64,000 bases of DNA from Omphiscola glabra. Lineage: Eukaryota; Mollusca; Gastropoda; Lymnaeidae. The stretch covers positions 31,464,013 through 31,528,012 of the forward strand of contig OZ024808.1 in the NCBI GenBank assembly GCA_964017045.1, given 5' to 3'. Position numbers and translations under genes: made by a program. Below are positions 1 to 64,000 of this stretch, one piece after another. The notes below the pieces were generated by a model. The model had not been told where the DNA came from. It ran no database searches and saw only the letters and a list, made by a program, of their open reading frames with translations. Each line of letters begins with the position of its first letter. Positions within the stretch are counted from its first letter, which is position 1.

Positions 1-125
1 TGATCATTTGATTTTACTGGCAAACACAGTGTGATCATTGGATTACACTGGCCAACACAGACTGGTCATTTGAATACACTGGCCAACACAGTCTGACCAT
101 TTGATTACACTGGCCAACACAACAT
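1..125. repeat. 36-bp minisatellite
   Basis: Three and a half units with GATTACACTGGCCAACACAG; cut by the window start. Confidence 0.85.
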
Positions 126-227
126 GTGATGTGTCACACATTGCGTGTTGACATGTTTGTTTGAACCACTTGTCAACCCTTTATTTGTGTTAAAATTGAC
201 GTAAAAGCTTAATATTTGTAATTCTCT

Positions 228-309
228 ACCAACCCATTCCTCCCTTGACTTGATCTACCAACCCATTCCTCCCTTGACTTGATCTACCAACCCATTCCTC
301 CCTTGACTG
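228..309. repeat. 29-bp minisatellite, 3 units
   Basis: CTACCAACCCATTCCTCCCT followed by TGACTTGAT, three near-identical units. Confidence 0.9.
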
Positions 310-1030
310 GGAAAAGTTTGTTTACGTTTTGTTTAATCTGACAAATGCTATCCGGTTATTCTTTTTTCGAATTTCTTTCCAAGCTTTGGGAGATGTTTTT
401 ATAAGTTCCTTAACATTTACGAGACGCAGTTTAATTAAATGAGCCTTAAACATTGTATTGTTTATCTCCATGTATTTATTAACATTTATAGCTTTAAGAA
501 GTATTAATTGTGAACTACTTTAAATACTAGTTGAGACTTTTCAGTTAAAACGGTGACCATTTTTAAATACTTTATATTAAATTCACCTTTGTTGTGTGTT
601 TAAGGCTAAATTTGTGGACGACGAATTGACCCACTTTCCGTGATTCTATTGAAATGACACTTGTCACGTTGACTCAATGCCAATGACAAAACATCCTATC
701 AAACAACAACCCGAAAAATCAGTTTTCCTTATTTTGAAGGAGGAAATAGGATGGCACAGATTCCTCGAAATAAAATTCCCGATAACTCTGCGCTGTAAAA
801 ATGGGGTTGAGAGCCTTGGGGGAAGCACTTATTTGGAGATCTTATAAAGTGCGTCACTTGAATGCTTGTTATACTTTCAGCCCCAGCATATACCGTCTTT
901 CGAATCTCATTACCCAAATCCCAATTTCTATCATACTTGAGTAACACAATCCCATGTCATTTTAGAATATTATGCAAAAATATTCTCATCCACATTCCGT
1001 CTGCTATAATTGCTGTTCAATTGATTGATT
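310..1030. other. No recognised feature
   Basis: AT-rich sequence. Short ORFs on both strands have no recognisable domain or splice context. Confidence 0.6.
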
Positions 1031-1034
1031 GGAT

Positions 1035-1450
1035 ACTTCTATAGCGCTGGTATCCATGCTACTCTAGCATGCTCAATGCGCTCTGGTGTCATCAAATCTA
1101 TGAAACAAAAAAGTCTTTAAATGTTTCCTAAATAATTTTCTATCCTTGTCAGTACTCCTCAAAGATGGAGGTAAAATATTCCATAACTTTGGCGCTATCG
1201 CTTCAAAAGAGCGCACTCCGTACAACATTTTTCTGTGTTCATCCACACTGGGAATTTTCAGTAAGGACTGAGTTGAGGAACGCAGGTTCTTTTCGATTAC
1301 ATGTTGATAAAGCAGTTCTTTCAGATATTCTGGTGCAGAGCCTTCTATGCAGCTATACGCCAAGGACAGAATCTTGTGGTCAATGCGCCTACTAATAGGA
1401 ACCTAAAGGAGATCTCGTAGAACTGGGGTGATGTGGTCTGATCTCTTTTT
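1035..1450 (-). mobile_element. CR1-like non-LTR retrotransposon remnant (RT C-terminus)
   Basis: Minus strand. The open part (1363-1073) contains GSAPEYLKELL, RKMLYGVRSFEAIAPKLWN and LKTFLF, typical of the end of CR1/LINE reverse transcriptases. Upstream, ISRRIDHKILSLAYS is in frame but preceded by a TAG where DLLW would be expected, so the element is dead. It is 5' truncated, as is usual for non-LTR copies. Confidence 0.75.
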
Positions 1451-2894
1451 CCGCGAATCAGACTGATTTTTAAGTCCCAATACTCTGTATAAAATGCATG
1501 GAAATATTATTTATATGATTTGTCTCCCATTAGCGGTTCAAATATTCATTTAGAATTTTGTGACCAACGGATTTGACTTTTTCACTTGCCTTGCTTAAAG
1601 TTAATCTAGCTTTTATTTCTATACATTTGATAGTATCCTGGTTTTCAGCATTTGTTACGTATTGAACGTTTGGTAAGTCTCGTAAGATATCTATGTCTGT
1701 CCTGATTGATCGTCGTTATGGTTTGTGTCTGTCCTGGTTGATCGTCTTTACATAGCGGGGGGAGTCAGAACCCTCCAGAACAAAAAAAATCGAGAAATTC
1801 AGTCGCCTGAGTGGATTTATCTATCCATTTAGCATAAAAAAGACGATTCGTGGTGAGCAGAAACTAGGTAAACACATACACTATAACACTTGGTTACACA
1901 TTTTGCATCTAATTCTCGATCGTTTTTTATTGTAAACTTTTGGAATGGGAGAAGCATTATAATTTGTAACTGAAATTACTTGTAAATTTCATTCTGTCAA
2001 GTTTCTGGCTTTGAGGATTTCATTTTTAAATTCAGTTGTTGTCAATGACAACCATGCAATTCTGTCACTTAGCCAGCTGGGGGATGGGTGCTGCAGTTGT
2101 AGCACCCTCCCCCCCTTTTAACCCGAGACCATTTTCAAACTTGGGAGTTGTCTTTTTTTTTTACTTTTGTCAAATAAACACAAATAAAATTCAAACGTTT
2201 TTTTTACCTTCATGGTAATTTCGGAAAAATAAAATGTAACATTACTTAAGAAAACTTCTGAATTTTCCCCCTTGTTCACTAACCATCTTGATTCCCCCTT
2301 TTCCTGTGTTTTTGCGTCTTTTTGTAGAGCACCCTTCACTTCCTGTGTGTTTTACTTGATAAAACTTCTCGGGGTACTTCTTTGTACCTTATCTGTATTT
2401 CATGCCAGGGCGAATGTAAATGACAGCTCCACATACTCCATCAATAAGATTTACTTTGATTATCTACATATTACATTGACACTACATTTCACCTGAGGGC
2501 ATACTTTAATTTTATATAGTTGTTCATGTTGTTTCTAACCGACACGATCATTGTTTTCTTCCGTCCATTACAAGTTGTTCTGTGCTAGCGCGTATTCTAC
2601 CAAAAGACAACACAAGAGAATATCAAAACAACGGCAACACCTTATTGCAGTGATGTAAACAGGCCAAAGTCTTTGGATTGCTACATTTAACGCTTCGGTG
2701 TTGTTACCCAAGCGCTTTGAATTCATTATGTGAAAGGAAATCTGTTCGGAATTTGCAGCCGGAAATTCTGGAAGAGGTCAAAAGTTCAGCAGAATCATCA
2801 ATCAATAGCGTTGAAGTCCTAATCAAGAGAAAGGAAATACTCTTATTTTTCTGGTGGCCAGGTTAAGGATACTCAATGTTTTTATATATAATAA
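1451..2894. other. No recognised feature
   Basis: Low-complexity T-rich patches (2150-2210) and short ORFs only. A CTGTCCTG.TTGATCGTC motif is repeated twice at 1696-1746. Confidence 0.6.
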
Positions 2895-3130
2895 AATATG
2901 TCTTCTATTTAATGGTGACCAGGTCGAGGACAATCAATGCGTCTATGGTTCTATGGTGACCCGGTTTAGGACAATCAATGCTTCTATGGTTCTATGGTGA
3001 CCCGGTTTAGGACAATCAATGCTTCTATGGTTCTATGGTGACCCGGTTTAGGACAATCAATGCTTCTATGGTGACCAGGTTGAGGACAATCAATGCTTCT
3101 ATGGTGACCAGGTTGAGGACAATCAATGGT
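2895..3130. repeat. Minisatellite, units of 29-41 bp
   Basis: About seven units around GGACAATCAATGCTTCTATG with GGTGACC.GGTT; some units have an extra TTCTATGG. Confidence 0.9.
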
Positions 3131-3474
3131 ATTCCAATAAGTCATCTAAACCCTATATAGGCCTAAAACTCAATTTTGGAAAAAAAAATTTTGAACCCAA
3201 TTGTTGATTATGTTTTGTCTGGAGTCGCAAAGCATTTCCAGCGTATACAATTACGTTTAAGCATTTAAATTGACACATCGCGTATGAAGCTGAAATGAGA
3301 AGTTCTTGCACTTTCTTTCCCAAGAAATATAGTTCTGATGTTTCTGAAACTGAAATATATCTTCCATTTTGAACTAATTCGTCCTGCACACTTTGTAGCT
3401 TAATCTTCATTGAATTTAAAGAACAAAAATAGAATTAAGTTGCGTGAAATCTTAGTTAAAGATATCATTGCAAT

Positions 3475-4195
3475 GGGTGTGTTTTGTGAAATATCATTAA
3501 CTATTGCAAACCCAGTATGGATATTTAGCAAATGATACCATTAACTCTTTCAACCCAGTATGATCATTTAGCCAATCATAACATTAACTCTTTCAAACCC
3601 AGTATGGTCATTTAGCCAACCATAGCATTAACTATTGCAAACCCAGTATGGTCCTGTAGCAACTCATACCATTAACTCTTTTAAACCCAGTATGATCATT
3701 TAGCAACTCATACCATTAACTCTTTCAAACCCAGTATGGTCATTTAGCCAACCATAACATTAACTGTTGCAAATCCAGTATGGTCATTTAGCCAAACATA
3801 ACATTAACTATTGCAAACCCAGTATGGTCATTTAGCCAACCATAACATTAAATGTTGCAAACCAAGTATGATCATTTAGCCAACCATAACATTAACTGTT
3901 GCAAACCAAGTATGTTCATTTAGCCAACCATAACATTAACTGTTGCAAACCCAGTATGATTATTTAGCCAACCATAACATTAACTGTTGCAAACCCAGTA
4001 TAGTCATTTAGCCAACCATAACATTAACTGTTGCAAACCAAGTATGTTCATTTAGCCAACCATAACATTAACTGTTGCAAACCAAGTATGGTCATTTAGC
4101 CAACCATAACATTAAATGTTGCAAACCCAGTATGGTCATTTAGCCAACCATAACATTAACTGTTGCAAATCCAGTATGATCATTTAGCCAACTCG
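3475..4195. repeat. About 42-bp minisatellite, about 17 units
   Basis: Unit contains AACCCAGTATGGTCATTTAG then CCAACCATAACATTAACTG. The left units (3475-3720) are more diverged than the rest. Confidence 0.93.
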
Positions 4196-4946
4196 ACTTA
4201 AAGAAAACATCGTATGAGGTAAATTATGATTCCTTTATCTGGACTTGAGTGTGGAGATGCCTGATCTGTTTCAAAGTTAAATATCTTTAATTGATCGCTA
4301 AATAAAAGACAAGTAAGTTATGAATTTGATAAGGAAAGGAAATGAAAAGCTATGAATTTTCTAAAATAAAGGACAAGAAAAGTTATTGTATAGTGTTGCA
4401 ATTCATTATCACTTGTTTCAATTACACAAAAAAATTTAATAACATTATTTTTTAAATTTGTTGTAGCCGAAAATCTTCTGCACGCTCCTGTTTCTAAGCA
4501 CCGTTAATTCTCAAATAAATTTCTCTTTCAGGTTGAATATCATTATCTCTTCTTTTTTGCTAAGCCCTCTCATGTAATGCAATCTTTAAAAAAATCAAAT
4601 TTCATCTTTCTTCTTTTCTTTTATTCTCTATTCTAATTTTGTTTCGTTTTCTTAAATACTCACGTCTCTTTTTTTAAATTTTAAAATTTTTTTTTTAAAT
4701 AGTCGACACATTGTCAACATTAGAGCACATATCACTGAGGCTTCTTTACAAGTTCCACTTGTTGGAATTATTCATCGGCCATGTTGTTCCATCTAAAGAA
4801 ACAATGATGCTATCTAATTGAAAAATGATATCAAATTCAATTTCAACACAACTTTAAAACGTAACTGAATTATTTGGACAAGACAAATAAAAATGTCAAC
4901 AAGATTATAGAACATTATATTTTGTGGTAATGGCTAAAAAAATTTA
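4196..4946. other. No recognised feature; T-rich
   Basis: Pyrimidine-rich stretch 4530-4690 and otherwise AT-rich sequence without a supportable gene. Confidence 0.6.
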
Positions 4947-5092
4947 CATTGCAACATATCCATACACCATCTTTACATGGACTGCAACATATCCATACAC
5001 CATCTTTACATGGACTGCAACATATCCATACACCATCTTTACATGGACTGCAACATATCCACACACCCAATCTACATGGACTACAAAATGTC
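4947..5092. repeat. 33-bp minisatellite, about 4 units
   Basis: GCAACATATCCATACACCAT then CTTTACATGGACT; 33 bp keeps two frames open, giving short spurious ORFs. Confidence 0.9.
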
Positions 5093-5175
5093 TATCGGGT
5101 AGGAATTTTCTGTATGATACAATACATGAACATGAGTCCCCAAAAAACTCACCCTGCTTAATTTAAGTATATGAC

Positions 5176-5260
5176 GATAGAAAAATTCCATAGTAGAATC
5201 CAAATAGAAAAATTCCATAGTAGATTCCAAATATAAAAATTCCATAGTAGAGTCCAAATA
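5176..5260. repeat. 27-bp minisatellite, 3 units
   Basis: AAAAATTCCATAGTAGA then TCCAAATA, three units. Confidence 0.85.
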
Positions 5261-6095
5261 CAGGCAAAGTACTCAAGACATTGGAATTTTTATTGAATTG
5301 AAAATCAAATTATTTGAATTAATGTGAACATTTTGGTATTGCTTGTTTAATCTTGTATACTTTTTCGTCAGGCGTTATAGTTTAAAATGTGAGTTTTAGA
5401 TGTCAAGTTTTAAATGAAAAATAGAAGTTCATTATTTTGTTTCACCTTTTATTGAAATATTTCCTTATAATATGTTTTTACTCTTCATTGAAAATTTTAC
5501 CCTATACTTTGTCCTTATTGTACATGATTTCACTTATTAAATGGTATATTTGAAGAATTGTTCAATGCTTTGATTTTATTTTCAAAAATGTTTAAAGTAA
5601 TTCTTTACATTTAGAGACAATGTACTTTTATCGGGCGTGGGATGAACAAAATCAAGAACAAAATAAAAAGAAGATTTTTTCAACTTACAAATGATACAAT
5701 CCTAATGTATGCGTGTATTCATCAGACAGTGATTCTCTATAAAAACAAGATATGATTTAACTGCATACTAAGGTGTCAGGTCAGAGTAGCCCTCAAAGTT
5801 ACTTGTGAGGTTTTTCTCTCACTCAGAGGAATAGAGCTGATCACAAAAGGTCTCAACGATCATTATTTTCACAGGCCTGAACTCTGTAATAAAACATTCT
5901 GGCCTTTTACTAAAAGAATTAAATACATAATATGTAAGTTAAGGCTTCAGAGGATGTAAGGATTGAGCTTCACTTACCAAATAACACTGTCTAAGGCCTT
6001 GAGGCTTTTAAAGCCTTTGATTAAAAACTCGCAAATGATGGAATTTTTATGGTAAGATTATAATGACAGAAAAAGCTGCAGCCAGTTTCAATTAA
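5261..6095. other. No recognised feature (3' of lectin gene 1)
   Basis: AT-rich sequence, probably 3' flank of lectin gene 1. Confidence 0.5.
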
Positions 6096-6097
6096 AT

Positions 6098-6375
6098 ATT
6101 GTAGTGCACGCAAGCAAGAAGGCCTATTGTAGGGCACGCAGGGAAGAAGACCTATTGTATGGCACATAGTCGAGAAGACCTACAGTAGTTTACACAGGTA
6201 AGAAGACCTATTTTAAGGGAAACAGATAAGAAGACCTATTGTAGTGCACATATGCAAGAAGTCCTATTGCAGGTCACAAAGTCGAGAAGACCGATTGTAG
6301 TGCACACAGGCAAGAAGACCTATTGTATGGCACACAGACTAGAAGACCTATCGTATGGCACATAGATGTGAAGAC
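6098..6375. repeat. About 31-bp minisatellite, about 9 units, 3' of lectin gene 1
   Basis: Degenerate units around GAAGACCTATTGTA and GGCACACAG, starting about 90 bp past the stop codon of lectin gene 1. Confidence 0.85.
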
Positions 6376-6465
6376 ATATAGTACAATTTTTTTAAAAGTC
6401 TCCCAATAAATAAACCGGCCCAATAAGTTACAAGTATTTAATTAACAAAACTCTTTGTTCTCCTC

Positions 6466-6844
6466 TCAGCAAGGAGAGTTTGATTTCTCACAAATAAATC
6501 GAAGCTGCCGTTCACAGTAATCATCGTCAAGCCAGTTGTTGCAGCCCCTGGCACAGTCTTGTCTACCCGCGGCATTGTCTGGTTGAAAAGATAAGGTCTG
6601 CATCGTCAGTTGGTCAATCTGCCGATGGTCATCTGACCACAAGAATTGGCCCTCCACGTCGATGTCATCCAATCCCATCCAAGTGCAACCAGTGGCCAGG
6701 CTAGAAAAGAGGGCGTACTTTTCCAAGGTTTTTGCCACGTACAGATGTGAGTCCAGACATCGGCACGTGATCGCTGCTTGTGAATAGTTGACGGGGACGT
6801 TAAAGACTGCAGCGAATGTTGTCGTGGTGTTGTAGGAATGTAGA
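6466..6844 (-). CDS. Lectin gene 1 exon 4 (C-type lectin domain)
   Basis: 379 nt from acceptor TGATTTATTTCAG to the TGA at 6466-6468. It holds nearly the whole CTLD: WMGLDD, WSDD, QPD, LDDDYC and FICEK motifs. It ends NSPC-stop, a tail shared with gene 2. There is an additional cysteine (Cys166) just before the WMGL motif where gene 2 has Trp. Confidence 0.85.
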
Positions 6845-9800
6845 CTGAAATAAATCAGGTCAACATTTCTTGATAAACTTTCAAGATACATATATCGAAA
6901 TGGTGATAACATCATTTTTTATTTAAAAAAATAATTGATTGAAAAAATAATCTATTATTTTGTATAATCTTAAAAGCGCTTTTGTCTAATTCTGGTAATT
7001 CCTTTTTTCAAATAATCTTCTTTTTTTCTTCTTTTGTAAACTTGCTAATTCCTTAGACTTCATGCTTTGTAAACTCTCTAATTCTTTAGTCTTCATGCTC
7101 TAATTCAGTGAGTTTATCTAAAAGTTCCCCAGTATTTTTCACTGATTTATAATGAAATTAGCGAGTACTCGGCATGCATTGCAATGCCACTCTAAGAAAT
7201 AAAGTGTTTGTGTTTTAATAATGATTTTTGTAAGTACTTTTTACAAACACATTTTTTTTAACCGTCTGGTGCGTATTCGAATTAGTTAGAAGGTTTTTTG
7301 AAGCGTGAGCAGGCCATACACAGCTGTCCATTTGAGAAGCATGGGTTTTCAAAATTTAGTTTAAACACTTGTAGCGATTCAATAGCTTTTTTTGAATTTA
7401 TATTTATATGGCACATTTATTACATATAAAATAGATGTACTCATTCAGAAACCTATTTAATAAGTCACATACAAAATGAAATCTCACAGTTTTTATTTAA
7501 TTCAATTCGACCCACTAATAAATAGCTTTATTTGAAAATATATTTACATAGCTCATATAAAAAAATAACAAATTTAAGGGCCACGGCCCCAAACATAATA
7601 TTGTAAAATGGTTGTACTGATTCAGAAACCTATTGCAAGCGTGCACACAACAACTCACTGAAGGTTTATCGCAATCAGATGAATGGTATAGGAACGCATA
7701 CGGAAATTATATTTAAATAGCTCATAGCTGAAAAAAATAAATTATGGCCCTTGGTCCAAAACTGATTATTGCAAAATGGTTGTACCAATTCAGAAACCTA
7801 CTAAATTATGTCACAAACAAACGGAAATATCGCTGTTTGTATTTAATTAAATTCCATCAACGTATGCATTGCCTCTGTTTAAAATTATATTTGTATAGTC
7901 CATTAAATAAAAAAACACACATTTAGGGCCCTCAACCCCAAAAGGAATATTGTAAAATGGTTATACTAATTCAGAAAGCTACTTATTATGTCACACACAA
8001 ATTGAAATGTCGCTATTTTTATATGGTTAAAATTTCATCTAACAATGCATTAGTTCTTTTTGAAATTATATTTATATTGCTCATATTAGATGTAAGGAGC
8101 GCCGGCCTGAAATTGAATGTTTTAAAATGATTGTACTAATTTACAAACCTTAGCGGGCCGGCGCATATCAATTCACCAAAGTTTTATCGCAATCGGATGA
8201 ATGGTATATGAACACATATTGAAATTACATTTATATATCTAACATAAAGTGGGAAACGAATTTAGGGCCCCCGGCCACAAACCGTATATTGTAGAATGGT
8301 TGTATTATTTCAGAGACCTACTTATCATGCCACACACAAAGGTTAGCGTCGGTTTTTGTATTTGATAACAATTCTATCCACCCAAGCATTAACTCTGTTT
8401 GAAATTATATTTATATAGTTCATAAAAGAAATAAAAGAATTTAGGGCCCCTGGATAAAATGAAGTATGTTAAAAGAGTTGTAATGACTCAGAAAAATGCC
8501 CGGGTCTGTGGACAACAACTCACTAAAGTTTTATCGCAATTGCATGAATGGTGTAGAAGCGCAAACGGTTTGCAATTATATTTATACAGCTCATATTAGA
8601 AAAAAACGAACATAGGGACCTTGGCTAAAACGGAATATTTTAAAATGGTTGTAATTATTCAGAAACCTTTGAGTCCGTGCTCACAGCATCTCTGCAAAGT
8701 TTTATCGCATTGTGATAAATGGTATAGGAGCTCATACGGAAATAATTTTTACAAAGCTCATTAAAAACAAAAATTAGGGCCAACGGCCAAAAATTGAATA
8801 TTTTAAAAGGGTTGTAATAATTAGAAAAATGCACTGGTATGTGGACAACATATCACCAAAGTTTTATCGCAATCACATGAATGGTGTAGGAGCACATATG
8901 AGACATACATACATACACACATACATACATACATCCATATAGACAGACATTCATTTCTATATATATATAGATACGTATGAAAAATGTAGTGGGTTTTTTA
9001 TTATCTATTTTCGTGAAAGTAATACCACGTTTGGGGGTGGAGAGTATATTTCATGCATATTCGCCCCTATATAAATGAACCTCACAAAGGTTGAAAATTC
9101 TTTGAAAGATTTATTATAGGGCTTTGCTTTAAATGATACATTTGATTTCTCTTAAGGCAGGGGGGAGCGCGGTTGCCCCGTTTCAAAATAGAAAATGTTT
9201 AATCTCTTGCACTTTTTAAAAGATTTTAATGGGACAATTTTTAAATGTTTCCTGCACTCGCACTTCTCCCCCCCCCCCCCACCCCGAAACTTTTTCAGTA
9301 ATAATTGTGACCCCTTTTTGTCCGAACCACTCAAGCAAGTTACCAATGTTAAAGGTTACCTTTCTATTGGTCTAAACTGTTTCGATCGAGCTCTACTTTG
9401 AGTAAAAACTGGTATGCCTAATGGTTATGGTCCATCTGGTGTGCCTAATGGTTATGGTCCAACTAGTGTGCCTAATGGTTATGGCCTAACTAGTGTACCT
9501 AAGGGTTAAGGCCCAACGCTTTACTTACAACGATATAAAGCTTTGTGACGTCAGGCATATTCATTTAAATTATTTTGATACGGCACCTTTTTAAGGGATA
9601 AATTCAAATGCGTCTTCCAGCCCCACACCCCCCCCCCCCCCAGGCGAACAGATATATAAAGTTTAAAAGCTACTTTAATTCTATATATTAATTTTTACAA
9701 ATAAAGCTAAATAAGTTTTTTTTTAAATTCCATTCTAGACTCAGACGCTATTTGATATATAGTACAGACAAGAATAACATGTAAAAGACTGTGCTGAAGC

Positions 9801-12198
9801 CGTTTGAAGGAAATTGTAGAAAACAATAAGATTGGGGTAGGCTTTGTCTATTTCTTTTGCGGCTGGGATCCAAATATTAATAATTAAAAAAAGGCAACCG
9901 CATTTGGTCAACGATTTTAATAAGACCATTTTTAAATGTTAGCGGCCTCAGTTGAGTGATAACTATTGCAATTTATTTACAAGTCCTTTCAGCTATTATA
10001 GTATTTTAGAGTTACGTTAAAATATATCAAACGATTTGTTATAGAGCTCCCTACAGTAATAAAATATATATTTTATGGTGCCGGTTTTATTGATGGACAT
10101 GAGTCAAAGAATCCCGGGACAGCCGGGTATATCAGCTAGTATATATATGATTCAAAGTAATCCCGGGAGTACCGGTTATAACTGGTAGTATATATTTATT
10201 GCTAAACACCCTTTCATATATAAATGATAATTGTCTCAAATCTTTTTCATTTTGTTTGCAGTCATAATTTACAATAGCTGCAAGCCAATGCTAATCAAAG
10301 GTGGCAAATGGGGACGAGGCCTAGATGCCCTACCAATTAATATATATTGATAAATGGGCTACCCGGGTCAAAAAGACGATTTGGCGCCCCTAGACTTGGT
10401 GAAGAAATGGAATGAATTGCTAATAAAGTAATAATTAAAAACGATATCAGAAAAAGAAGAAAGTAATTTAATTTGTTTTTATACTTTGATAATTAAAATA
10501 TGATCTACTAGAACGCCAATGAAACAGAGATGAACTATAATCGAACCTGAACTCTGGGTAACTGTCACAGCTGTCTGTCACATAGAGGTCTCCCTCTTTA
10601 GGAGTAGGTGGCAGCTGGGACGTACTCACACCAGATCCTGGTGTACACAGGAGTGTGATTTTATTGTACATGAAACTATGACATGTCTTTGGGTACCTAT
10701 GGAGATGTGACATGAAACTATGACATGTCTTTGGGTACCTGTGGAGATGTGACATGAAACTATGACATGTCTTTGGGTACCTGTGGAGATGTGACATGAC
10801 ACTATGACATGTCTTTGGGTACCTGTGGAGATGTGACATGAAACTATGACATGTCTTTGGGTACCTGTGGAGATGTGACATGACACTATGACATGTCTTT
10901 GGGTACCTGTGGAGATGTGACATGAAACTATGACATGTCTTTGGGTACCTGCGGAGATGTGACATGAAACTATGAAATGTCTTTGGGTACCTGTGGAGAT
11001 GTGACATGAAACTATGACATGTCTTTGGGTACCTGTGGAGATGTGACATGACACTATGACATGTCTTTGGGTACCTGTGGAGATGTGACATGACACTATG
11101 ACATGTCTTTGGGTACCTGTGGAGATGTGACATGAAACTATGACATGTCTTTGGGTACCTGTGAAGATGTGACATGAAACTATGAAATGTCTTTGGGTAC
11201 CTATGAAGATGTGACATGAAACTATGACATGTCTTTGGGTACCTGTGGAGATGTGACATGAAACTATGACATGTCTTTGGGTACCTGTGGAGATGTGACA
11301 TGACACTATGACATGTCTTTGGGTACCTGTGAATATGTGACATAAAACTATGACATGTCTTTGGGTACCCGTGAAGATGTGACATGAAACTATGACATGT
11401 CTTTGGGTACCTGTGGGAATATGGCATAACGATAGTTTGTTATAAGAGTAACAACATGTTTTGTAGAATCAAATTAATACTAAGTCTCTGATTCAGCCAA
11501 ACTGACATAAGTTCATAAGTCCGAAAATTGATAAAATAGTTCATTGGACACATCACTAATTGGCTGTATAAATTGATAATTGGAAATGATAAGTCTTAGG
11601 GAACTATACAAAATGATAAGTCTTAGTGAACTATACAAAATGATAAGTCTTAGGGAGCTATACAAAGATGATATGAGCTGTTTCAAGATGTGTTTTTTAA
11701 ACATTGTCAATATCATTATGTCTTTGTACAGCTGACATCACAACTTATCTGTGACAACTATAGCATTACCTTTTTGTACAACTGACAGCACAACTTATCT
11801 GTGACGACTCGTTCCAGCCTGGTCCTAACCTCAAAGGTCCACAAGTTGTAGCCAGTTTTTTCTTAAATAAATTCGCCCCAAAACTTGTGTCTTGTCCATG
11901 CAAATGTGTGAACCTATCAAAACCTTAAACAAAATATGTGAAATTCATTTGAAATGTCGAGTTGATTCATTAACTTTTTTTTAAAATTCCATTTAAAAAC
12001 ACATTCAATTTGTCTTATATCCACGCACCAGTCATTACATCCAGTTATCCACTCTTTGTTTCATTAATGAAAAACATATACGTAAATCCAACAATCCACT
12101 AAGATTTCATGGTAATGTCTATAATGATATGAACTCAGATTTAAAACTAGAGATAAATACTCACTGAACATAATGAAGAGTGTTTTTATCAGGAACAT
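6466..12198 (-). CDS. Lectin gene 1: secreted PAN-like + C-type lectin protein (4 exons)
   Basis: Four-exon model: 12165-12198, 11770-11923, 10547-10696, 6466-6844, joining to 717 nt (238 residues plus stop). Junction phases are 1, 2, 2 and fit at every join. Residues 1-12 start a hydrophobic signal peptide. Cys39, 56, 60, 68 and 80 have PAN/apple-like spacing across exons 2-3. Exon 4 is a CTLD: Cys140, WMGLDD at 168-173, QPD at 200-202, LDDDYC at 218-223, Cys231. QPD in the long loop is classically associated with galactose-type binding, but the usual WND is replaced by LDD, so sugar specificity is uncertain. Likely role (family knowledge plus inference): secreted pattern-recognition lectin of innate immunity. 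Intron 2 carries an 18-unit acceptor array, so exon 3 may be longer in some transcripts. The start was chosen because the 34-nt first coding exon matches gene 2 exactly in length and phase and ends at a consensus donor (GTGAGT). Confidence 0.72.
7370..8930. repeat. Degenerate long-unit repeat in intron 3 of lectin gene 1
   Basis: Several diverged units of roughly 150-330 bp share GAAATTATATTTATATAG, a TTAGGGCCC..GGCC box, TTTTAAAATGGTTGTA and AGTTTTATCGCAATC. It ends in an ACAT/ACAC microsatellite. A related fragment lies at 33541-33590. Class unknown; it resembles an interspersed non-coding element inserted or duplicated repeatedly. Confidence 0.7.
8902..8980. repeat. ACAT/ATAG-rich microsatellite
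   Basis: Runs of ACAT then ATAGACAGACATTC and (TA)n; follows directly on the long-unit repeat. Confidence 0.8.
9411..9512. repeat. 24-27-bp minisatellite, about 4 units
   Basis: GTGCCTAATGGTTATGG repeated four times with decay at the right end. Confidence 0.85.
10105..10190 (+). mobile_element. Candidate Helitron-type 3' ends (two in tandem)
   Basis: CCCGG-GACAG-CCGGG hairpin (10113-10127) followed 8 nt later by CTAG-T (10136-10140), the arrangement expected for a Helitron 3' terminus (hairpin, then CTRR, inserted before T). A second diverged copy has a CCCGGGAGTACCGG core (10162-10175) and CTGG-T. No Rep/helicase sequence is seen, so at most non-autonomous ends. Confidence 0.35.
10547..10696 (-). 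CDS. Lectin gene 1 exon 3 (PAN-like, second half, and linker)
   Basis: 150 nt using the innermost acceptor (CTCCATAG/G); all three paralogues give 150 nt for this exon. It encodes YPKTCHSFMYNK, a Pro/Ser-rich linker and DSCDSYPEF, and ends in phase 2 before GTTCGA. Gene 1 has a weaker donor than the GTACAA of genes 2 and 3. Seventeen further acceptor copies lie upstream at 42-bp steps to 11410, all in the same phase. Confidence 0.68.
10670..11427 (-). repeat. 42-bp minisatellite built from the exon-3 acceptor of lectin gene 1
   Basis: Eighteen units of 42 bp. Each contains the intron end CTCCACAG and the start of exon 3 (GTACCCAAAGACATG...). The distance from first to last acceptor is 714 nt, exactly 17 units. 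The exon frame is open throughout (stop-free from 11427 to 10468), encoding repeats of the type RYPKTCHSFMSHLH. One unit (near 11368) has lost the AG. Genes 2 and 3 have the same seed with 1-2 and about 6 units. Confidence 0.9.
11580..11670. repeat. 28-32-bp minisatellite, 3 units
   Basis: AAATGATAAGTCTTAGGGAA then CTATAC, three units, in intron 2 of lectin gene 1. Confidence 0.85.
11770..11923 (-). CDS. Lectin gene 1 exon 2 (PAN-like, first half)
   Basis: 154 nt, with acceptor after a TTTTGTTTAAG tract and donor AAAAAG/GTAATG. It encodes the conserved stretch TTCGP..LGPGWNESS then ISCAVSCTK. Differences from gene 2 exon 2 include several synonymous third-position changes in this frame only, which supports coding. 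A partial, donor-dead duplicate of its 3' end lies just downstream at about 11708-11769. Confidence 0.7.
12165..12198 (-). CDS. Lectin gene 1 exon 1 (signal peptide start)
   Basis: The first coding exon is 34 nt, starts MFLIKTLFIMF and ends in phase 1 before donor GTGAGTATT. It is hydrophobic as expected for a secretion signal. The signal continues into exon 2. Length and phase are identical to gene 2 exon 1. Confidence 0.65.
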
Positions 12199-12415
12199 GC
12201 TGTCTCAGAGAGTTCTCTGGAAAAATACATTTCATGACAACCTTGAACTTTACTAGACCCAATGTTCTTCATTATAACTTTTGTTTTCTTCTTTTTCTTT
12301 TAATATCCTTCTTCTGTTTAACTTGGTATTAAAGCAAATAATTGATTTTCTCATTTACACCAAAAGATACTTTTCATCTCGTTATCAATTTTAAAATCGA
12401 TTTCTTTAGTAGCCC
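12199..12415 (-). promoter_or_regulatory. Conserved upstream region of lectin gene 1
   Basis: The sequence upstream of the first exon still aligns with that of gene 2 (20962-21180). The best-kept stretch is about 12365-12412, matching about 21131-21178, which both contain GATACTTTT and a run of AT-rich sequence. Upstream of that the two genes stop matching. I see no convincing TATA box. It is probably the promoter plus 5' UTR, by position only. Confidence 0.35.
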
Positions 12416-12744
12416 ATGGAGCTATGTGCCACAACGAGAGCCATGATGTCTTTTAAACGCCTCACAGGGTAAATAGCTTTTTTAAAAAAAAGTACATAAG
12501 AATTAGCGTCGGTGCAGTGCATGTTGTATGCACCACCAGAGAGTATATTATCAAATAGTAAGAACAATCTACTGCTTTGTATAATTTGAGTTGGCATCAT
12601 TTAAAGATCCACACAGTTTCCAGTGGTAGAACACGTACATGTAAATATATAGTTGGTCAAAGTTAAAATGTGGTTAAACTGTTTGTCTTTGTATAATCTG
12701 TGTAAGGCATCAACGATGCTAGTGAGTTAAATAACTGGAAATAT

Positions 12745-13045
12745 CCTGTGACATGGAACTTAAAGTTTTTACAATGACATGGAACCTAGAATTAAGACTG
12801 TGACATGGAGCCTAAAATGTGTACCGTGACATCGAACCTAGAGTTTTAACTGCGAAATGGAACCTAAAGATTTTACAGTGACATAGAACCTAAAGTTTCA
12901 ACCGTGACAGGGAACCTAAACTTTTTACAGTGACATGGAACCCAGCGTTTCAACTGTGACATGGAACCTAGAGTTTCAACTGTGACATGGAACCTACAGT
13001 TTTTACAGTGACATGGAACCTAGAGTTTGAATTGTGACATGGAAC
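12745..13045. repeat. About 26-bp minisatellite, about 11 units
   Basis: Degenerate units around GTGACATGGAACCTAGAGTT, 5' of lectin gene 1. Confidence 0.9.
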
Positions 13046-13174
13046 TGTGACACTGGGATTGTCTATGTGACAAAAAAAAGTTCTCAATTATTTCTTTAAA
13101 AACAGTGAACTGTTCTCGAAATAAAGATTTTCTGCAGGTTTGAGAGAACACCTCATGGAAATGAATTTCGTATT

Positions 13175-13415
13175 GCAACATGAAACTCTGCTTGTCTATG
13201 ACATTGACATGGATATGCATGACGACACTCGGCTTGTCTATGACATTAACATGGATGTGCAAGAGGAAACTCGGCTTGTCTACGAAATTGACATGGATGT
13301 GCAGTCTAACCTCGGCTTGTTTACGACATTGGCATGGATGTGTAGGCGAAACTCCGCTTGTCTACGACATTGACATGGATGTGCATGCTAACCTTGGCTT
13401 GTATATGTGGTATAC
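13175..13415. repeat. About 39-42-bp minisatellite, about 6 units
   Basis: Units with GACATTGACATGGATGTGCA and CTCGGCTTGTCTA. Two overlapping spurious ORFs arise from it. Confidence 0.88.
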
Positions 13416-13427
13416 TTTTTCCATATA

Positions 13428-13665
13428 GTCCCTCCTGTCTATGTGGTCTATAAGCCCATATGGTCTATTGGTCCATGTTGTCTATTTAGTTTCTGTGGTC
13501 TGTTTGGTCGATGTGGTCTATTGTGTCTATGTGGTTTATTTGGTCATTGTGGTACATGATATTTATTTAGTCCATGTGGCCGATGTGGTCTATTAGGTAA
13601 ATGTGATCTATTAGGTAAATGTGGTCTAGTAGGTACATTTGGTCTATGTTTTATATGTGGTACAA
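13428..13665. repeat. Degenerate TATGTGGTCTATT repeat
   Basis: Short units (9-23 bp) of the type GGTCTATGTGGTCTATT, strongly diverged. Confidence 0.75.
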
Positions 13666-13761
13666 ATAGATGTATTGTCTCTGTTGTCTGCTAATATTCC
13701 AAATGAACCGATACTATTTCAAGCTGGCACTAGTTATACTGGAAAAATTGCTTGAAATCTA

Positions 13762-13852
13762 TTGTCTAAACATTGTCCAAGGACATAGCCACCATTGTCT
13801 AAATATTGTCCAAGGACGTAGCCACCATTGTCTAAAGCCCGTAGCCACCATT
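13762..13852. repeat. 32-bp minisatellite, 2.5 units
   Basis: ATTGTCTAAACATTGTCCAA then GGACATAGCCACC. Confidence 0.85.
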
Positions 13853-14844
13853 ATATTTCATTGGTTTCACATTTTTATTGACACAAACTTTCATTGCACC
13901 AATGAGTAATCACTTCCATATTTGATATAGATCATAAATATGTGTAAGTTGTATGGTAGTCTTGTGCATTACGGTGTCGATAATTTTATTGTTTTTTCCG
14001 TGGCAAAACATTTTCATCAGGATGCATTTCACAGGGATATTGTTTTGCATGAAATTTCAACACTGTCTTAGTGACAATATGTTCGTCAAAATCTGATATA
14101 GTTTTTCTATACGTTATCTATGCATTATGTACATATTGTACACATATTTATGAAGTACTATGTTCATGTTTCATATTAGCAGTAAACAATTGATAAAGGA
14201 TCTTGCGTTTTGTAAGTTCAAAAAATAAAAAATTAAATGTTTAAGAGTAGAGGAAGTGTTTTCTTCTTGTTCATCCTTTGTAGCCGCCATCTTGTTTTCT
14301 CTATGTTATGTTGACAATTTATCTGCGCAGAATATTTTCTGTATGTTTGTGAAAGAATTATCTATCGAATGTTCAAGATTAGAATGTTTATTTATTTAAT
14401 AAACCAATAAACCAAATTGCGTATCTTCAACAACTATTTAACGAGAGATCCTGCACATTTTTATGTGTTTGATTTTACAAAGATATTTAAAACAATTACC
14501 TCATGAATTGAATTGTATTTTTACACTTTTATTTGTATTTCCAAATGTTTACAAAAAGTTAACATTGACAAGAGAGATGAGCTGTAAACAAATGAGATGT
14601 TAACATAGACTGTCGACTTTACGTCGGTTAGATACTGCAAATTTGTGCCCAACGGCAACATTTATTTAATAGGCCACACATGGTCTGTTTGTCACAGGAT
14701 GACTTCTATGAATCAGCTAAGCATTGTTGGTAGGGGAGATGGCTTATTTGATATGAGGAAACCTAAGAGCATGCTGCTGGCATCCGTCCGTCACAAGGTG
14801 ACGATGGTATGGAATTCGCATGATTATCATTATAGCAAATGACT
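13853..14844. other. No recognised feature
   Basis: AT-rich; no supportable gene. Confidence 0.55.
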
Positions 14845-15122
14845 CCAAGGGAACATCATGTGGATGATACAGCTTGGCACCAGTGGCGTCGCAGGAGTTG
14901 CCGGAATGTTTCATTGTATCAATGTCATCCGCCTACGGGACTCCATCTCCGGGTTTGAATTCCTCGTTTCCTTCTCTTAGATGAGTTGCCGTCCAAGGTT
15001 AACGAGTCCCATCCACACGGGGTGCTGGTGGTGTTTTTGCTTGACTGGGCTTTGGCTGGGATTGAACTCCTGACCATCAGCTTGAGATTTGCTCAGTTTA
15101 GACCACTCGGCCACCCAGCAGA
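14845..15122 (-). mobile_element. tRNA-derived SINE
   Basis: On the minus strand a tRNA-like head carries an A box TGGCCGAGTGGTC (15113-15101) and a B box GGAGTTCAATCC (15070-15059), about 31 bp apart, followed by a body with CTTGGACGGCAACTCATC and GGAGATGGAGTCCCGTAGG. The same body recurs on the plus strand at 52856-52943. The A/B boxes suggest pol III transcription; it is not a functional tRNA because the head is not cloverleaf-complete and runs into the SINE body. Confidence 0.8.
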
Positions 15123-15780
15123 ACATGACAACATAAATAAACATGCCCTTATGGAGAGTTTGACAAAATATTACCTACCAATCGCACTTGTAATAATCAT
15201 TTTAAAAAGTTTCTCATTAACCGCAGCTTTCGGGAATTGTATTTCGTGAAATCATTGTCCATATATTTCAATCATCTTCCCCTGGAAAAACAGAAACAAC
15301 TTATTTTTGAGAGGTTTGAGCTGAGTGGGGCTGAACATTTATTAAAATGTGTTTTTTTCGGCAACGATTCTACGTGCCAAGTTTCAGCTCGATAGGTTGA
15401 CGGAAAGTGGGCCAATTAGTCGTCCGAAGATTCTGACACCCAGCCAGAAAGGCACGAACAAAAGCGTATTAAATATAAAGGATTTAAAAATGTTTCATTA
15501 CTCGAACATTTTAGAACAATAAATCTATGAGATAGGACGAGGATTAATCAAACGGACTTAAGTTTTGAAATGATGGCTTAACGTCTCAATGTCTTTAGTC
15601 TATATTTGCATAATTATAGTTATTAAAGTTGCTTGTTATTTACGGAGAAATATGTTAGCGTAAAACGTGATCTTGTTGTTTTTTATTGCAAATCAAATAC
15701 ATTCCAAACATTTGTTGTGCTTCAATATGAGCTGATGTGGTATGGCGATCAACATTTATCAACATTCATCAACATTCAAC
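15123..15780. other. No recognised feature
   Basis: AT-rich sequence with only short ORFs. Confidence 0.55.
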
Positions 15781-15781
15781 T

Positions 15782-15960
15782 AAATCCAAACACGAGGAAA
15801 GCTAATCCAACCACGAACCGAGGACCGCCAAACCAACCACGAAGCGAGGACCGCCAGACCAACCACGAACCGAGGACCGCCAGACCAACCTCGAACTGAG
15901 GACCGCCAGACCAACCACGAACCGAGGACCGCCAAACCAACCACGAACCGAGGACCCATA
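15782..15960. repeat. 24-25-bp GC-rich minisatellite, about 7 units
   Basis: CCAACCACGAACCGAGGACC then GCCAGA/GCCAAA; near 60 percent GC in an AT-rich background. Confidence 0.93.
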
Positions 15961-16595
15961 TTTCGAATAATTTGCAGGTTGCAAAGAAAAGTTCGTGAGA
16001 TTTCATAATCTAAAATTCCGCGTTTCATGTGCATATATGTTTTAGTGTTTTAACATATAGTCCTGGTGGTGTGGGGTAACATGGTGTTTTAGCGTAAAGG
16101 TAGTTTGGTGCATACTAATATAGTATTTTAACGTATGGGTGGTTTGTTGGTTAATAATATAATATTTTGACTTATATTTATATGTAGTTTGATGAGTAGT
16201 AATTTAGAATTTTAACATTGAAAATTGAATGCAATTAAAAATCTGATCATTTTTCTACATTTTAAACATATATCCCATCCATGGATAAACATGAAACATT
16301 ATTTGGTAGGATGAACACAAATATAATCATATTCTGGTCAATATTTGAATATTTATCACAGGATTTCAAACAGATGTATTAAACATTACACTGTATTACG
16401 AAAGAACACTACGACCAGACCAGACATTTTTAATGTCACGGTAAATGAGAAAATATGGGTGAAATTTAAAACAAATGGTTTTGATGCCGTTTGATTAATT
16501 GTTTTTGTATTTGAACAAATATTGAAGGCTTAAAAAACGAATGTAAATTACTACAACAAATGTATTGAGTTAAAGGTTTTGAAATAAATGATAAC
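15961..16595. other. No recognised feature
   Basis: AT-rich. A weak AGTTTGGTG.TTAATAT repeat lies at 16070-16220. Confidence 0.5.
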
Positions 16596-16599
16596 TGAG

Positions 16600-16890
16600 C
16601 TATTTATCTACGGGATTGAGTCTTTATCTACGACATATCAACTTTATCTACCGCCCTGCCACTCTATCTACGGCCCTGCGAATCTAACTACGACATTCGG
16701 TCTCTGTCTACAGTATTGTCTGTATCTACAGTATTTTGTCTCTATCTACGGCTTTGTGTCTCTATCTGCGGCTCTATAACCTTAATTTATGCTATTGCTA
16801 TTACCTTATCCATACTATTGCCATGACCTTATCCATACTATTGATATGACCTTATGCATGATATTTGTATGATCTTATCCATGCTATTGC
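16600..16890. repeat. Two adjacent degenerate minisatellites
   Basis: 16600-16780: about 16-21-bp units of the type TCTATCTACGGC. 16785-16890: about 23-bp units ATGACCTTATCCATACTATT. Confidence 0.8.
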
Positions 16891-17004
16891 GTCCCTTAAA
16901 GCCTCTAACTTCAAATTAGTATAGTTTGAATTTAAGTAGTATGACATCAACCGGGATATCTAAATAAATGAATTACATTTATTTTTATGTCGTTAATCTG
17001 TATC

Positions 17005-17130
17005 TCTCAAAAAGGAGAGTTTGTTTTCTTTATATCTCTCAACAAGGAGAGTTTTTATATCTCAACAAGGAGAGTTTGTTTTCTTTGTATCTCTCAACAA
17101 GGAGAGTTTATATCTCTCAACAAGGAGAGT
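17005..17130 (-). repeat. Minisatellite derived from the stop-codon end of lectin gene 2
   Basis: About five copies of a unit containing CTCTCAACAAGGAGAGTTT (plus strand), spaced 20-32 bp. The innermost copy is the last codons and TGA of exon 4 itself (17110-17130), so the array grew outward from the coding end into the 3' UTR. Confidence 0.8.
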
Positions 17131-17495
17131 TTGTCTTTTCACAAATAAAGGGATAATCCGAATCACAGAAGTCGTCGTCTAACTGCGAGCCACACCCAGT
17201 CACGCAATCTTGGCGCCCTCTGGCGTCGTCTGGTTCAAAAGCGAACGCTTGCATCGTCAGTGGGTCAATCTGCTGATGGTCTTCTGACCATACAAATTGA
17301 CCCTCTTCTTCAAGGTCGTCCAACCCCATCCAGGTCCACCCAGAGGCCATGCTAGAGAAAAGGTCGTATTCCCCAGGTGTCTTTGCCACGTACAGATGTG
17401 AGTCCAGACACTGACACGTGACAGAAGCTTGTGTGTAGTTGACAGGGACGGGAAAATATGCAGCAAATGTGGTCAAGTTGTTGTAGGAATGTACA
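17117..17495 (-). CDS. Lectin gene 2 exon 4 (C-type lectin domain)
   Basis: 379 nt, exactly the length of gene 1 exon 4. Acceptor is GGCATTATTATTTCAG. It contains WTWMGLDD, WSEDHQQ, EPDD, QLDDDFC and FICEK motifs and ends NSPC-stop. The stop end is the seed of the short array just downstream (17005-17130). Confidence 0.85.
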
Positions 17496-20400
17496 CTGAA
17501 ATAATAATGCCAATAATCCTTGACAATAATGTGATTAAAACCACTGATTTGACATGTGTCAAAAAAGAAATGAAATTGATAATAGAGAATAAGTCACTTA
17601 ACACAACATCACGTGATAGAAATGATAGATCTATAAACTCGTTTAAGCTTAAAATAACTTGGAAAGTAAGACAATTTTGTTTATTCCAGTTGTTCTCTTT
17701 AGAATTTCAGTTTTTTCTATCGTCCACTTGGTTTATTAAAAATTCTACTTTAGGGACTTGTCACATACCCGCACTTCATATTTGTAACATATGTTCTATT
17801 GATATTTAATCTCCATTTGTTTGTTTACAAACAATGTTTAATCACTGTTTCTTTAGAAACAATGTTTGATCCATGTTTAGAAGCAATGTTTGATCCCTGT
17901 TTAGAAGCAATGTTTGATCCATGTTTAGAAGCAATGTTTGATCACTCTTTGTTCAGAGATAATGTTTAATCGTTGTTAAGAAACAATGTTTAATCCCTCT
18001 TTGTTTAGAAACAATGTGTAATCCCTTTTTGTTTAGAAACAATGTTTAATCCCTTAATTCCTAACTTGTTTTTAATGGAAAAAGAATGCATTATTATTTA
18101 AGAAATGTTTTTTTTTTATTTAATCAGATTAATTATTCTTTTAATGCATTTGGCTCTTGTGTGATTTTACAGTACTCTCTAAGCTCATCTTAATTTCAGT
18201 AATAATTTAATTTTTTTTAAATGCCATCTGCTAGAAAGACAATGTAATAAATGAACTATAGTTGTACCTGAATTCTGGGTAACTGTCACAGCTGTCTGTC
18301 ACATAGAGGTCCCCCTCTTTAGCACTAGGTGGCAGCTGGGACGTACTCACACCAGATCCTGGTGTACAAAGTTTTGTGATTTTATTGTACATGAAACTAT
18401 GACATGTCTTTCGGTACCTGTGAAGTTGGGATTAAAAACTATGACATCTCTTTGGGTGAAATGTGGAGATGTGACTACAAATAAGGAATCTAAAATAGGC
18501 ATTTATTCTTGGAATCAGTAAAACAGACTCGAAATCCAAGCAAGAAAATCGATTTGTTTGATATCCATTTGGTTGTTATCGTTCTGTTTGATATTGATTT
18601 GTTGATATGACTTTGTTGATATAGGTTCTGGAAACATAGCCGCTTAATAGCAGATACATTTATTTATCAAAACTATACATTTGAAGACATTCTATGCTGT
18701 TTTCGCAAGGGTAAAATAAGTGTGTGCTGCATAATATAGGGTAAACTATATATGTACTACCTACTATATGGTAAAATAAATATATGCTGCATACTCTAGG
18801 TTAAAATAACTATGTGCTGCAATGGCTATCGTAACATAACTGTATGCCGAATACTATGGTAAAACAAATACATGCAAAATACTCTATGAAAAACTGCTGC
18901 TACACACAAGTGAAATGTAACGCCCCCCCCCCCCCCCACTTCACCTGAACACTGTTCCCGACCAAGTGAACTGTTTACCCAATAATTACTTGAATAGAGC
19001 AGGATTGTAAAAGATCTTCACTCTTCATGGTGGGAAACGACATAATTGATCTTGTACTTTGTGCTCTTAAATCATACAACATGTTTATTTTATCAAAAAT
19101 CAAAACGAATTATTTCTATTAAATGATTTGATGATTGACATTTTTCATTTTCGAAAGTAACCTTTAAAAACGTGTATTTTTCATGCAGTTTTAACAACTA
19201 CTGAGAGATAAATAAGGAAAAAATTGAGAAATAACTTTTCTTGTCCTTGTCACAAGATGAACCATACAACGCAACAGTAACCATACAACGCAACAGTAAC
19301 CATACAACGCAACAGTAACCATACAACGCAACAGTAACCATACAACGCAACAGTAACCATACAACGCAACAGTAACCATACAACGCAACAGTAACCATAC
19401 AACGCAACAGTAACCATACAACGCAACAGTAACCATACAACGCAGCAGAAACCATACAACGCAGCAGCAACCATACAACGCAACAGTAACCATACAACGC
19501 AACAGAAACCATACAACGCAACAGTAACTATACAACGCAACAGAAACCATACAACGCAACAGTAACCATACAACGCAACAGTAACCATACAACGCAACAG
19601 AAACCATACAACGCAACAGTAACCATACAACGCAACAGAAACCATACAACGCAACAGTAACCATACAACGCAGCAGAAACCATACAACGCAACAGTAACC
19701 ATACAACGCAACAGAAACCATACAACGCAACAGTAACCATACAACGCAACAGAAACCATACAACGCAGCAGAAACCATACAACGCAACAGTAACCATACA
19801 ACGCAACAGAAACCATACAACGCAGCAGAAACCATACAACGCAACAGAAACCATACAACGCAACAGTAACCATACAACGCAACAGTAACCATACAACGCA
19901 ACAGTAACCATACAACGCAACAGTAACCATACAACGCAACAGTAACCATACAACGCAACAGTAACCATACAACGCAACAGTAACCATACAACGCAACAGT
20001 AACCATACAACGCAGCAGAAACCATACAACGCAGCAGAAACCATACAACGCAACATAAGTGTAACCGTACAAATATTATGAAAGATGGCCCTTAGTTTAG
20101 TCACATTATCTTTCAAATTACAACTCTTGATACAACTGATAGTACAGCTTATCATTGATTACTTAAACATTATATCTTGATACAGCAGATAGAATAGCTT
20201 ATCTGTAAATACTAATAATGTACCTATTGGTAAATCTGATATAACTTTTGTCTATGAGGACTATAACATTACCTCTTTGTACAACTGACAGCACACATTA
20301 TCTGTGACAACCATAACATTACCTCTTTGAACAATTGACAGCACAACTTATCTGTGACAACCATAACATTACCTCCTTGTACAACTGACAGCACAACTTA

Positions 20401-20961
20401 TCTGTGACAACCATAACATTACCTCATTGTACAACTGACAGCACAACTTTTCTGTGACAACCATTACATTATGTCTTTGTACAACTGACATCACAACTTA
20501 TCTGTGACGACTATAACATTACCTCTTTCTACAACTGACAGCACAACTTATCTGTGACGACTCGTTCCAGCCTGGTCCTAACCTCACAGGCCCACAAGTG
20601 GTAGCCATTTTTTTCCTAAATAAATTCGCACCAAAATTTGGTGTGGCTTGTCCTTGTACATACTTGAACCTTACAAAACCTTAAAAAAGATATGAACTTC
20701 ATATGAAATGTCCAGTCAAATGATTAAAAATGCAAAATTTTATTTTGAAAAATTCGAAAAGGCAAGAAAATACCAAATAAATATTTGTATGCTCTAATGG
20801 ATAAAATGGATCAACTTCTACATTCTTTATTCTCCTTTTTTCATACTTTATATATACCCATTGAATTCTCAGCAAATCCACTAATCCAATTGTATTTGTA
20901 TCGTATATCCATGATCGGTATACTCACATAGCGTAAGCAAAACTACCGTAGCCAGTGTCAT
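17117..20961 (-). CDS. Lectin gene 2: secreted PAN-like + C-type lectin protein (4 exons)
   Basis: Four exons: 20928-20961, 20523-20679, 18268-18417, 17117-17495, joining to 720 nt (239 residues plus stop) with phases 1, 2, 2. Residues 1-12 (MTLATVVLLTLC) form a good signal-peptide core. The PAN-like cysteines match gene 1. The CTLD has WMGLDD, WSED, EPD (201-203) where gene 1 has QPD, and LDDDFC. EPD is intermediate between the classical EPN (mannose) and QPD (galactose) motifs, so ligand preference may differ between paralogues (inference). This is the cleanest copy: one good exon-3 acceptor, consensus donors and no frameshift. Introns are 248, about 2100 and 772 nt; the second holds the 19-bp array and the donor-derived array. 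Confidence 0.75.
17818..18060. repeat. 24-28-bp minisatellite, about 10 units
   Basis: TGTTTAGAAGCAATGTTTGA then TCCC, in intron 3 of lectin gene 2. Confidence 0.9.
18268..18417 (-). CDS. Lectin gene 2 exon 3 (PAN-like, second half, and linker)
   Basis: 150 nt between acceptor AATCCCAACTTCACAG/G and donor TTCAG/GTACAA. It encodes YRKTCHSFMYNK, the linker and DSCDSYPEF. The neighbouring upstream 42-bp unit (about 18440-18475) has lost its acceptor AG, leaving a single working site. Confidence 0.75.
18690..18900. repeat. About 33-bp degenerate minisatellite
   Basis: Five or six units around TATGTGCTGCATACTATAGG and TAAAATAA, in intron 2 of lectin gene 2. Confidence 0.75.
19259..20054. repeat. 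19-bp minisatellite in intron 2 of lectin gene 2
   Basis: About 42 units of AACCATACAACGCAACAGT with A/G and T/A point variants (CAGCAG, CAGAA). Because 19 is not a multiple of 3 the minus strand reads through in all three frames, producing long cysteine-rich spurious ORFs. Not a gene. Confidence 0.95.
20120..20522 (-). repeat. 50-bp minisatellite built from the exon-2 donor of lectin gene 2
   Basis: Units of about 50 bp carry the last bases of exon 2 (plus-strand CTCTTTGTACAACTGACAG) and the donor (CATTACC). Five or six units (20262-20522) are well preserved; 20120-20260 holds older diverged units. Four units keep a GT donor, while the one next to the real exon (about 20473) has lost it. 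Extending the exon into the array would hit TAA at once. Confidence 0.85.
20523..20679 (-). CDS. Lectin gene 2 exon 2 (PAN-like, first half)
   Basis: 157 nt, one codon longer than in gene 1. Acceptor follows ATCTTTTTTAAG and donor is AAAGAG/GTAATG. It encodes FVRFKYVQGQ then ATTCGPVRLGPGWNESS and ISCAVSCRK. The 50 bp around its donor are tandemly repeated downstream (20120-20522). Confidence 0.7.
20928..20961 (-). CDS. Lectin gene 2 exon 1 (signal peptide)
   Basis: 34 nt, ATG to phase-1 donor CTAT/GTGAGTATAC. It encodes MTLATVVLLTL, with Cys12 completed by exon 2. Same length and phase as gene 1 exon 1. Confidence 0.72.
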
Positions 20962-21180
20962 GCTACTGAATACTTTCTCCTCATGTCACATTACTAAGAG
21001 AAATTGCAAGAATCTAGAGACGATGCTCTTCGTTTAAAAACCATTTTTTAAATCTTTTTTTCACGAATGTTTCCGTGTTAGTCTTAGTACGAGATCAAAC
21101 ACATCACATGCAATTGTTATCACTTAATTGATACTTTTATCCCATTATCAGTATTGAAATTGATTTTTGTCAGTGATCAA
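20962..21180 (-). promoter_or_regulatory. Conserved upstream region of lectin gene 2
   Basis: Aligns with the region upstream of lectin gene 1 to about 21178 and then diverges. The gene has a hydrophobic first exon directly downstream. No TATA box is clear. Confidence 0.35.
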
Positions 21181-22764
21181 GGAAACTATTTCATCCCAGA
21201 CCACGAGAAACCATCTGTTACCCGCCCTTTCGATCCCAAGTATTTCGGGATCCGGTATAAAAGTTTTCACACTAAAATAAAAAAATAAGATACTATTCTT
21301 TTATTGATCCAAAAAATGGATTTTTTGTTGTTGCATTGTACAAATACATTTTAGCACATAAAAATACATACATTAAAATGTCGACATTTTTCAACAAAAA
21401 CAATTTGAACACAAGACATCTACATTAAATTATTTCTCTATTGTAAAAAATGCCATTCAGTGAGCCCCATTAATCTTAACAGGGACTTATTAGTTCTCAT
21501 TTAGATTTGTGACTTTTGGTGGAGCACGCTGGTAAATTCGTACAGATTGAGGAACAAATGCATTTTTATATGTTTCAGTCCTCGCCATGAGAGAAAGAAT
21601 TCGTCCCGAACGGACCGATGCTAAGTATCTGTGATGAAGTTAGTGGGATTTATCATAAAAATGTGTTTATTTTTTACAATAACAGTTGTTTTTTTCAAAC
21701 AAAACGGAATATGGTTCACGGGTCATTGTTAACAGTAGTGGCTGTTGCAGACTTTAAATATATTATATATAACCGGTATATTGTTTTCGCGGGAATCATG
21801 GTTGGTAATGGGCTGAGCAACAGATATAGTTTTTGCATTATTACTCTCGTCGTGTCTAAACTACGATGACAAAAACTCTTACAGGTGATAAAAAGTTACT
21901 GAGACCTGAGATAAAAATACAATTTCCATATGTGGAATTTGCAACTTGCATATGAAAAGGCATTAAAACAATTCTTTCTAAGTTACATATTTAGCGATAC
22001 TCCGACTTTACTGAAGTATTAGGATCAGCAGAGAGTTAAGTGAGTTAACAGACCAATGAAAAATGTCAAGTGAGCTAACTCTTGAACAGACCAATAAAAA
22101 CTGTCAATAAAGAAATAAATATTTAATTATGTTAATATATCCAGTTACTTTCAGAGTTTTCCGTTGAAACATTTTAATGGAGGCAGTCATACCAAGCTTT
22201 AAGTGTTTGTGTGGGGGGTGGTTGTGGTTGGGGGAAGGGAGGTCACGACTGAAATGAAAGTGATATTCTGATCTGAGTAGACATTTATTATTAAAACCAT
22301 ATTTCGGTTATTCCTATTTCCTTGCTTAATTGCTATGTTTAATAGAATAATAATTTACACGTCATTCCCCCCCCCCCCCCCAAATCTGACCCCAGCACAA
22401 ACTTTAGTTGTTAATTAGTTAGGCGGTACAACAAATATTTCTCTGCCTTAGGGAAAGATTAATGTATTTCTTTCTACCCGTTTTCGTATTTTTAGAATCG
22501 GAAATTTAAAAGCTTTATTCTGTATAAGTTGTTGCTTTACGTCCAGTTATAAATAGTATTCCGATGGTACACGCCTCAATTTGTCAATGTAAAAATAATG
22601 GCTCATAGATCAGCTATCTAACTTAAAAAAATGTAATTTTTTAGACCCAATGAAATCTTAGTAATTTTAAGATATGTTGTTTGTAAGTTCGATAATCTAT
22701 CAAAGAAAATAAGCATATATTTGTTATTAAGAAAGAGTTATTCCCTTTTTAATTTATGTCTTAT
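21181..22764. other. No recognised feature
   Basis: AT-rich with a G-rich patch (22205-22245) and a poly-C run (about 22367-22381); no supportable gene. Confidence 0.55.
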
Positions 22765-22880
22765 ACTAATGTTCAGGTCATTATGAATTTAGTGTTTTTT
22801 AATGTTCAGGTCATTATGAATTAAGTGTTTTTTAATGTTCAGGTCATTATGAATTTAGTGTTATTTAATGTTCAGGAAAT
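22765..22880. repeat. 37-bp minisatellite, 3-4 units
   Basis: AATGTTCAGGTCATTATGAA then TTTAGTGTTTTTT, just left of duplication block A. Confidence 0.9.
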
Positions 22881-23679
22881 TAAAAAAGCTGTGTTGTAAT
22901 GTGTTTGAAAGAAAGCTCAAAGGTCACTCTTCTATTCGATCTTCAATGTTATTTGAAAATGCATATATACGATGAACAGAATCTGCTTTTATTTGAGGCC
23001 ACAACAAACTGTTTTATTTTAAATATTTTTTAGCAATTTGATTTTTTTAAAAAGTACTTTAGGAGTCCCAAGAACCCCTTTAACCATATATCCGAAACCC
23101 TGCAGTGCCACCCCAACTCCTTTCCTAGAGATAAACTATGTACTGCCCAAATTGAAAACCATTGTAACAGTTACGGCATCAATGGATCTGGATCGCCACT
23201 TTGAAACGCTAGTGGTCGAAATTAGTACGATGCTAATTGCATGTATTTTTTAATATTTTATTTTTAGCAAAGGGGAGACAATTTTTGACAACCCCCTTTT
23301 AAAAAAAGGGTTTTTAGCGTTTGGTGGGTTTAGGGTAAATCAAGGAGCTGTGTGCCCCACACTCTACAGTCGCCAATAAATCGGGTAAATCCTATTTCAT
23401 AGTAACATACAACACTGCACGCTACACACTAACGAACTGCATCTCTTCAAATTGAGGTCAAGATCTATACGATGGACTAAAACAAATGTTTACAGGAAAT
23501 TCTTATACTTGCGTTGGTTACTTTAAATAGGTTTCCAAGGAAACCAGTAGGACCAAGGAATAAACTGCATTACATAGGCAAAAGTTAATGGCACACTGAC
23601 TAAACATTTTAGAGGAAAGTTTCAATTCTTTTGTAAGAACTGTATTTTAGCAGCTATCATATTTCTTTTAAATTTTCAG

Positions 23680-23705
23680 CGACAAAATTCAGACGTGAAA
23701 TAACG
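23680..23705 (+). other. Candidate 5' UTR microexon of GIMAP copy A
   Basis: 26 nt bounded by acceptor TTTAAATTTTCAG and donor GTAAGAG. It contains CAGACGTGAAATAA and no ATG. The block B copy (36167-36193) keeps both splice sites and the core, so it is probably a real non-coding exon spliced to 26921. Confidence 0.45.
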
Positions 23706-24189
23706 GTAAGAGCCCATTCTTCTATTTTGTTATAATCGTTTACATAATTAATATTCAAAATCATTAAACATCATTAAAATAATTAATCTGTAAAAGTCTT
23801 TAAAAAAGATTAATATGTAATAATCTTTAAAATAACTAAGCTGTAATAATCTTTAAAATAGTTAATATGTAGCTATCTTTAAAATAATCCATCTGTAATA
23901 ATCTTAAAAATAATTAACAGGTAGTAATCTTTTATATCATTAATCTGCTACAATTAAATTAAATATATAACGGGTAAATGGTATACTTCTAAAATTGTCA
24001 AGTTGTAATCATCTGTCCAGCTGAAATCCTTTGATTTTCATGCACATGTAAAACAAACACACACACACAAAGATAACTGGGTCTTACAAAATCAGACATG
24101 AGACACATCATACACTGAAAGTATATTATTGTAAAGAAGCAAATTATGGCTGACGATTATTGTTGTGTGCATTGATTATAATTTGTGAC

Positions 24190-24765
24190 CTGATTCGCCG
24201 CTGTTGTTGTCATGTTGTATGACTGGACGTGGTGAGTTGGTGTCATGTTGTATGATACGTGGTGAGTTGTTGTCATATGGTATGACTAGACGTGGTGAGT
24301 TGTTGTCATGTTGTATGACTGGACGTGGTGAGTTGTTGTCATGTGGTATGACTGGACGAGGTGATTTGTTATCATGTATGATTGGACGTGGTGAGCTGTT
24401 GTCGTGTTGTATGACTGGACGTGGTGAGTTGTTGTCGTGTTGTATAACTGGACTAGGTGAGTTGTGATCATGTTTTATGATTGGACGTGGTGAGCTGTTG
24501 TCATGTTGTATAACTGGACGAGGTGAGTTGTTGTCATGTGGTATGACTAGACGTGGTGAGTTGTTGTCGTGTTGTATAACTGGACAAGGTGACTTGTTGT
24601 CATGTGGTATGACTGGACGTGGTGAGTTGGTGTCATGTTGTATGACTGGACGTGGTGAGCTGTTGTCATGGTGTATGATTGGACATGGTGAGTTGTTGTC
24701 ATGTTGTATAACTGGACGAGGTGAGTTGTGATCATGTTGTATGATTGGACGAGGTGAGTTTTTGT
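24190..24765. repeat. 33-bp minisatellite, about 17 units (block A only)
   Basis: GGTGAGTTGTTGTCATGTTG then TATGACTGGACG; 33 bp keeps several frames open on both strands, giving long spurious ORFs. It lies in the GIMAP A intron. Confidence 0.93.
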
Positions 24766-25319
24766 CGTGAATGTTTAACTTAAAGGTGTGATTATTGGTT
24801 GGAGAACCTGAGGGAGTGATTTTGAGATATAAAATAATGCAGTATGAGGAATAAAGGTGAGTTGTTACACAGACCACAGACTTGAGTTTGTATCTTATTT
24901 TATTATTACGTGGTGTCAAATGGATCGACTCCACCCGCAAGTAAATAGAAATGTTGCTCTGTATTGGAAAAGATTTAAGTAGTGATTTGAGCCAGTGGAC
25001 TGGATACCAAGAGTAAAGAGGTGGAGTACATGACTTCAATGCATGTGATAGGCCATGATTTAGTTGAAGTTTTCAATACATTCTAGTGGACTGGCGAAGA
25101 ATGGGAAGAATGTGACTATAAATACGTCTTTCCACACAGTTGAATGTATTTAGAAGAAATTTGAGAATCACTGCTTACCAAAAAATAATGTACCAAATGA
25201 AAGTCATATGTTTTTTCAAGAAGACAAATTGATGGAGAAACGTTTGATAGTCAAGACAGTCATTTTAATACTAAAGTCTGAAAGGCGCATGGATGAAAAG
25301 AAAGAATTGTAAGAGGTAC

Positions 25320-25475
25320 AAAGAGTGAACACGTCAGAGCTAGACTGCTTAGAGAGTCTGACCTGACGTCAGAGCTAGACTACTGAGAGAGTCTGACCTG
25401 ACGCCAGAGCTAGACTACTTAGAGAGTCTGGCGTGACGTCAGAGCTAGACTACTTAGAGAGTCTGACCTGACGGT
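25320..25475. repeat. 35-bp minisatellite, 4 units
   Basis: GTCAGAGCTAGACTACTTAG then AGAGTCTGACCTGAC, directly 5' of the gag-like remnant. Confidence 0.9.
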
Positions 25476-25531
25476 GTACAGGCAGTGACATCAGATACAA
25501 TGATATCAAGAAGACCACGCGCAAATACAAA

Positions 25532-26135
25532 GTGAACTATTCTTGCAAGCAGTATTTAACAAGAAAATGTCCCACATACTGTGAATTATGTCACAACAGT
25601 GGCAAACAGAATCATTCTTCTACTGTATGCAGGTTTAATCCTATTAGAGTTGATACTTATCAGTCAGAAAATAAAGTTACCTCCATTGGAGAAACGTTCC
25701 TCATCGGTAATGGTTCCTTGAAAAACACACTTAGCAATGAGTGAAAATCGGCCATCACTCATGAAGGCAGGCAAATAACCAGCACAATAGACTCTGGAGC
25801 GCAGGTAAACATTCTCTACAGATTGTTTAGTCAATTTCGAAGGAGGAGACTTCCGTAGTCAACTGCAAGTCTTACTACATACAGTGGCGAACGATTGTCT
25901 GTTGTAGACAAGGCTTACTACATACAGTGGTGAACGATTGTCTGTTGTAGGCAAGGCTTGCTACATACAGTGGCGAACGATTGTCTGTTGTAGGCAAGGC
26001 TTACTACATACAGTGGTGAACGATTGTCTGTTGTGGGCAAGGCATTGGTCCGAATTCCGCCTCGTTTTCATCGCTGTCAACAAAATATATTTGTAAAAAT
26101 GAGATATGAAGATGACACACTTCCCATTCTGTGAA
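25532..26135 (+). mobile_element. LTR-retrotransposon gag zinc knuckle and aspartic protease remnant
   Basis: 25532-25744 encodes a CELCHNSGKQNHSSTVC zinc-knuckle-like motif. About 40 bp after its stop, another frame reads IDSGAQVNIL, the DSGA active-site motif of retropepsins, then LTTYSGERLSVVGKALV. Four 43-bp repeats interrupt the protease. A stop between the two motifs and the frame-changing repeat show the element is dead. It was inserted in GIMAP block A. The internal layout suggests Ty3/gypsy. Confidence 0.7.
25871..26045. repeat. 43-bp repeat within the retropepsin remnant, 4 units
   Basis: Units start at 25871, 25914, 25957 and 26000, exactly 43 bp apart; each contains CTACATACAGTGG and CGATTGTCTGTTGTAGG, itself protease-coding sequence. 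Confidence 0.92.
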
Positions 26136-26650
26136 ATATTTAGTCGGTCTAACTTCTTTCCTGTTGTAAAACCCTGGATAGTAGTTAACTTAAATAAAGG
26201 TCTGAATGAAAAATTTAAAACAGCAATGGAATATGCTCCCGAAAGACACTAGTTGTTACGCACATATGTTTAGCCCTGATTTAATTAACACCAAACCAAA
26301 TATGTAGAAATGAGCAAAGGAGAAAATATGTGTATCAACTTCAACCTCTTGAAAATGTCTAGTAATACAAAGTTGGAAATAGTAATCAACATACACTGTG
26401 AAATAATTAATAAACACACGTAATGGAAATGTGGAAATATTTATTTACACAAAAACAAAGGTAAATATCTCTGACTAAGTCTCGCTCTTGTCTGTATCAA
26501 TCACAAATAAACGTCTGATTTCTAGTGGGCGAACATAACATCTAGAATTTTAACCATATCGTGAAACGCACGTTGGACCTGTGGGTGAACAGTCTTTCAC
26601 AACAAGGGATATGACAAATCTGAATGTTAATAAATAAGCTACATGACGAA

Positions 26651-26724
26651 GACGTGGCACGTGCTCATAATCAAGCACGTGGGAGAAATTGTAGTGAATT
26701 GCACGGATTAGTTGGTGACGTCAC
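26651..26724 (+). promoter_or_regulatory. Conserved E-box/CRE-like module upstream of GIMAP copy A
   Basis: GACGTGGCACGTG (26651-26663), a second CACGTG (26676-26681) and TGACGTCA (26716-26723), 204 bp before the ATG. The first and last are kept at the same spacing in copy B. They look like bHLH and CREB/ATF-type sites. Because a splice acceptor lies between them and the ATG, they mark either an intronic enhancer or an alternative promoter. Confidence 0.4.
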
Positions 26725-26926
26725 AAACAAGAAGAGCAACCATAGAAACTAGCAGCATGCGGGTTCTAACATCCCCCCCCCCCTTTTTATACCAATATTT
26801 TTGTCTTTGATATTTGTATTTATTAATTTAATTTAGTTTTTTGTTTCTCTGCCATTCACTTTAAAAATGAAATCCAACAAATATTCATTAAATGATCATA
26901 TTTTTTTGCTTTAATTCCAGAGTACA

Positions 26927-27616
26927 ATGACAGCAAATCCAGGGACAATTACCATCGCCCTTTTGGGGAAAACTGGCCATGGGAAAAGTGCAACTGGAAA
27001 TACAATTCTGAAAAAGACTTATTTTAAAGAGTCATCACATATGACTTTCAGCTCCAGACTTGTTAAAGATGGCGAAAATAAAATTGATGGCTATGACGTA
27101 ACTGTTTACGACATTCCTGGTTCATACGACACGGGCGTAAGTGAGGCATCTGTGAAAAAGAAGGCCGTTGAACATTGTAACACACTGATGGGTGCTTGTC
27201 CAAAGAGTGGACTGAATGCATTTATTTTAGTTGTCAATCCCATCGCTACTTTAGGCATAGAGGAAATATCAACTGTTAAAATATATGAAACAATATTCGG
27301 GGCTAACTTCCTTAAAACCCATGGAATTCTCGTCTTCACTCATGGCGAGAACTTTGATCCAGAAGAAAAGTTTAAGAAGTTGTGTGAAGAGCAGAGGGGC
27401 GAAATGAAAATATTGATTGACAAATTTAAAGATAACATTGTTCTGGTTTCAAATAAAGGAGCATTTGATGGGGTCAGAGGTCAGAATGGCAATGAAATTT
27501 TAGAATTGTGTATTAAAAAACATGAGAATGTCTTTCCATACACAATGGCTGATTACGATAAATATGCTGAAGATCGCAGGAAGCTTTCATGTGACTCATA
27601 TTGCATAACTTTGTAA
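26927..27616 (+). CDS. GIMAP-like (AIG1-type) GTPase, copy A
   Basis: 229 residues in one coding exon. AIG1/IAN domain: G1 GKTGHGKS (14-21), G3 DIPG (62-65; DTPG is usual), the family's conserved box around residues 99-125, G4 THGE (138-141; copy B has TKGD) and the G5-region motif SNKGAFD. No membrane segment or coiled coil is evident; length is that of a bare AIG1 domain. GIMAPs bind GTP and act in immune-cell survival in vertebrates; in snails they are expanded and linked to defence (family knowledge). An acceptor (TTTAATTCCAG/AGTACAATG) six bases before the ATG shows a spliced 5' UTR, and a conserved microexon lies 3.2 kb upstream. The altered G3 and G4 motifs could weaken nucleotide binding. 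It lies in block A of the segmental duplication. Confidence 0.85.
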   Translation: MTANPGTITIALLGKTGHGKSATGNTILKKTYFKESSHMTFSSRLVKDGENKIDGYDVTVYDIPGSYDTGVSEASVKKKAVEHCNTLMGACPKSGLNAFILVVNPIATLGIEEISTVKIYETIFGANFLKTHGILVFTHGENFDPEEKFKKLCEEQRGEMKILIDKFKDNIVLVSNKGAFDGVRGQNGNEILELCIKKHENVFPYTMADYDKYAEDRRKLSCDSYCITL

Positions 27617-27904
27617 ATCCTTCATGAGTTAAAAAACTCATTTATTGTTATTACAATCTCACAAATAATACATACTTATACAAACAAAATATTAAACATT
27701 TATTAATTAAAAATTAAAAGACATTTTTCACCCGATACTAGCGGTTAATGTTAGTAAGTTAGATCATTTTAATATTTCGAAATATCTCATCATGAGTTCA
27801 TTTCTCCTGAAAAAAACCTGTTAACTTTGAATGGAAGGGAGAAAACACTGAAAACTGGCAGCTGGGCCCTGCAATGTCCCGTGACAGCTCTGCATACCCA
27901 GCAT

Positions 27905-29250
27905 TTTGGGGGGGGGGGGGGGTGGCGGGGCATTTAGTCTCTGGGGGAGCAATGTATTATAATGGGCGTGGCATTTAGTCTCTGAGGTAGAAAACTTATG
28001 TTAGGGGGCGAGTCATTTAGACTCTGTGGAAGGAAAACTTATCATACGAGATGGGGCATTTAGTATATGGCGTAAAAACCTATTATAGGGGGGTTGCATT
28101 TAAAGTCTGAGACAGAACACTTATTATAAGGGGCGGGGCATTTAGACTCTGATGGAGCAAACATATTATAATGATCGGGGCATTTAGTCTATCTTGGAGG
28201 AAACGTATTAACCAGGGCGGGGCATTAAGTGTATGAGGTATAAAATTATTTTAGGGAGCGGTTCATTTAGCATCTGATGGACAAAACGTATTATGGGGGT
28301 GTGGCATTTAGTAACTGAGGGAGAAAACGTATATGGGGGTGTGGCATTTAGTAACTGAGGGAGAAAACGTATTATGGGGTGTGGTATTTAGTAACTGAGG
28401 GAGAAAACGTATATGGTGGTGTGGCATTTAGTAACTGAGGGAGAAAACATATTATGGGGGTGTGGCATTTAGTAACTGTGGGAGAAAACGTGTTATGGGG
28501 GTGTGGCATTTAGTAACTGAGGGAGAAAACATATTATGTGGGTGTGGCATTTAGTAACTGAGGGAGAAAACATGTTATGGGGATGTGGCATTTAGTAACT
28601 GAGGGAGAAAACGTATTATGGGGGTGTGGCATTTAGTAACTGAGGGAAAACACATATTACAAGGGCGGGGCATTTAGTCTGTGACCGAGAATTATATTAT
28701 AAAGGGCAGCGCATTTTAGTCTATGAGGGACAAAACTTATTAAAATGGGCGGGACATATAGTCTCTGTAAGAGAAACGTATTACAGATGCGGGGCATTTA
28801 GACTCGTGGGAGAAAACGTATTACAGAGATATGGGAATTTAGTCTCTGAAGGAAAAATCATCTTATGGGAATTGGGCATTTAATCTCCTAGGGAGAAACG
28901 TATTACAAGGTGTAGCATTTAGTCTTTGTAGTTGAAAACGTATTATAGTGGGAGGGGTATTTAGTCTCTGAGGGACAAACGTATTATATGGGATTGGCAT
29001 TTATTATCTCAGTGACAAAGGTATTACAGGGCGTTGCATATAGTCTCTGAGCCAGAAAACATATTACAGGGCGTTGCATTTAGTCTCTGAGCCAGAAAAT
29101 GCATTATAATGGACGGGGCATTTAGTCTCTGAGGTAGAAAAAGTATTATATTGGGTGGAGCATCTAGTCTCTGATGGATAAAACGTATAATAAGGTGCGT
29201 GACGTTTAGTCTTTGAGTGAGAAAACGTTTTATAGGTGTGTGTGTCATTT
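27905..29250. repeat. About 41-bp minisatellite, about 32 units (block A)
   Basis: GTGGCATTTAGTAACTGAGG then GAGAAAACGTATTATGGGG. The centre (28300-28650) is homogeneous and both flanks are diverged. Block B has only two units (54670-54740). It begins after a 15-G run. Confidence 0.93.
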
Positions 29251-29469
29251 ACTAATACAACATCTGGTCGACCTTGTTTTAATTTTATTTTTTGAAAAAG
29301 TTCATAAGTCCATAGCATAGTTGTTTTTACTGGATAATCTCTTATTAAATCACTCCAAATGTTTTTTTCAACTTTCACAAAGTAGGTCTCCCTCACGACC
29401 ACTTGTGTATGAATAAGAATAATACTCACTTTTGAATTTTTGTTGAGAAACCTGTTTCCTGAAATATAA

Positions 29470-29707
29470 ACTGCAGCCTCAGCTACGTCTTGTCAGTTAA
29501 CACGATGCAGCCTCAGCTACGTCTCGTCAGCTACCACGATGCAGCCTCAGCTACGTCTCGTCAGCTAACACGATGCAGCCTCAGCTACATCTTGTCAGCT
29601 AACACGATGCAGCCTCAGCTACGTCTTGTCAGCTAACACGATGCAGCCTCCGCTACGCATCGTCAGCTAGCACGATGCAGCCTCAGCTACGTCTCGTCAG
29701 CTAAGAC
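29470..29707. repeat. 34-bp minisatellite, 7 units (block A)
   Basis: GCAGCCTCAGCTACGTCTCG then TCAGCTAACACGAT. Block B has two units (54998-55066). Confidence 0.93.
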
Positions 29708-30026
29708 ATGTACGTGTTTAAGATGCTTGATTTTCAATACTTTATTTTGTCGCTTTCACTAAATTCTGTTTTTTACTATGTATTTTGATTATTTTCTAAT
29801 TTAGCAAATTATGAATGTTTACTGAATTTAGACGTAAGTTTTTAGAAATTATAAACTAAAATCAAATATATATACTAATGATGTCTTTAAATTTATAAAT
29901 AGAACACCGAGTCACTGTCAAATTTCGTTTTAAATAAAACCTGATACGATGTGGTTCTATTTCTTTTAGTGACTGATTTTAATAACGACATCCACAATAA
30001 TAAATACGTTTCACAAAAATATGATT
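29708..30026. other. No recognised feature
   Basis: AT-rich sequence beyond the end of block A. Confidence 0.5.
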
Positions 30027-30075
30027 ACACTTGGAACCTAACCCTAACCCTAACCCTAACCCTAACACTTGGAAC
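30027..30075. repeat. Short interstitial telomeric repeat with flanking direct repeats
   Basis: About four and a half CCCTAA units (30038-30066, metazoan telomere motif) flanked on both sides by ACACTTGGAAC (30027-30037 and 30065-30075). Confidence 0.9.
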
Positions 30076-30809
30076 TATATAACACGAATTTTAATTACTA
30101 TTAAACTTCTATTATTAAATTTAAATTTATTTACTCTAATCAACAAAATGTTGATATTGTTTCAACGGAATCTGTTCATTCTGCCATTATTCATATCCTT
30201 ATATAATCAAAACTCTGATTGGCCATTTGTCCCAAGTCCCAACACTCTGTATATTTTACAAGAAATAGGATCTATACGACTTGTTTCCCATTAGTAATCA
30301 CATATTCATATCTTTGACATTTTCCACCCCCATACCCCCGACCTTTCATTTAAATAACATCCAAGTCAAATAATTATGAACATAGCAAATTATACATCTT
30401 AATTAACATCATAAGAATTTTTTTTAAAATATATTAATTACATCATTATCCAAAAGTAATAAATTTCACAATACTGACCATACTGAAAAATGTCTATATA
30501 TGTAACTGATAAATCAAAAATATGTATACTATGTTATTTTAAAAAAATGTTATGTCTATACTCAAAATATTATAACATATATATCATTTGTATCGCAAAA
30601 CATCATTGTGTCTTAGAATTATATTTCTAAATTGTCTTAGTATAATTTCAAACAAGATTGTTGATAACCTTGTAAATTACAATATTATAATCTTATACAA
30701 ATTGTTCAATCTTAATTGTGTCTACAAAAACAATCCTCTGTTTTGTTTTTGCAGTGTAATATACTTTTTATTTTTTAAAATTTGACGTGTCAAGCTAAAG
30801 TCTGAACTT
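30076..30809. other. No recognised feature
   Basis: Very AT-rich; may include the decayed 3' end of the adjoining retroelement. Confidence 0.5.
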
Positions 30810-32430
30810 TTTGTTATTAATCATTCTTGATCCAATGTCTGGAAAGTGGTTATCCACTCCCTTGGTTGACATAATCTCAAATTTATCATCTTGCAACATT
30901 AAAGCAAATTTAATAATCCTAGCATTCATTGATTTTTTAAAATTGAAATTTAGTAGTTTTTTTAATATCAACCAATACAGTGAATGTTTTACCCAATAGA
31001 TATTTTTGTAGTCGAATTATAGCTAAGCATTTTAATTCTATAATGGCATATTTTCTTTTAGCAACTGTCAATTTTCTGCCAAGGTATAATAAAGGTATAT
31101 TAATATTACTGTACGACTGCAGTAATTATGCCCCTATGATTTCTCTAGAAGCATCTGTTGCTACAAATAATATTTTATTATATGTGATTGGCTTTCAGAT
31201 TGGATCTGTATAAATTGTAATTGTATTTGTTGTAAGGATGTATCACATTCTTGCTTCCATTTCACTTTATTCTTTTGGTCAGTTATTGTCAATTTAGCTA
31301 GACGATGTCAAATCTGAGCAAAGTTTAGTATGAACTGTCTATCGAAATTGCACACTCCTATCAATGTTCTCACTTAACAACAAGAACACAGCATAATATT
31401 TTCTTAGCAAGTTAGTCAGTAGGTTTAATTTCTTTCTTTCTTATAGTTTAATCTAAAAATCGAATCTTATTTGTGAGGTGATATATTGAGACCATTATCA
31501 TTGAATAATGAAACATAATATTCTAGGATTGTTAGATGTGTTGTCTATAGGGAACACACATATGTCATCAACATGGTGTCTAATATATTTGGTATCTTGT
31601 TTAGATAAGTTGATATTCTCTATGATGTCTTTCTTGTCTCTACCTAGCAGATACATTTTGAATTCTTTGTTTCTTATGTAGTCGTGATGTTTGCAATTAT
31701 ATTTATTACATTGTCATATTTCAAAGTTGATGTTTATTTACCTTCTATAGCCTCTATATAATGGTTTGTAGATGACTAGGTGGTTCATCAAATTTTCTTA
31801 TTAAATCAATGTGAAATGACTTTTTTCTTCTTTGATACTTCTTATGTAATCTATATTACTATATTTCTCTATCACTGTGTAAGGACCTTGCCATGCCTAT
31901 TCGTATACTTCTTTCTGTGGTAGAAAAACAATTTCTTTGTCTTGAGGTTCTAGTTCCCTAGTATATCTGTTTCTGTTGAAGATCTCTACATTTACTTTTT
32001 TTTAAATTGTGTAAAGTTTTCTTAGCATATTGCACATCATACATAATTTCTTCTCTTGTCTTAGTTACACGATCATATGGAGAAATATGTTTTTCTTTAT
32101 TCAATTCCAATTCCTTATGTATTGTTTCTAATAGGCTTTTAGGATTTGTTCCAAAGACACGTTCAAATGTTGAAAACCCCGTTGTTTCATGTGGTATTTC
32201 TCTGTAGGCAAAAAGTACTAGTGGTAAAAGACTGTCCCCATCTGCTTGTCAACCATTGACAACTTTCTTGAACATCATCTTAATTGATTGATTAGCTCTT
32301 TCTACTGTACCATTTACTTCTGGTCTGTATCTTGCTGCAAAGTTATGTGTTATAATCAGCTTATTTGTGAAAGCTACAGTAATTTGTAATCTAAATTGAG
32401 TTCCATTATCTGACACATTTGTGTCAGGAA
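30810..32430 (-). mobile_element. Decayed Ty3/gypsy pol with integrase 5' of reverse transcriptase
   Basis: Read on the minus strand: integrase core and tail from about 32430 to 31850 (SDNGTQF; YRPEVNGTVERANQSIK; a WQGPYTVIEKY GPY/F-type motif), then an RT fragment near 31610-31560 (HHVDDICVF, the YxDD box) and the RT thumb/RNase H region 31400-30820 (VCNFDRQFILNFAQI; ATDASRE; YLGRKLTVAKRKYA). Many stops and frameshifts. The order integrase then RT is reversed relative to ordinary Ty3/gypsy and matches the Gmr1-type arrangement. Upstream is cut off by the GATCC-rich array. Confidence 0.75.
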
Positions 32431-32840
32431 ATCCAGTGGGATTCCGATACCGAAAGGTGTCCGCTCCCGATTGTATCCCAATCCCGTTAAGATTCCTAAT
32501 CCTCTAGTATCTTGATCCCGTTAGGATCCCGTTTCGTGGTGGGATTCCGATTATTCTGGATCCCGATTCCAGTGGGATTCCAATCCCGCTGTTTTTACGA
32601 TCCCTGTGGTATCTCAATGCATTGGGATCATGATACCGGTTGTATCCTGAGACCGGTTGGATCCTGAAACCAGTGGATTTCCAATTCCGGTAGGTTTAAG
32701 TTTTTTTTTATAGGATTTCGATCCCAGTGGGATCCCGTTCGCGTTAGAATGCCGACCCCGATAGGATTCTGTTATCGGATGGGATCGCGTTACCGGTGGA
32801 TACAATTTACTGCTGGATCGCGTTAACGTTACAATCAACT
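32431..32840. repeat. Degenerate GGATCCCG-type array
   Basis: About 22 loosely spaced units of 14-24 bp related to TGGGATTCCGATCCCG, partly palindromic. GC-richer than the flanks and abutting the retroelement break. Confidence 0.75.
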
Positions 32841-33540
32841 TCTATAACCATTTATTTATCCCCGTAAAACTATACGGACATTTCTGTAACATTCTAGATT
32901 AAATTTAATATCCTCTTCGAAACATGTAGGCAATAATTTTGTAATTAATTATTTTGCGAACACGAAAAATTATACAACTAAATGCACTGCTATAACTATA
33001 ATACATTTAAGATGAAGGTGGGGCCCCATAATTGTACCGAATGAGTTTTGCCCTGAGATTGGGGGCCCTAGAAAATTCATTTAGATAACTTTTGGAGTTA
33101 AAATTTAAAATTTGTTCAATTCAAATCTATTTAATAATGCCATAGAAATAGCTTTCTAAACTTATCGAACTTTATGGCAATTATTGATTGCATATTCTTA
33201 GTTTTAAATCCACCGATATTTCAATACGGACAATGAAGTGTATTGTTACTACGCTAGGGCTATATCAATCAATTCACATAGAACTTACAGTGTTCTCTAA
33301 GCCTATTGATATTTATATTGCTTACATAAGGAAAAATAAAATACCCCCCCCCCCCCAGCCACAGCAGAATGTATATTATGAGTTCAGTACCATTCGTTAT
33401 ATGAATATGGGTAATCAAGTGTATGTGTACTGAGTTTGGTCAAGATCCATCTTTACATGTAGGAGTTTATGCCTACTGATATTAATATGGCATTGAGAGA
33501 AAAGGGAAATATTCAAAGCGATTGATCTACACATGCAATA
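32841..33540. other. No gene recognised; transposon-like scraps
   Basis: Holds GGGGCCC-type boxes (33020, 33061), a poly-C run (33343-33356), and at 33541-33590 a fragment of the long-unit repeat of lectin gene 1. Confidence 0.5.
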
Positions 33541-33954
33541 GCTATGTTTGAAATTATATTTATATAGCTCATATTAGAAGAAACGAAGTAAGTGTGTGTG
33601 TGTGGGGGGGGGGGGGGAGTATAACGTTACTTCCATTTTGCCCGATACAGCACAAGATACGCCTCAGAATGAATTTGATAAATAATTAACCATCTTAGGT
33701 ACAAATATATCGGGGGTAGACATAGGGTGAGTGGATGACTATATCTTTAATCCAATTATATTATAGTTTTAAAAAATGGATGATATATTCTCATTTTACA
33801 AATGAACATTTTTATTTATGCTTACAAATTTAGAAAATCAATGCCGTTAAGAAAACTTAAATACATTTACATAATTATATCCATGAATATCAAAACCCAA
33901 TCATTTTACACAAGTGAAAATTTAATTGTCAAAATAGAGATGGGTTAAGATTTT

Positions 33955-34348
<394 letters not shown>

Positions 34349-34479
34349 AAGTGTGTGTTAGCAACCATATTTTACCGATGAAGGGAAATAATTTTTATTA
34401 AGTTATTTAATTTCTCTAAAACGCTTAATTTCGACAACCATCGTTATCTGGATTATTTTTGTGTGTGCTGAATAAGACC

Positions 34480-35240
34480 ATGTGATCCAATCTTTGATAT
34501 ATTATAAAAGATACATACGAGACAAGCCATGGCTCATTATTTGGAAAATAATATCATCCAGTTATGATGCAATAACTGTTGACTTTTGGATACCACACAA
34601 ATTACCACCCGTAATTCTTAGTACCAGTTTTTATACTTTTTTTGTGACTTTCCTGATTTATCAAAAAACAAGACATTGCTATGTTATAAGATGCATGACA
34701 GACATCGGTATTCTCATTAGAGCATTGATAGACATTCTTGACTGTTATCGAAGTCGCCTTGGAGACCGATTTAGAGAACACCTCTATAATATAAATAAAC
34801 AGGCTCTCTGTCCGGTCTCCAAACATTTCAATAGCACCAACCATGATGGCATTTTGGACATCGCAGTTCCTGGTATACTGTATACTAGTAACACAACGGA
34901 TAGGATCCATATGGAGAATAAATTAATATCAAGATTTGGCACGTTAACTCCATACGGGATAAGCCAAATCAACAATTTTACGTAACTGCGATGTCTTTTT
35001 TTTCTTTTTTCCTGATTGGGCTTTTAAATTTTACCTCAAGTCACTTCCTTTTAATTCTTCTTTTTTCTTTACCTTGTTTCTGTCTGGTTTTCTATTTTTT
35101 AGGTAGGATTTATCTCTCTCTATATATATTATGTAAATTTGATTAATACTTATTTGTATGTCTTGTACTGATGAAGGCAAGTATCGAAACGTTTAATTAT
35201 TTGTAATGTAAAATTATTATTAAAGCTCAATATATATTGT
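34480..35240 (+). mobile_element. Penelope-like element remnant (GIY-YIG endonuclease end)
   Basis: The ORF 34482-34985 ends with RLGDRFREHLYNI, PVSKHFNSTNHDG, and ENKLISRFGTLTPYGI, matching the C-terminal GIY-YIG nuclease of Penelope-like elements. The GIY/YIG start itself is not intact. The 3' tail has GATGAAGGCAAGTATCGAAA, a stretch I associate with such element ends. 5' truncated. Confidence 0.65.
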
Positions 35241-35424
35241 TATATCGACACAGATTGTTCGTGTCTATTGAATCTATTGACTGTTATCGGGTCGTTTCTA
35301 AAATTCATTGAATACTTCTAAGTGTTGTCATCCTTTAATGGTTAGGTAATAGTAAATGTAGTGTTGTAAATCGTTACTAGTAAATCTCTTTGAAAAAAAG
35401 TTCAAAGGTCACTCGTCTTTTCGA

Positions 35425-35705
35425 TGTATTTTGTATTACGATGTATTTTGTATTACGATGTATTTTGTATTACGATATATTTTTATTACGATGTATTTTG
35501 TATTACGATGTATTTTGTTTTACGATGTATTTTGTATTACGATGTATTTTGTATTACGATTTATTTTGTATTACGATATATTTTTTATTACGATGTATTT
35601 TGTATTACGATGTATTTTGTATTACGATGTATTTTGTATTACGATGTATTTTGTATTACGATGTATTTTGTATTACGATGTATTTTGTATTACGATGTAT
35701 TTAAT
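35425..35705. repeat. 17-bp minisatellite, about 17 units (block B only)
   Basis: GTATTTTGTATTACGAT; occupies the position where block A has only TATACGATGAAC-like sequence. All three frames open, hence spurious ORFs. Confidence 0.95.
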
Positions 35706-36166
35706 CGGCTGTTATTTCAGGTCGCAACACCAATTATATTTGTAAAATTTCTTTTAATAATTTGAAATTTAAAAAAATAATTATTTTAAGATTCTCAGGA
35801 CCCCTTATCCTTGTATCCCAAATCCAGCAGTGTTACTTCCCACAATCTCTCCATGTCCAAGTAGTTACAGTTAGTCCTGGTTTACATTAACATGCAACAC
35901 TGCACGCTACACGCTTCAAAGTTGTATCCCTTTAAATGTAGGACACTATGTTTACGAACACAATTAATGTGTACCGGGAACTCCTACATCTGTATTTTAT
36001 ACTTTAAATAGATATCTAAATAAACCAGTCAGACCAAAAAAAAAAACCAGATTCACATACACAAAAGTTACGGGGCCCACTGCTTACACATAATCACAGA
36101 GGAAGATTCCAGATCTTCTTTACTATCGGTATTATTATTGCCGTAACATTTTTTTTAAATTTACAG

Positions 36167-36193
36167 AGGCAAGAGTTCAGACGTGAAATAAAG
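36167..36193 (+). other. Candidate 5' UTR microexon of GIMAP copy B
   Basis: 27 nt between acceptor AATTTACAG and donor GTAAGAG, containing CAGACGTGAAATAA as in copy A. Splicing to 53583 would need a 17.4-kb intron, about 80 percent of it 35-bp satellite. Confidence 0.42.
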
Positions 36194-36434
36194 GTAAGAG
36201 ATAATTGTTCTATTTTGTCATAATCTTTAAAATAAATAATATGTAATAATGTTTAAAATATTTAATTTATAATAATCTTTAAAATATTGAATCTATAATA
36301 ATCTTTAAAATACTTAATCTGTTATAATATTTAAAATAATTATTTAAAGTACACTGCTAAAGTTAAATAAAATATATAATGCGTTAATTCTATACTACTG
36401 AAATAAAATGACAACACTACTCTCATCCTCTACC

Positions 36435-36625
36435 AAAAACTGGTGGGTTCGAAGTCGTCCACTGTCGTCCACAGCCAAGAGCAAATAGGGAGTTTGTCAA
36501 GTAGTTTGTAATCATCTGTCCAAAGCCAAGAGCAAATAGGGAGTTTGTCAAGTAGTTTGTAATCATCTGTCCAAAGCCAAGAGCAAATAGGGAGTTTGTC
36601 AAGTAGTTTGTAATCATCTGTCCAA
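36435..36625. repeat. 47-bp minisatellite, 3-4 units (block B)
   Basis: GAGCAAATAGGGAGTTTGTC then AAGTAGTTTGTAATCATCTGTCCAA in successive units. Confidence 0.93.
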
Positions 36626-36694
36626 TAAAACTGAAATCCTTTGCTTTTCCCGCACAAAGAAGTAGACCCCGGATAACAAAAACAAACACAGTGA

Positions 36695-36785
36695 CAACTG
36701 GGTCTTATAATGGGTTTTATAATGGGTCTTATACTGGGTCTTACACTGGGTCTTACACTGGGTCTTATACTGGGTCTTACAAAAT
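36695..36785. repeat. About 13-bp repeat (block B)
   Basis: Six units of ACTGGGTCTTATA/C expanded from a single copy present in block A (ACTGGGTCTTACAAAATC at about 24077). Confidence 0.85.
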
Positions 36786-37095
36786 CAGACGTCAGACACA
36801 CCATATCTTCAAACTATATTATAATAAAGAAGTAAAGTTTCTCAACTTTCCCGGTGTGTGTTAAAGAATTACATAAATATTTGTTTGCATAATGTATATA
36901 GAATCCTTTCATCCCCCACCCCCCAGATGCATTATCATATCAGGTAATATTTACGTGTCCGTAATAGTTGGTTTCCTCAGTGACGTCACTAACAGAGCGG
37001 CGAAACACGATAGAATAAGAAACTATTTTGAAAAATCGATATTAAAATCAATAATGAATTATAATTAATAAAGTAAAATGCAATGGGGTCTTAAA

Positions 37096-37655
37096 AAGTG
37101 AGGCGGGCTGATTAAGAATTGTCTATAGTTGACAAAACACAAATGTTGCTTTCACCATGGTTTACATTGGCTTTTCTTACTACCAATATCCTAACTGTCA
37201 AGGTCATAAAAACAGGGCAGTGTTTGTGTGTTGATTTTGGGATAAATGGGGTATGTGAGCGAGGAGAACGATTGTCATGTCACGGTCGGGTGAATGCCTC
37301 GCTAGAGGTATAAAAGGGGAGTCAACTATTTTTTATCAGAGCGGGACGTGAGAGTGAACTATCTTGAGAGAGCGAGAGATAACCTCGTTGTGAGAGGTCT
37401 TGTGAGAATTTTACTCTCAAAATGGATTGATTGTTGGCAGCTGATTTTGTGATTGCAGGCTTGGGAATATCTATTTCTTTTGTATTGGAAGTATTCTTGT
37501 ACATTTGTACATATACTATGACATAGTCTATGTCAAAGGAATAATTTGAATTATACAGCATCTGGAATAAAGTATTGGTCGTGTACTTTGGGCAGTGTTG
37601 CCTTTTCTTATCAGAGAGAGAGAGACGGTTGTTGTGCATGGAATAAAATAGACCA
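37096..37655 (+). promoter_or_regulatory. Candidate solo LTR or embedded promoter
   Basis: GTATAAAAGGGG TATA box at about 37308, then a GA-rich leader (GAGAGAGCGAGAGATAAC) and GGAATAAAGTATT with a GT/T-rich tract about 250 bp on, an LTR-like promoter plus polyadenylation layout. Terminal TG/CA ends and a target duplication could not be fixed by eye. Confidence 0.35.
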
Positions 37656-38289
37656 GGTGAAGGAATTGACGTAATCAGAAGACCTTAGACAACCAAATAT
37701 TCTGAAATGAGCCAGAATGTTCATCATGAGCCAAAATATTTGACACTAACCATGCACACCTAACCGACGTACAAAGTGATCACAGATGTTTAAACTCAGC
37801 TTTCACTAAAATATAGCATTTCAAATGGGAAGCCGTCCCACGATCAAGCATCCCTCAATCATGTCACTCCAAGCGTTTATCTATTTAGTTTCGGCCAGTT
37901 TTTGATTTAAGAACATAATATTTTGCTATCTGGGTCAACTGTGTCTCTGCAATGTCTTTATGGCAGGCGAAGAGTTTCTTGTCATATTTTGGGCTCAAGC
38001 GAGTGGGCTAATGAAGCATCTCTTAATATTAGCTGAGAAGCAAAAAAAATATGCAGATGGTGAAACTGTTTCACTTTTTTTTTCAAGAATGTGAAGATAC
38101 ACAATGCGTTGAATTAAAATAAACACACACACAAAAAAGAACTTAAATCTTCAAGTTTCTCACCAGAGTGTAGCAAGATGTGATGAAAGTATTTTCAGGG
38201 AAAGAATGGAACATTAGCTTCATGATATAAAAAATGCTACCGTTTTAGTCTTACAGTGGATGAGTTACAGACATTGTCCAACTTATTGT
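37656..38289. other. No recognised feature
   Basis: No repeat, gene or element recognised; lies between the LTR candidate and the satellite. Confidence 0.5.
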
Positions 38290-38685
38290 TCGGGTTATAT
38301 ACACTACAACATGTTAAGATAGTGTTCTAATATGATACACTACAAAATGTTATGGATAGTATACTAATATGATACACTACAAAATGTTATGGATAGTGTA
38401 CTAATATGATACATTACAAAATGTTATGGATTGTGTACTAATATGATACAGTACAAAATGTTATGGATAGTGTACTAATATGATACACTACAAATTTTTA
38501 TGGATTGTGTACTAATATGATACACTACAAAATTTTATGGATAGCGTACAAATATGATACACACTACAACTTGTTACGCATAGTTTAGTAAGAGGAAACA
38601 ATGAAAAATGTTAGGGATTATGTAGTAAATTGAAACACTAGAAAATGGCATGGATGGTGTAATAAGATGATACACCACAAAATGT
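38290..38685. repeat. Diverged 37-bp precursor units of the satellite (left edge)
   Basis: About 10 units of a 36-38-bp repeat containing ACACTACAAAATGTTATGGA and TAGTGTACTAATATGA, increasingly like the 35-bp core monomer towards the right. Similar diverged units occur at the right edge (52618-52700). Confidence 0.85.
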
Positions 38686-41600
38686 TATGAATAGGGTAGT
38701 AAGATTAAACACTAAAATGTTATGAAAAGGGTAGTAAGATTAAACACTAAAATGTTATGAAAAGGGTAGTAAGATTAAACACTAAAATGTTATGAATAGG
38801 GTAGTAAGATTAAACACTAAAATGTTATGAAAAGGGTAGTAAGATTAAACACTAAAATGTTATGAAAAGGGTAGTAAGATTAAACACTAAAATGTTATGA
38901 AAAGGGTAGTAAGATTAAACACTAAAATGTTATGAAAAGGGTAGTAAGATTAAACACTAAAATGTTATGAAAAGGGTAGTAAGATTAAACACTAAAATGT
39001 TATGAAAAGGGTAGTAAGATTAAACACTAAAATGTTATGAATAGGGTAGTAAGATTAAACACTAAAATGTTATGAAAAGGGTAGTAAGATTAAACACTAA
39101 AATGTTATGAAAAGGGTAGTAAGATTAAACACTAAAATGTTATGAAAAGGGTAGTAAGATTAAACACTAAAATGTTATGAAAAGGGTAGTAAGATTAAAC
39201 ACTAAAATGTTATGAATAGGGTAGTAAGATTAAACACTAAAATGTTATGAAAAGGGTAGTAAGATTAAACACTAAAATGTTATGAAAAGGGTAGTAAGAT
39301 TAAACACTAAAATGTTATGAAAAGGGTAGTAAGATTAAACACTAAAATGTTATGAAAAGGGTAGTAAGATTAAACACTAAAATGTTATGAATAGGGTAGT
39401 AAGATTAAACACTAAAATGTTATGAAAAGGGTAGTAAGATTAAACACAAAAATGTTATGAAAAGGGTAGTAAGATTAAACACTAAAATGTTATGAAAAGG
39501 GTAGTAAGATTAAACACTAAAATGTTATGAAAAGGGTAGTAAGATTAAACACTAAAATGTTATGAAAAGGGTAGTAAGATTAAACACTAAAATGTTATGA
39601 AAAGGGTAGTAAGATTAAACACTAAAATGTTATGAAAAGGGTAGTAAGATTAAACACTAAAATGTTATGAAAAGGGTAGTAAGATTAAACACTAAAATGT
39701 TATGAAAAGGGTAGTAAGATTAAACACTAAAATGTTATGAAAAGGGTAGTAAGATTAAACACTAAAATGTTATGAATAGGGTAGTAAGATTAAACACTAA
39801 AATGTTATGAAAAGGGTAGTAAGATTAAACACTAAAATGTTATGAAAAGGGTAGTAAGATTAAACACTAAAATGTTATGAAAAGGGTAGTAAGATTAAAC
39901 ACTAAAATGTTATGAAAAGGGTAGTAAGATTAAACACTAAAATGTTATGAAAAGGGTAGTAAGATTAAACACTAAAATGTTATGAAAAGGGTAGTAAGAT
40001 TAAACACTAAAATGTTATGAAAAGGGTAGTAAGATTAAACACTAAAATGTTATGAAAAGGGTAGTAAGATTAAACACTAAAATGTTATGAAAAGGGTAGT
40101 AAGATTAAACACTAAAATGTTATGAATAGGGTAGTAAGATTAAACACTAAAATGTTATGAAAAGGGTAGTAAAATTAAACACTACAATGTTATGAATAGG
40201 GTAGTAAGATTAAACACTAAAATGTTATGAAAAGGGTAGTAAGATTAAACACTAAAATGTTATGAAAAGGGTAGTAAGATTAAACACCCAAAATGTTATG
40301 AATAGGGTAGTAAGATTAAACACCAAAATGTTATGAAAAGGGTAGTAAGACTAAACACTAAAATGTTATGAAAAGGGTAGTAAGATTAAACACCCAAAAT
40401 GTTATGAATAGGGTAGTAAGATTAAACACTAAAATGTTATGAAAAGGGTAGTAAGATTAAACACTAAAATGTTATGAAAAGGGTAGTAAGATTAAACACT
40501 AAAATGTTATGAAAAGGGTAGTAAGATTAAACACTAAAATGTTATGAAAAGGGTAGTAAGATTAAACACTAAAATGTTATGAAAAGGGTAGTAAGATTAA
40601 ACACTAAAATGTTATGAAAAGGGTAGTAAGATTAAACACTAAAATGTTATGAAAAGGGTAGTAAGATTAAACACTAAAATGTTATGAAAAGGGTAGTAAG
40701 ATTAAACACTAAAATGTTATGAAAAGGGTAGTAAGATTAAACACTAAAATGTTATGAATAGGGTAGTAAGATTAAACACTAAAATGTTATGAAAAGGGTA
40801 GTAAGATTAAACACTAAAATGTTATGAAAAGGGTAGTAAGATTAAACACTAAAATGTTATGAAAAGGGTAGTAAGATTAAACACTAAAATGTTATGAATA
40901 GGGTAGTAAGATTAAACACTAAAATGTTATGAAAAGGGTAGTAAGATTAAACACTAAAATGTTATGAAAAGGGTAGTAAGATTAAACACCCAAAATGTTA
41001 TGAATAGGGTAGTAAGATTAAACACTAAAATGTTATGAAAAGGGTAGTAAGATTAAACACTAAAATGTTATGAAAAGGGTAGTAAGATTAAACACCCAAA
41101 ATGTTATGAATAGGGTAGTAAGATTAAACACCCAAAATGTTATGAATAGGGTAGTAAGATTAAACACTAAAATGTTATGAAAAGGGTAGTAAGATTAAAC
41201 ACCCAAAATGTTATGAATAGGGTAGTAAGATTAAACACTAAAATGTTATGAAAAGGGTAGTAAGATTAAACACCCAAAATGCTATGAATAGGGTAGTAAG
41301 ATTAAACACCCAAAATGTTATGAATAGGGTAGTAAGATTAAACACTAAAATGTTATGAATAGGGTAGTAAGATTAAACACTAAAATGTTATGAAAAGGGT
41401 AGTAAGATTAAACACTAAAAGGTTATGAATAGGGTAGTAAGATTAAACACTAAAATGTTATGAATAGGGTAGTAAGATTAAACACTAAAATGTTATGAAA
41501 TGGGTAGTAAGATTAAACACTAAAATGTTATGAAAAGGGTAGTAAGATTAAACACCCAAAATGTTATGAATAGGGTAGTAAGATTAAACACTAAAATGTT

Positions 41601-44600
41601 ATGAATAGGGTAGTAAGATTAAACACTAAAATGTTATGAATAGGGTAGTAAGATTAAACACTAAAATGTTATGAAATGGGTAGTAAGATTAAACACTAAA
41701 ATGTTATGAAAAGGGTAGTAAGATTAAACACTAAAATGTTATGAAAAAGGTAGTAAGATTAAACACTAAAATGTTATGAATAGGGTAGTAAGATTAAACA
41801 CTAAAATGTTATGAAAAGGGTAGTAAGATTAAACACTAAAATGTTATGAAAAGGGTAGTAAGATTAAACACTAAAATGTTATGAAAAGGGTAGTAAGATT
41901 AAACACTAAAATGTTATGAAAAGGATAGTAAGATTAAACACTAAAATGTTATGAAAAGGGTAGTAAGATTAAACACTAAAATGTTATGAAAAGGGTAGTA
42001 AGATTAAACACTAAAATGTTATGAAAAGGGTAGTAAGATTAAACACTAAAATGTTATGAAAAGGATAGTAAGATTAAACACTAAAATGTTATGAAAAGGG
42101 TAGTAAGATTAAACACTAAAATGTTATGAATAGGGTAGTAAGATTAAACACTAAAATGTTATGAAAAGGGTAGTAAGATTAAACACTAAAATGTTATGAA
42201 TAGGGTAGTAAGATTAAACACTAAAATGTTATGAAAAGGGTAGTAAGATTAAACACTAAAATGTTATGAAAAGGGTAGTAAGATTAAACACCCAAAATGT
42301 TATGAATAGGGTAGTAAGATTAAACACTAAAATGTTATGAAAAGGGTAGTAAGATTAAACACTAAAATGTTATGAAAAGGGTAGTAAGATTAAACACCCA
42401 AAATGTTATGAATAGGGTAGTAAGATTAAACACTAAAATGTTATGAAAAGGGTAGTAAGATTAAACACTAAAATGTTATGAAAAGGGTAGTAAGATTAAA
42501 CACTAAAATGTTATGAAAAGGGTAGTAAGATTAAACACTAAAATGTTATGAATAGGGTAGTAAGATTAAACACTAAAATGTTATGAAAAGGGTAGTAAGA
42601 TTAAACACTAAAATGTTATGAAAAGGGTAGTAAGATTAAACACCCAAAATGTTATGAATAGGGTAGTAAGATTAAACACTAAAATGTTATGAAAAGGGTA
42701 GTAAGATTAAACACTAAAATGTTATGAAAAGGGTAGTAAGATTAAACACCCAAAATGTTATGAATAGGGTAGTAAGATTAAACACCCAAAATGTTATGAA
42801 TAGGGTAGTAAGATTAAACACTAAAATGTTATGAAAAGGGTAGTAAGATTAAACACCCAAAATGTTATGAATAGGGTAGTAAGATTAAACACTAAAATGT
42901 TATGAAAAGGGTAGTAAGATTAAACACCCAAAATGTTATGAATAGGGTAGTAAGATTAAACACCCAAAATGTTATGAATAGGGTAGTAAGATTAAACACT
43001 AAAATGTTATGAATAGGGTAGTAAGATTAAACACTAAAATGTTATGAAAAGGGTAGTAAGATTAAACACTAAAAGGTTATGAATAGGGTAGTAAGATTAA
43101 ACACTAAAATGTTATGAATAGGGTAGTAAGATTAAACACTAAAATGTTATGAAATGGGTAGTAAGATTAAACACTAAAATGTTATGAAAAGGGTAGTAAG
43201 ATTAAACACCCAAAATGTTATGAATAGGGTAGTAAGATTAAACACTAAAATGTTATGAATAGGGTAGTAAGATTAAACACTAAAATGTTATGAATAGGGT
43301 AGTAAGATTAAACACTAAAATGTTTTGAAATGGGTAGTAAGATTAAACACTAAAATGTTATGAATAGGGTAGTAAGATTAAACACTAAAATGTTATGAAT
43401 AGGGTAGTAAGATTAAACACTAAAATGTTATGAATAGGGTAGTAAGATTAAACACTAAAATGTTATGAATAGGGTAGTAAGATTAAACACTAAAATGTTA
43501 TCAATAGGGTAGTAAGATTAAACACTAAAATGTTATGAAAAGGGTAGTAAGATTAAACACTAAAATGTTATGAAAAGGGTAGTAAGATTAAACACTAAAA
43601 TGTTATGAAAAGGGTAGTAAGATTAAACACTAAAATGTTATGAAAAGGGTAGTAAGATTAAACACTAAAATGTTATGAAAAGGGTAGTAAGATTAAACAA
43701 TAAAATGTTATGAAAAGGGTAGTAAGATTAAACACTAAAATGTTATGAAAAGGGTAGTAAGATTAAACACTAAAATGTTATGAAAAGGGTAGTAAGATTA
43801 AACACTAAAATGTTATGAAAAGGGTAGTAAGATTAAACACTAAAATGTTATGAATAGGGTAGTAAGATTAAACACTAAAATGTTATGAAAAGGGTAGTAA
43901 GATTAAACACTAAAATGTTATGAATAGGGTAGTAAGATTAAACACTAAAATGTTATGAAAAGGGTAGTAAGATTAAACACTAAAATGTTATGAAAAGGGT
44001 AGTAAGATTAAACACCCAAAATGTTATGAATAGGGTACTAAGATTAAACACTAAAATGTTATGAAAAGGGTAGTAAGATTAAACACTAAAATGTTATGAA
44101 AAGGGTAGTAAGATTAAACACCCAAAATGTTATGAATAGGGTAGTAAGATTAAACACTAAAATGTTATGAAAAGGGTAGTAAGATTAAACACTAAAATGT
44201 TATGAAAAGGGTAGTAAGATTAAACACTAAAATATTATGAAAAGGGTAGTAAGATTAAAAACTAAAATGTTATGAAAAGGGTAGTAAGATTAAACACTAA
44301 AATGTTATGAAAAGGGTAGTAAGATTAAACACTAAAATGTTATGAAAAGGGTAGTAAGATTAAACACTAAAATGTTATGAAAAGGGTAGTAAGATTAAAC
44401 ACTAAAATGTTATGAATAGGGTAGTAAGATTAAACACTAAAATGTTATGAAAAGGGTAGTAAGATTAAACACTAAAATGTTATGAATAGGGTAGTAAGAT
44501 TAAACACTAAAATGTTATGAAAAGGGTAGTAAGATTAAACACTAAAATGTTATGAAAAGGGTAGTAAGATTAAACACCCAAAATGTTATGAATAGGGTAG

Positions 44601-47600
44601 TAAGATTAAACACTAAAATGTTATGAAAAGGGTAGTAAGATTAAACACTAAAATGTTATGAAAAGGGTAGTAAGATTAAACACCCAAAATGTTATGAATA
44701 GGGTAGTAAGATTAAACACTAAAATGTTATGAAAAGGGTAGTAAGATTAAACACTAAAATGTTATGAAAAGGGTAGTAAGATTAAACACTAAAATGTTAT
44801 GAAAAGGGTAATAAGATTAAACACTAAAATATTATGAATAGGGTAGTAAGATTAAACACTAAAATGTTATGAAAAGGGTAGTAAGATTAAACACTAAAAT
44901 GTTATGAAAAGGGTAGTAAGATTAAACACCCAAAATGTTATGAATAGGGTAGTAAGATTAAACACTAAAATGTTATGAAAAGGGTAGTAAGATTAAACAC
45001 TAAAATGTTATGAAAAGGGTAGTAAGATTAAACACCCAAAATGTTATGAATAGGGTAGTAAGATTAAACACCCAAAATGTTATGAATAGGGTAGTAAGAT
45101 TAAACACTAAAATGTTATGAAAAGGGTAGTAAGATTAAACACCCAAAATGTTATGAATAGGGTAGTAAGATTAAACACTAAAATGTTATGAAAAGGGTAG
45201 TAAGATTAAACACCCAAAATGTTATGAATAGGGTAGTAAGATTAAACACCCAAAATGTTATGAATAGGGTAGTAAGATTAAACACTAAAATGTTATGAAT
45301 AGGGTAGTAAGATTAAACACTAAAATGTTATGAAAAGTGTAGTAAGATTAAACACTAAAAGGTTATGAATAGGGTAGTAAGATTAAACACTAAAATGTTA
45401 TGAATAGGGTAGTAAGATTAAACACAAAAATGTTATGAAATGGGTAGTAAGATTAAACACTAAAATGTTATGAATAGGGTAGTAAGATTAAACACTAAAA
45501 TGTTATGAATAGGGTAGTAAGATTAAACACTAAAATGTTATGAATAGGGTAGTAAGATTAAACACTAAAATGTTATGAATAGGGTAGTAAGATTAAACAC
45601 TAAAATGTTATGAATAGGGTAGTAAGATTAAACACTAAAATGTTATGAAAAGGGTAGTAAGATTAAACACTAAAATGTTATGAAATGGGTAGTAAGATTA
45701 AACCCTAAAATGTTATGAATAGGGTAGTAAGATTAAACACTAAAATGTTATGAAAAGGGTAGTAAGATTAAACACTAAAATGTTATGAATAGGGTAGTAA
45801 GATTAAACACTAAAATGTTATGAATAGGGTAGGAAGATTAAACACTAAAATGTTATGAATAGGGTAGTAAGATTAAACACTAAAATGTTATGAATAGGGT
45901 AGTAAGATTAAACACTAAAATGTAATGAAAAGGGTAGTAAGATTAAACACTAAAATGTTATGAATAGGGTAGTAAGATTAAACACTAAAATGTTATGAAT
46001 AGGGTAGTAAGATTAAACACTAAAATGTTATGAATAGGGTAGTAAGATTAAACACTAAAATGTTATGAATAGGGTAGTAAGATTAAACACTAAAATGTTA
46101 TGAAAAGGGTAGTAAGATTAAACACTAAAATGTTATGAATAGGGTAGTAAGATTAAACACTAAAATGTTATGAATAGGGTAGTAAGATTAAACACTAAAA
46201 TGTTATGAATAGGGTAGTAAGATTAAACACTAAAATGTTATGAAAAGGGTAGTAAGATTAAACACTAAAATGTTATGAAAAGGGTAGTAAGATTAAACAC
46301 TAAAATGTTATGAAAAGGGTAGTAAGATTAAACACTAAAATGTTATGAATAGGGTAGTAAGATTAAACACTAAAATGTTATGAAAAGGGTAGTAAGATTA
46401 AACCCTAAAATGTTATGAATAGGGTAGTAAGATTAAAAACTAAAATGTTATGAATAGGGTAGTAAGATTAAACACGAAAATGTTATGAATAGGGTAGTAA
46501 GATTAAACACTAAAATGTTATAAAAAGGGTAGTAAGATTAAACACTAAAATGTTATGAATAGGGTAGTAAGATTAAACACTAAAATGTTATGAATAGGGT
46601 TTTAAGATTAAACCCTAAAATGTTATGAATAGGGTAGTAATATTAAACACTAAAATGTTATGAATAGGGTAGTAAGATTAAACACTAAAATGTTATGAAA
46701 AGGGTAGTAAGATTAAACACTAAAATGTTATGAAAAGGGTAGTAAGATTAAACACTAAAATGTTATGAAAATGGTAGTAAGATTAAACACTAAAATGTTA
46801 TGAAAAGGGTAGTAAGATTAAACCCTAAAATGTTATGAATAGGGTAGTAAGATTAAACACTAAAATGTTATGAATAGGGTAGTAAGATTAAACACTAAAA
46901 TGTTATGAAAAGGGTAGTAAGATTAAACACTAAAATGTTATGAAAAGGGTAGTAAGATTAAACACCCAAAATGTTATGAATAGGGTAGTAAGATTAAACA
47001 CTAAAATGTTATGAAAAGGGTAGTAAGATTAAACACTAAAATGTTATGAAAAGGGTAGTAAGATTAAACACTAAAATGTTATGAAAAGGGTAGTAAGATT
47101 AAACACTAAAATATTATGAATAGGGTAGTAAGATTAAACACTAAAATGTTATGAAAAGGGTAGTAAGATTAAACACTAAAATGTTATGAAAAGGGTAGTA
47201 AGATTAAACACCCAAAATGTTATGAATAGGGTAGTAAGATTAACTACTAAAATGTTATGAAAAGGGTAGTAAGATTAAACACTAAAATGTTATGAAAAGG
47301 GTAGTAAGATTAAACACCCAAAATGTTATGAATAGGGTAGTAAGATTAAACACCCAAAATGTTATGAATAGGGTAGTAAGATTAAACACTAAAATGTTAT
47401 GAAAAGGGTAGTAAGATTAAACACCCAAAATGTTATGAATAGGGTAGTAAGATTAAACACTAAAATGTTATGAAAAGGGTAGTAAGATTAAACACCCAAA
47501 ATGTTATGAATAGGGTAGTAAGATTAAACACCCAAAATGTTATGAATAGGGTAGTAAGATTAAACACTAAAATGTTATGAATAGGGTAGTAAGATTAAAC

Positions 47601-50600
47601 ACAAAAATGTTATGAAAAGTGTAGTAAGATTAAACACTAAAATGTTATGAATAGGGTAGTAAGATTAAACACTAAAATGTTATGAATAGGGTAGTAAGAT
47701 TAAACACTAAAATGTTATGAAATGGGTAGTAAGATTAAACACTAAAATGTTATGAAAAGGGTAGTAAGATTAAACACCCAAAATGTTATGAATAGGGTAG
47801 TAAGATTAAACACTAAAATGTTATGAATAGGGTAGTAAGATTAAACACTAAAATGTTATGAATAGGGTAGTAAGATTAAACACTAAAATGTTATGAAATG
47901 GGTAGTAAGATTAAACACTAAAATGTTATGAATAGGGTAGTAAGATTAAACACTAAAATGTTATGAATAGGGTAGTAAGATTAAACACTAAAATGTTATG
48001 AATAGGGTAGTAAGATTAAACACTAAAATGTTATGAATAGGGTAGTAAGATTAAACACTAAAATGTTATGAATAGGGTAGTAAGATTAAACACTAAAATG
48101 TTATGAATAGGGTAGTAAGATTAAACACTAAAATGTTATGAAAAGGGTAGTAAGATTAAACACTAAAATGTTATGAAATGGGTAGTAAGATTAAAACCTA
48201 AAATGTTATGAATAGGGTAGTAAGATTAAACACTAAAATGTTATGAAAAGGGTAGTAAGATTAAACACTAAAATGTTATGAATAGGGTAATAAGATTAAA
48301 CACTAAAATGTTATGAATAGGGTAGTAAGATTAAACACTAAAATGTTATGAATAGGGTAGTAAGATTAAACACTAAAATGTTATGAATAGGGTAGTAAGA
48401 TTAAACACTAAAATGAAATGAAAAGGGTAGTAAGATTAAACACTAAAATGTTATGAATAGGGTATTAAGATTAAACACTAAAATGTTATGAATAGGGTAG
48501 TAAGATTAAACACTAAAATGTTATGAATAGGGTAGTAAGATTAAACACTAAAATGTTATGAATAGGGTAGTAAGATTAAACACTAAAATGTTATGAAAAG
48601 GGTAGTAAGATTAAACACTAAAATGTTATGAATAGGGTAGTAAGATTAAACACTAAAATGTTATGAATAGGGTAGTAAGATTAAACACTAAAATGTTATG
48701 AATAGGGTAGTAAGATTAAACACTAAAATGTTATGAAAAGGGTAGTAAGATTAAACACTAAAATGTTATGAAAAGGGTAGTTAGATTAAACACTAAAATG
48801 TTATGAAAAGGGTAGTAAGATTAAACACTAAAATGTTATGAATAGGGTAGTAAGATTAAACACTAAAATGTTATGAAAAGGGTAGTAAGATTAACCCTAA
48901 AATGTTATGAATAGGGTAGTAAGATTAAAAACTAAAATGTTATGAATAGGGTAGTAAGATTAAACACTAAAATGTTATGAATAGGGTAGTAAGATTAAAC
49001 ACTAAAATGTTATAAAAAGGGTAGTAAGATTAAACACTAAAATGTTATGAATAGGGTAGTAAGATTAAACACTAAAATGTTATGAATAGGGTAGTAAGAT
49101 TAAACCCTAAAATGTTATGAATAGGGTAGTAATATTAAACACTAAAATGTTATGAATAGGGTAGTAAGATTAAACACTAAAATGTTATGAAAAGGGTAGT
49201 AAGATTAAACACTAAAATGTTATGAAAAGGGTAGTAAGATTAAACACTAAAATGTTATGAAAAGGGTAGTAAGATTAAACACTAAAATGTTATGAAAAGG
49301 GTAGTAAGATTAAACCCTAAAATGTTATGAATAGGGTAGTAAGATTAAACACTAAAATGTTATGAATAGGGTAGTAAGATTAAACACTAAAATGTTATGA
49401 AAAGGGTAGTAAGATTAAACACTAAAATGTTATGAAAAGGGTAGTAAGATTAAACACTAAAATGTTATGAAAAGGGTAGTAAGATTAAACACTAAAATGT
49501 TATGAATAGGGTAGTAAGATTAAACACTAAAATGTTATGAATAGGGTAGTAAGATTAAACACTAAAATGTTATGAAAAGGGTAGTAAGATTAAACACTAA
49601 AATGTTATGAATAGGGTAGTAAGATTAAACACTAAATTTTATGAAAAGGGTAGTAAGATTAAACCCTAAAATGTTATGAATAGGGTAGTAAGATTAAACA
49701 CTAAAATGTTATGAATAGGGTAGTAAGATTAAACCCTAAAATGTTATGAATAGGGTAGTAAGATTAAACACTAAAAGGTTATGAATAGGGTAGTAAGATT
49801 AAACACTAAAATGTTATGAATAGGGTAGTAAGATTAAACACTAAAATGTTATGAATAGGGTAGTAAGATTAAACACTAAAATGTTATGAATAGGGTAGTA
49901 AGATTAAACACTAAAATGTTATGAATAGGGTAGTAAGATTAAACACTATAATGTTATGAAAAGGGTAGTAAGATTAAACACTAAAATGTTATGAATAGGG
50001 TAGTAAGATTAAACACTAAAATGTTATGAATAGGGTAGTAAGATTAAACACTAAAATGTTATGAAAAGGGTAGTAAGTTTAAACACTAAAATGTTATGAA
50101 TAGGGTAGTAAGATTAAACCCTAAAATGTTATGAATAAGGTAGTAAGATTAAACACTAAAATGTTATGAATAGGGTAGTAAGATTAAACACTAAAATGTT
50201 ATGAATAGGGTAGTAAGATTAAACACTAAAATGTTATGAAAAGGGTAGTAAGATTAAACACTAAAATGTTATGAATAGGGTAGTAAGATTAAACACTAAA
50301 TTTTATGAAAAGGGTAGTAAGATTAAACCCTAAAATGTTATGAATAGGGTAGTAAGATTAAACACTAAAATGTTATGAATAGGGTAGTAAGATTAAACCC
50401 TAAAATGTTATGAATAGGGTAGTAAGATTAAACACTAAAAGGTTATGAATAGGGTAGTAAGATTAAACACTAAAATGTTATGAATAGGGTAGTAAGATTA
50501 AACACTAAAATGTTATGAATAGGGTAGTAAGATTAAACACTAAAATGTTATGAATAGGGTAGTAAGATTAAACACTAAAATGTTATGAATAGGGTAGTAA

Positions 50601-52617
50601 GATTAAACACTATAATGTTATGAAAAGGGTAGTAAGATTAAACACTAAAATGTTATGAATAGGGTAGTAAGATTAAACACTAAAATGTTATGAATAGGGT
50701 AGTAAGATTAAACACTAAAATGTTATGAAAAGGGTAGTAAGATTAAACACTAAAATGTTATGAATAGGGTAGTAAGATTAAACCCTAAAATGTTATGAAT
50801 AAGGTAGTAAGATTAAACACTAAAATGTTATGAATAGGGTAGTAAGATTAAACACTAAAATGTTATGAAAAGGGTAGTAAGATTAAACACTAAAATGTTA
50901 TGAATAGGGTAGTAAGATTAAACACTAAAATGTTATGAATAGGGTAGTAAGATTAAACACTAAAATGTTATGAATAGGGTAGTAAGATTAAACACTAAAA
51001 TGTTATGAAATGGGTAGTAAGATTAAACACTAAAATGTTATGAATAGGGTAGTAAGATTAAACACTAAAATGTTATGAATAGGGTAGTAAGATTAAACAC
51101 TAAAATGTTATGAATAGGGTAGTAAGATTAAACACTAAAATGTTATGAATAGGGTAGTAAGATTAAACACTAAAATGTTATGAATAGGGTAGTAAGATTA
51201 AACACTAAAATGTTATGAATAGGGTAGTAAGATTAAACACTAAAATGTTATGAAAAGGGTAGTAAGATTAAACCCTAAAATGTTATGAATAGGGTAGTAA
51301 GATTAAACACTAAAATGTTATGAATAGGGTAGTAAGATTAAACCCTAAAATGTTATGAATAGGGTAGTAAGATTAAACACTAAAATGTTATGAAAAGGGT
51401 AGTAAGATTAAACACTAAAATGTTATGAATAGGGTAGTAAGATTAAACACTAAAATGTTATGAATAGGGTAGTAAGATTAAACACTAACATGTAATGAAT
51501 AGGGTAGTAAGATTAAACACTAAAATGTTATGAAAAGGGTAGTAAGATTAAACCCTAAAATGTTATGAATAGGGTAGTAAGATTAAACACTAAAATGTTA
51601 TGAATAGGGTAGTAAGATTAAACACTAAAATATTATGAATAGGGTAGTAAGACTAAACACTAAAATGTTATGAAAAGGGTAGTAAGATTAAACACTAACA
51701 TGTTATGAATAGGGTAGTAAGATTAAACACTAAAATGTTATGAAAAGGGTAGTAAGATTAAACACTTAAATGTTATGAATAGGGTAGTAAGATTAAACAC
51801 TAAAATGTTATGAATAGGGTAGTAAGATTAAACACTAAAATGTTATGAAAAGGGTAGTAAGATTAAACACTAAAATGTTATGAAAAGGGTAGTAAGATTA
51901 AACACTAAAATGTTATGAAAAGGGTAGTAAGATTAAACACTAAAATGTTATGAAAAGGGTAGTAAGATTAAACACTAAAATGTTATGAAAAGGGTAGTAA
52001 GATTAAACACTAAAATGTTATGAAAAGGGTAGTAAGATTAAACACTAAAATGTTATGAATAGGGTAGTAAGATTAAACCCTAAAATGTTATGAAAAGGGT
52101 AGTAAGATTAAACCCTAAAATGTTATGAAAAGGGTAGTAAGATTAAACACTAAAATGTTATGAATAGGGTAGTAAGATTAAACCCTAAAATGTTATGAAA
52201 AGGGTAGTAAGATTAAACCCTAAAATGTTATGAATAGGGTAGTAAGATTAAACACTAAAATGTTATGAATAGGGTAGTAAGATTAAACCCTAAAATGTTA
52301 TGAAAAGGGTAGTAAGATTAAACCCTAAAATGTTATGAATAGGGTAGTAAGATTAAACACTAAAATGTTATGAAAAGGGTAGTAAGATTAAACACTAAAA
52401 TGTTATGAAAAGGGTAGTAAGATTAAACCCTAAAATGTTATGAATAGGGTAGTAAGATTAAACACTAAAATTTTATGAAAAGGGTAGTAAGATTAAACAC
52501 TAAAATGTTATGAAAAGGGTAGTAAGATTAAACACTAAAATGTTATGAAAAGGGTAGTAAGATTAAACACTAAAATGTTATGAATAGGGTAGTAAGATTA
52601 AACACTAAAATGTTATG
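38686..52617. repeat. 35-bp satellite array, about 13.9 kb
   Basis: About 398 units of a 35-bp monomer made of GATTAAACACTAAAATG followed by TTATGAAAAGGGTAGTAA. Main variants: GAAAAGGG or GAATAGGG; CACCCAAAATG (36 bp, only about 40.3-47.8 kb); AACCCTAAAATG (only about 45.7-52.5 kb). Shared rare variants show higher-order repeats: about 664 bp (49.6-50.9 kb) and blocks of about 2.3-2.5 kb. No ORF of note. Confidence 0.98.
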
Positions 52618-52700
52618 GATAATGTAACAAGATAATACACTACACAATTTTATGAATAGTGCGTGAGATGTTACGTTGCAAAATGTTATGGACAGTGTCT
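52618..52700. repeat. Diverged satellite units (right edge)
   Basis: Two or three decayed units (AAAATGTTATGGATAATG, AATTTTATGAATAGTG, AAAATGTTATGGACAGTG) resembling the left-edge precursors rather than the core. Confidence 0.75.
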
Positions 52701-52855
52701 CAAGCCTCAATATGTTCATCCCCTTTACCTATTGTCGACCTCCCTGTCTGTACTTTACTTGATGCAAAAAACATTGGACATACTTTTGCACGGCGTACTT
52801 TCCATCTGAAGATTAAATACACCTTATTGATTTTTTTTACCCTGTTCTGATTGTT

Positions 52856-52943
52856 ACGTTAACCTTGGACGGCAACTCATCTAAGAGAAGGAAACTCTGA
52901 AGTCAAAACCGGAGATGGATTCCCGTAGGCGGATAACATTGTC
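52856..52943 (+). mobile_element. SINE body fragment
   Basis: CTTGGACGGCAACTCATC, AGAGAAGGAAACTCTGAAG and GGAGATGGATTCCCGTAGG match the body of the SINE at 14845-15122 in the opposite orientation; no tRNA head. Confidence 0.75.
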
Positions 52944-53302
52944 AAAAACAAAATAAAATATGTAGAAATAAGGAAAGGAAAGTTATGTGTATCAACTTCA
53001 ACCACTTGAAAATGTCTAGTAATACAAAGTTGGAAATAGTAATCAACAAACACAGTGAAAGAATTATACAAGTAATGAAAATGTGAAAAAATTTACCCAC
53101 ACACAAACAATGGTAAATATCTCTGACTAAACCTCGCTCATGTTTGTCTCCTTCACAATTAACCGTCTTATTTCTAGTGGGCGAACATGGCTTCTAGAAT
53201 TCTAGCCTTATCGTGAAACGCTTGTTGGACTTGTGAGTGAACCGTCTTTCATAAGAAAGGATATGACAATTCTGCATCTTAATAAATATGCTTTATAACG
53301 AG

Positions 53303-53393
53303 GACGTGGCACGTGATCATAATCAAGCACGGAAAAAAAAAAGGGGGGGGGGGGAGATCGAAGTGAATTGCACGGATTGGTTGGTGACGTCAC
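53303..53393 (+). promoter_or_regulatory. Conserved E-box/CRE-like module upstream of GIMAP copy B
   Basis: GACGTGGCACGTG (53303-53315) and TGACGTCA (53385-53392), about 200 bp before the ATG, matching copy A. The second E-box of copy A is degraded here and replaced by A and G runs. Confidence 0.4.
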
Positions 53394-53588
53394 AAAACAC
53401 AAGGGAGACCATAGACACTACCAGCACACGGGCCGTAACACCCCCCCCCCCCAACGCCAATATTTTGTACTTGATATTTTCATTCTTATTGTTAATTTTG
53501 TTTGTTTTTCGGCCATTCAATTTGAAATTTAAATCTAACAAAAATGTTCATTAAATGATAATGTTTTTTGCTATAATTCTAGATCACA

Positions 53589-54224
53589 ATGACAGCAAAT
53601 CAAGGGAAAATCACAATCGCCCTTTTGGGGAAAACCGGACATGGTAAAAGCGCAACTGGAAATACCATTCTGAAAAAGATGTGTTTTAAAGAGTCGTCCC
53701 ACTTGATCTCTTGCTCCAAACTTGTTAAAGATGGTGAAAATAAAATTGATGGCAATTTCGTAACTGTTTATGACACTCCGGGTCTCTACGACACGGGCGA
53801 CAACACGGCATCCGTGAAAAATAAGGCTGTTAAACATTGTGATATTTTGATGGAAGCTTGTCAAAATAGTGGAGTGAATGCCTTTATTTTAGTTCTTAAT
53901 GTCTGCTCTCCATTTACCGGAGAGGAAATAGAAACTGTTAACATATATGAAACAATTTTCGGGTCTGACTTCCTTAAAACCCATGGAATCCTCGTCTTCA
54001 CAAAAGGCGACAAATTATCTGAAGAAGAAGAAATTGGCGATTTTAAAATGTTTTTGGAAAATCAGCAACCCGAGATGAAAAGATTTGTTGAGAAATTTAA
54101 AGATAACATAGTTCTGATCGCCAATAGAGGAGCATTTGATGACATCCGAGGTCAGCATGGCAATGAACTATTACAATTATGTATAAACAAAGGGAGAGAA
54201 TGTCTCAGCGTACAAAATGTCTGA
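53589..54224 (+). CDS. GIMAP-like (AIG1-type) GTPase, copy B, C-terminus frameshifted
   Basis: 211 residues. G1 GKTGHGKS (14-21), G3 DTPG (62-65), G4 TKGD (138-141) and ANRGAFD are all canonical, so the G domain looks more intact than in copy A. Residue numbering matches copy A to beyond residue 140. Near 54188-54194 (AAAGGGAG) one extra base relative to copy A shifts the frame; the stop follows at 54222-54224. The downstream bases (ATGTCTGATTACGATAAATA) still encode the DYDKYA.DRR tail in another frame. The acceptor ATAATTCTAG ends six bases before the ATG. Either a recent truncation or an assembly error; the GTPase core is unaffected. Confidence 0.8.
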   Translation: MTANQGKITIALLGKTGHGKSATGNTILKKMCFKESSHLISCSKLVKDGENKIDGNFVTVYDTPGLYDTGDNTASVKNKAVKHCDILMEACQNSGVNAFILVLNVCSPFTGEEIETVNIYETIFGSDFLKTHGILVFTKGDKLSEEEEIGDFKMFLENQQPEMKRFVEKFKDNIVLIANRGAFDDIRGQHGNELLQLCINKGRECLSVQNV

Positions 54225-54664
54225 TTACGATAAATATGCGGGAGATCGCAGAACGCTTTTATCTGGTTTTTTTAATTGGATCTTTAATGAATATTTCATG
54301 AGTTTAAATGTTCATTTATTGTTGTTACATTATTCTTCTCACAATTAAGCCATACTTTCATTAATTAAAGGCTGCCCCTGTTGGTCATCTGTGAGTTCAT
54401 TTCTACTGATAGAAAGTAACATTTATTCATGGGCCCTACTAAATGATCCTGGGATATTTAAAGGTCAAAAGTTGTGATGTACAAAAAAAATATTTAACAA
54501 AAAAATTAAAATAACAAGTCTTAGATTAAATGCAGTGGACAAATCCCCGAAAAGTGGCAGATGGGACATGCAAAGTCACTTGATGATTCTGAATACACAG
54601 GATTAGTGTGTCAATTTACCAAGGTTTTTTTTATGCATTGTTCCCGACAATAAGGAGGGAAATG

Positions 54665-54742
54665 TGAGGATTACAGGGGCGGGGCATTTAGTCAGTGAGG
54701 AGAGAAAACGATTTATAGGGGCGGGGCATTTACTGATACAGC
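54665..54742. repeat. Two units of the 41-bp minisatellite (block B)
   Basis: GGGGCGGGGCATTTA twice; the unexpanded counterpart of 27905-29250. Confidence 0.85.
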
Positions 54743-55339
54743 AACTGGTCGACCAGACTTTCCTTTTCTTTGAAATCGTAAATAATTCTATAGCATATGT
54801 ATTATTTTCTCGGTGATGTCTTATTAAATCACTATAAAAGTTTTTTTTTCAACTTTTACAAGGCAGGTCTTCCTCACGACCACTTGCAAATGAATAAGAA
54901 TAATATTTCAACTTTGAGATTTTTTCCTATGTTGAGAAACTTGTTTCCTGAACTATAAACTGCACAATGGCATTTCATTTTCATTACTGGTAACACGATG
55001 CAGCCTCAGCTACGCCTTGTCAGCTAACACGATGCAGCCTTAGCTACGCCTTGTCAGCAAAGACAAGTACTTGTTTAATATGTTTCGCGCACATCATTTT
55101 ATTTTTAAACTACGTATTATCCTTATTTCCATTTTAGTGGGATACAAATGCTTACTGTAGTTAGCCGTAACTTTTTATATAATTTAAACTTTATTAGCAC
55201 ATTTAACTTTTTAATACTATCTGACCTTCTTATTAAGCCTGTAAAGATGCATGTGCAAGTGATGTTAAAATAAAATTAACTCAAATAAAATAATTTAAAC
55301 ATAGAGGAGTTAAAAATATTATTTTTACCCTGTACAACA

Positions 55340-55965
55340 GAAAAAACTAGATCGAGCCCTGGTCAAAGTAATTTTAGATTATGCATCTTCGGTCTGGGAT
55401 CCATTTTTTCAGAAGAGCATTGACAGGTTGGAGGCAGCATAGCGACGGGCAGCACGCTTTGTCCTGAACCGCTACAGGAATACCTCTGGTGTTGGCAGTA
55501 TGCTGGAAACACTGGGCTGGTCACTATTGGAGGAACGACGACGACTATCCAGGATCTCTATGATTTACAAGATAAATAATGGGCTAGTCCACTGCTCTGG
55601 CATTAAACAGAAACTCGTCCCTCTCCCCCATAGACAGCGACGAGGCCACGACAGGCAGTTCCGGCTAATACCAACGAGAAGCCAGTATAGGAACTGCTCA
55701 TTCCTACCAAAGACAATCAGGGACTGGAACAATCTTTCAAAAGGAACAGTTGAGGCGACAACACTTGACTCATTTGCGTCTATTGCCTCAGGCCTTCCAA
55801 CCCCCAGTGCATGATACCCTCACTCAGTTACTCTTGTAACCAGTGAAATATCCTCATCAACACCAGTCGCAGAAACATTGCAAATCCCATCTACATTCAT
55901 AGGAGCCATAATGATCAATAAATTGATCGTGGGCCCTTAATATATAGAAGAAGAAGACTTGAAGT
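55340..55965 (+). mobile_element. Non-LTR retrotransposon 3' fragment with GAA tail
   Basis: RALVKVILDYASSVWDP then a TAG inside the EAA-RRAARFVLNRY stretch, then an open part (55500-55814) with LGWSLLEERRRLSRISMIY, FLPKTIRDWNNLS and LDSFASIASG, the usual C-terminus of Jockey/RTE-like reverse transcriptases. Ends ATATATAGAAGAAGAAGA. A second copy of the same 3' end is at 60748-61030 on the minus strand. Confidence 0.78.
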
Positions 55966-56219
55966 AGCTAGGGGTGAGTAGAGTAAGCAATGATTTGTTA
56001 GTACTACATCGGGCCCTGGTCATACGCAGTGGCTTCCAGTAGCTGGGATAAGTAGAGTATGCCACTATTTGTCTGCGGAATAATTTTTTTAAATGCACTT
56101 GGGCTTCTAGCTTTGCATATAATGTTTGATTGAAAACAAAATAAAGATAAAATATAGAAGATGGTGCATTCGTTACCTCGGGAAAGGCGGGGATAAATCT
56201 AATAGATGTACGAACAAAT

Positions 56220-56320
56220 AAATGTTCCGTTGTTGACTTGAAGTCAACCGACCAACTAGTGAGACTTATAAATGTCCCATTGTTGACTTGAAGTCAACCG
56301 ACCAACCAGTTAGACTCGGT
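56220..56320. repeat. About 55-bp duplication, 2 units
   Basis: GTTGACTTGAAGTCAACCGA within both units; each also holds a GTTGACTTCAAGTCAAC-type inverted repeat. Confidence 0.85.
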
Positions 56321-56325
56321 AATTT

Positions 56326-57030
56326 GAAAGTTTGTATTTGCTATTTATTGAAGACATTTGATTTTGTTTAACTTGTGCGTAGCGTTGATATTTTAAAAAT
56401 AAATAGTTTAAACGCCTAAGTCACGTATCAGAAATTTTAATATTTCACTTCACATATTATTTGTTTATATAAACTGTTGGAATACTAGTCTTTGAACATT
56501 ATCAATTTTATAATAAAGGAAGGCTTTTATTATATTTATACATATAATGTATATATTTTGCATTTCATCAAGTTCATTATCATGATAATCCTGTAGTCTT
56601 CTGAAGTTATACTATTGGTGAAGATAACTATTACTTCTGTCCTCAAATGTTGTGTTTTGAAATATCCGATTATTACACATTTTTATTTTATCATTTTACT
56701 TATAAGTGTATGTAAAGAATTTATTATTTTGTGTATACATTCTCATTTTGTTTCTCATTCGTAAAAAAACTATGTAAACATTTATTATCAGGGGCGTAGC
56801 TAATCAGTTGTGCCACTGTGGGCAATTTTGCAAAAAAAAATAAAAAATACCGTCTACATTTAGCCGAAAATGACGGTTCTACATATTCCTAAGCCACTGC
56901 TTACTGCTCACGTAAAACACACCGAATGTCACATTTGTTGACATGCAACGGGTCTAGCGTAATTACATTTAAGTTTTAAGTCAACTTAACATCAAATAAC
57001 ATTTACCATCTATCTGACTGAAATAGATTA
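56326..57030. other. No recognised feature
   Basis: AT-rich, no supportable gene. Confidence 0.5.
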
Positions 57031-57439
57031 ACAATCAAACCGACTCCACTCAACTACAAAAACAAAAAATAAACAGAAACAGCAAGAAAAAAAGCATAAC
57101 AAAATAAAATACATAAAAGCCACATAAAGATATTTAACACATTCATAGACAAAAACATATAAACACTTGATATCAAACACAATCAAGATGAACTCCCACA
57201 AAAGAAACATAAGACAAGGAATCATAAAACCAACAAAGGTATCTCTTTTACACAGAAAAATACAAACACTTGGATACAAACAAGAAATATCAACCCAAAC
57301 ACCACACTAAGAAAAACGAAAATGAACCCACACAAATAAACACACAAACGTACAAAAACTAACACAGACAGAATTCTTGAAAAGGTGTTGTGATGAGAAA
57401 AGTGTCTCGAAAAAGAAAGTGACGTCACATACGGCTAAT

Positions 57440-57590
57440 GCTTGATTAGAACTATTTATTGGTTAAGGCTAAACAGCAATAGGGACCCGACCTGCCGGCA
57501 TTGCAGTCTAGTCCCAGAAGCACTAGCACATCTGTCGACTGAATGCCCAGCACTAAATGTTGCAGGGGAGACCAGGGCGACGGGAGAGCC
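57440..57590 (+). mobile_element. Non-LTR retrotransposon C-terminal zinc-finger scrap
   Basis: RDPTCRHCSLVPEALAHLST then ECPAL, the CxxC...H....C pattern found after the RT/RNase H of many LINEs. Only about 50 codons remain. Confidence 0.55.
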
Positions 57591-57879
57591 CTATGTTACA
57601 GTGGTATTTTATGGCATAGCAGATGTAGCTGGTTGCCCATATACAAGCCCGGGGGGGGGGGGGCTCAAGTCTCAACCATATTATGTATGTTAGCTAGTTG
57701 TCTGAAGATGGTCACATCAATACATATGTAACATAGTATTACCATACAAATATATTTAAGATTTTATGTTTCCTGTTGTGAGTTAAAATAAGGATGTAAT
57801 GAGTTTTGTACACATATTTTTGACACTAAACAAAAAAAAAAATAATACAAATGAGAGAACAGATTGAAATACGTGTTAT

Positions 57880-58195
57880 ATAACTCCACCACTCATTGAC
57901 TCACTCAATCAGCGACTCATTCACTGACGCACTTACTGACTGACTCACTCACTGAATCTCTCACTTACCGCCTAACTCACTGACTCCCTTAATCTCTCAA
58001 TCTCATAGACTAACTCAATTGCTGACTCCCTCTCCGACTCGTTAACTCCCTGACTCCCTCACCGACTAACTCACTGACTCACTCATTCACTGAATCTCTA
58101 ACTTACCCAATCACTGACTCACTCACTCTTTGACTCGCTCACTCATTGACTCTTTGCCTGACTCACTCACTGACTCATTGACTCACTGACTGATC
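57880..58195. repeat. Degenerate (ACTC/GACT)n microsatellite
   Basis: Repeats of GACTCACTCACTGACTC with many substitutions; very G-poor on the plus strand. Confidence 0.9.
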
Positions 58196-58509
58196 ACTAG
58201 ATCTCAAAACAACAAGACACAAAAATTAAATGTTCTAAGTTAAATCCCCTTATACTTTTAGGTTGTACTCCAAAATATAAAAAAGTCATTGTTTGTTTCG
58301 TGAGAGCATTGGAGTTTTTATTATGTCTTGTTTTTAGTTGATTGGAACCGCCCCTTTGAACATGCGTTGTGCCTTTGTACACATGTATCTATGCTTAAGT
58401 ATAAGTTAGACATTATCTTTCAATAACGTTCGATTATTGTGATGAATTTGATAACGTCATTTCTTTAAACATTAAAATACAAACTGCGATATCTTCGCAT
58501 TGATATCCC

Positions 58510-58640
58510 TGCTGTTGAGTAGGTCTGATGACGTGTAGGTCTGATGATGTAGTAGGTCTGATGACGTAGTAGGTCTGATGACGTAGTAGGTATCATCCCG
58601 TAGTATGTTTGATGTCGTAGTAGACCCGATGACGTACTGA
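58510..58640. repeat. 17-18-bp minisatellite, about 8 units
   Basis: GTAGGTCTGATGACGTA with substitutions; every unit carries GATGACGT. Confidence 0.88.
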
Positions 58641-58744
58641 GTTAATGTTTTTCGTGTAGGTCCTGTACAAAGAGCAAGGGCCAACGAAATAAACAATTTA
58701 AACCGGGGCGTGGCATTTGTACAGCATAGTCATAGAATGATGGT

Positions 58745-58910
58745 GCTCGGAAGAATCATGACCCATCACATACCCCATTGAAACAAGGAAGTGAGCAGGC
58801 AATAAGAATGACCCATCAAATACCCCATTGAAACAAGGAAGTGAGCAGGCAATAAGAATGACCCATCACATACCCCATTGAAACAAGGAGGTGAGCAGGC
58901 AATAAAGAAA
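58745..58910. repeat. 51-bp minisatellite, 3 units
   Basis: GAATGACCCATCACATACCC then CATTGAAACAAGGAAGTGAG and CAGGCAATAA. Confidence 0.93.
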
Positions 58911-59149
58911 ACTCCAGACACTCACATCTGTGTAGTCCATAGGTTTAATAAAACTATTACAATAATGTTATTTTGGATAATCAAACTTTATGGTAATCTA
59001 TTTTCAAAAAATAGTTTTTAAATTGCTACTTTTAAGGCAAAACACATCCAAGAATTGATTTTGTTTTTGGGAAGGCAGACAACTCGACTATTAACAATCA
59101 GTGTTTCTTTCAGACCTAAAAAAGTGGGGAGGGCATTTCAGACTTTCGA

Positions 59150-60510
59150 ATGTGCAGTGACAGTGGCTATATATGTAGATTAGGAGGGCAGAAATACCCG
59201 GGTGCCAGTGGCTATATGTGTAGATTAGGAGGGCAGAAATACCCGGGTGCCAGTGGCTATATGTGTAGATTAGGAGCAGCGGTGTATTGCCAAATTCGTA
59301 ACAAAGTGTTCGCAGTCAGTATCAATTTTGATTTTTTAAAAATTAGTACTTGATTTTAGGCATATTTATTTTTGAACTAACGGTTCGCACGAACCTGACC
59401 GAACCGGCTCCAAACTACCGCTGATTAGGAGGGCAGAAATACCCGGGTGTCGGTGGCTATATTTGTAGATTAGGAGGGCAGAAATACCCGGGTGCCAGTG
59501 GCTATATGTGTAGATTAGGAGGGCAGAAATATCCGGGTGCCAGTGGCTATATGTGTAGATTAGGAGGGCAGAAACACCCGGGTGCCAGTGGCTATATGTG
59601 TAGATTAGGAGGGCAGAAACACCCGGGCGCCAGTGGCTATATGTGTAGATTAGGAGGGCAGAAATACCCGGGTGCCAGTGGCTATATGTGTAGATTAGGA
59701 GGGCAGAAATATCCGGGTGCCAGTGGCTATATGTGTAGATTAGGAGGGCAGAAACACCCGGGTGCCAGTGGCTATATGTGTAGATTAGGAGCAGCGGTGT
59801 ATTGCCAAATTCGTAACAAAGTGTTCGCAGTCAGTATCAATTTTGATTTTTTAAAAATTAGTACTTGATTTTAGGCATATTTATTTTTGAACTAACGGTT
59901 CGCACGAACCTGACCGAACCGGCTCCAAACTACCGCTGATTAGGAGGGCAGAAATACCCGGGTGTCGGTGGCTATATTTGTAGATTAGGAGGGCAGAAAT
60001 ACCCGGGTGCCAGTGGCTATATGTGTAGATTAGGAGGGCAGAAATATCCGGGTGCCAGTGGCTATATGTGTAGATTAGGAGGGCAGAAACACCCGGGCGC
60101 CAGTGGCTATATGTGTAGATTAGGAGGGCAGAAATACCCGGGTGCCAGTGGCTATATGTGTAGATTAGGAGGGCAGAAATATCCGAGTGCCAGTGGCTAT
60201 ATGTGTAGATTAGGAGGGCAGAAACACCCGGGTGCCAGTGGCTATATGTGTAGATTAGGAGGGCAGAAACACCCGGGTGCCAGTGGCTATATGTGTAGAT
60301 TAGGAGGACAGAAACACCCGGATGCCAGTGGCTATATGTGTAGATTAGGAGGGCAGAAACACCCGGGTGCCAGTGGCTATATGTGTAGATTAGGAGGGCA
60401 GAAACACCCGGGTGCCAGTGGCTATATGTGTAGATTAGGAGGGCAGAAACACCCGGGTGCCAGTGGCTATATGTGTAGATTAGGAGGGCAGAAATATCCG
60501 GTTGTTAATG
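59150..60510. repeat. 45-bp minisatellite with about 515-bp higher-order unit
   Basis: GATTAGGAGGGCAGAAATAC then CCGGGTGCCAGTGGCTATAT and GTGTA, about 26 units in three runs. Two identical about 150-bp spacers (59268-59420 and 59783-59935, starting AGCAGCGGTGTATTGCC) separate the runs, spaced 515 bp. 45 bp is 15 codons, so a frame with MCRLGGQKYPGASGY repeats stays open; no start context or splice sites argue for a gene. Confidence 0.93.
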
Positions 60511-60747
60511 AACGCGATCTCCAAAATGAGCGTTGATTATATTTATTGGATGAATTAATCCAGAGTTAAAAACGGGGGATTGGACTTAGAAGATGACTCT
60601 CGACCTTGACAACATACACTCTAGCTAGCCCCTGCTTATAAAGGGGGTGGATGGGATACTCCAACCAGACATTACTTAGTTTTGCATCATTTTACACGGA
60701 AAGCGTCGGGAGAGATGATCGTTAAATATTTAAGGTGTTACTTGACC
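60511..60747. other. No recognised feature
   Basis: Short unique sequence between the 45-bp array and a LINE fragment. Confidence 0.5.
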
Positions 60748-61030
60748 TTCTTCTTCTTCTATATATTGAGGGCCCATGATCGAAGAATTGATCATTCCTG
60801 CTCCTAATTTTGTAGAGGGGTTTGCGATGAAACTGTGCATGGTTCTGAAAGGGATACTTCACTGGTTACAAAGGCTTTTCAGCAATGGATTTAAGAACTG
60901 GGGGTTGGACGGCAAGAGGCAATAGACTCAAATGTGTCTAGTGTAGTCGCCTCAACTTTTGCTTTTGTGTGCTTGTTTTAATCCCTGATTGTCCTTGGCA
61001 GGATTGAAGAGAGCGGTCGTGTGCGTACAG
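60748..61030 (-). mobile_element. Non-LTR retrotransposon 3' fragment (second copy)
   Basis: Reverse complement matches 55690-55965: the GACAATCAGGGA stretch, TGGGCCCT..ATATATAGAAGAAG end. Several frameshifts; older than the 55-kb copy. Confidence 0.7.
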
Positions 61031-61352
61031 GAACCAGACGTCTTAAAGTTTAGTCATCGACATTTAAAAAATAAAATAATTTTGAAGGCAATTGGGGGGG
61101 GGGGGTAAGAAAAAGGGGGGGGGTACAAAACTGAAAAGTGACAGTTGCCACCCACCTCTTCCTAGAGTGCTCCCTAAAGAAACCCAGTTATCAATGCTTC
61201 CATCACGTGTTTCTACTAAAACAAACGCAGCTAACAGCTCCTTTCCATCGGCTGCTGTATGCGTGCATCCATACGACTCAATGTCATTTTAAACATCAAT
61301 AATCCTACAAATAACTTTATGAGACAAATCTTAATAAGTATTAATATATTTT
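61031..61352. other. No recognised feature; G-rich runs
   Basis: Contains poly-G runs at 61094-61105 and 61117-61124 and no supportable gene. Confidence 0.5.
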
Positions 61353-61791
61353 TTAAAATTTTCCCAACAACTGTATACCCGCCCCCCCCCTTTTTTTTTT
61401 ACCCCTCTCGGCAAAAAGAGTTTGATTTCTCCAAATAAATGAAAATTGATATTCACAGAAATTGTCGTCCAATTCCTGGCCACATCCCATGACGCAGTCT
61501 TGTCGACCCAGGTGGTCATCTGGGCTGTTAGGAAAAAACAACATCTGCAGCATCAGTGGGTCAATGGGCTGATGGTCATCTGACCACACAAATTGACCCT
61601 CAACTTCAAGGTCGTCCAACCCAAGCCAAGTGCATGTCACAGAGAGGTTAGAAAAGAGGGCGCTTTTCTCCTCTGTTTTGGCCACGTAAAGATGTGAGCC
61701 CAGACACTGGCACGTGACAGCAGCTTGTGTGTAGTTGACAGGGACGGGAAAATATGCAGCAAAGCTGGTCGTCATGTTGTGGGAAAGTGTG
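61353..61791 (-). pseudogene. Lectin gene 3 exon 4 (frameshifted CTLD)
   Basis: Acceptor ATCAATCATTTCAG at 61792 upward; the codon split matches exon 3. The frame is intact from 61791 to about 61434. The long-loop motif is SPDD with two or three extra residues compared with genes 1 and 2. The end is frameshifted into GKKKRGG-type sequence. Confidence 0.7.
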
Positions 61792-62265
61792 CTGAAATGA
61801 TTGATATCAATCTATAGCTGGTCGTCATGTTGTGGGAAAGTGTGCTGAAATGATTGATGTCAATGTATAGCTGGTCGTCAAGTTGTGGGAAAGTGTGCTG
61901 AAATGATTGATATCAATGTATAGCTGGTCGTCATGTTGTGGGAAAGTGTGCTGAAATGATTGATGTCAATGTATAGCTGGTCGTCATGTTGTGGGAAAGT
62001 GTGCTGAAATGATTGATATCAATGTATAGCTGGTCGTCATGTTGTGGGAAAGTGTGCTGAAATGATTGATGTCAATGTATAGCTGGTCGTCATGTTGTGG
62101 GAAAGTGTGCTGAAATGATTGATGTCAATGTATAGCTGGTCGTCATGTTGTGGGAAAGTGTGCTGAAATGATTGATACTGGTCGTCATGTTGTGGGAAAG
62201 TGTGCTGAAATGATTGATACTGGTCGTCATGTTGTGGGAAAGTGTGCTGAAATGATTGATATCAA
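61765..62265 (-). repeat. 53-bp minisatellite built from the CTLD-exon acceptor of lectin gene 3
   Basis: Ten units starting at 61765, 61818, 61871, 61924, 61977, 62030, 62083, 62136, 62178 and 62220: eight at 53 bp, then 42-bp units. Each has the exon's first about 28 nt plus the intron end (GCTGAAATGATTGAT on plus), so each repeats a complete acceptor. 53 is not a multiple of 3, so outer acceptors change frame. Confidence 0.9.
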
Positions 62266-62324
62266 TGTATGAAAAATATAGCTTTAAACAAAGATAAGAA
62301 GAATAAGAATGAGAGTTCAAAACA

Positions 62325-62840
62325 TCAGAATGAAATGATGTCATCTAATCAAAACATCAGAATGAAATGATGTCATCTAATCAAAACATCAGAATGAAAT
62401 GATGTCATCTAATCAAAACATCAGAATGAAATGATATCATCTAATCAAAACATCAGAATGAAATGATATCATCTAATCAAAACATCAGAATGAAATGATG
62501 TCATCTAATCAAAACATCAGAATGAAATGATATCATCTAATCAAAACATCAGAATGAAATGATGTCATCTAATCAAAACATCAGAATGAAATGATGTCAT
62601 CTAATCAAAACATCAGAATGAAGAGATGTCATCTAATTAAAACATCAGAATGAAATGATGTCATCTAATCAAAACATCAGAATGAAGTGATATCATCTAA
62701 TCAAAACATCAGAATGAAATGATGTCATCTAATCAAAACATCAGAATGAAGTGATGTCATCTAATCAAAATATCAGAATGAAATGATATCATAAAATCAA
62801 AATATCAGAATGAAATGATATCATCTAATCAAAATATCGA
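62325..62840. repeat. 32-bp minisatellite, intron 3 of lectin gene 3
   Basis: About 16 units of a 32-bp repeat containing AAAACATCAGAATGAAATGA, alternating TGTCATCT and TATCATCT variants; the right end is more diverged. Confidence 0.9.
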
Positions 62841-62994
62841 AAACATTTGAAAAATCATAAATGTTTTAACTTTTAGGCTAAAAAACGTTTGAAAATAGGC
62901 ACATTTAAATTAGTTGATTTTCTAATTTGAATTTTAATGTACCTTCGGTCGTCATCTATCGATCTGTATATCTTCAAAAACTGATTTCTAAAAA

Positions 62995-63245
62995 TGTATC
63001 AATATAGAACCTGAGCTCTTTAACACAGCCTTTACTGAGAGTTCCCAGTGTAGATGGACATAGAAAGAAGTCATACGGGCTGCACTCCTTTGAAGCTATT
63101 TCACCTAAATTGTGGGATATTTTACTTCAATCTTTGAAGGAATTTGAAAATGATAAAAAGCATTTTACGAAACATTTAATGCCTTTTTTCTTATAATAGA
63201 TTTTTGGACATCAGAGCGCTGTGAATATGTTAAAATAGCATGGAT
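62995..63245 (+). mobile_element. CR1-like remnant, second copy
   Basis: VPSVDGHRKKSYGLHSFEA and ISPKLWDILLQSL are read on the plus strand, matching the CR1-like remnant at 1035-1450. It sits inside intron 3 of lectin gene 3 in the opposite orientation. Confidence 0.7.
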
Positions 63246-63598
63246 ACAAAGCGATATAAAAGTACTCAATCACCATCATCATTTAGCTTTCTACACATTC
63301 TTCTGTTGTCATCTACGTCTCTAAACAATCTTCTGTATTCCTCACTCTTTATAAACTTTGTTCTGTCTTCTAATAGCTTACTAAATCTTCTTCTCTCTAC
63401 CTTTCTAAGCATTCTAATCCCGTGCCATGGTAAATACCACTTAAGATCATTTCTGCTCGAATAAATTATAATTTTAAAACAAGATCCTGTGATTTTATGC
63501 GTATCTTAAAGTAAACCATGATTTTTAATTGAATTTAAATTTAATTTTTAAAATGACATTTTTTAGAAAGTTGATGAAACAGTAAACTGTCATTGTAC
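63246..63598. other. Intron 3 of lectin gene 3, unique part
   Basis: Pyrimidine-rich stretch with repeated TCTTCT and CTTTCTA; nothing else recognised. Confidence 0.5.
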
Positions 63599-63748
63599 CT
63601 GAATTCTGGGTAACTGTCACAGCTGTCAGTCACATAGAGGTCCCCCTCTTCAGCACTAGGTGGCAGCTGGGACGTACTCACACCAGATCCTGGTGTACAT
63701 AGTTTTGTGAGTTTATTGTACATGAAACTATGACATGTCTTTGGGTAC
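63599..63748 (-). CDS. Lectin gene 3 exon 3
   Basis: 150 nt, same size and phases as in genes 1 and 2. It encodes YPKTCHSFMYNKLTKLC, the linker with SAEEGDLYV and DSCDSYPEF. Confidence 0.7.
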
Positions 63749-63985
63749 CTGTGGAGATGTGACATGAAACTATGACATGTCTTTGGGTACCTGTGGAGAT
63801 GTGACATGAAACTATGACATGTCTTTGGCTACCTGTGGAGATGTCATTATACAGTACATAAATCTATAAAATTTAGTTTGGCTACCTGCTGAGATGTGAT
63901 ATTTACTGTTAACTAATATATGTCTTTGGTTACCTGTGAAGATGTGACATATAACTGTGACATGACTTTGGCTACCTGAGGAAAT
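63749..63985 (-). repeat. Degenerate 42-bp acceptor array upstream of lectin gene 3 exon 3
   Basis: Five further acceptor copies (exon-side G at 63790, 63832, 63885, 63933, 63975). The outermost, TTTATTTCCTCAG, is the best acceptor by consensus and is probably the original. The units at 63832, 63885, 63933 and 63975 begin G-TAG or G-TAA, a stop in the coding phase. Confidence 0.75.
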
Positions 63986-64000
63986 AAAGCTAAATTATGA

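Follow-up and report, generated by a model that had tools for sequence, protein, structure and literature searches.

Minisatellites of the mirage type straddle exon edges in a family of C-type lectin genes from a Lymnaea-like genome

Three small C-type lectin genes, all on the minus strand, lie in the stretch of DNA that was analysed (C16:31464013-31528012 of a 745-Mb genome; 64,000 nucleotides, here called the window), and tandem arrays straddle six of their exon edges. Each of the six arrays holds 18-40 bp of exon end together with a splice site or stop codon and the adjoining non-coding sequence. These are probably mirage-type minisatellites, that is, chance local tandem duplications which spanned an exon edge, were later expanded and were tolerated there. 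The data are best read as tandem duplication that is unbiased, or weakly biased, toward exon edges.

The layout of each lectin gene comprises an exon 1 with a signal-peptide-like start, exons 2 and 3, and an exon 4 encoding the lectin domain. Exon 4 of gene 1 (42.6 bits) and of gene 2 (47.2 bits) matched PF00059 (Lectin_C) above the cut-off, while exon 4 of gene 3 was not among the PF00059 matches listed and was identified through its 64% identity to gene 1. The exons were placed as follows.

12165..12198, minus strand: gene 1 exon 1, with start codon and signal-peptide-like end; donor GT after 12165
11770..11923, minus strand: gene 1 exon 2; splice sites checked
10547..10696, minus strand: gene 1 exon 3, counted from the exon-proximal acceptor; splice sites checked
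6466..6844, minus strand: gene 1 exon 4, C-type lectin domain, up to the stop; PF00059 match
20928..20961, minus strand: gene 2 exon 1; splice check
20523..20679, minus strand: gene 2 exon 2; splice check
18268..18417, minus strand: gene 2 exon 3; acceptor preceded by about two degenerate 42-bp copies
17117..17495, minus strand: gene 2 exon 4, C-type lectin domain, up to the stop; PF00059 match
C16:31533262-31533421, outside the window: gene 3 exon 2
63599..63748, minus strand: gene 3 exon 3; splice check
61416..61791, minus strand: gene 3 exon 4, C-type lectin domain; end approximate, 3' end out of frame

The frame of the gene 3 lectin exon is lost at its 3' end near an A/G run (window 61353-61440), and gene 3 may accordingly be a pseudogene, have a divergent end or contain an assembly error. 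A database protein search returned three matches, P0001, P0002 and P0003, all from Lymnaea stagnalis, of which P0001 covers 100% of a composite gene 1 query at 70% identity. Since the best BLAST partners of P0001, P0002 and P0003 are, respectively, paralogue A from outside the window (89%), gene 1 (84%) and gene 3 (88%), these three paralogues are probably older than the split from L. stagnalis.

Other repeats and open frames occur in the window. Between genes 2 and 3, at 38679-52617, lies a 14-kb satellite with about 397 copies of a 35-bp unit (96% match), and two AT-rich arrays at 23759-23945 and 36216-36342 have a nearly identical 26-bp unit. Neighbouring 45-bp arrays at 59366-59868 and 59881-60536 contain open frames with near-identical ends and look like a duplicated segment containing an array. 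Further open frames at 26915-27616 and 53583-54224 presumably resemble AIG1/GIMAP-type GTPases, given a P-loop motif.

A reading made earlier from the sequence alone had placed arrays at five exon edges, namely the exon-3 acceptors of genes 1 and 3, the exon-4 acceptor of gene 3, and the exon-2 donor and stop codon of gene 2. All five are present, and a sixth was found at the gene 1 exon-2 donor, with two copies.

11710..11809, minus strand: exon-2 donor of gene 1 spanned by a 50-bp array of two copies; 40 bp inside the exon
10668..11416, minus strand: 42-bp array over the gene 1 exon-3 acceptor, 17.8 copies; 29 bp inside the exon
20263..20558, minus strand: exon-2 donor of gene 2 spanned by a 50-bp array, 5.9 copies; 36 bp inside the exon
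16999..17134, minus strand: stop codon of gene 2 spanned by a 23/32/55-bp array; the final 18 bp of coding sequence, counting the stop, lie in it
63720..63982, minus strand: 42-bp array over the gene 3 exon-3 acceptor, 3.0-5.7 copies (TRF); 29 bp inside the exon
61763..62270, minus strand: 53-bp array over the gene 3 exon-4 acceptor, 10 copies; 29 bp inside the exon; 42-bp variants at the far end

The splice site lies inside the repeat unit, as had been proposed, and units hold exon sequence, a splice site or stop, and non-coding sequence. The arrays had also been said to start exactly at exon edges. They straddle the edges instead, and over all straddled edges of the family the exon-side ends were located 3-51 bp within the exon, the remainder of each array extending on the non-coding side.

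The sample was widened to the family as a whole. The window and surrounding stretches, 258 kb in total, form a home cluster of eight genes (A, B, G1, G2, G3, D, E and F, where G1 to G3 are genes 1 to 3), and a further 15 diverged relatives from the same contig brought the number of lectin family members modelled to 23. The 15 relatives came from 18 hand-assembled exon-2/exon-4 pairs, with three pairs and the unpaired matches omitted, and are not a random sample. One exon 2-3-4 layout was found throughout, except that no exon 2 was found in E, and no additional introns were seen in the 23 gene models, which were built without transcripts. Splice sites were assigned as the GT or AG nearest the homologous position; that all assigned sites are GT or AG is a consistency check and not independent proof. 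The models provide 133 edges, including exon-2 acceptors for 17 of the 23 genes (missing in E and not placed in L040, L042 and L045-L047) and exon-1 donors for G1 and G2 only. Arrays were accepted at a TRF score of at least 50 and a period of at least 10. Eight extra lectin loci, L001-L008, were picked by domain score alone. Paralogue E (C16:31556470-31558150) joins exon 3 to exon 4 out of frame with the nearest GT, exon 4 itself being open, and may be decaying.

Counted per gene, 17 of the 133 edges were straddled against 6.2 expected (ratio 2.75, P = 0.0005), the background being the 89 array ends that fall in 1912 bins of 50 bp, all non-coding and no more than 1 kb from an edge. Twelve of the 17 arrays lie at splice edges, where they take in 11-51 bp of exon plus intron, and the other five at stops. 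The straddled donors belong to B, G1, G2, D, L038 and L039, and the straddled acceptors to A, B, G1, G3 (two edges) and L037. Four alternative threshold settings gave per-gene ratios of 2.4 to 4.1, and the genes beyond the window had 11 of 113 edges straddled against 5.3 expected. Arrays are very dense in the home cluster (250 after merging, or 0.97 per kb, which cover 36% of the 258 kb). When the cluster was circularly shifted, a mean of 2.7 edges was straddled compared with 13 observed, a number reached in 0 of 1000 shifts; the 13 of 48 cluster edges found inside arrays are no commoner than shifted points (null mean 17.6). Among the extra loci, the stops of L002 and L005 are straddled by one common unit and an acceptor of L006, placed by eye, is also straddled, giving 20 against 6.9 per gene (P = 0.0001). 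L002 and L005, with stop ends at 1842 and 1845, belong to a different lectin subfamily on C5, and their 26-bp array covers 5 bases of the coding end, counted back from the final base of the stop codon.

The edges in one family had been treated as independent, and on this point the earlier interpretation was not upheld. Clustering of the repeat units reduced the 17 straddled edges to 10 events, and 4 of these 10 straddling clusters, compared with 1 of 86 background clusters, are common to more than one gene. The 42-bp unit was walked upstream of the exon-3 acceptor in five paralogues, yielding 11 copies in A, 3 in B, 18 in G1, 2 (degenerate) in G2 and 3 in G3, so that copy number ranges from 2 to 18 among paralogues in one assembly. 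At the exon-2 donor the 50-bp unit is repeated in B, G1 and G2, degenerate in G3 (two copies) and single in A. Judged by their units, the 42-bp exon-3-acceptor and 50-bp exon-2-donor arrays are ancestral duplications common to several paralogues. A single-copy seed had been claimed for every unexpanded paralogue, which does not hold for all of them: at the exon-2 donor there are two copies in gene 1 and a degenerate pair in gene 3, and the exon-3 acceptor of gene 2 carries about two degenerate copies.

In a genome search the 42-bp unit was found in the five paralogues and at a single orphan site of the same contig. Matches to the 50-bp unit lay in the cluster only and those to the 53-bp unit at the gene 3 exon-4 acceptor only, although absence of a match is no proof of rarity. 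Derivation of the units from a dispersed repeat or transposon was not supported, the matches found for the 42-, 50- and 53-bp units all lying in the family cluster or, for the 42-bp unit, also at the one orphan site on its contig. The orphan is a relic of a 42-bp array (L048:1-1401; C16:26931900-26933300) in which scraps of exon 3 are present, and no lectin gene was found in the 1.4 kb fetched around it.

When similar units at the same edge were collapsed, 10 events were counted against 6.0 expected (ratio 1.67, P = 0.09), with 86 clusters of non-edge arrays as background. Addition of the eight extra loci gave 12 against 6.7 (ratio 1.79, P = 0.05); for these loci two events were set against a nominal 16 edges, one acceptor and one stop per locus, with most of the acceptors placed inexactly and with no background of their own added. 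The proposed departure of array ends from random placement thus stands per gene and is borderline per event. Recurrence at edges, which had been thought hard to explain by random slippage, is real and extends outside the window; it is partly inherited, and the remainder is what the event test leaves at P = 0.09. That independent edge events exceed background is suggestive, not established.

A mutational process tied to exon boundaries, for example one linked to transcription or splicing, would make duplications arise preferentially there, and the event ratios of 1.67 in 23 genes and 1.79 in 31 loci are in its direction. Different units also recur at the same kinds of edge: three (50, 40 and 58 bp) at the exon-2 donor in separate lineages, and at stop codons four array clusters among the 23 genes and a fifth among the eight extra loci. 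On the other hand, the event-level P values reach only 0.09 and 0.05, and the window was chosen because of its array pattern; outside it, eight events unrelated to the window arrays stand against about 6 expected, a sum taken from the background rate. Stop codons, moreover, do not mark splice points, and a process linked to splicing alone would leave the arrays there unexplained. We consider such a process rather unlikely, and hold in the same doubt its specific form, in which splice sites and stops, as the borders of coding blocks, are favoured starting points of tandem duplication, at about 1.7 to 1.8 times background per event. If it were true, exon and gene ends would be hot spots of minisatellite birth and a steady supply of new splice sites. 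The same observations, namely the significant per-gene excess, the event test at P = 0.05 with the extra loci, and the recurrent units at the exon-2 donor and stops, count against chance duplication, which nevertheless remains our preferred reading.

Selection for redundant splice sites or stop codons could instead have retained the edge expansions, as the sequence-only reading had suggested for splice sites, and sharing between paralogues is indeed more frequent for edge arrays than for intronic arrays. Outside the arrays and exon flanks, little of the intron sequence aligns among the five close paralogues; the exceptions are some 0.5 kb upstream of exon 2, which A and G1 have in common, and a repeat in B and G1. 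Intronic arrays that are shared may thus have escaped notice, and the 4 of 10 versus 1 of 86 is not a clean comparison; poor intron alignment alone would make intronic arrays look unshared. The extra sites themselves gave no sign of preservation. In ten walked arrays the extra GT or AG was retained in 47 of 72 copies, compared with about 56 expected from decay elsewhere. Most of the shortfall comes from the L037 array (1 of 8), whose unit ends TG in nearly all copies; with this row and the drifted gene 1 exon-2 unit (0 of 4) removed as doubtful, 46 of 60 were retained against 46.7 expected. The walks in G1, G2 and G3 run beyond the TRF array into weak matches. Gene A lies outside the 72-copy sum, its re-estimated unit having slipped out of phase (0 of 10), and was walked by copy end instead: of its 11 copies, 5 (counting the one at the real acceptor) end in AG, and the array includes copies of 41, 45, 46 and 48 bp. 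Extra splice sites therefore decay like neighbouring bases, selection for redundancy is not supported, and we regard it as highly improbable.

The 42-bp unit is a multiple of three (3 x 14 residues), and use of the first acceptor would lengthen the lectin by a 14-residue repeat in as many as about 17 copies. Upstream of the exon-3 acceptor the exon frame is open for 741 bp in G1 and 183 bp in B. The gene 1 array is thus open throughout in frame and could possibly be translated. The open frame extends for just 72 bp in A, 12 in G2 and 78 in G3, however, and the Lymnaea database protein P0001 passes straight from exon 2 to one exon-3 start and lacks a repeat peptide. The other units mostly have lengths that three does not divide, and 7 of the 10 clusters are without any period divisible by 3, as by chance; the arrays do not in general keep the frame. 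Translation of the array as a family trait is not supported, given the early closure of the A, G2 and G3 frames, and we think it very unlikely that the exon-3 array is translated.

No array lay wholly within exons in 15,831 bp of exon, and the straddling ends cover 464 bp of it (2.9%). Most simply, exon-internal arrays would be missing because selection removes them. Under chance duplication with tolerance at edges, the first step would be a local tandem duplication whose unit happened to span an exon boundary, followed by expansion, presumably through ordinary slippage or unequal exchange. After duplication of a donor the first, exon-proximal donor should still be usable; after duplication of an acceptor the last acceptor should be; and after duplication of a stop the first stop would stay in place. 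Edge duplications of any period would then be tolerated because the exon-proximal site or first stop keeps the product unchanged, and the edge arrays are probably harmless. P0001, with its one exon-3 start, agrees with use of the exon-proximal acceptor, and amphioxus data on similar arrays back the idea by analogy. The per-gene over-representation would owe a good deal to persistence, exon-adjacent sequence being kept through paralogue divergence while most of the intron turns over.

The sequence-only reading knew of nothing similar, yet the same kind of structure has been described in amphioxus. Available excerpts report mirages in the Adh3, globin, troponin C and PGBD5 genes as minisatellite-like tandem duplications across intron-exon boundaries on both donor and acceptor sides, with units of 10-72 bp in Adh3, AG/GT kept in many but not all copies, and concerted evolution within an array (PMC3087553, PMC3902484). 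Adh3 data and globin RT-PCR suggest that regular splicing is undisturbed by them (PMC3087553). The lectin arrays likewise combine exon, intron and splice site in one boundary-spanning unit and affect donors and acceptors alike, which places them in the known mirage type. As far as those excerpts go, they differ in occupying several edges of one family, in being common to paralogues and in their Lymnaea-like host, and the stop-codon arrays are a feature of the lectin family for which no counterpart was found in the amphioxus accounts.

Two other systems, likewise seen in excerpt, are comparable. In human segmental-duplication genes, variable internal tandem repeats lie at exon-intron boundaries of recent paralogues, and some create new introns or alternative splicing according to transcripts (PMC2812944); the lectin family shares boundary repeats in paralogues, its arrays being known from genomic DNA alone. 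In the Rogers model introns are gained through tandem duplication of AGGT segments, with potato RdRp, vertebrate ATP2A1 and fission-yeast 24-bp arrays as cases, the intron spanning several tandem copies in the last (PMC4974935). AG|GT is similarly present in most exon-2-donor and exon-3-acceptor units of the lectin family, so that one copy can carry both splice dinucleotides. Unlike in that model as excerpted, the lectin introns already existed and end within copies, and no new intron was seen. No molluscan mirage was recognised in the literature searched (titles and the starts of abstracts, few subscription journals), within which the novelty lies in the host group, in the repeated occurrence of the arrays in a single family and in those at stop codons.

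Mirages have been described, in the accounts available, from amphioxus, and here they recur in a lectin family from a Lymnaea-like genome, with two duplications old enough to be shared. Because they are repeated in this family, with those two duplications common to several paralogues, the finding suggests that mirages are generally a side effect of very frequent tandem duplication in a genome. With its many paralogues of graded age, the family is a test bed for the origin of new splice forms or introns from such arrays, and also lets exon edges be judged as true hot spots or as places where duplications survive.
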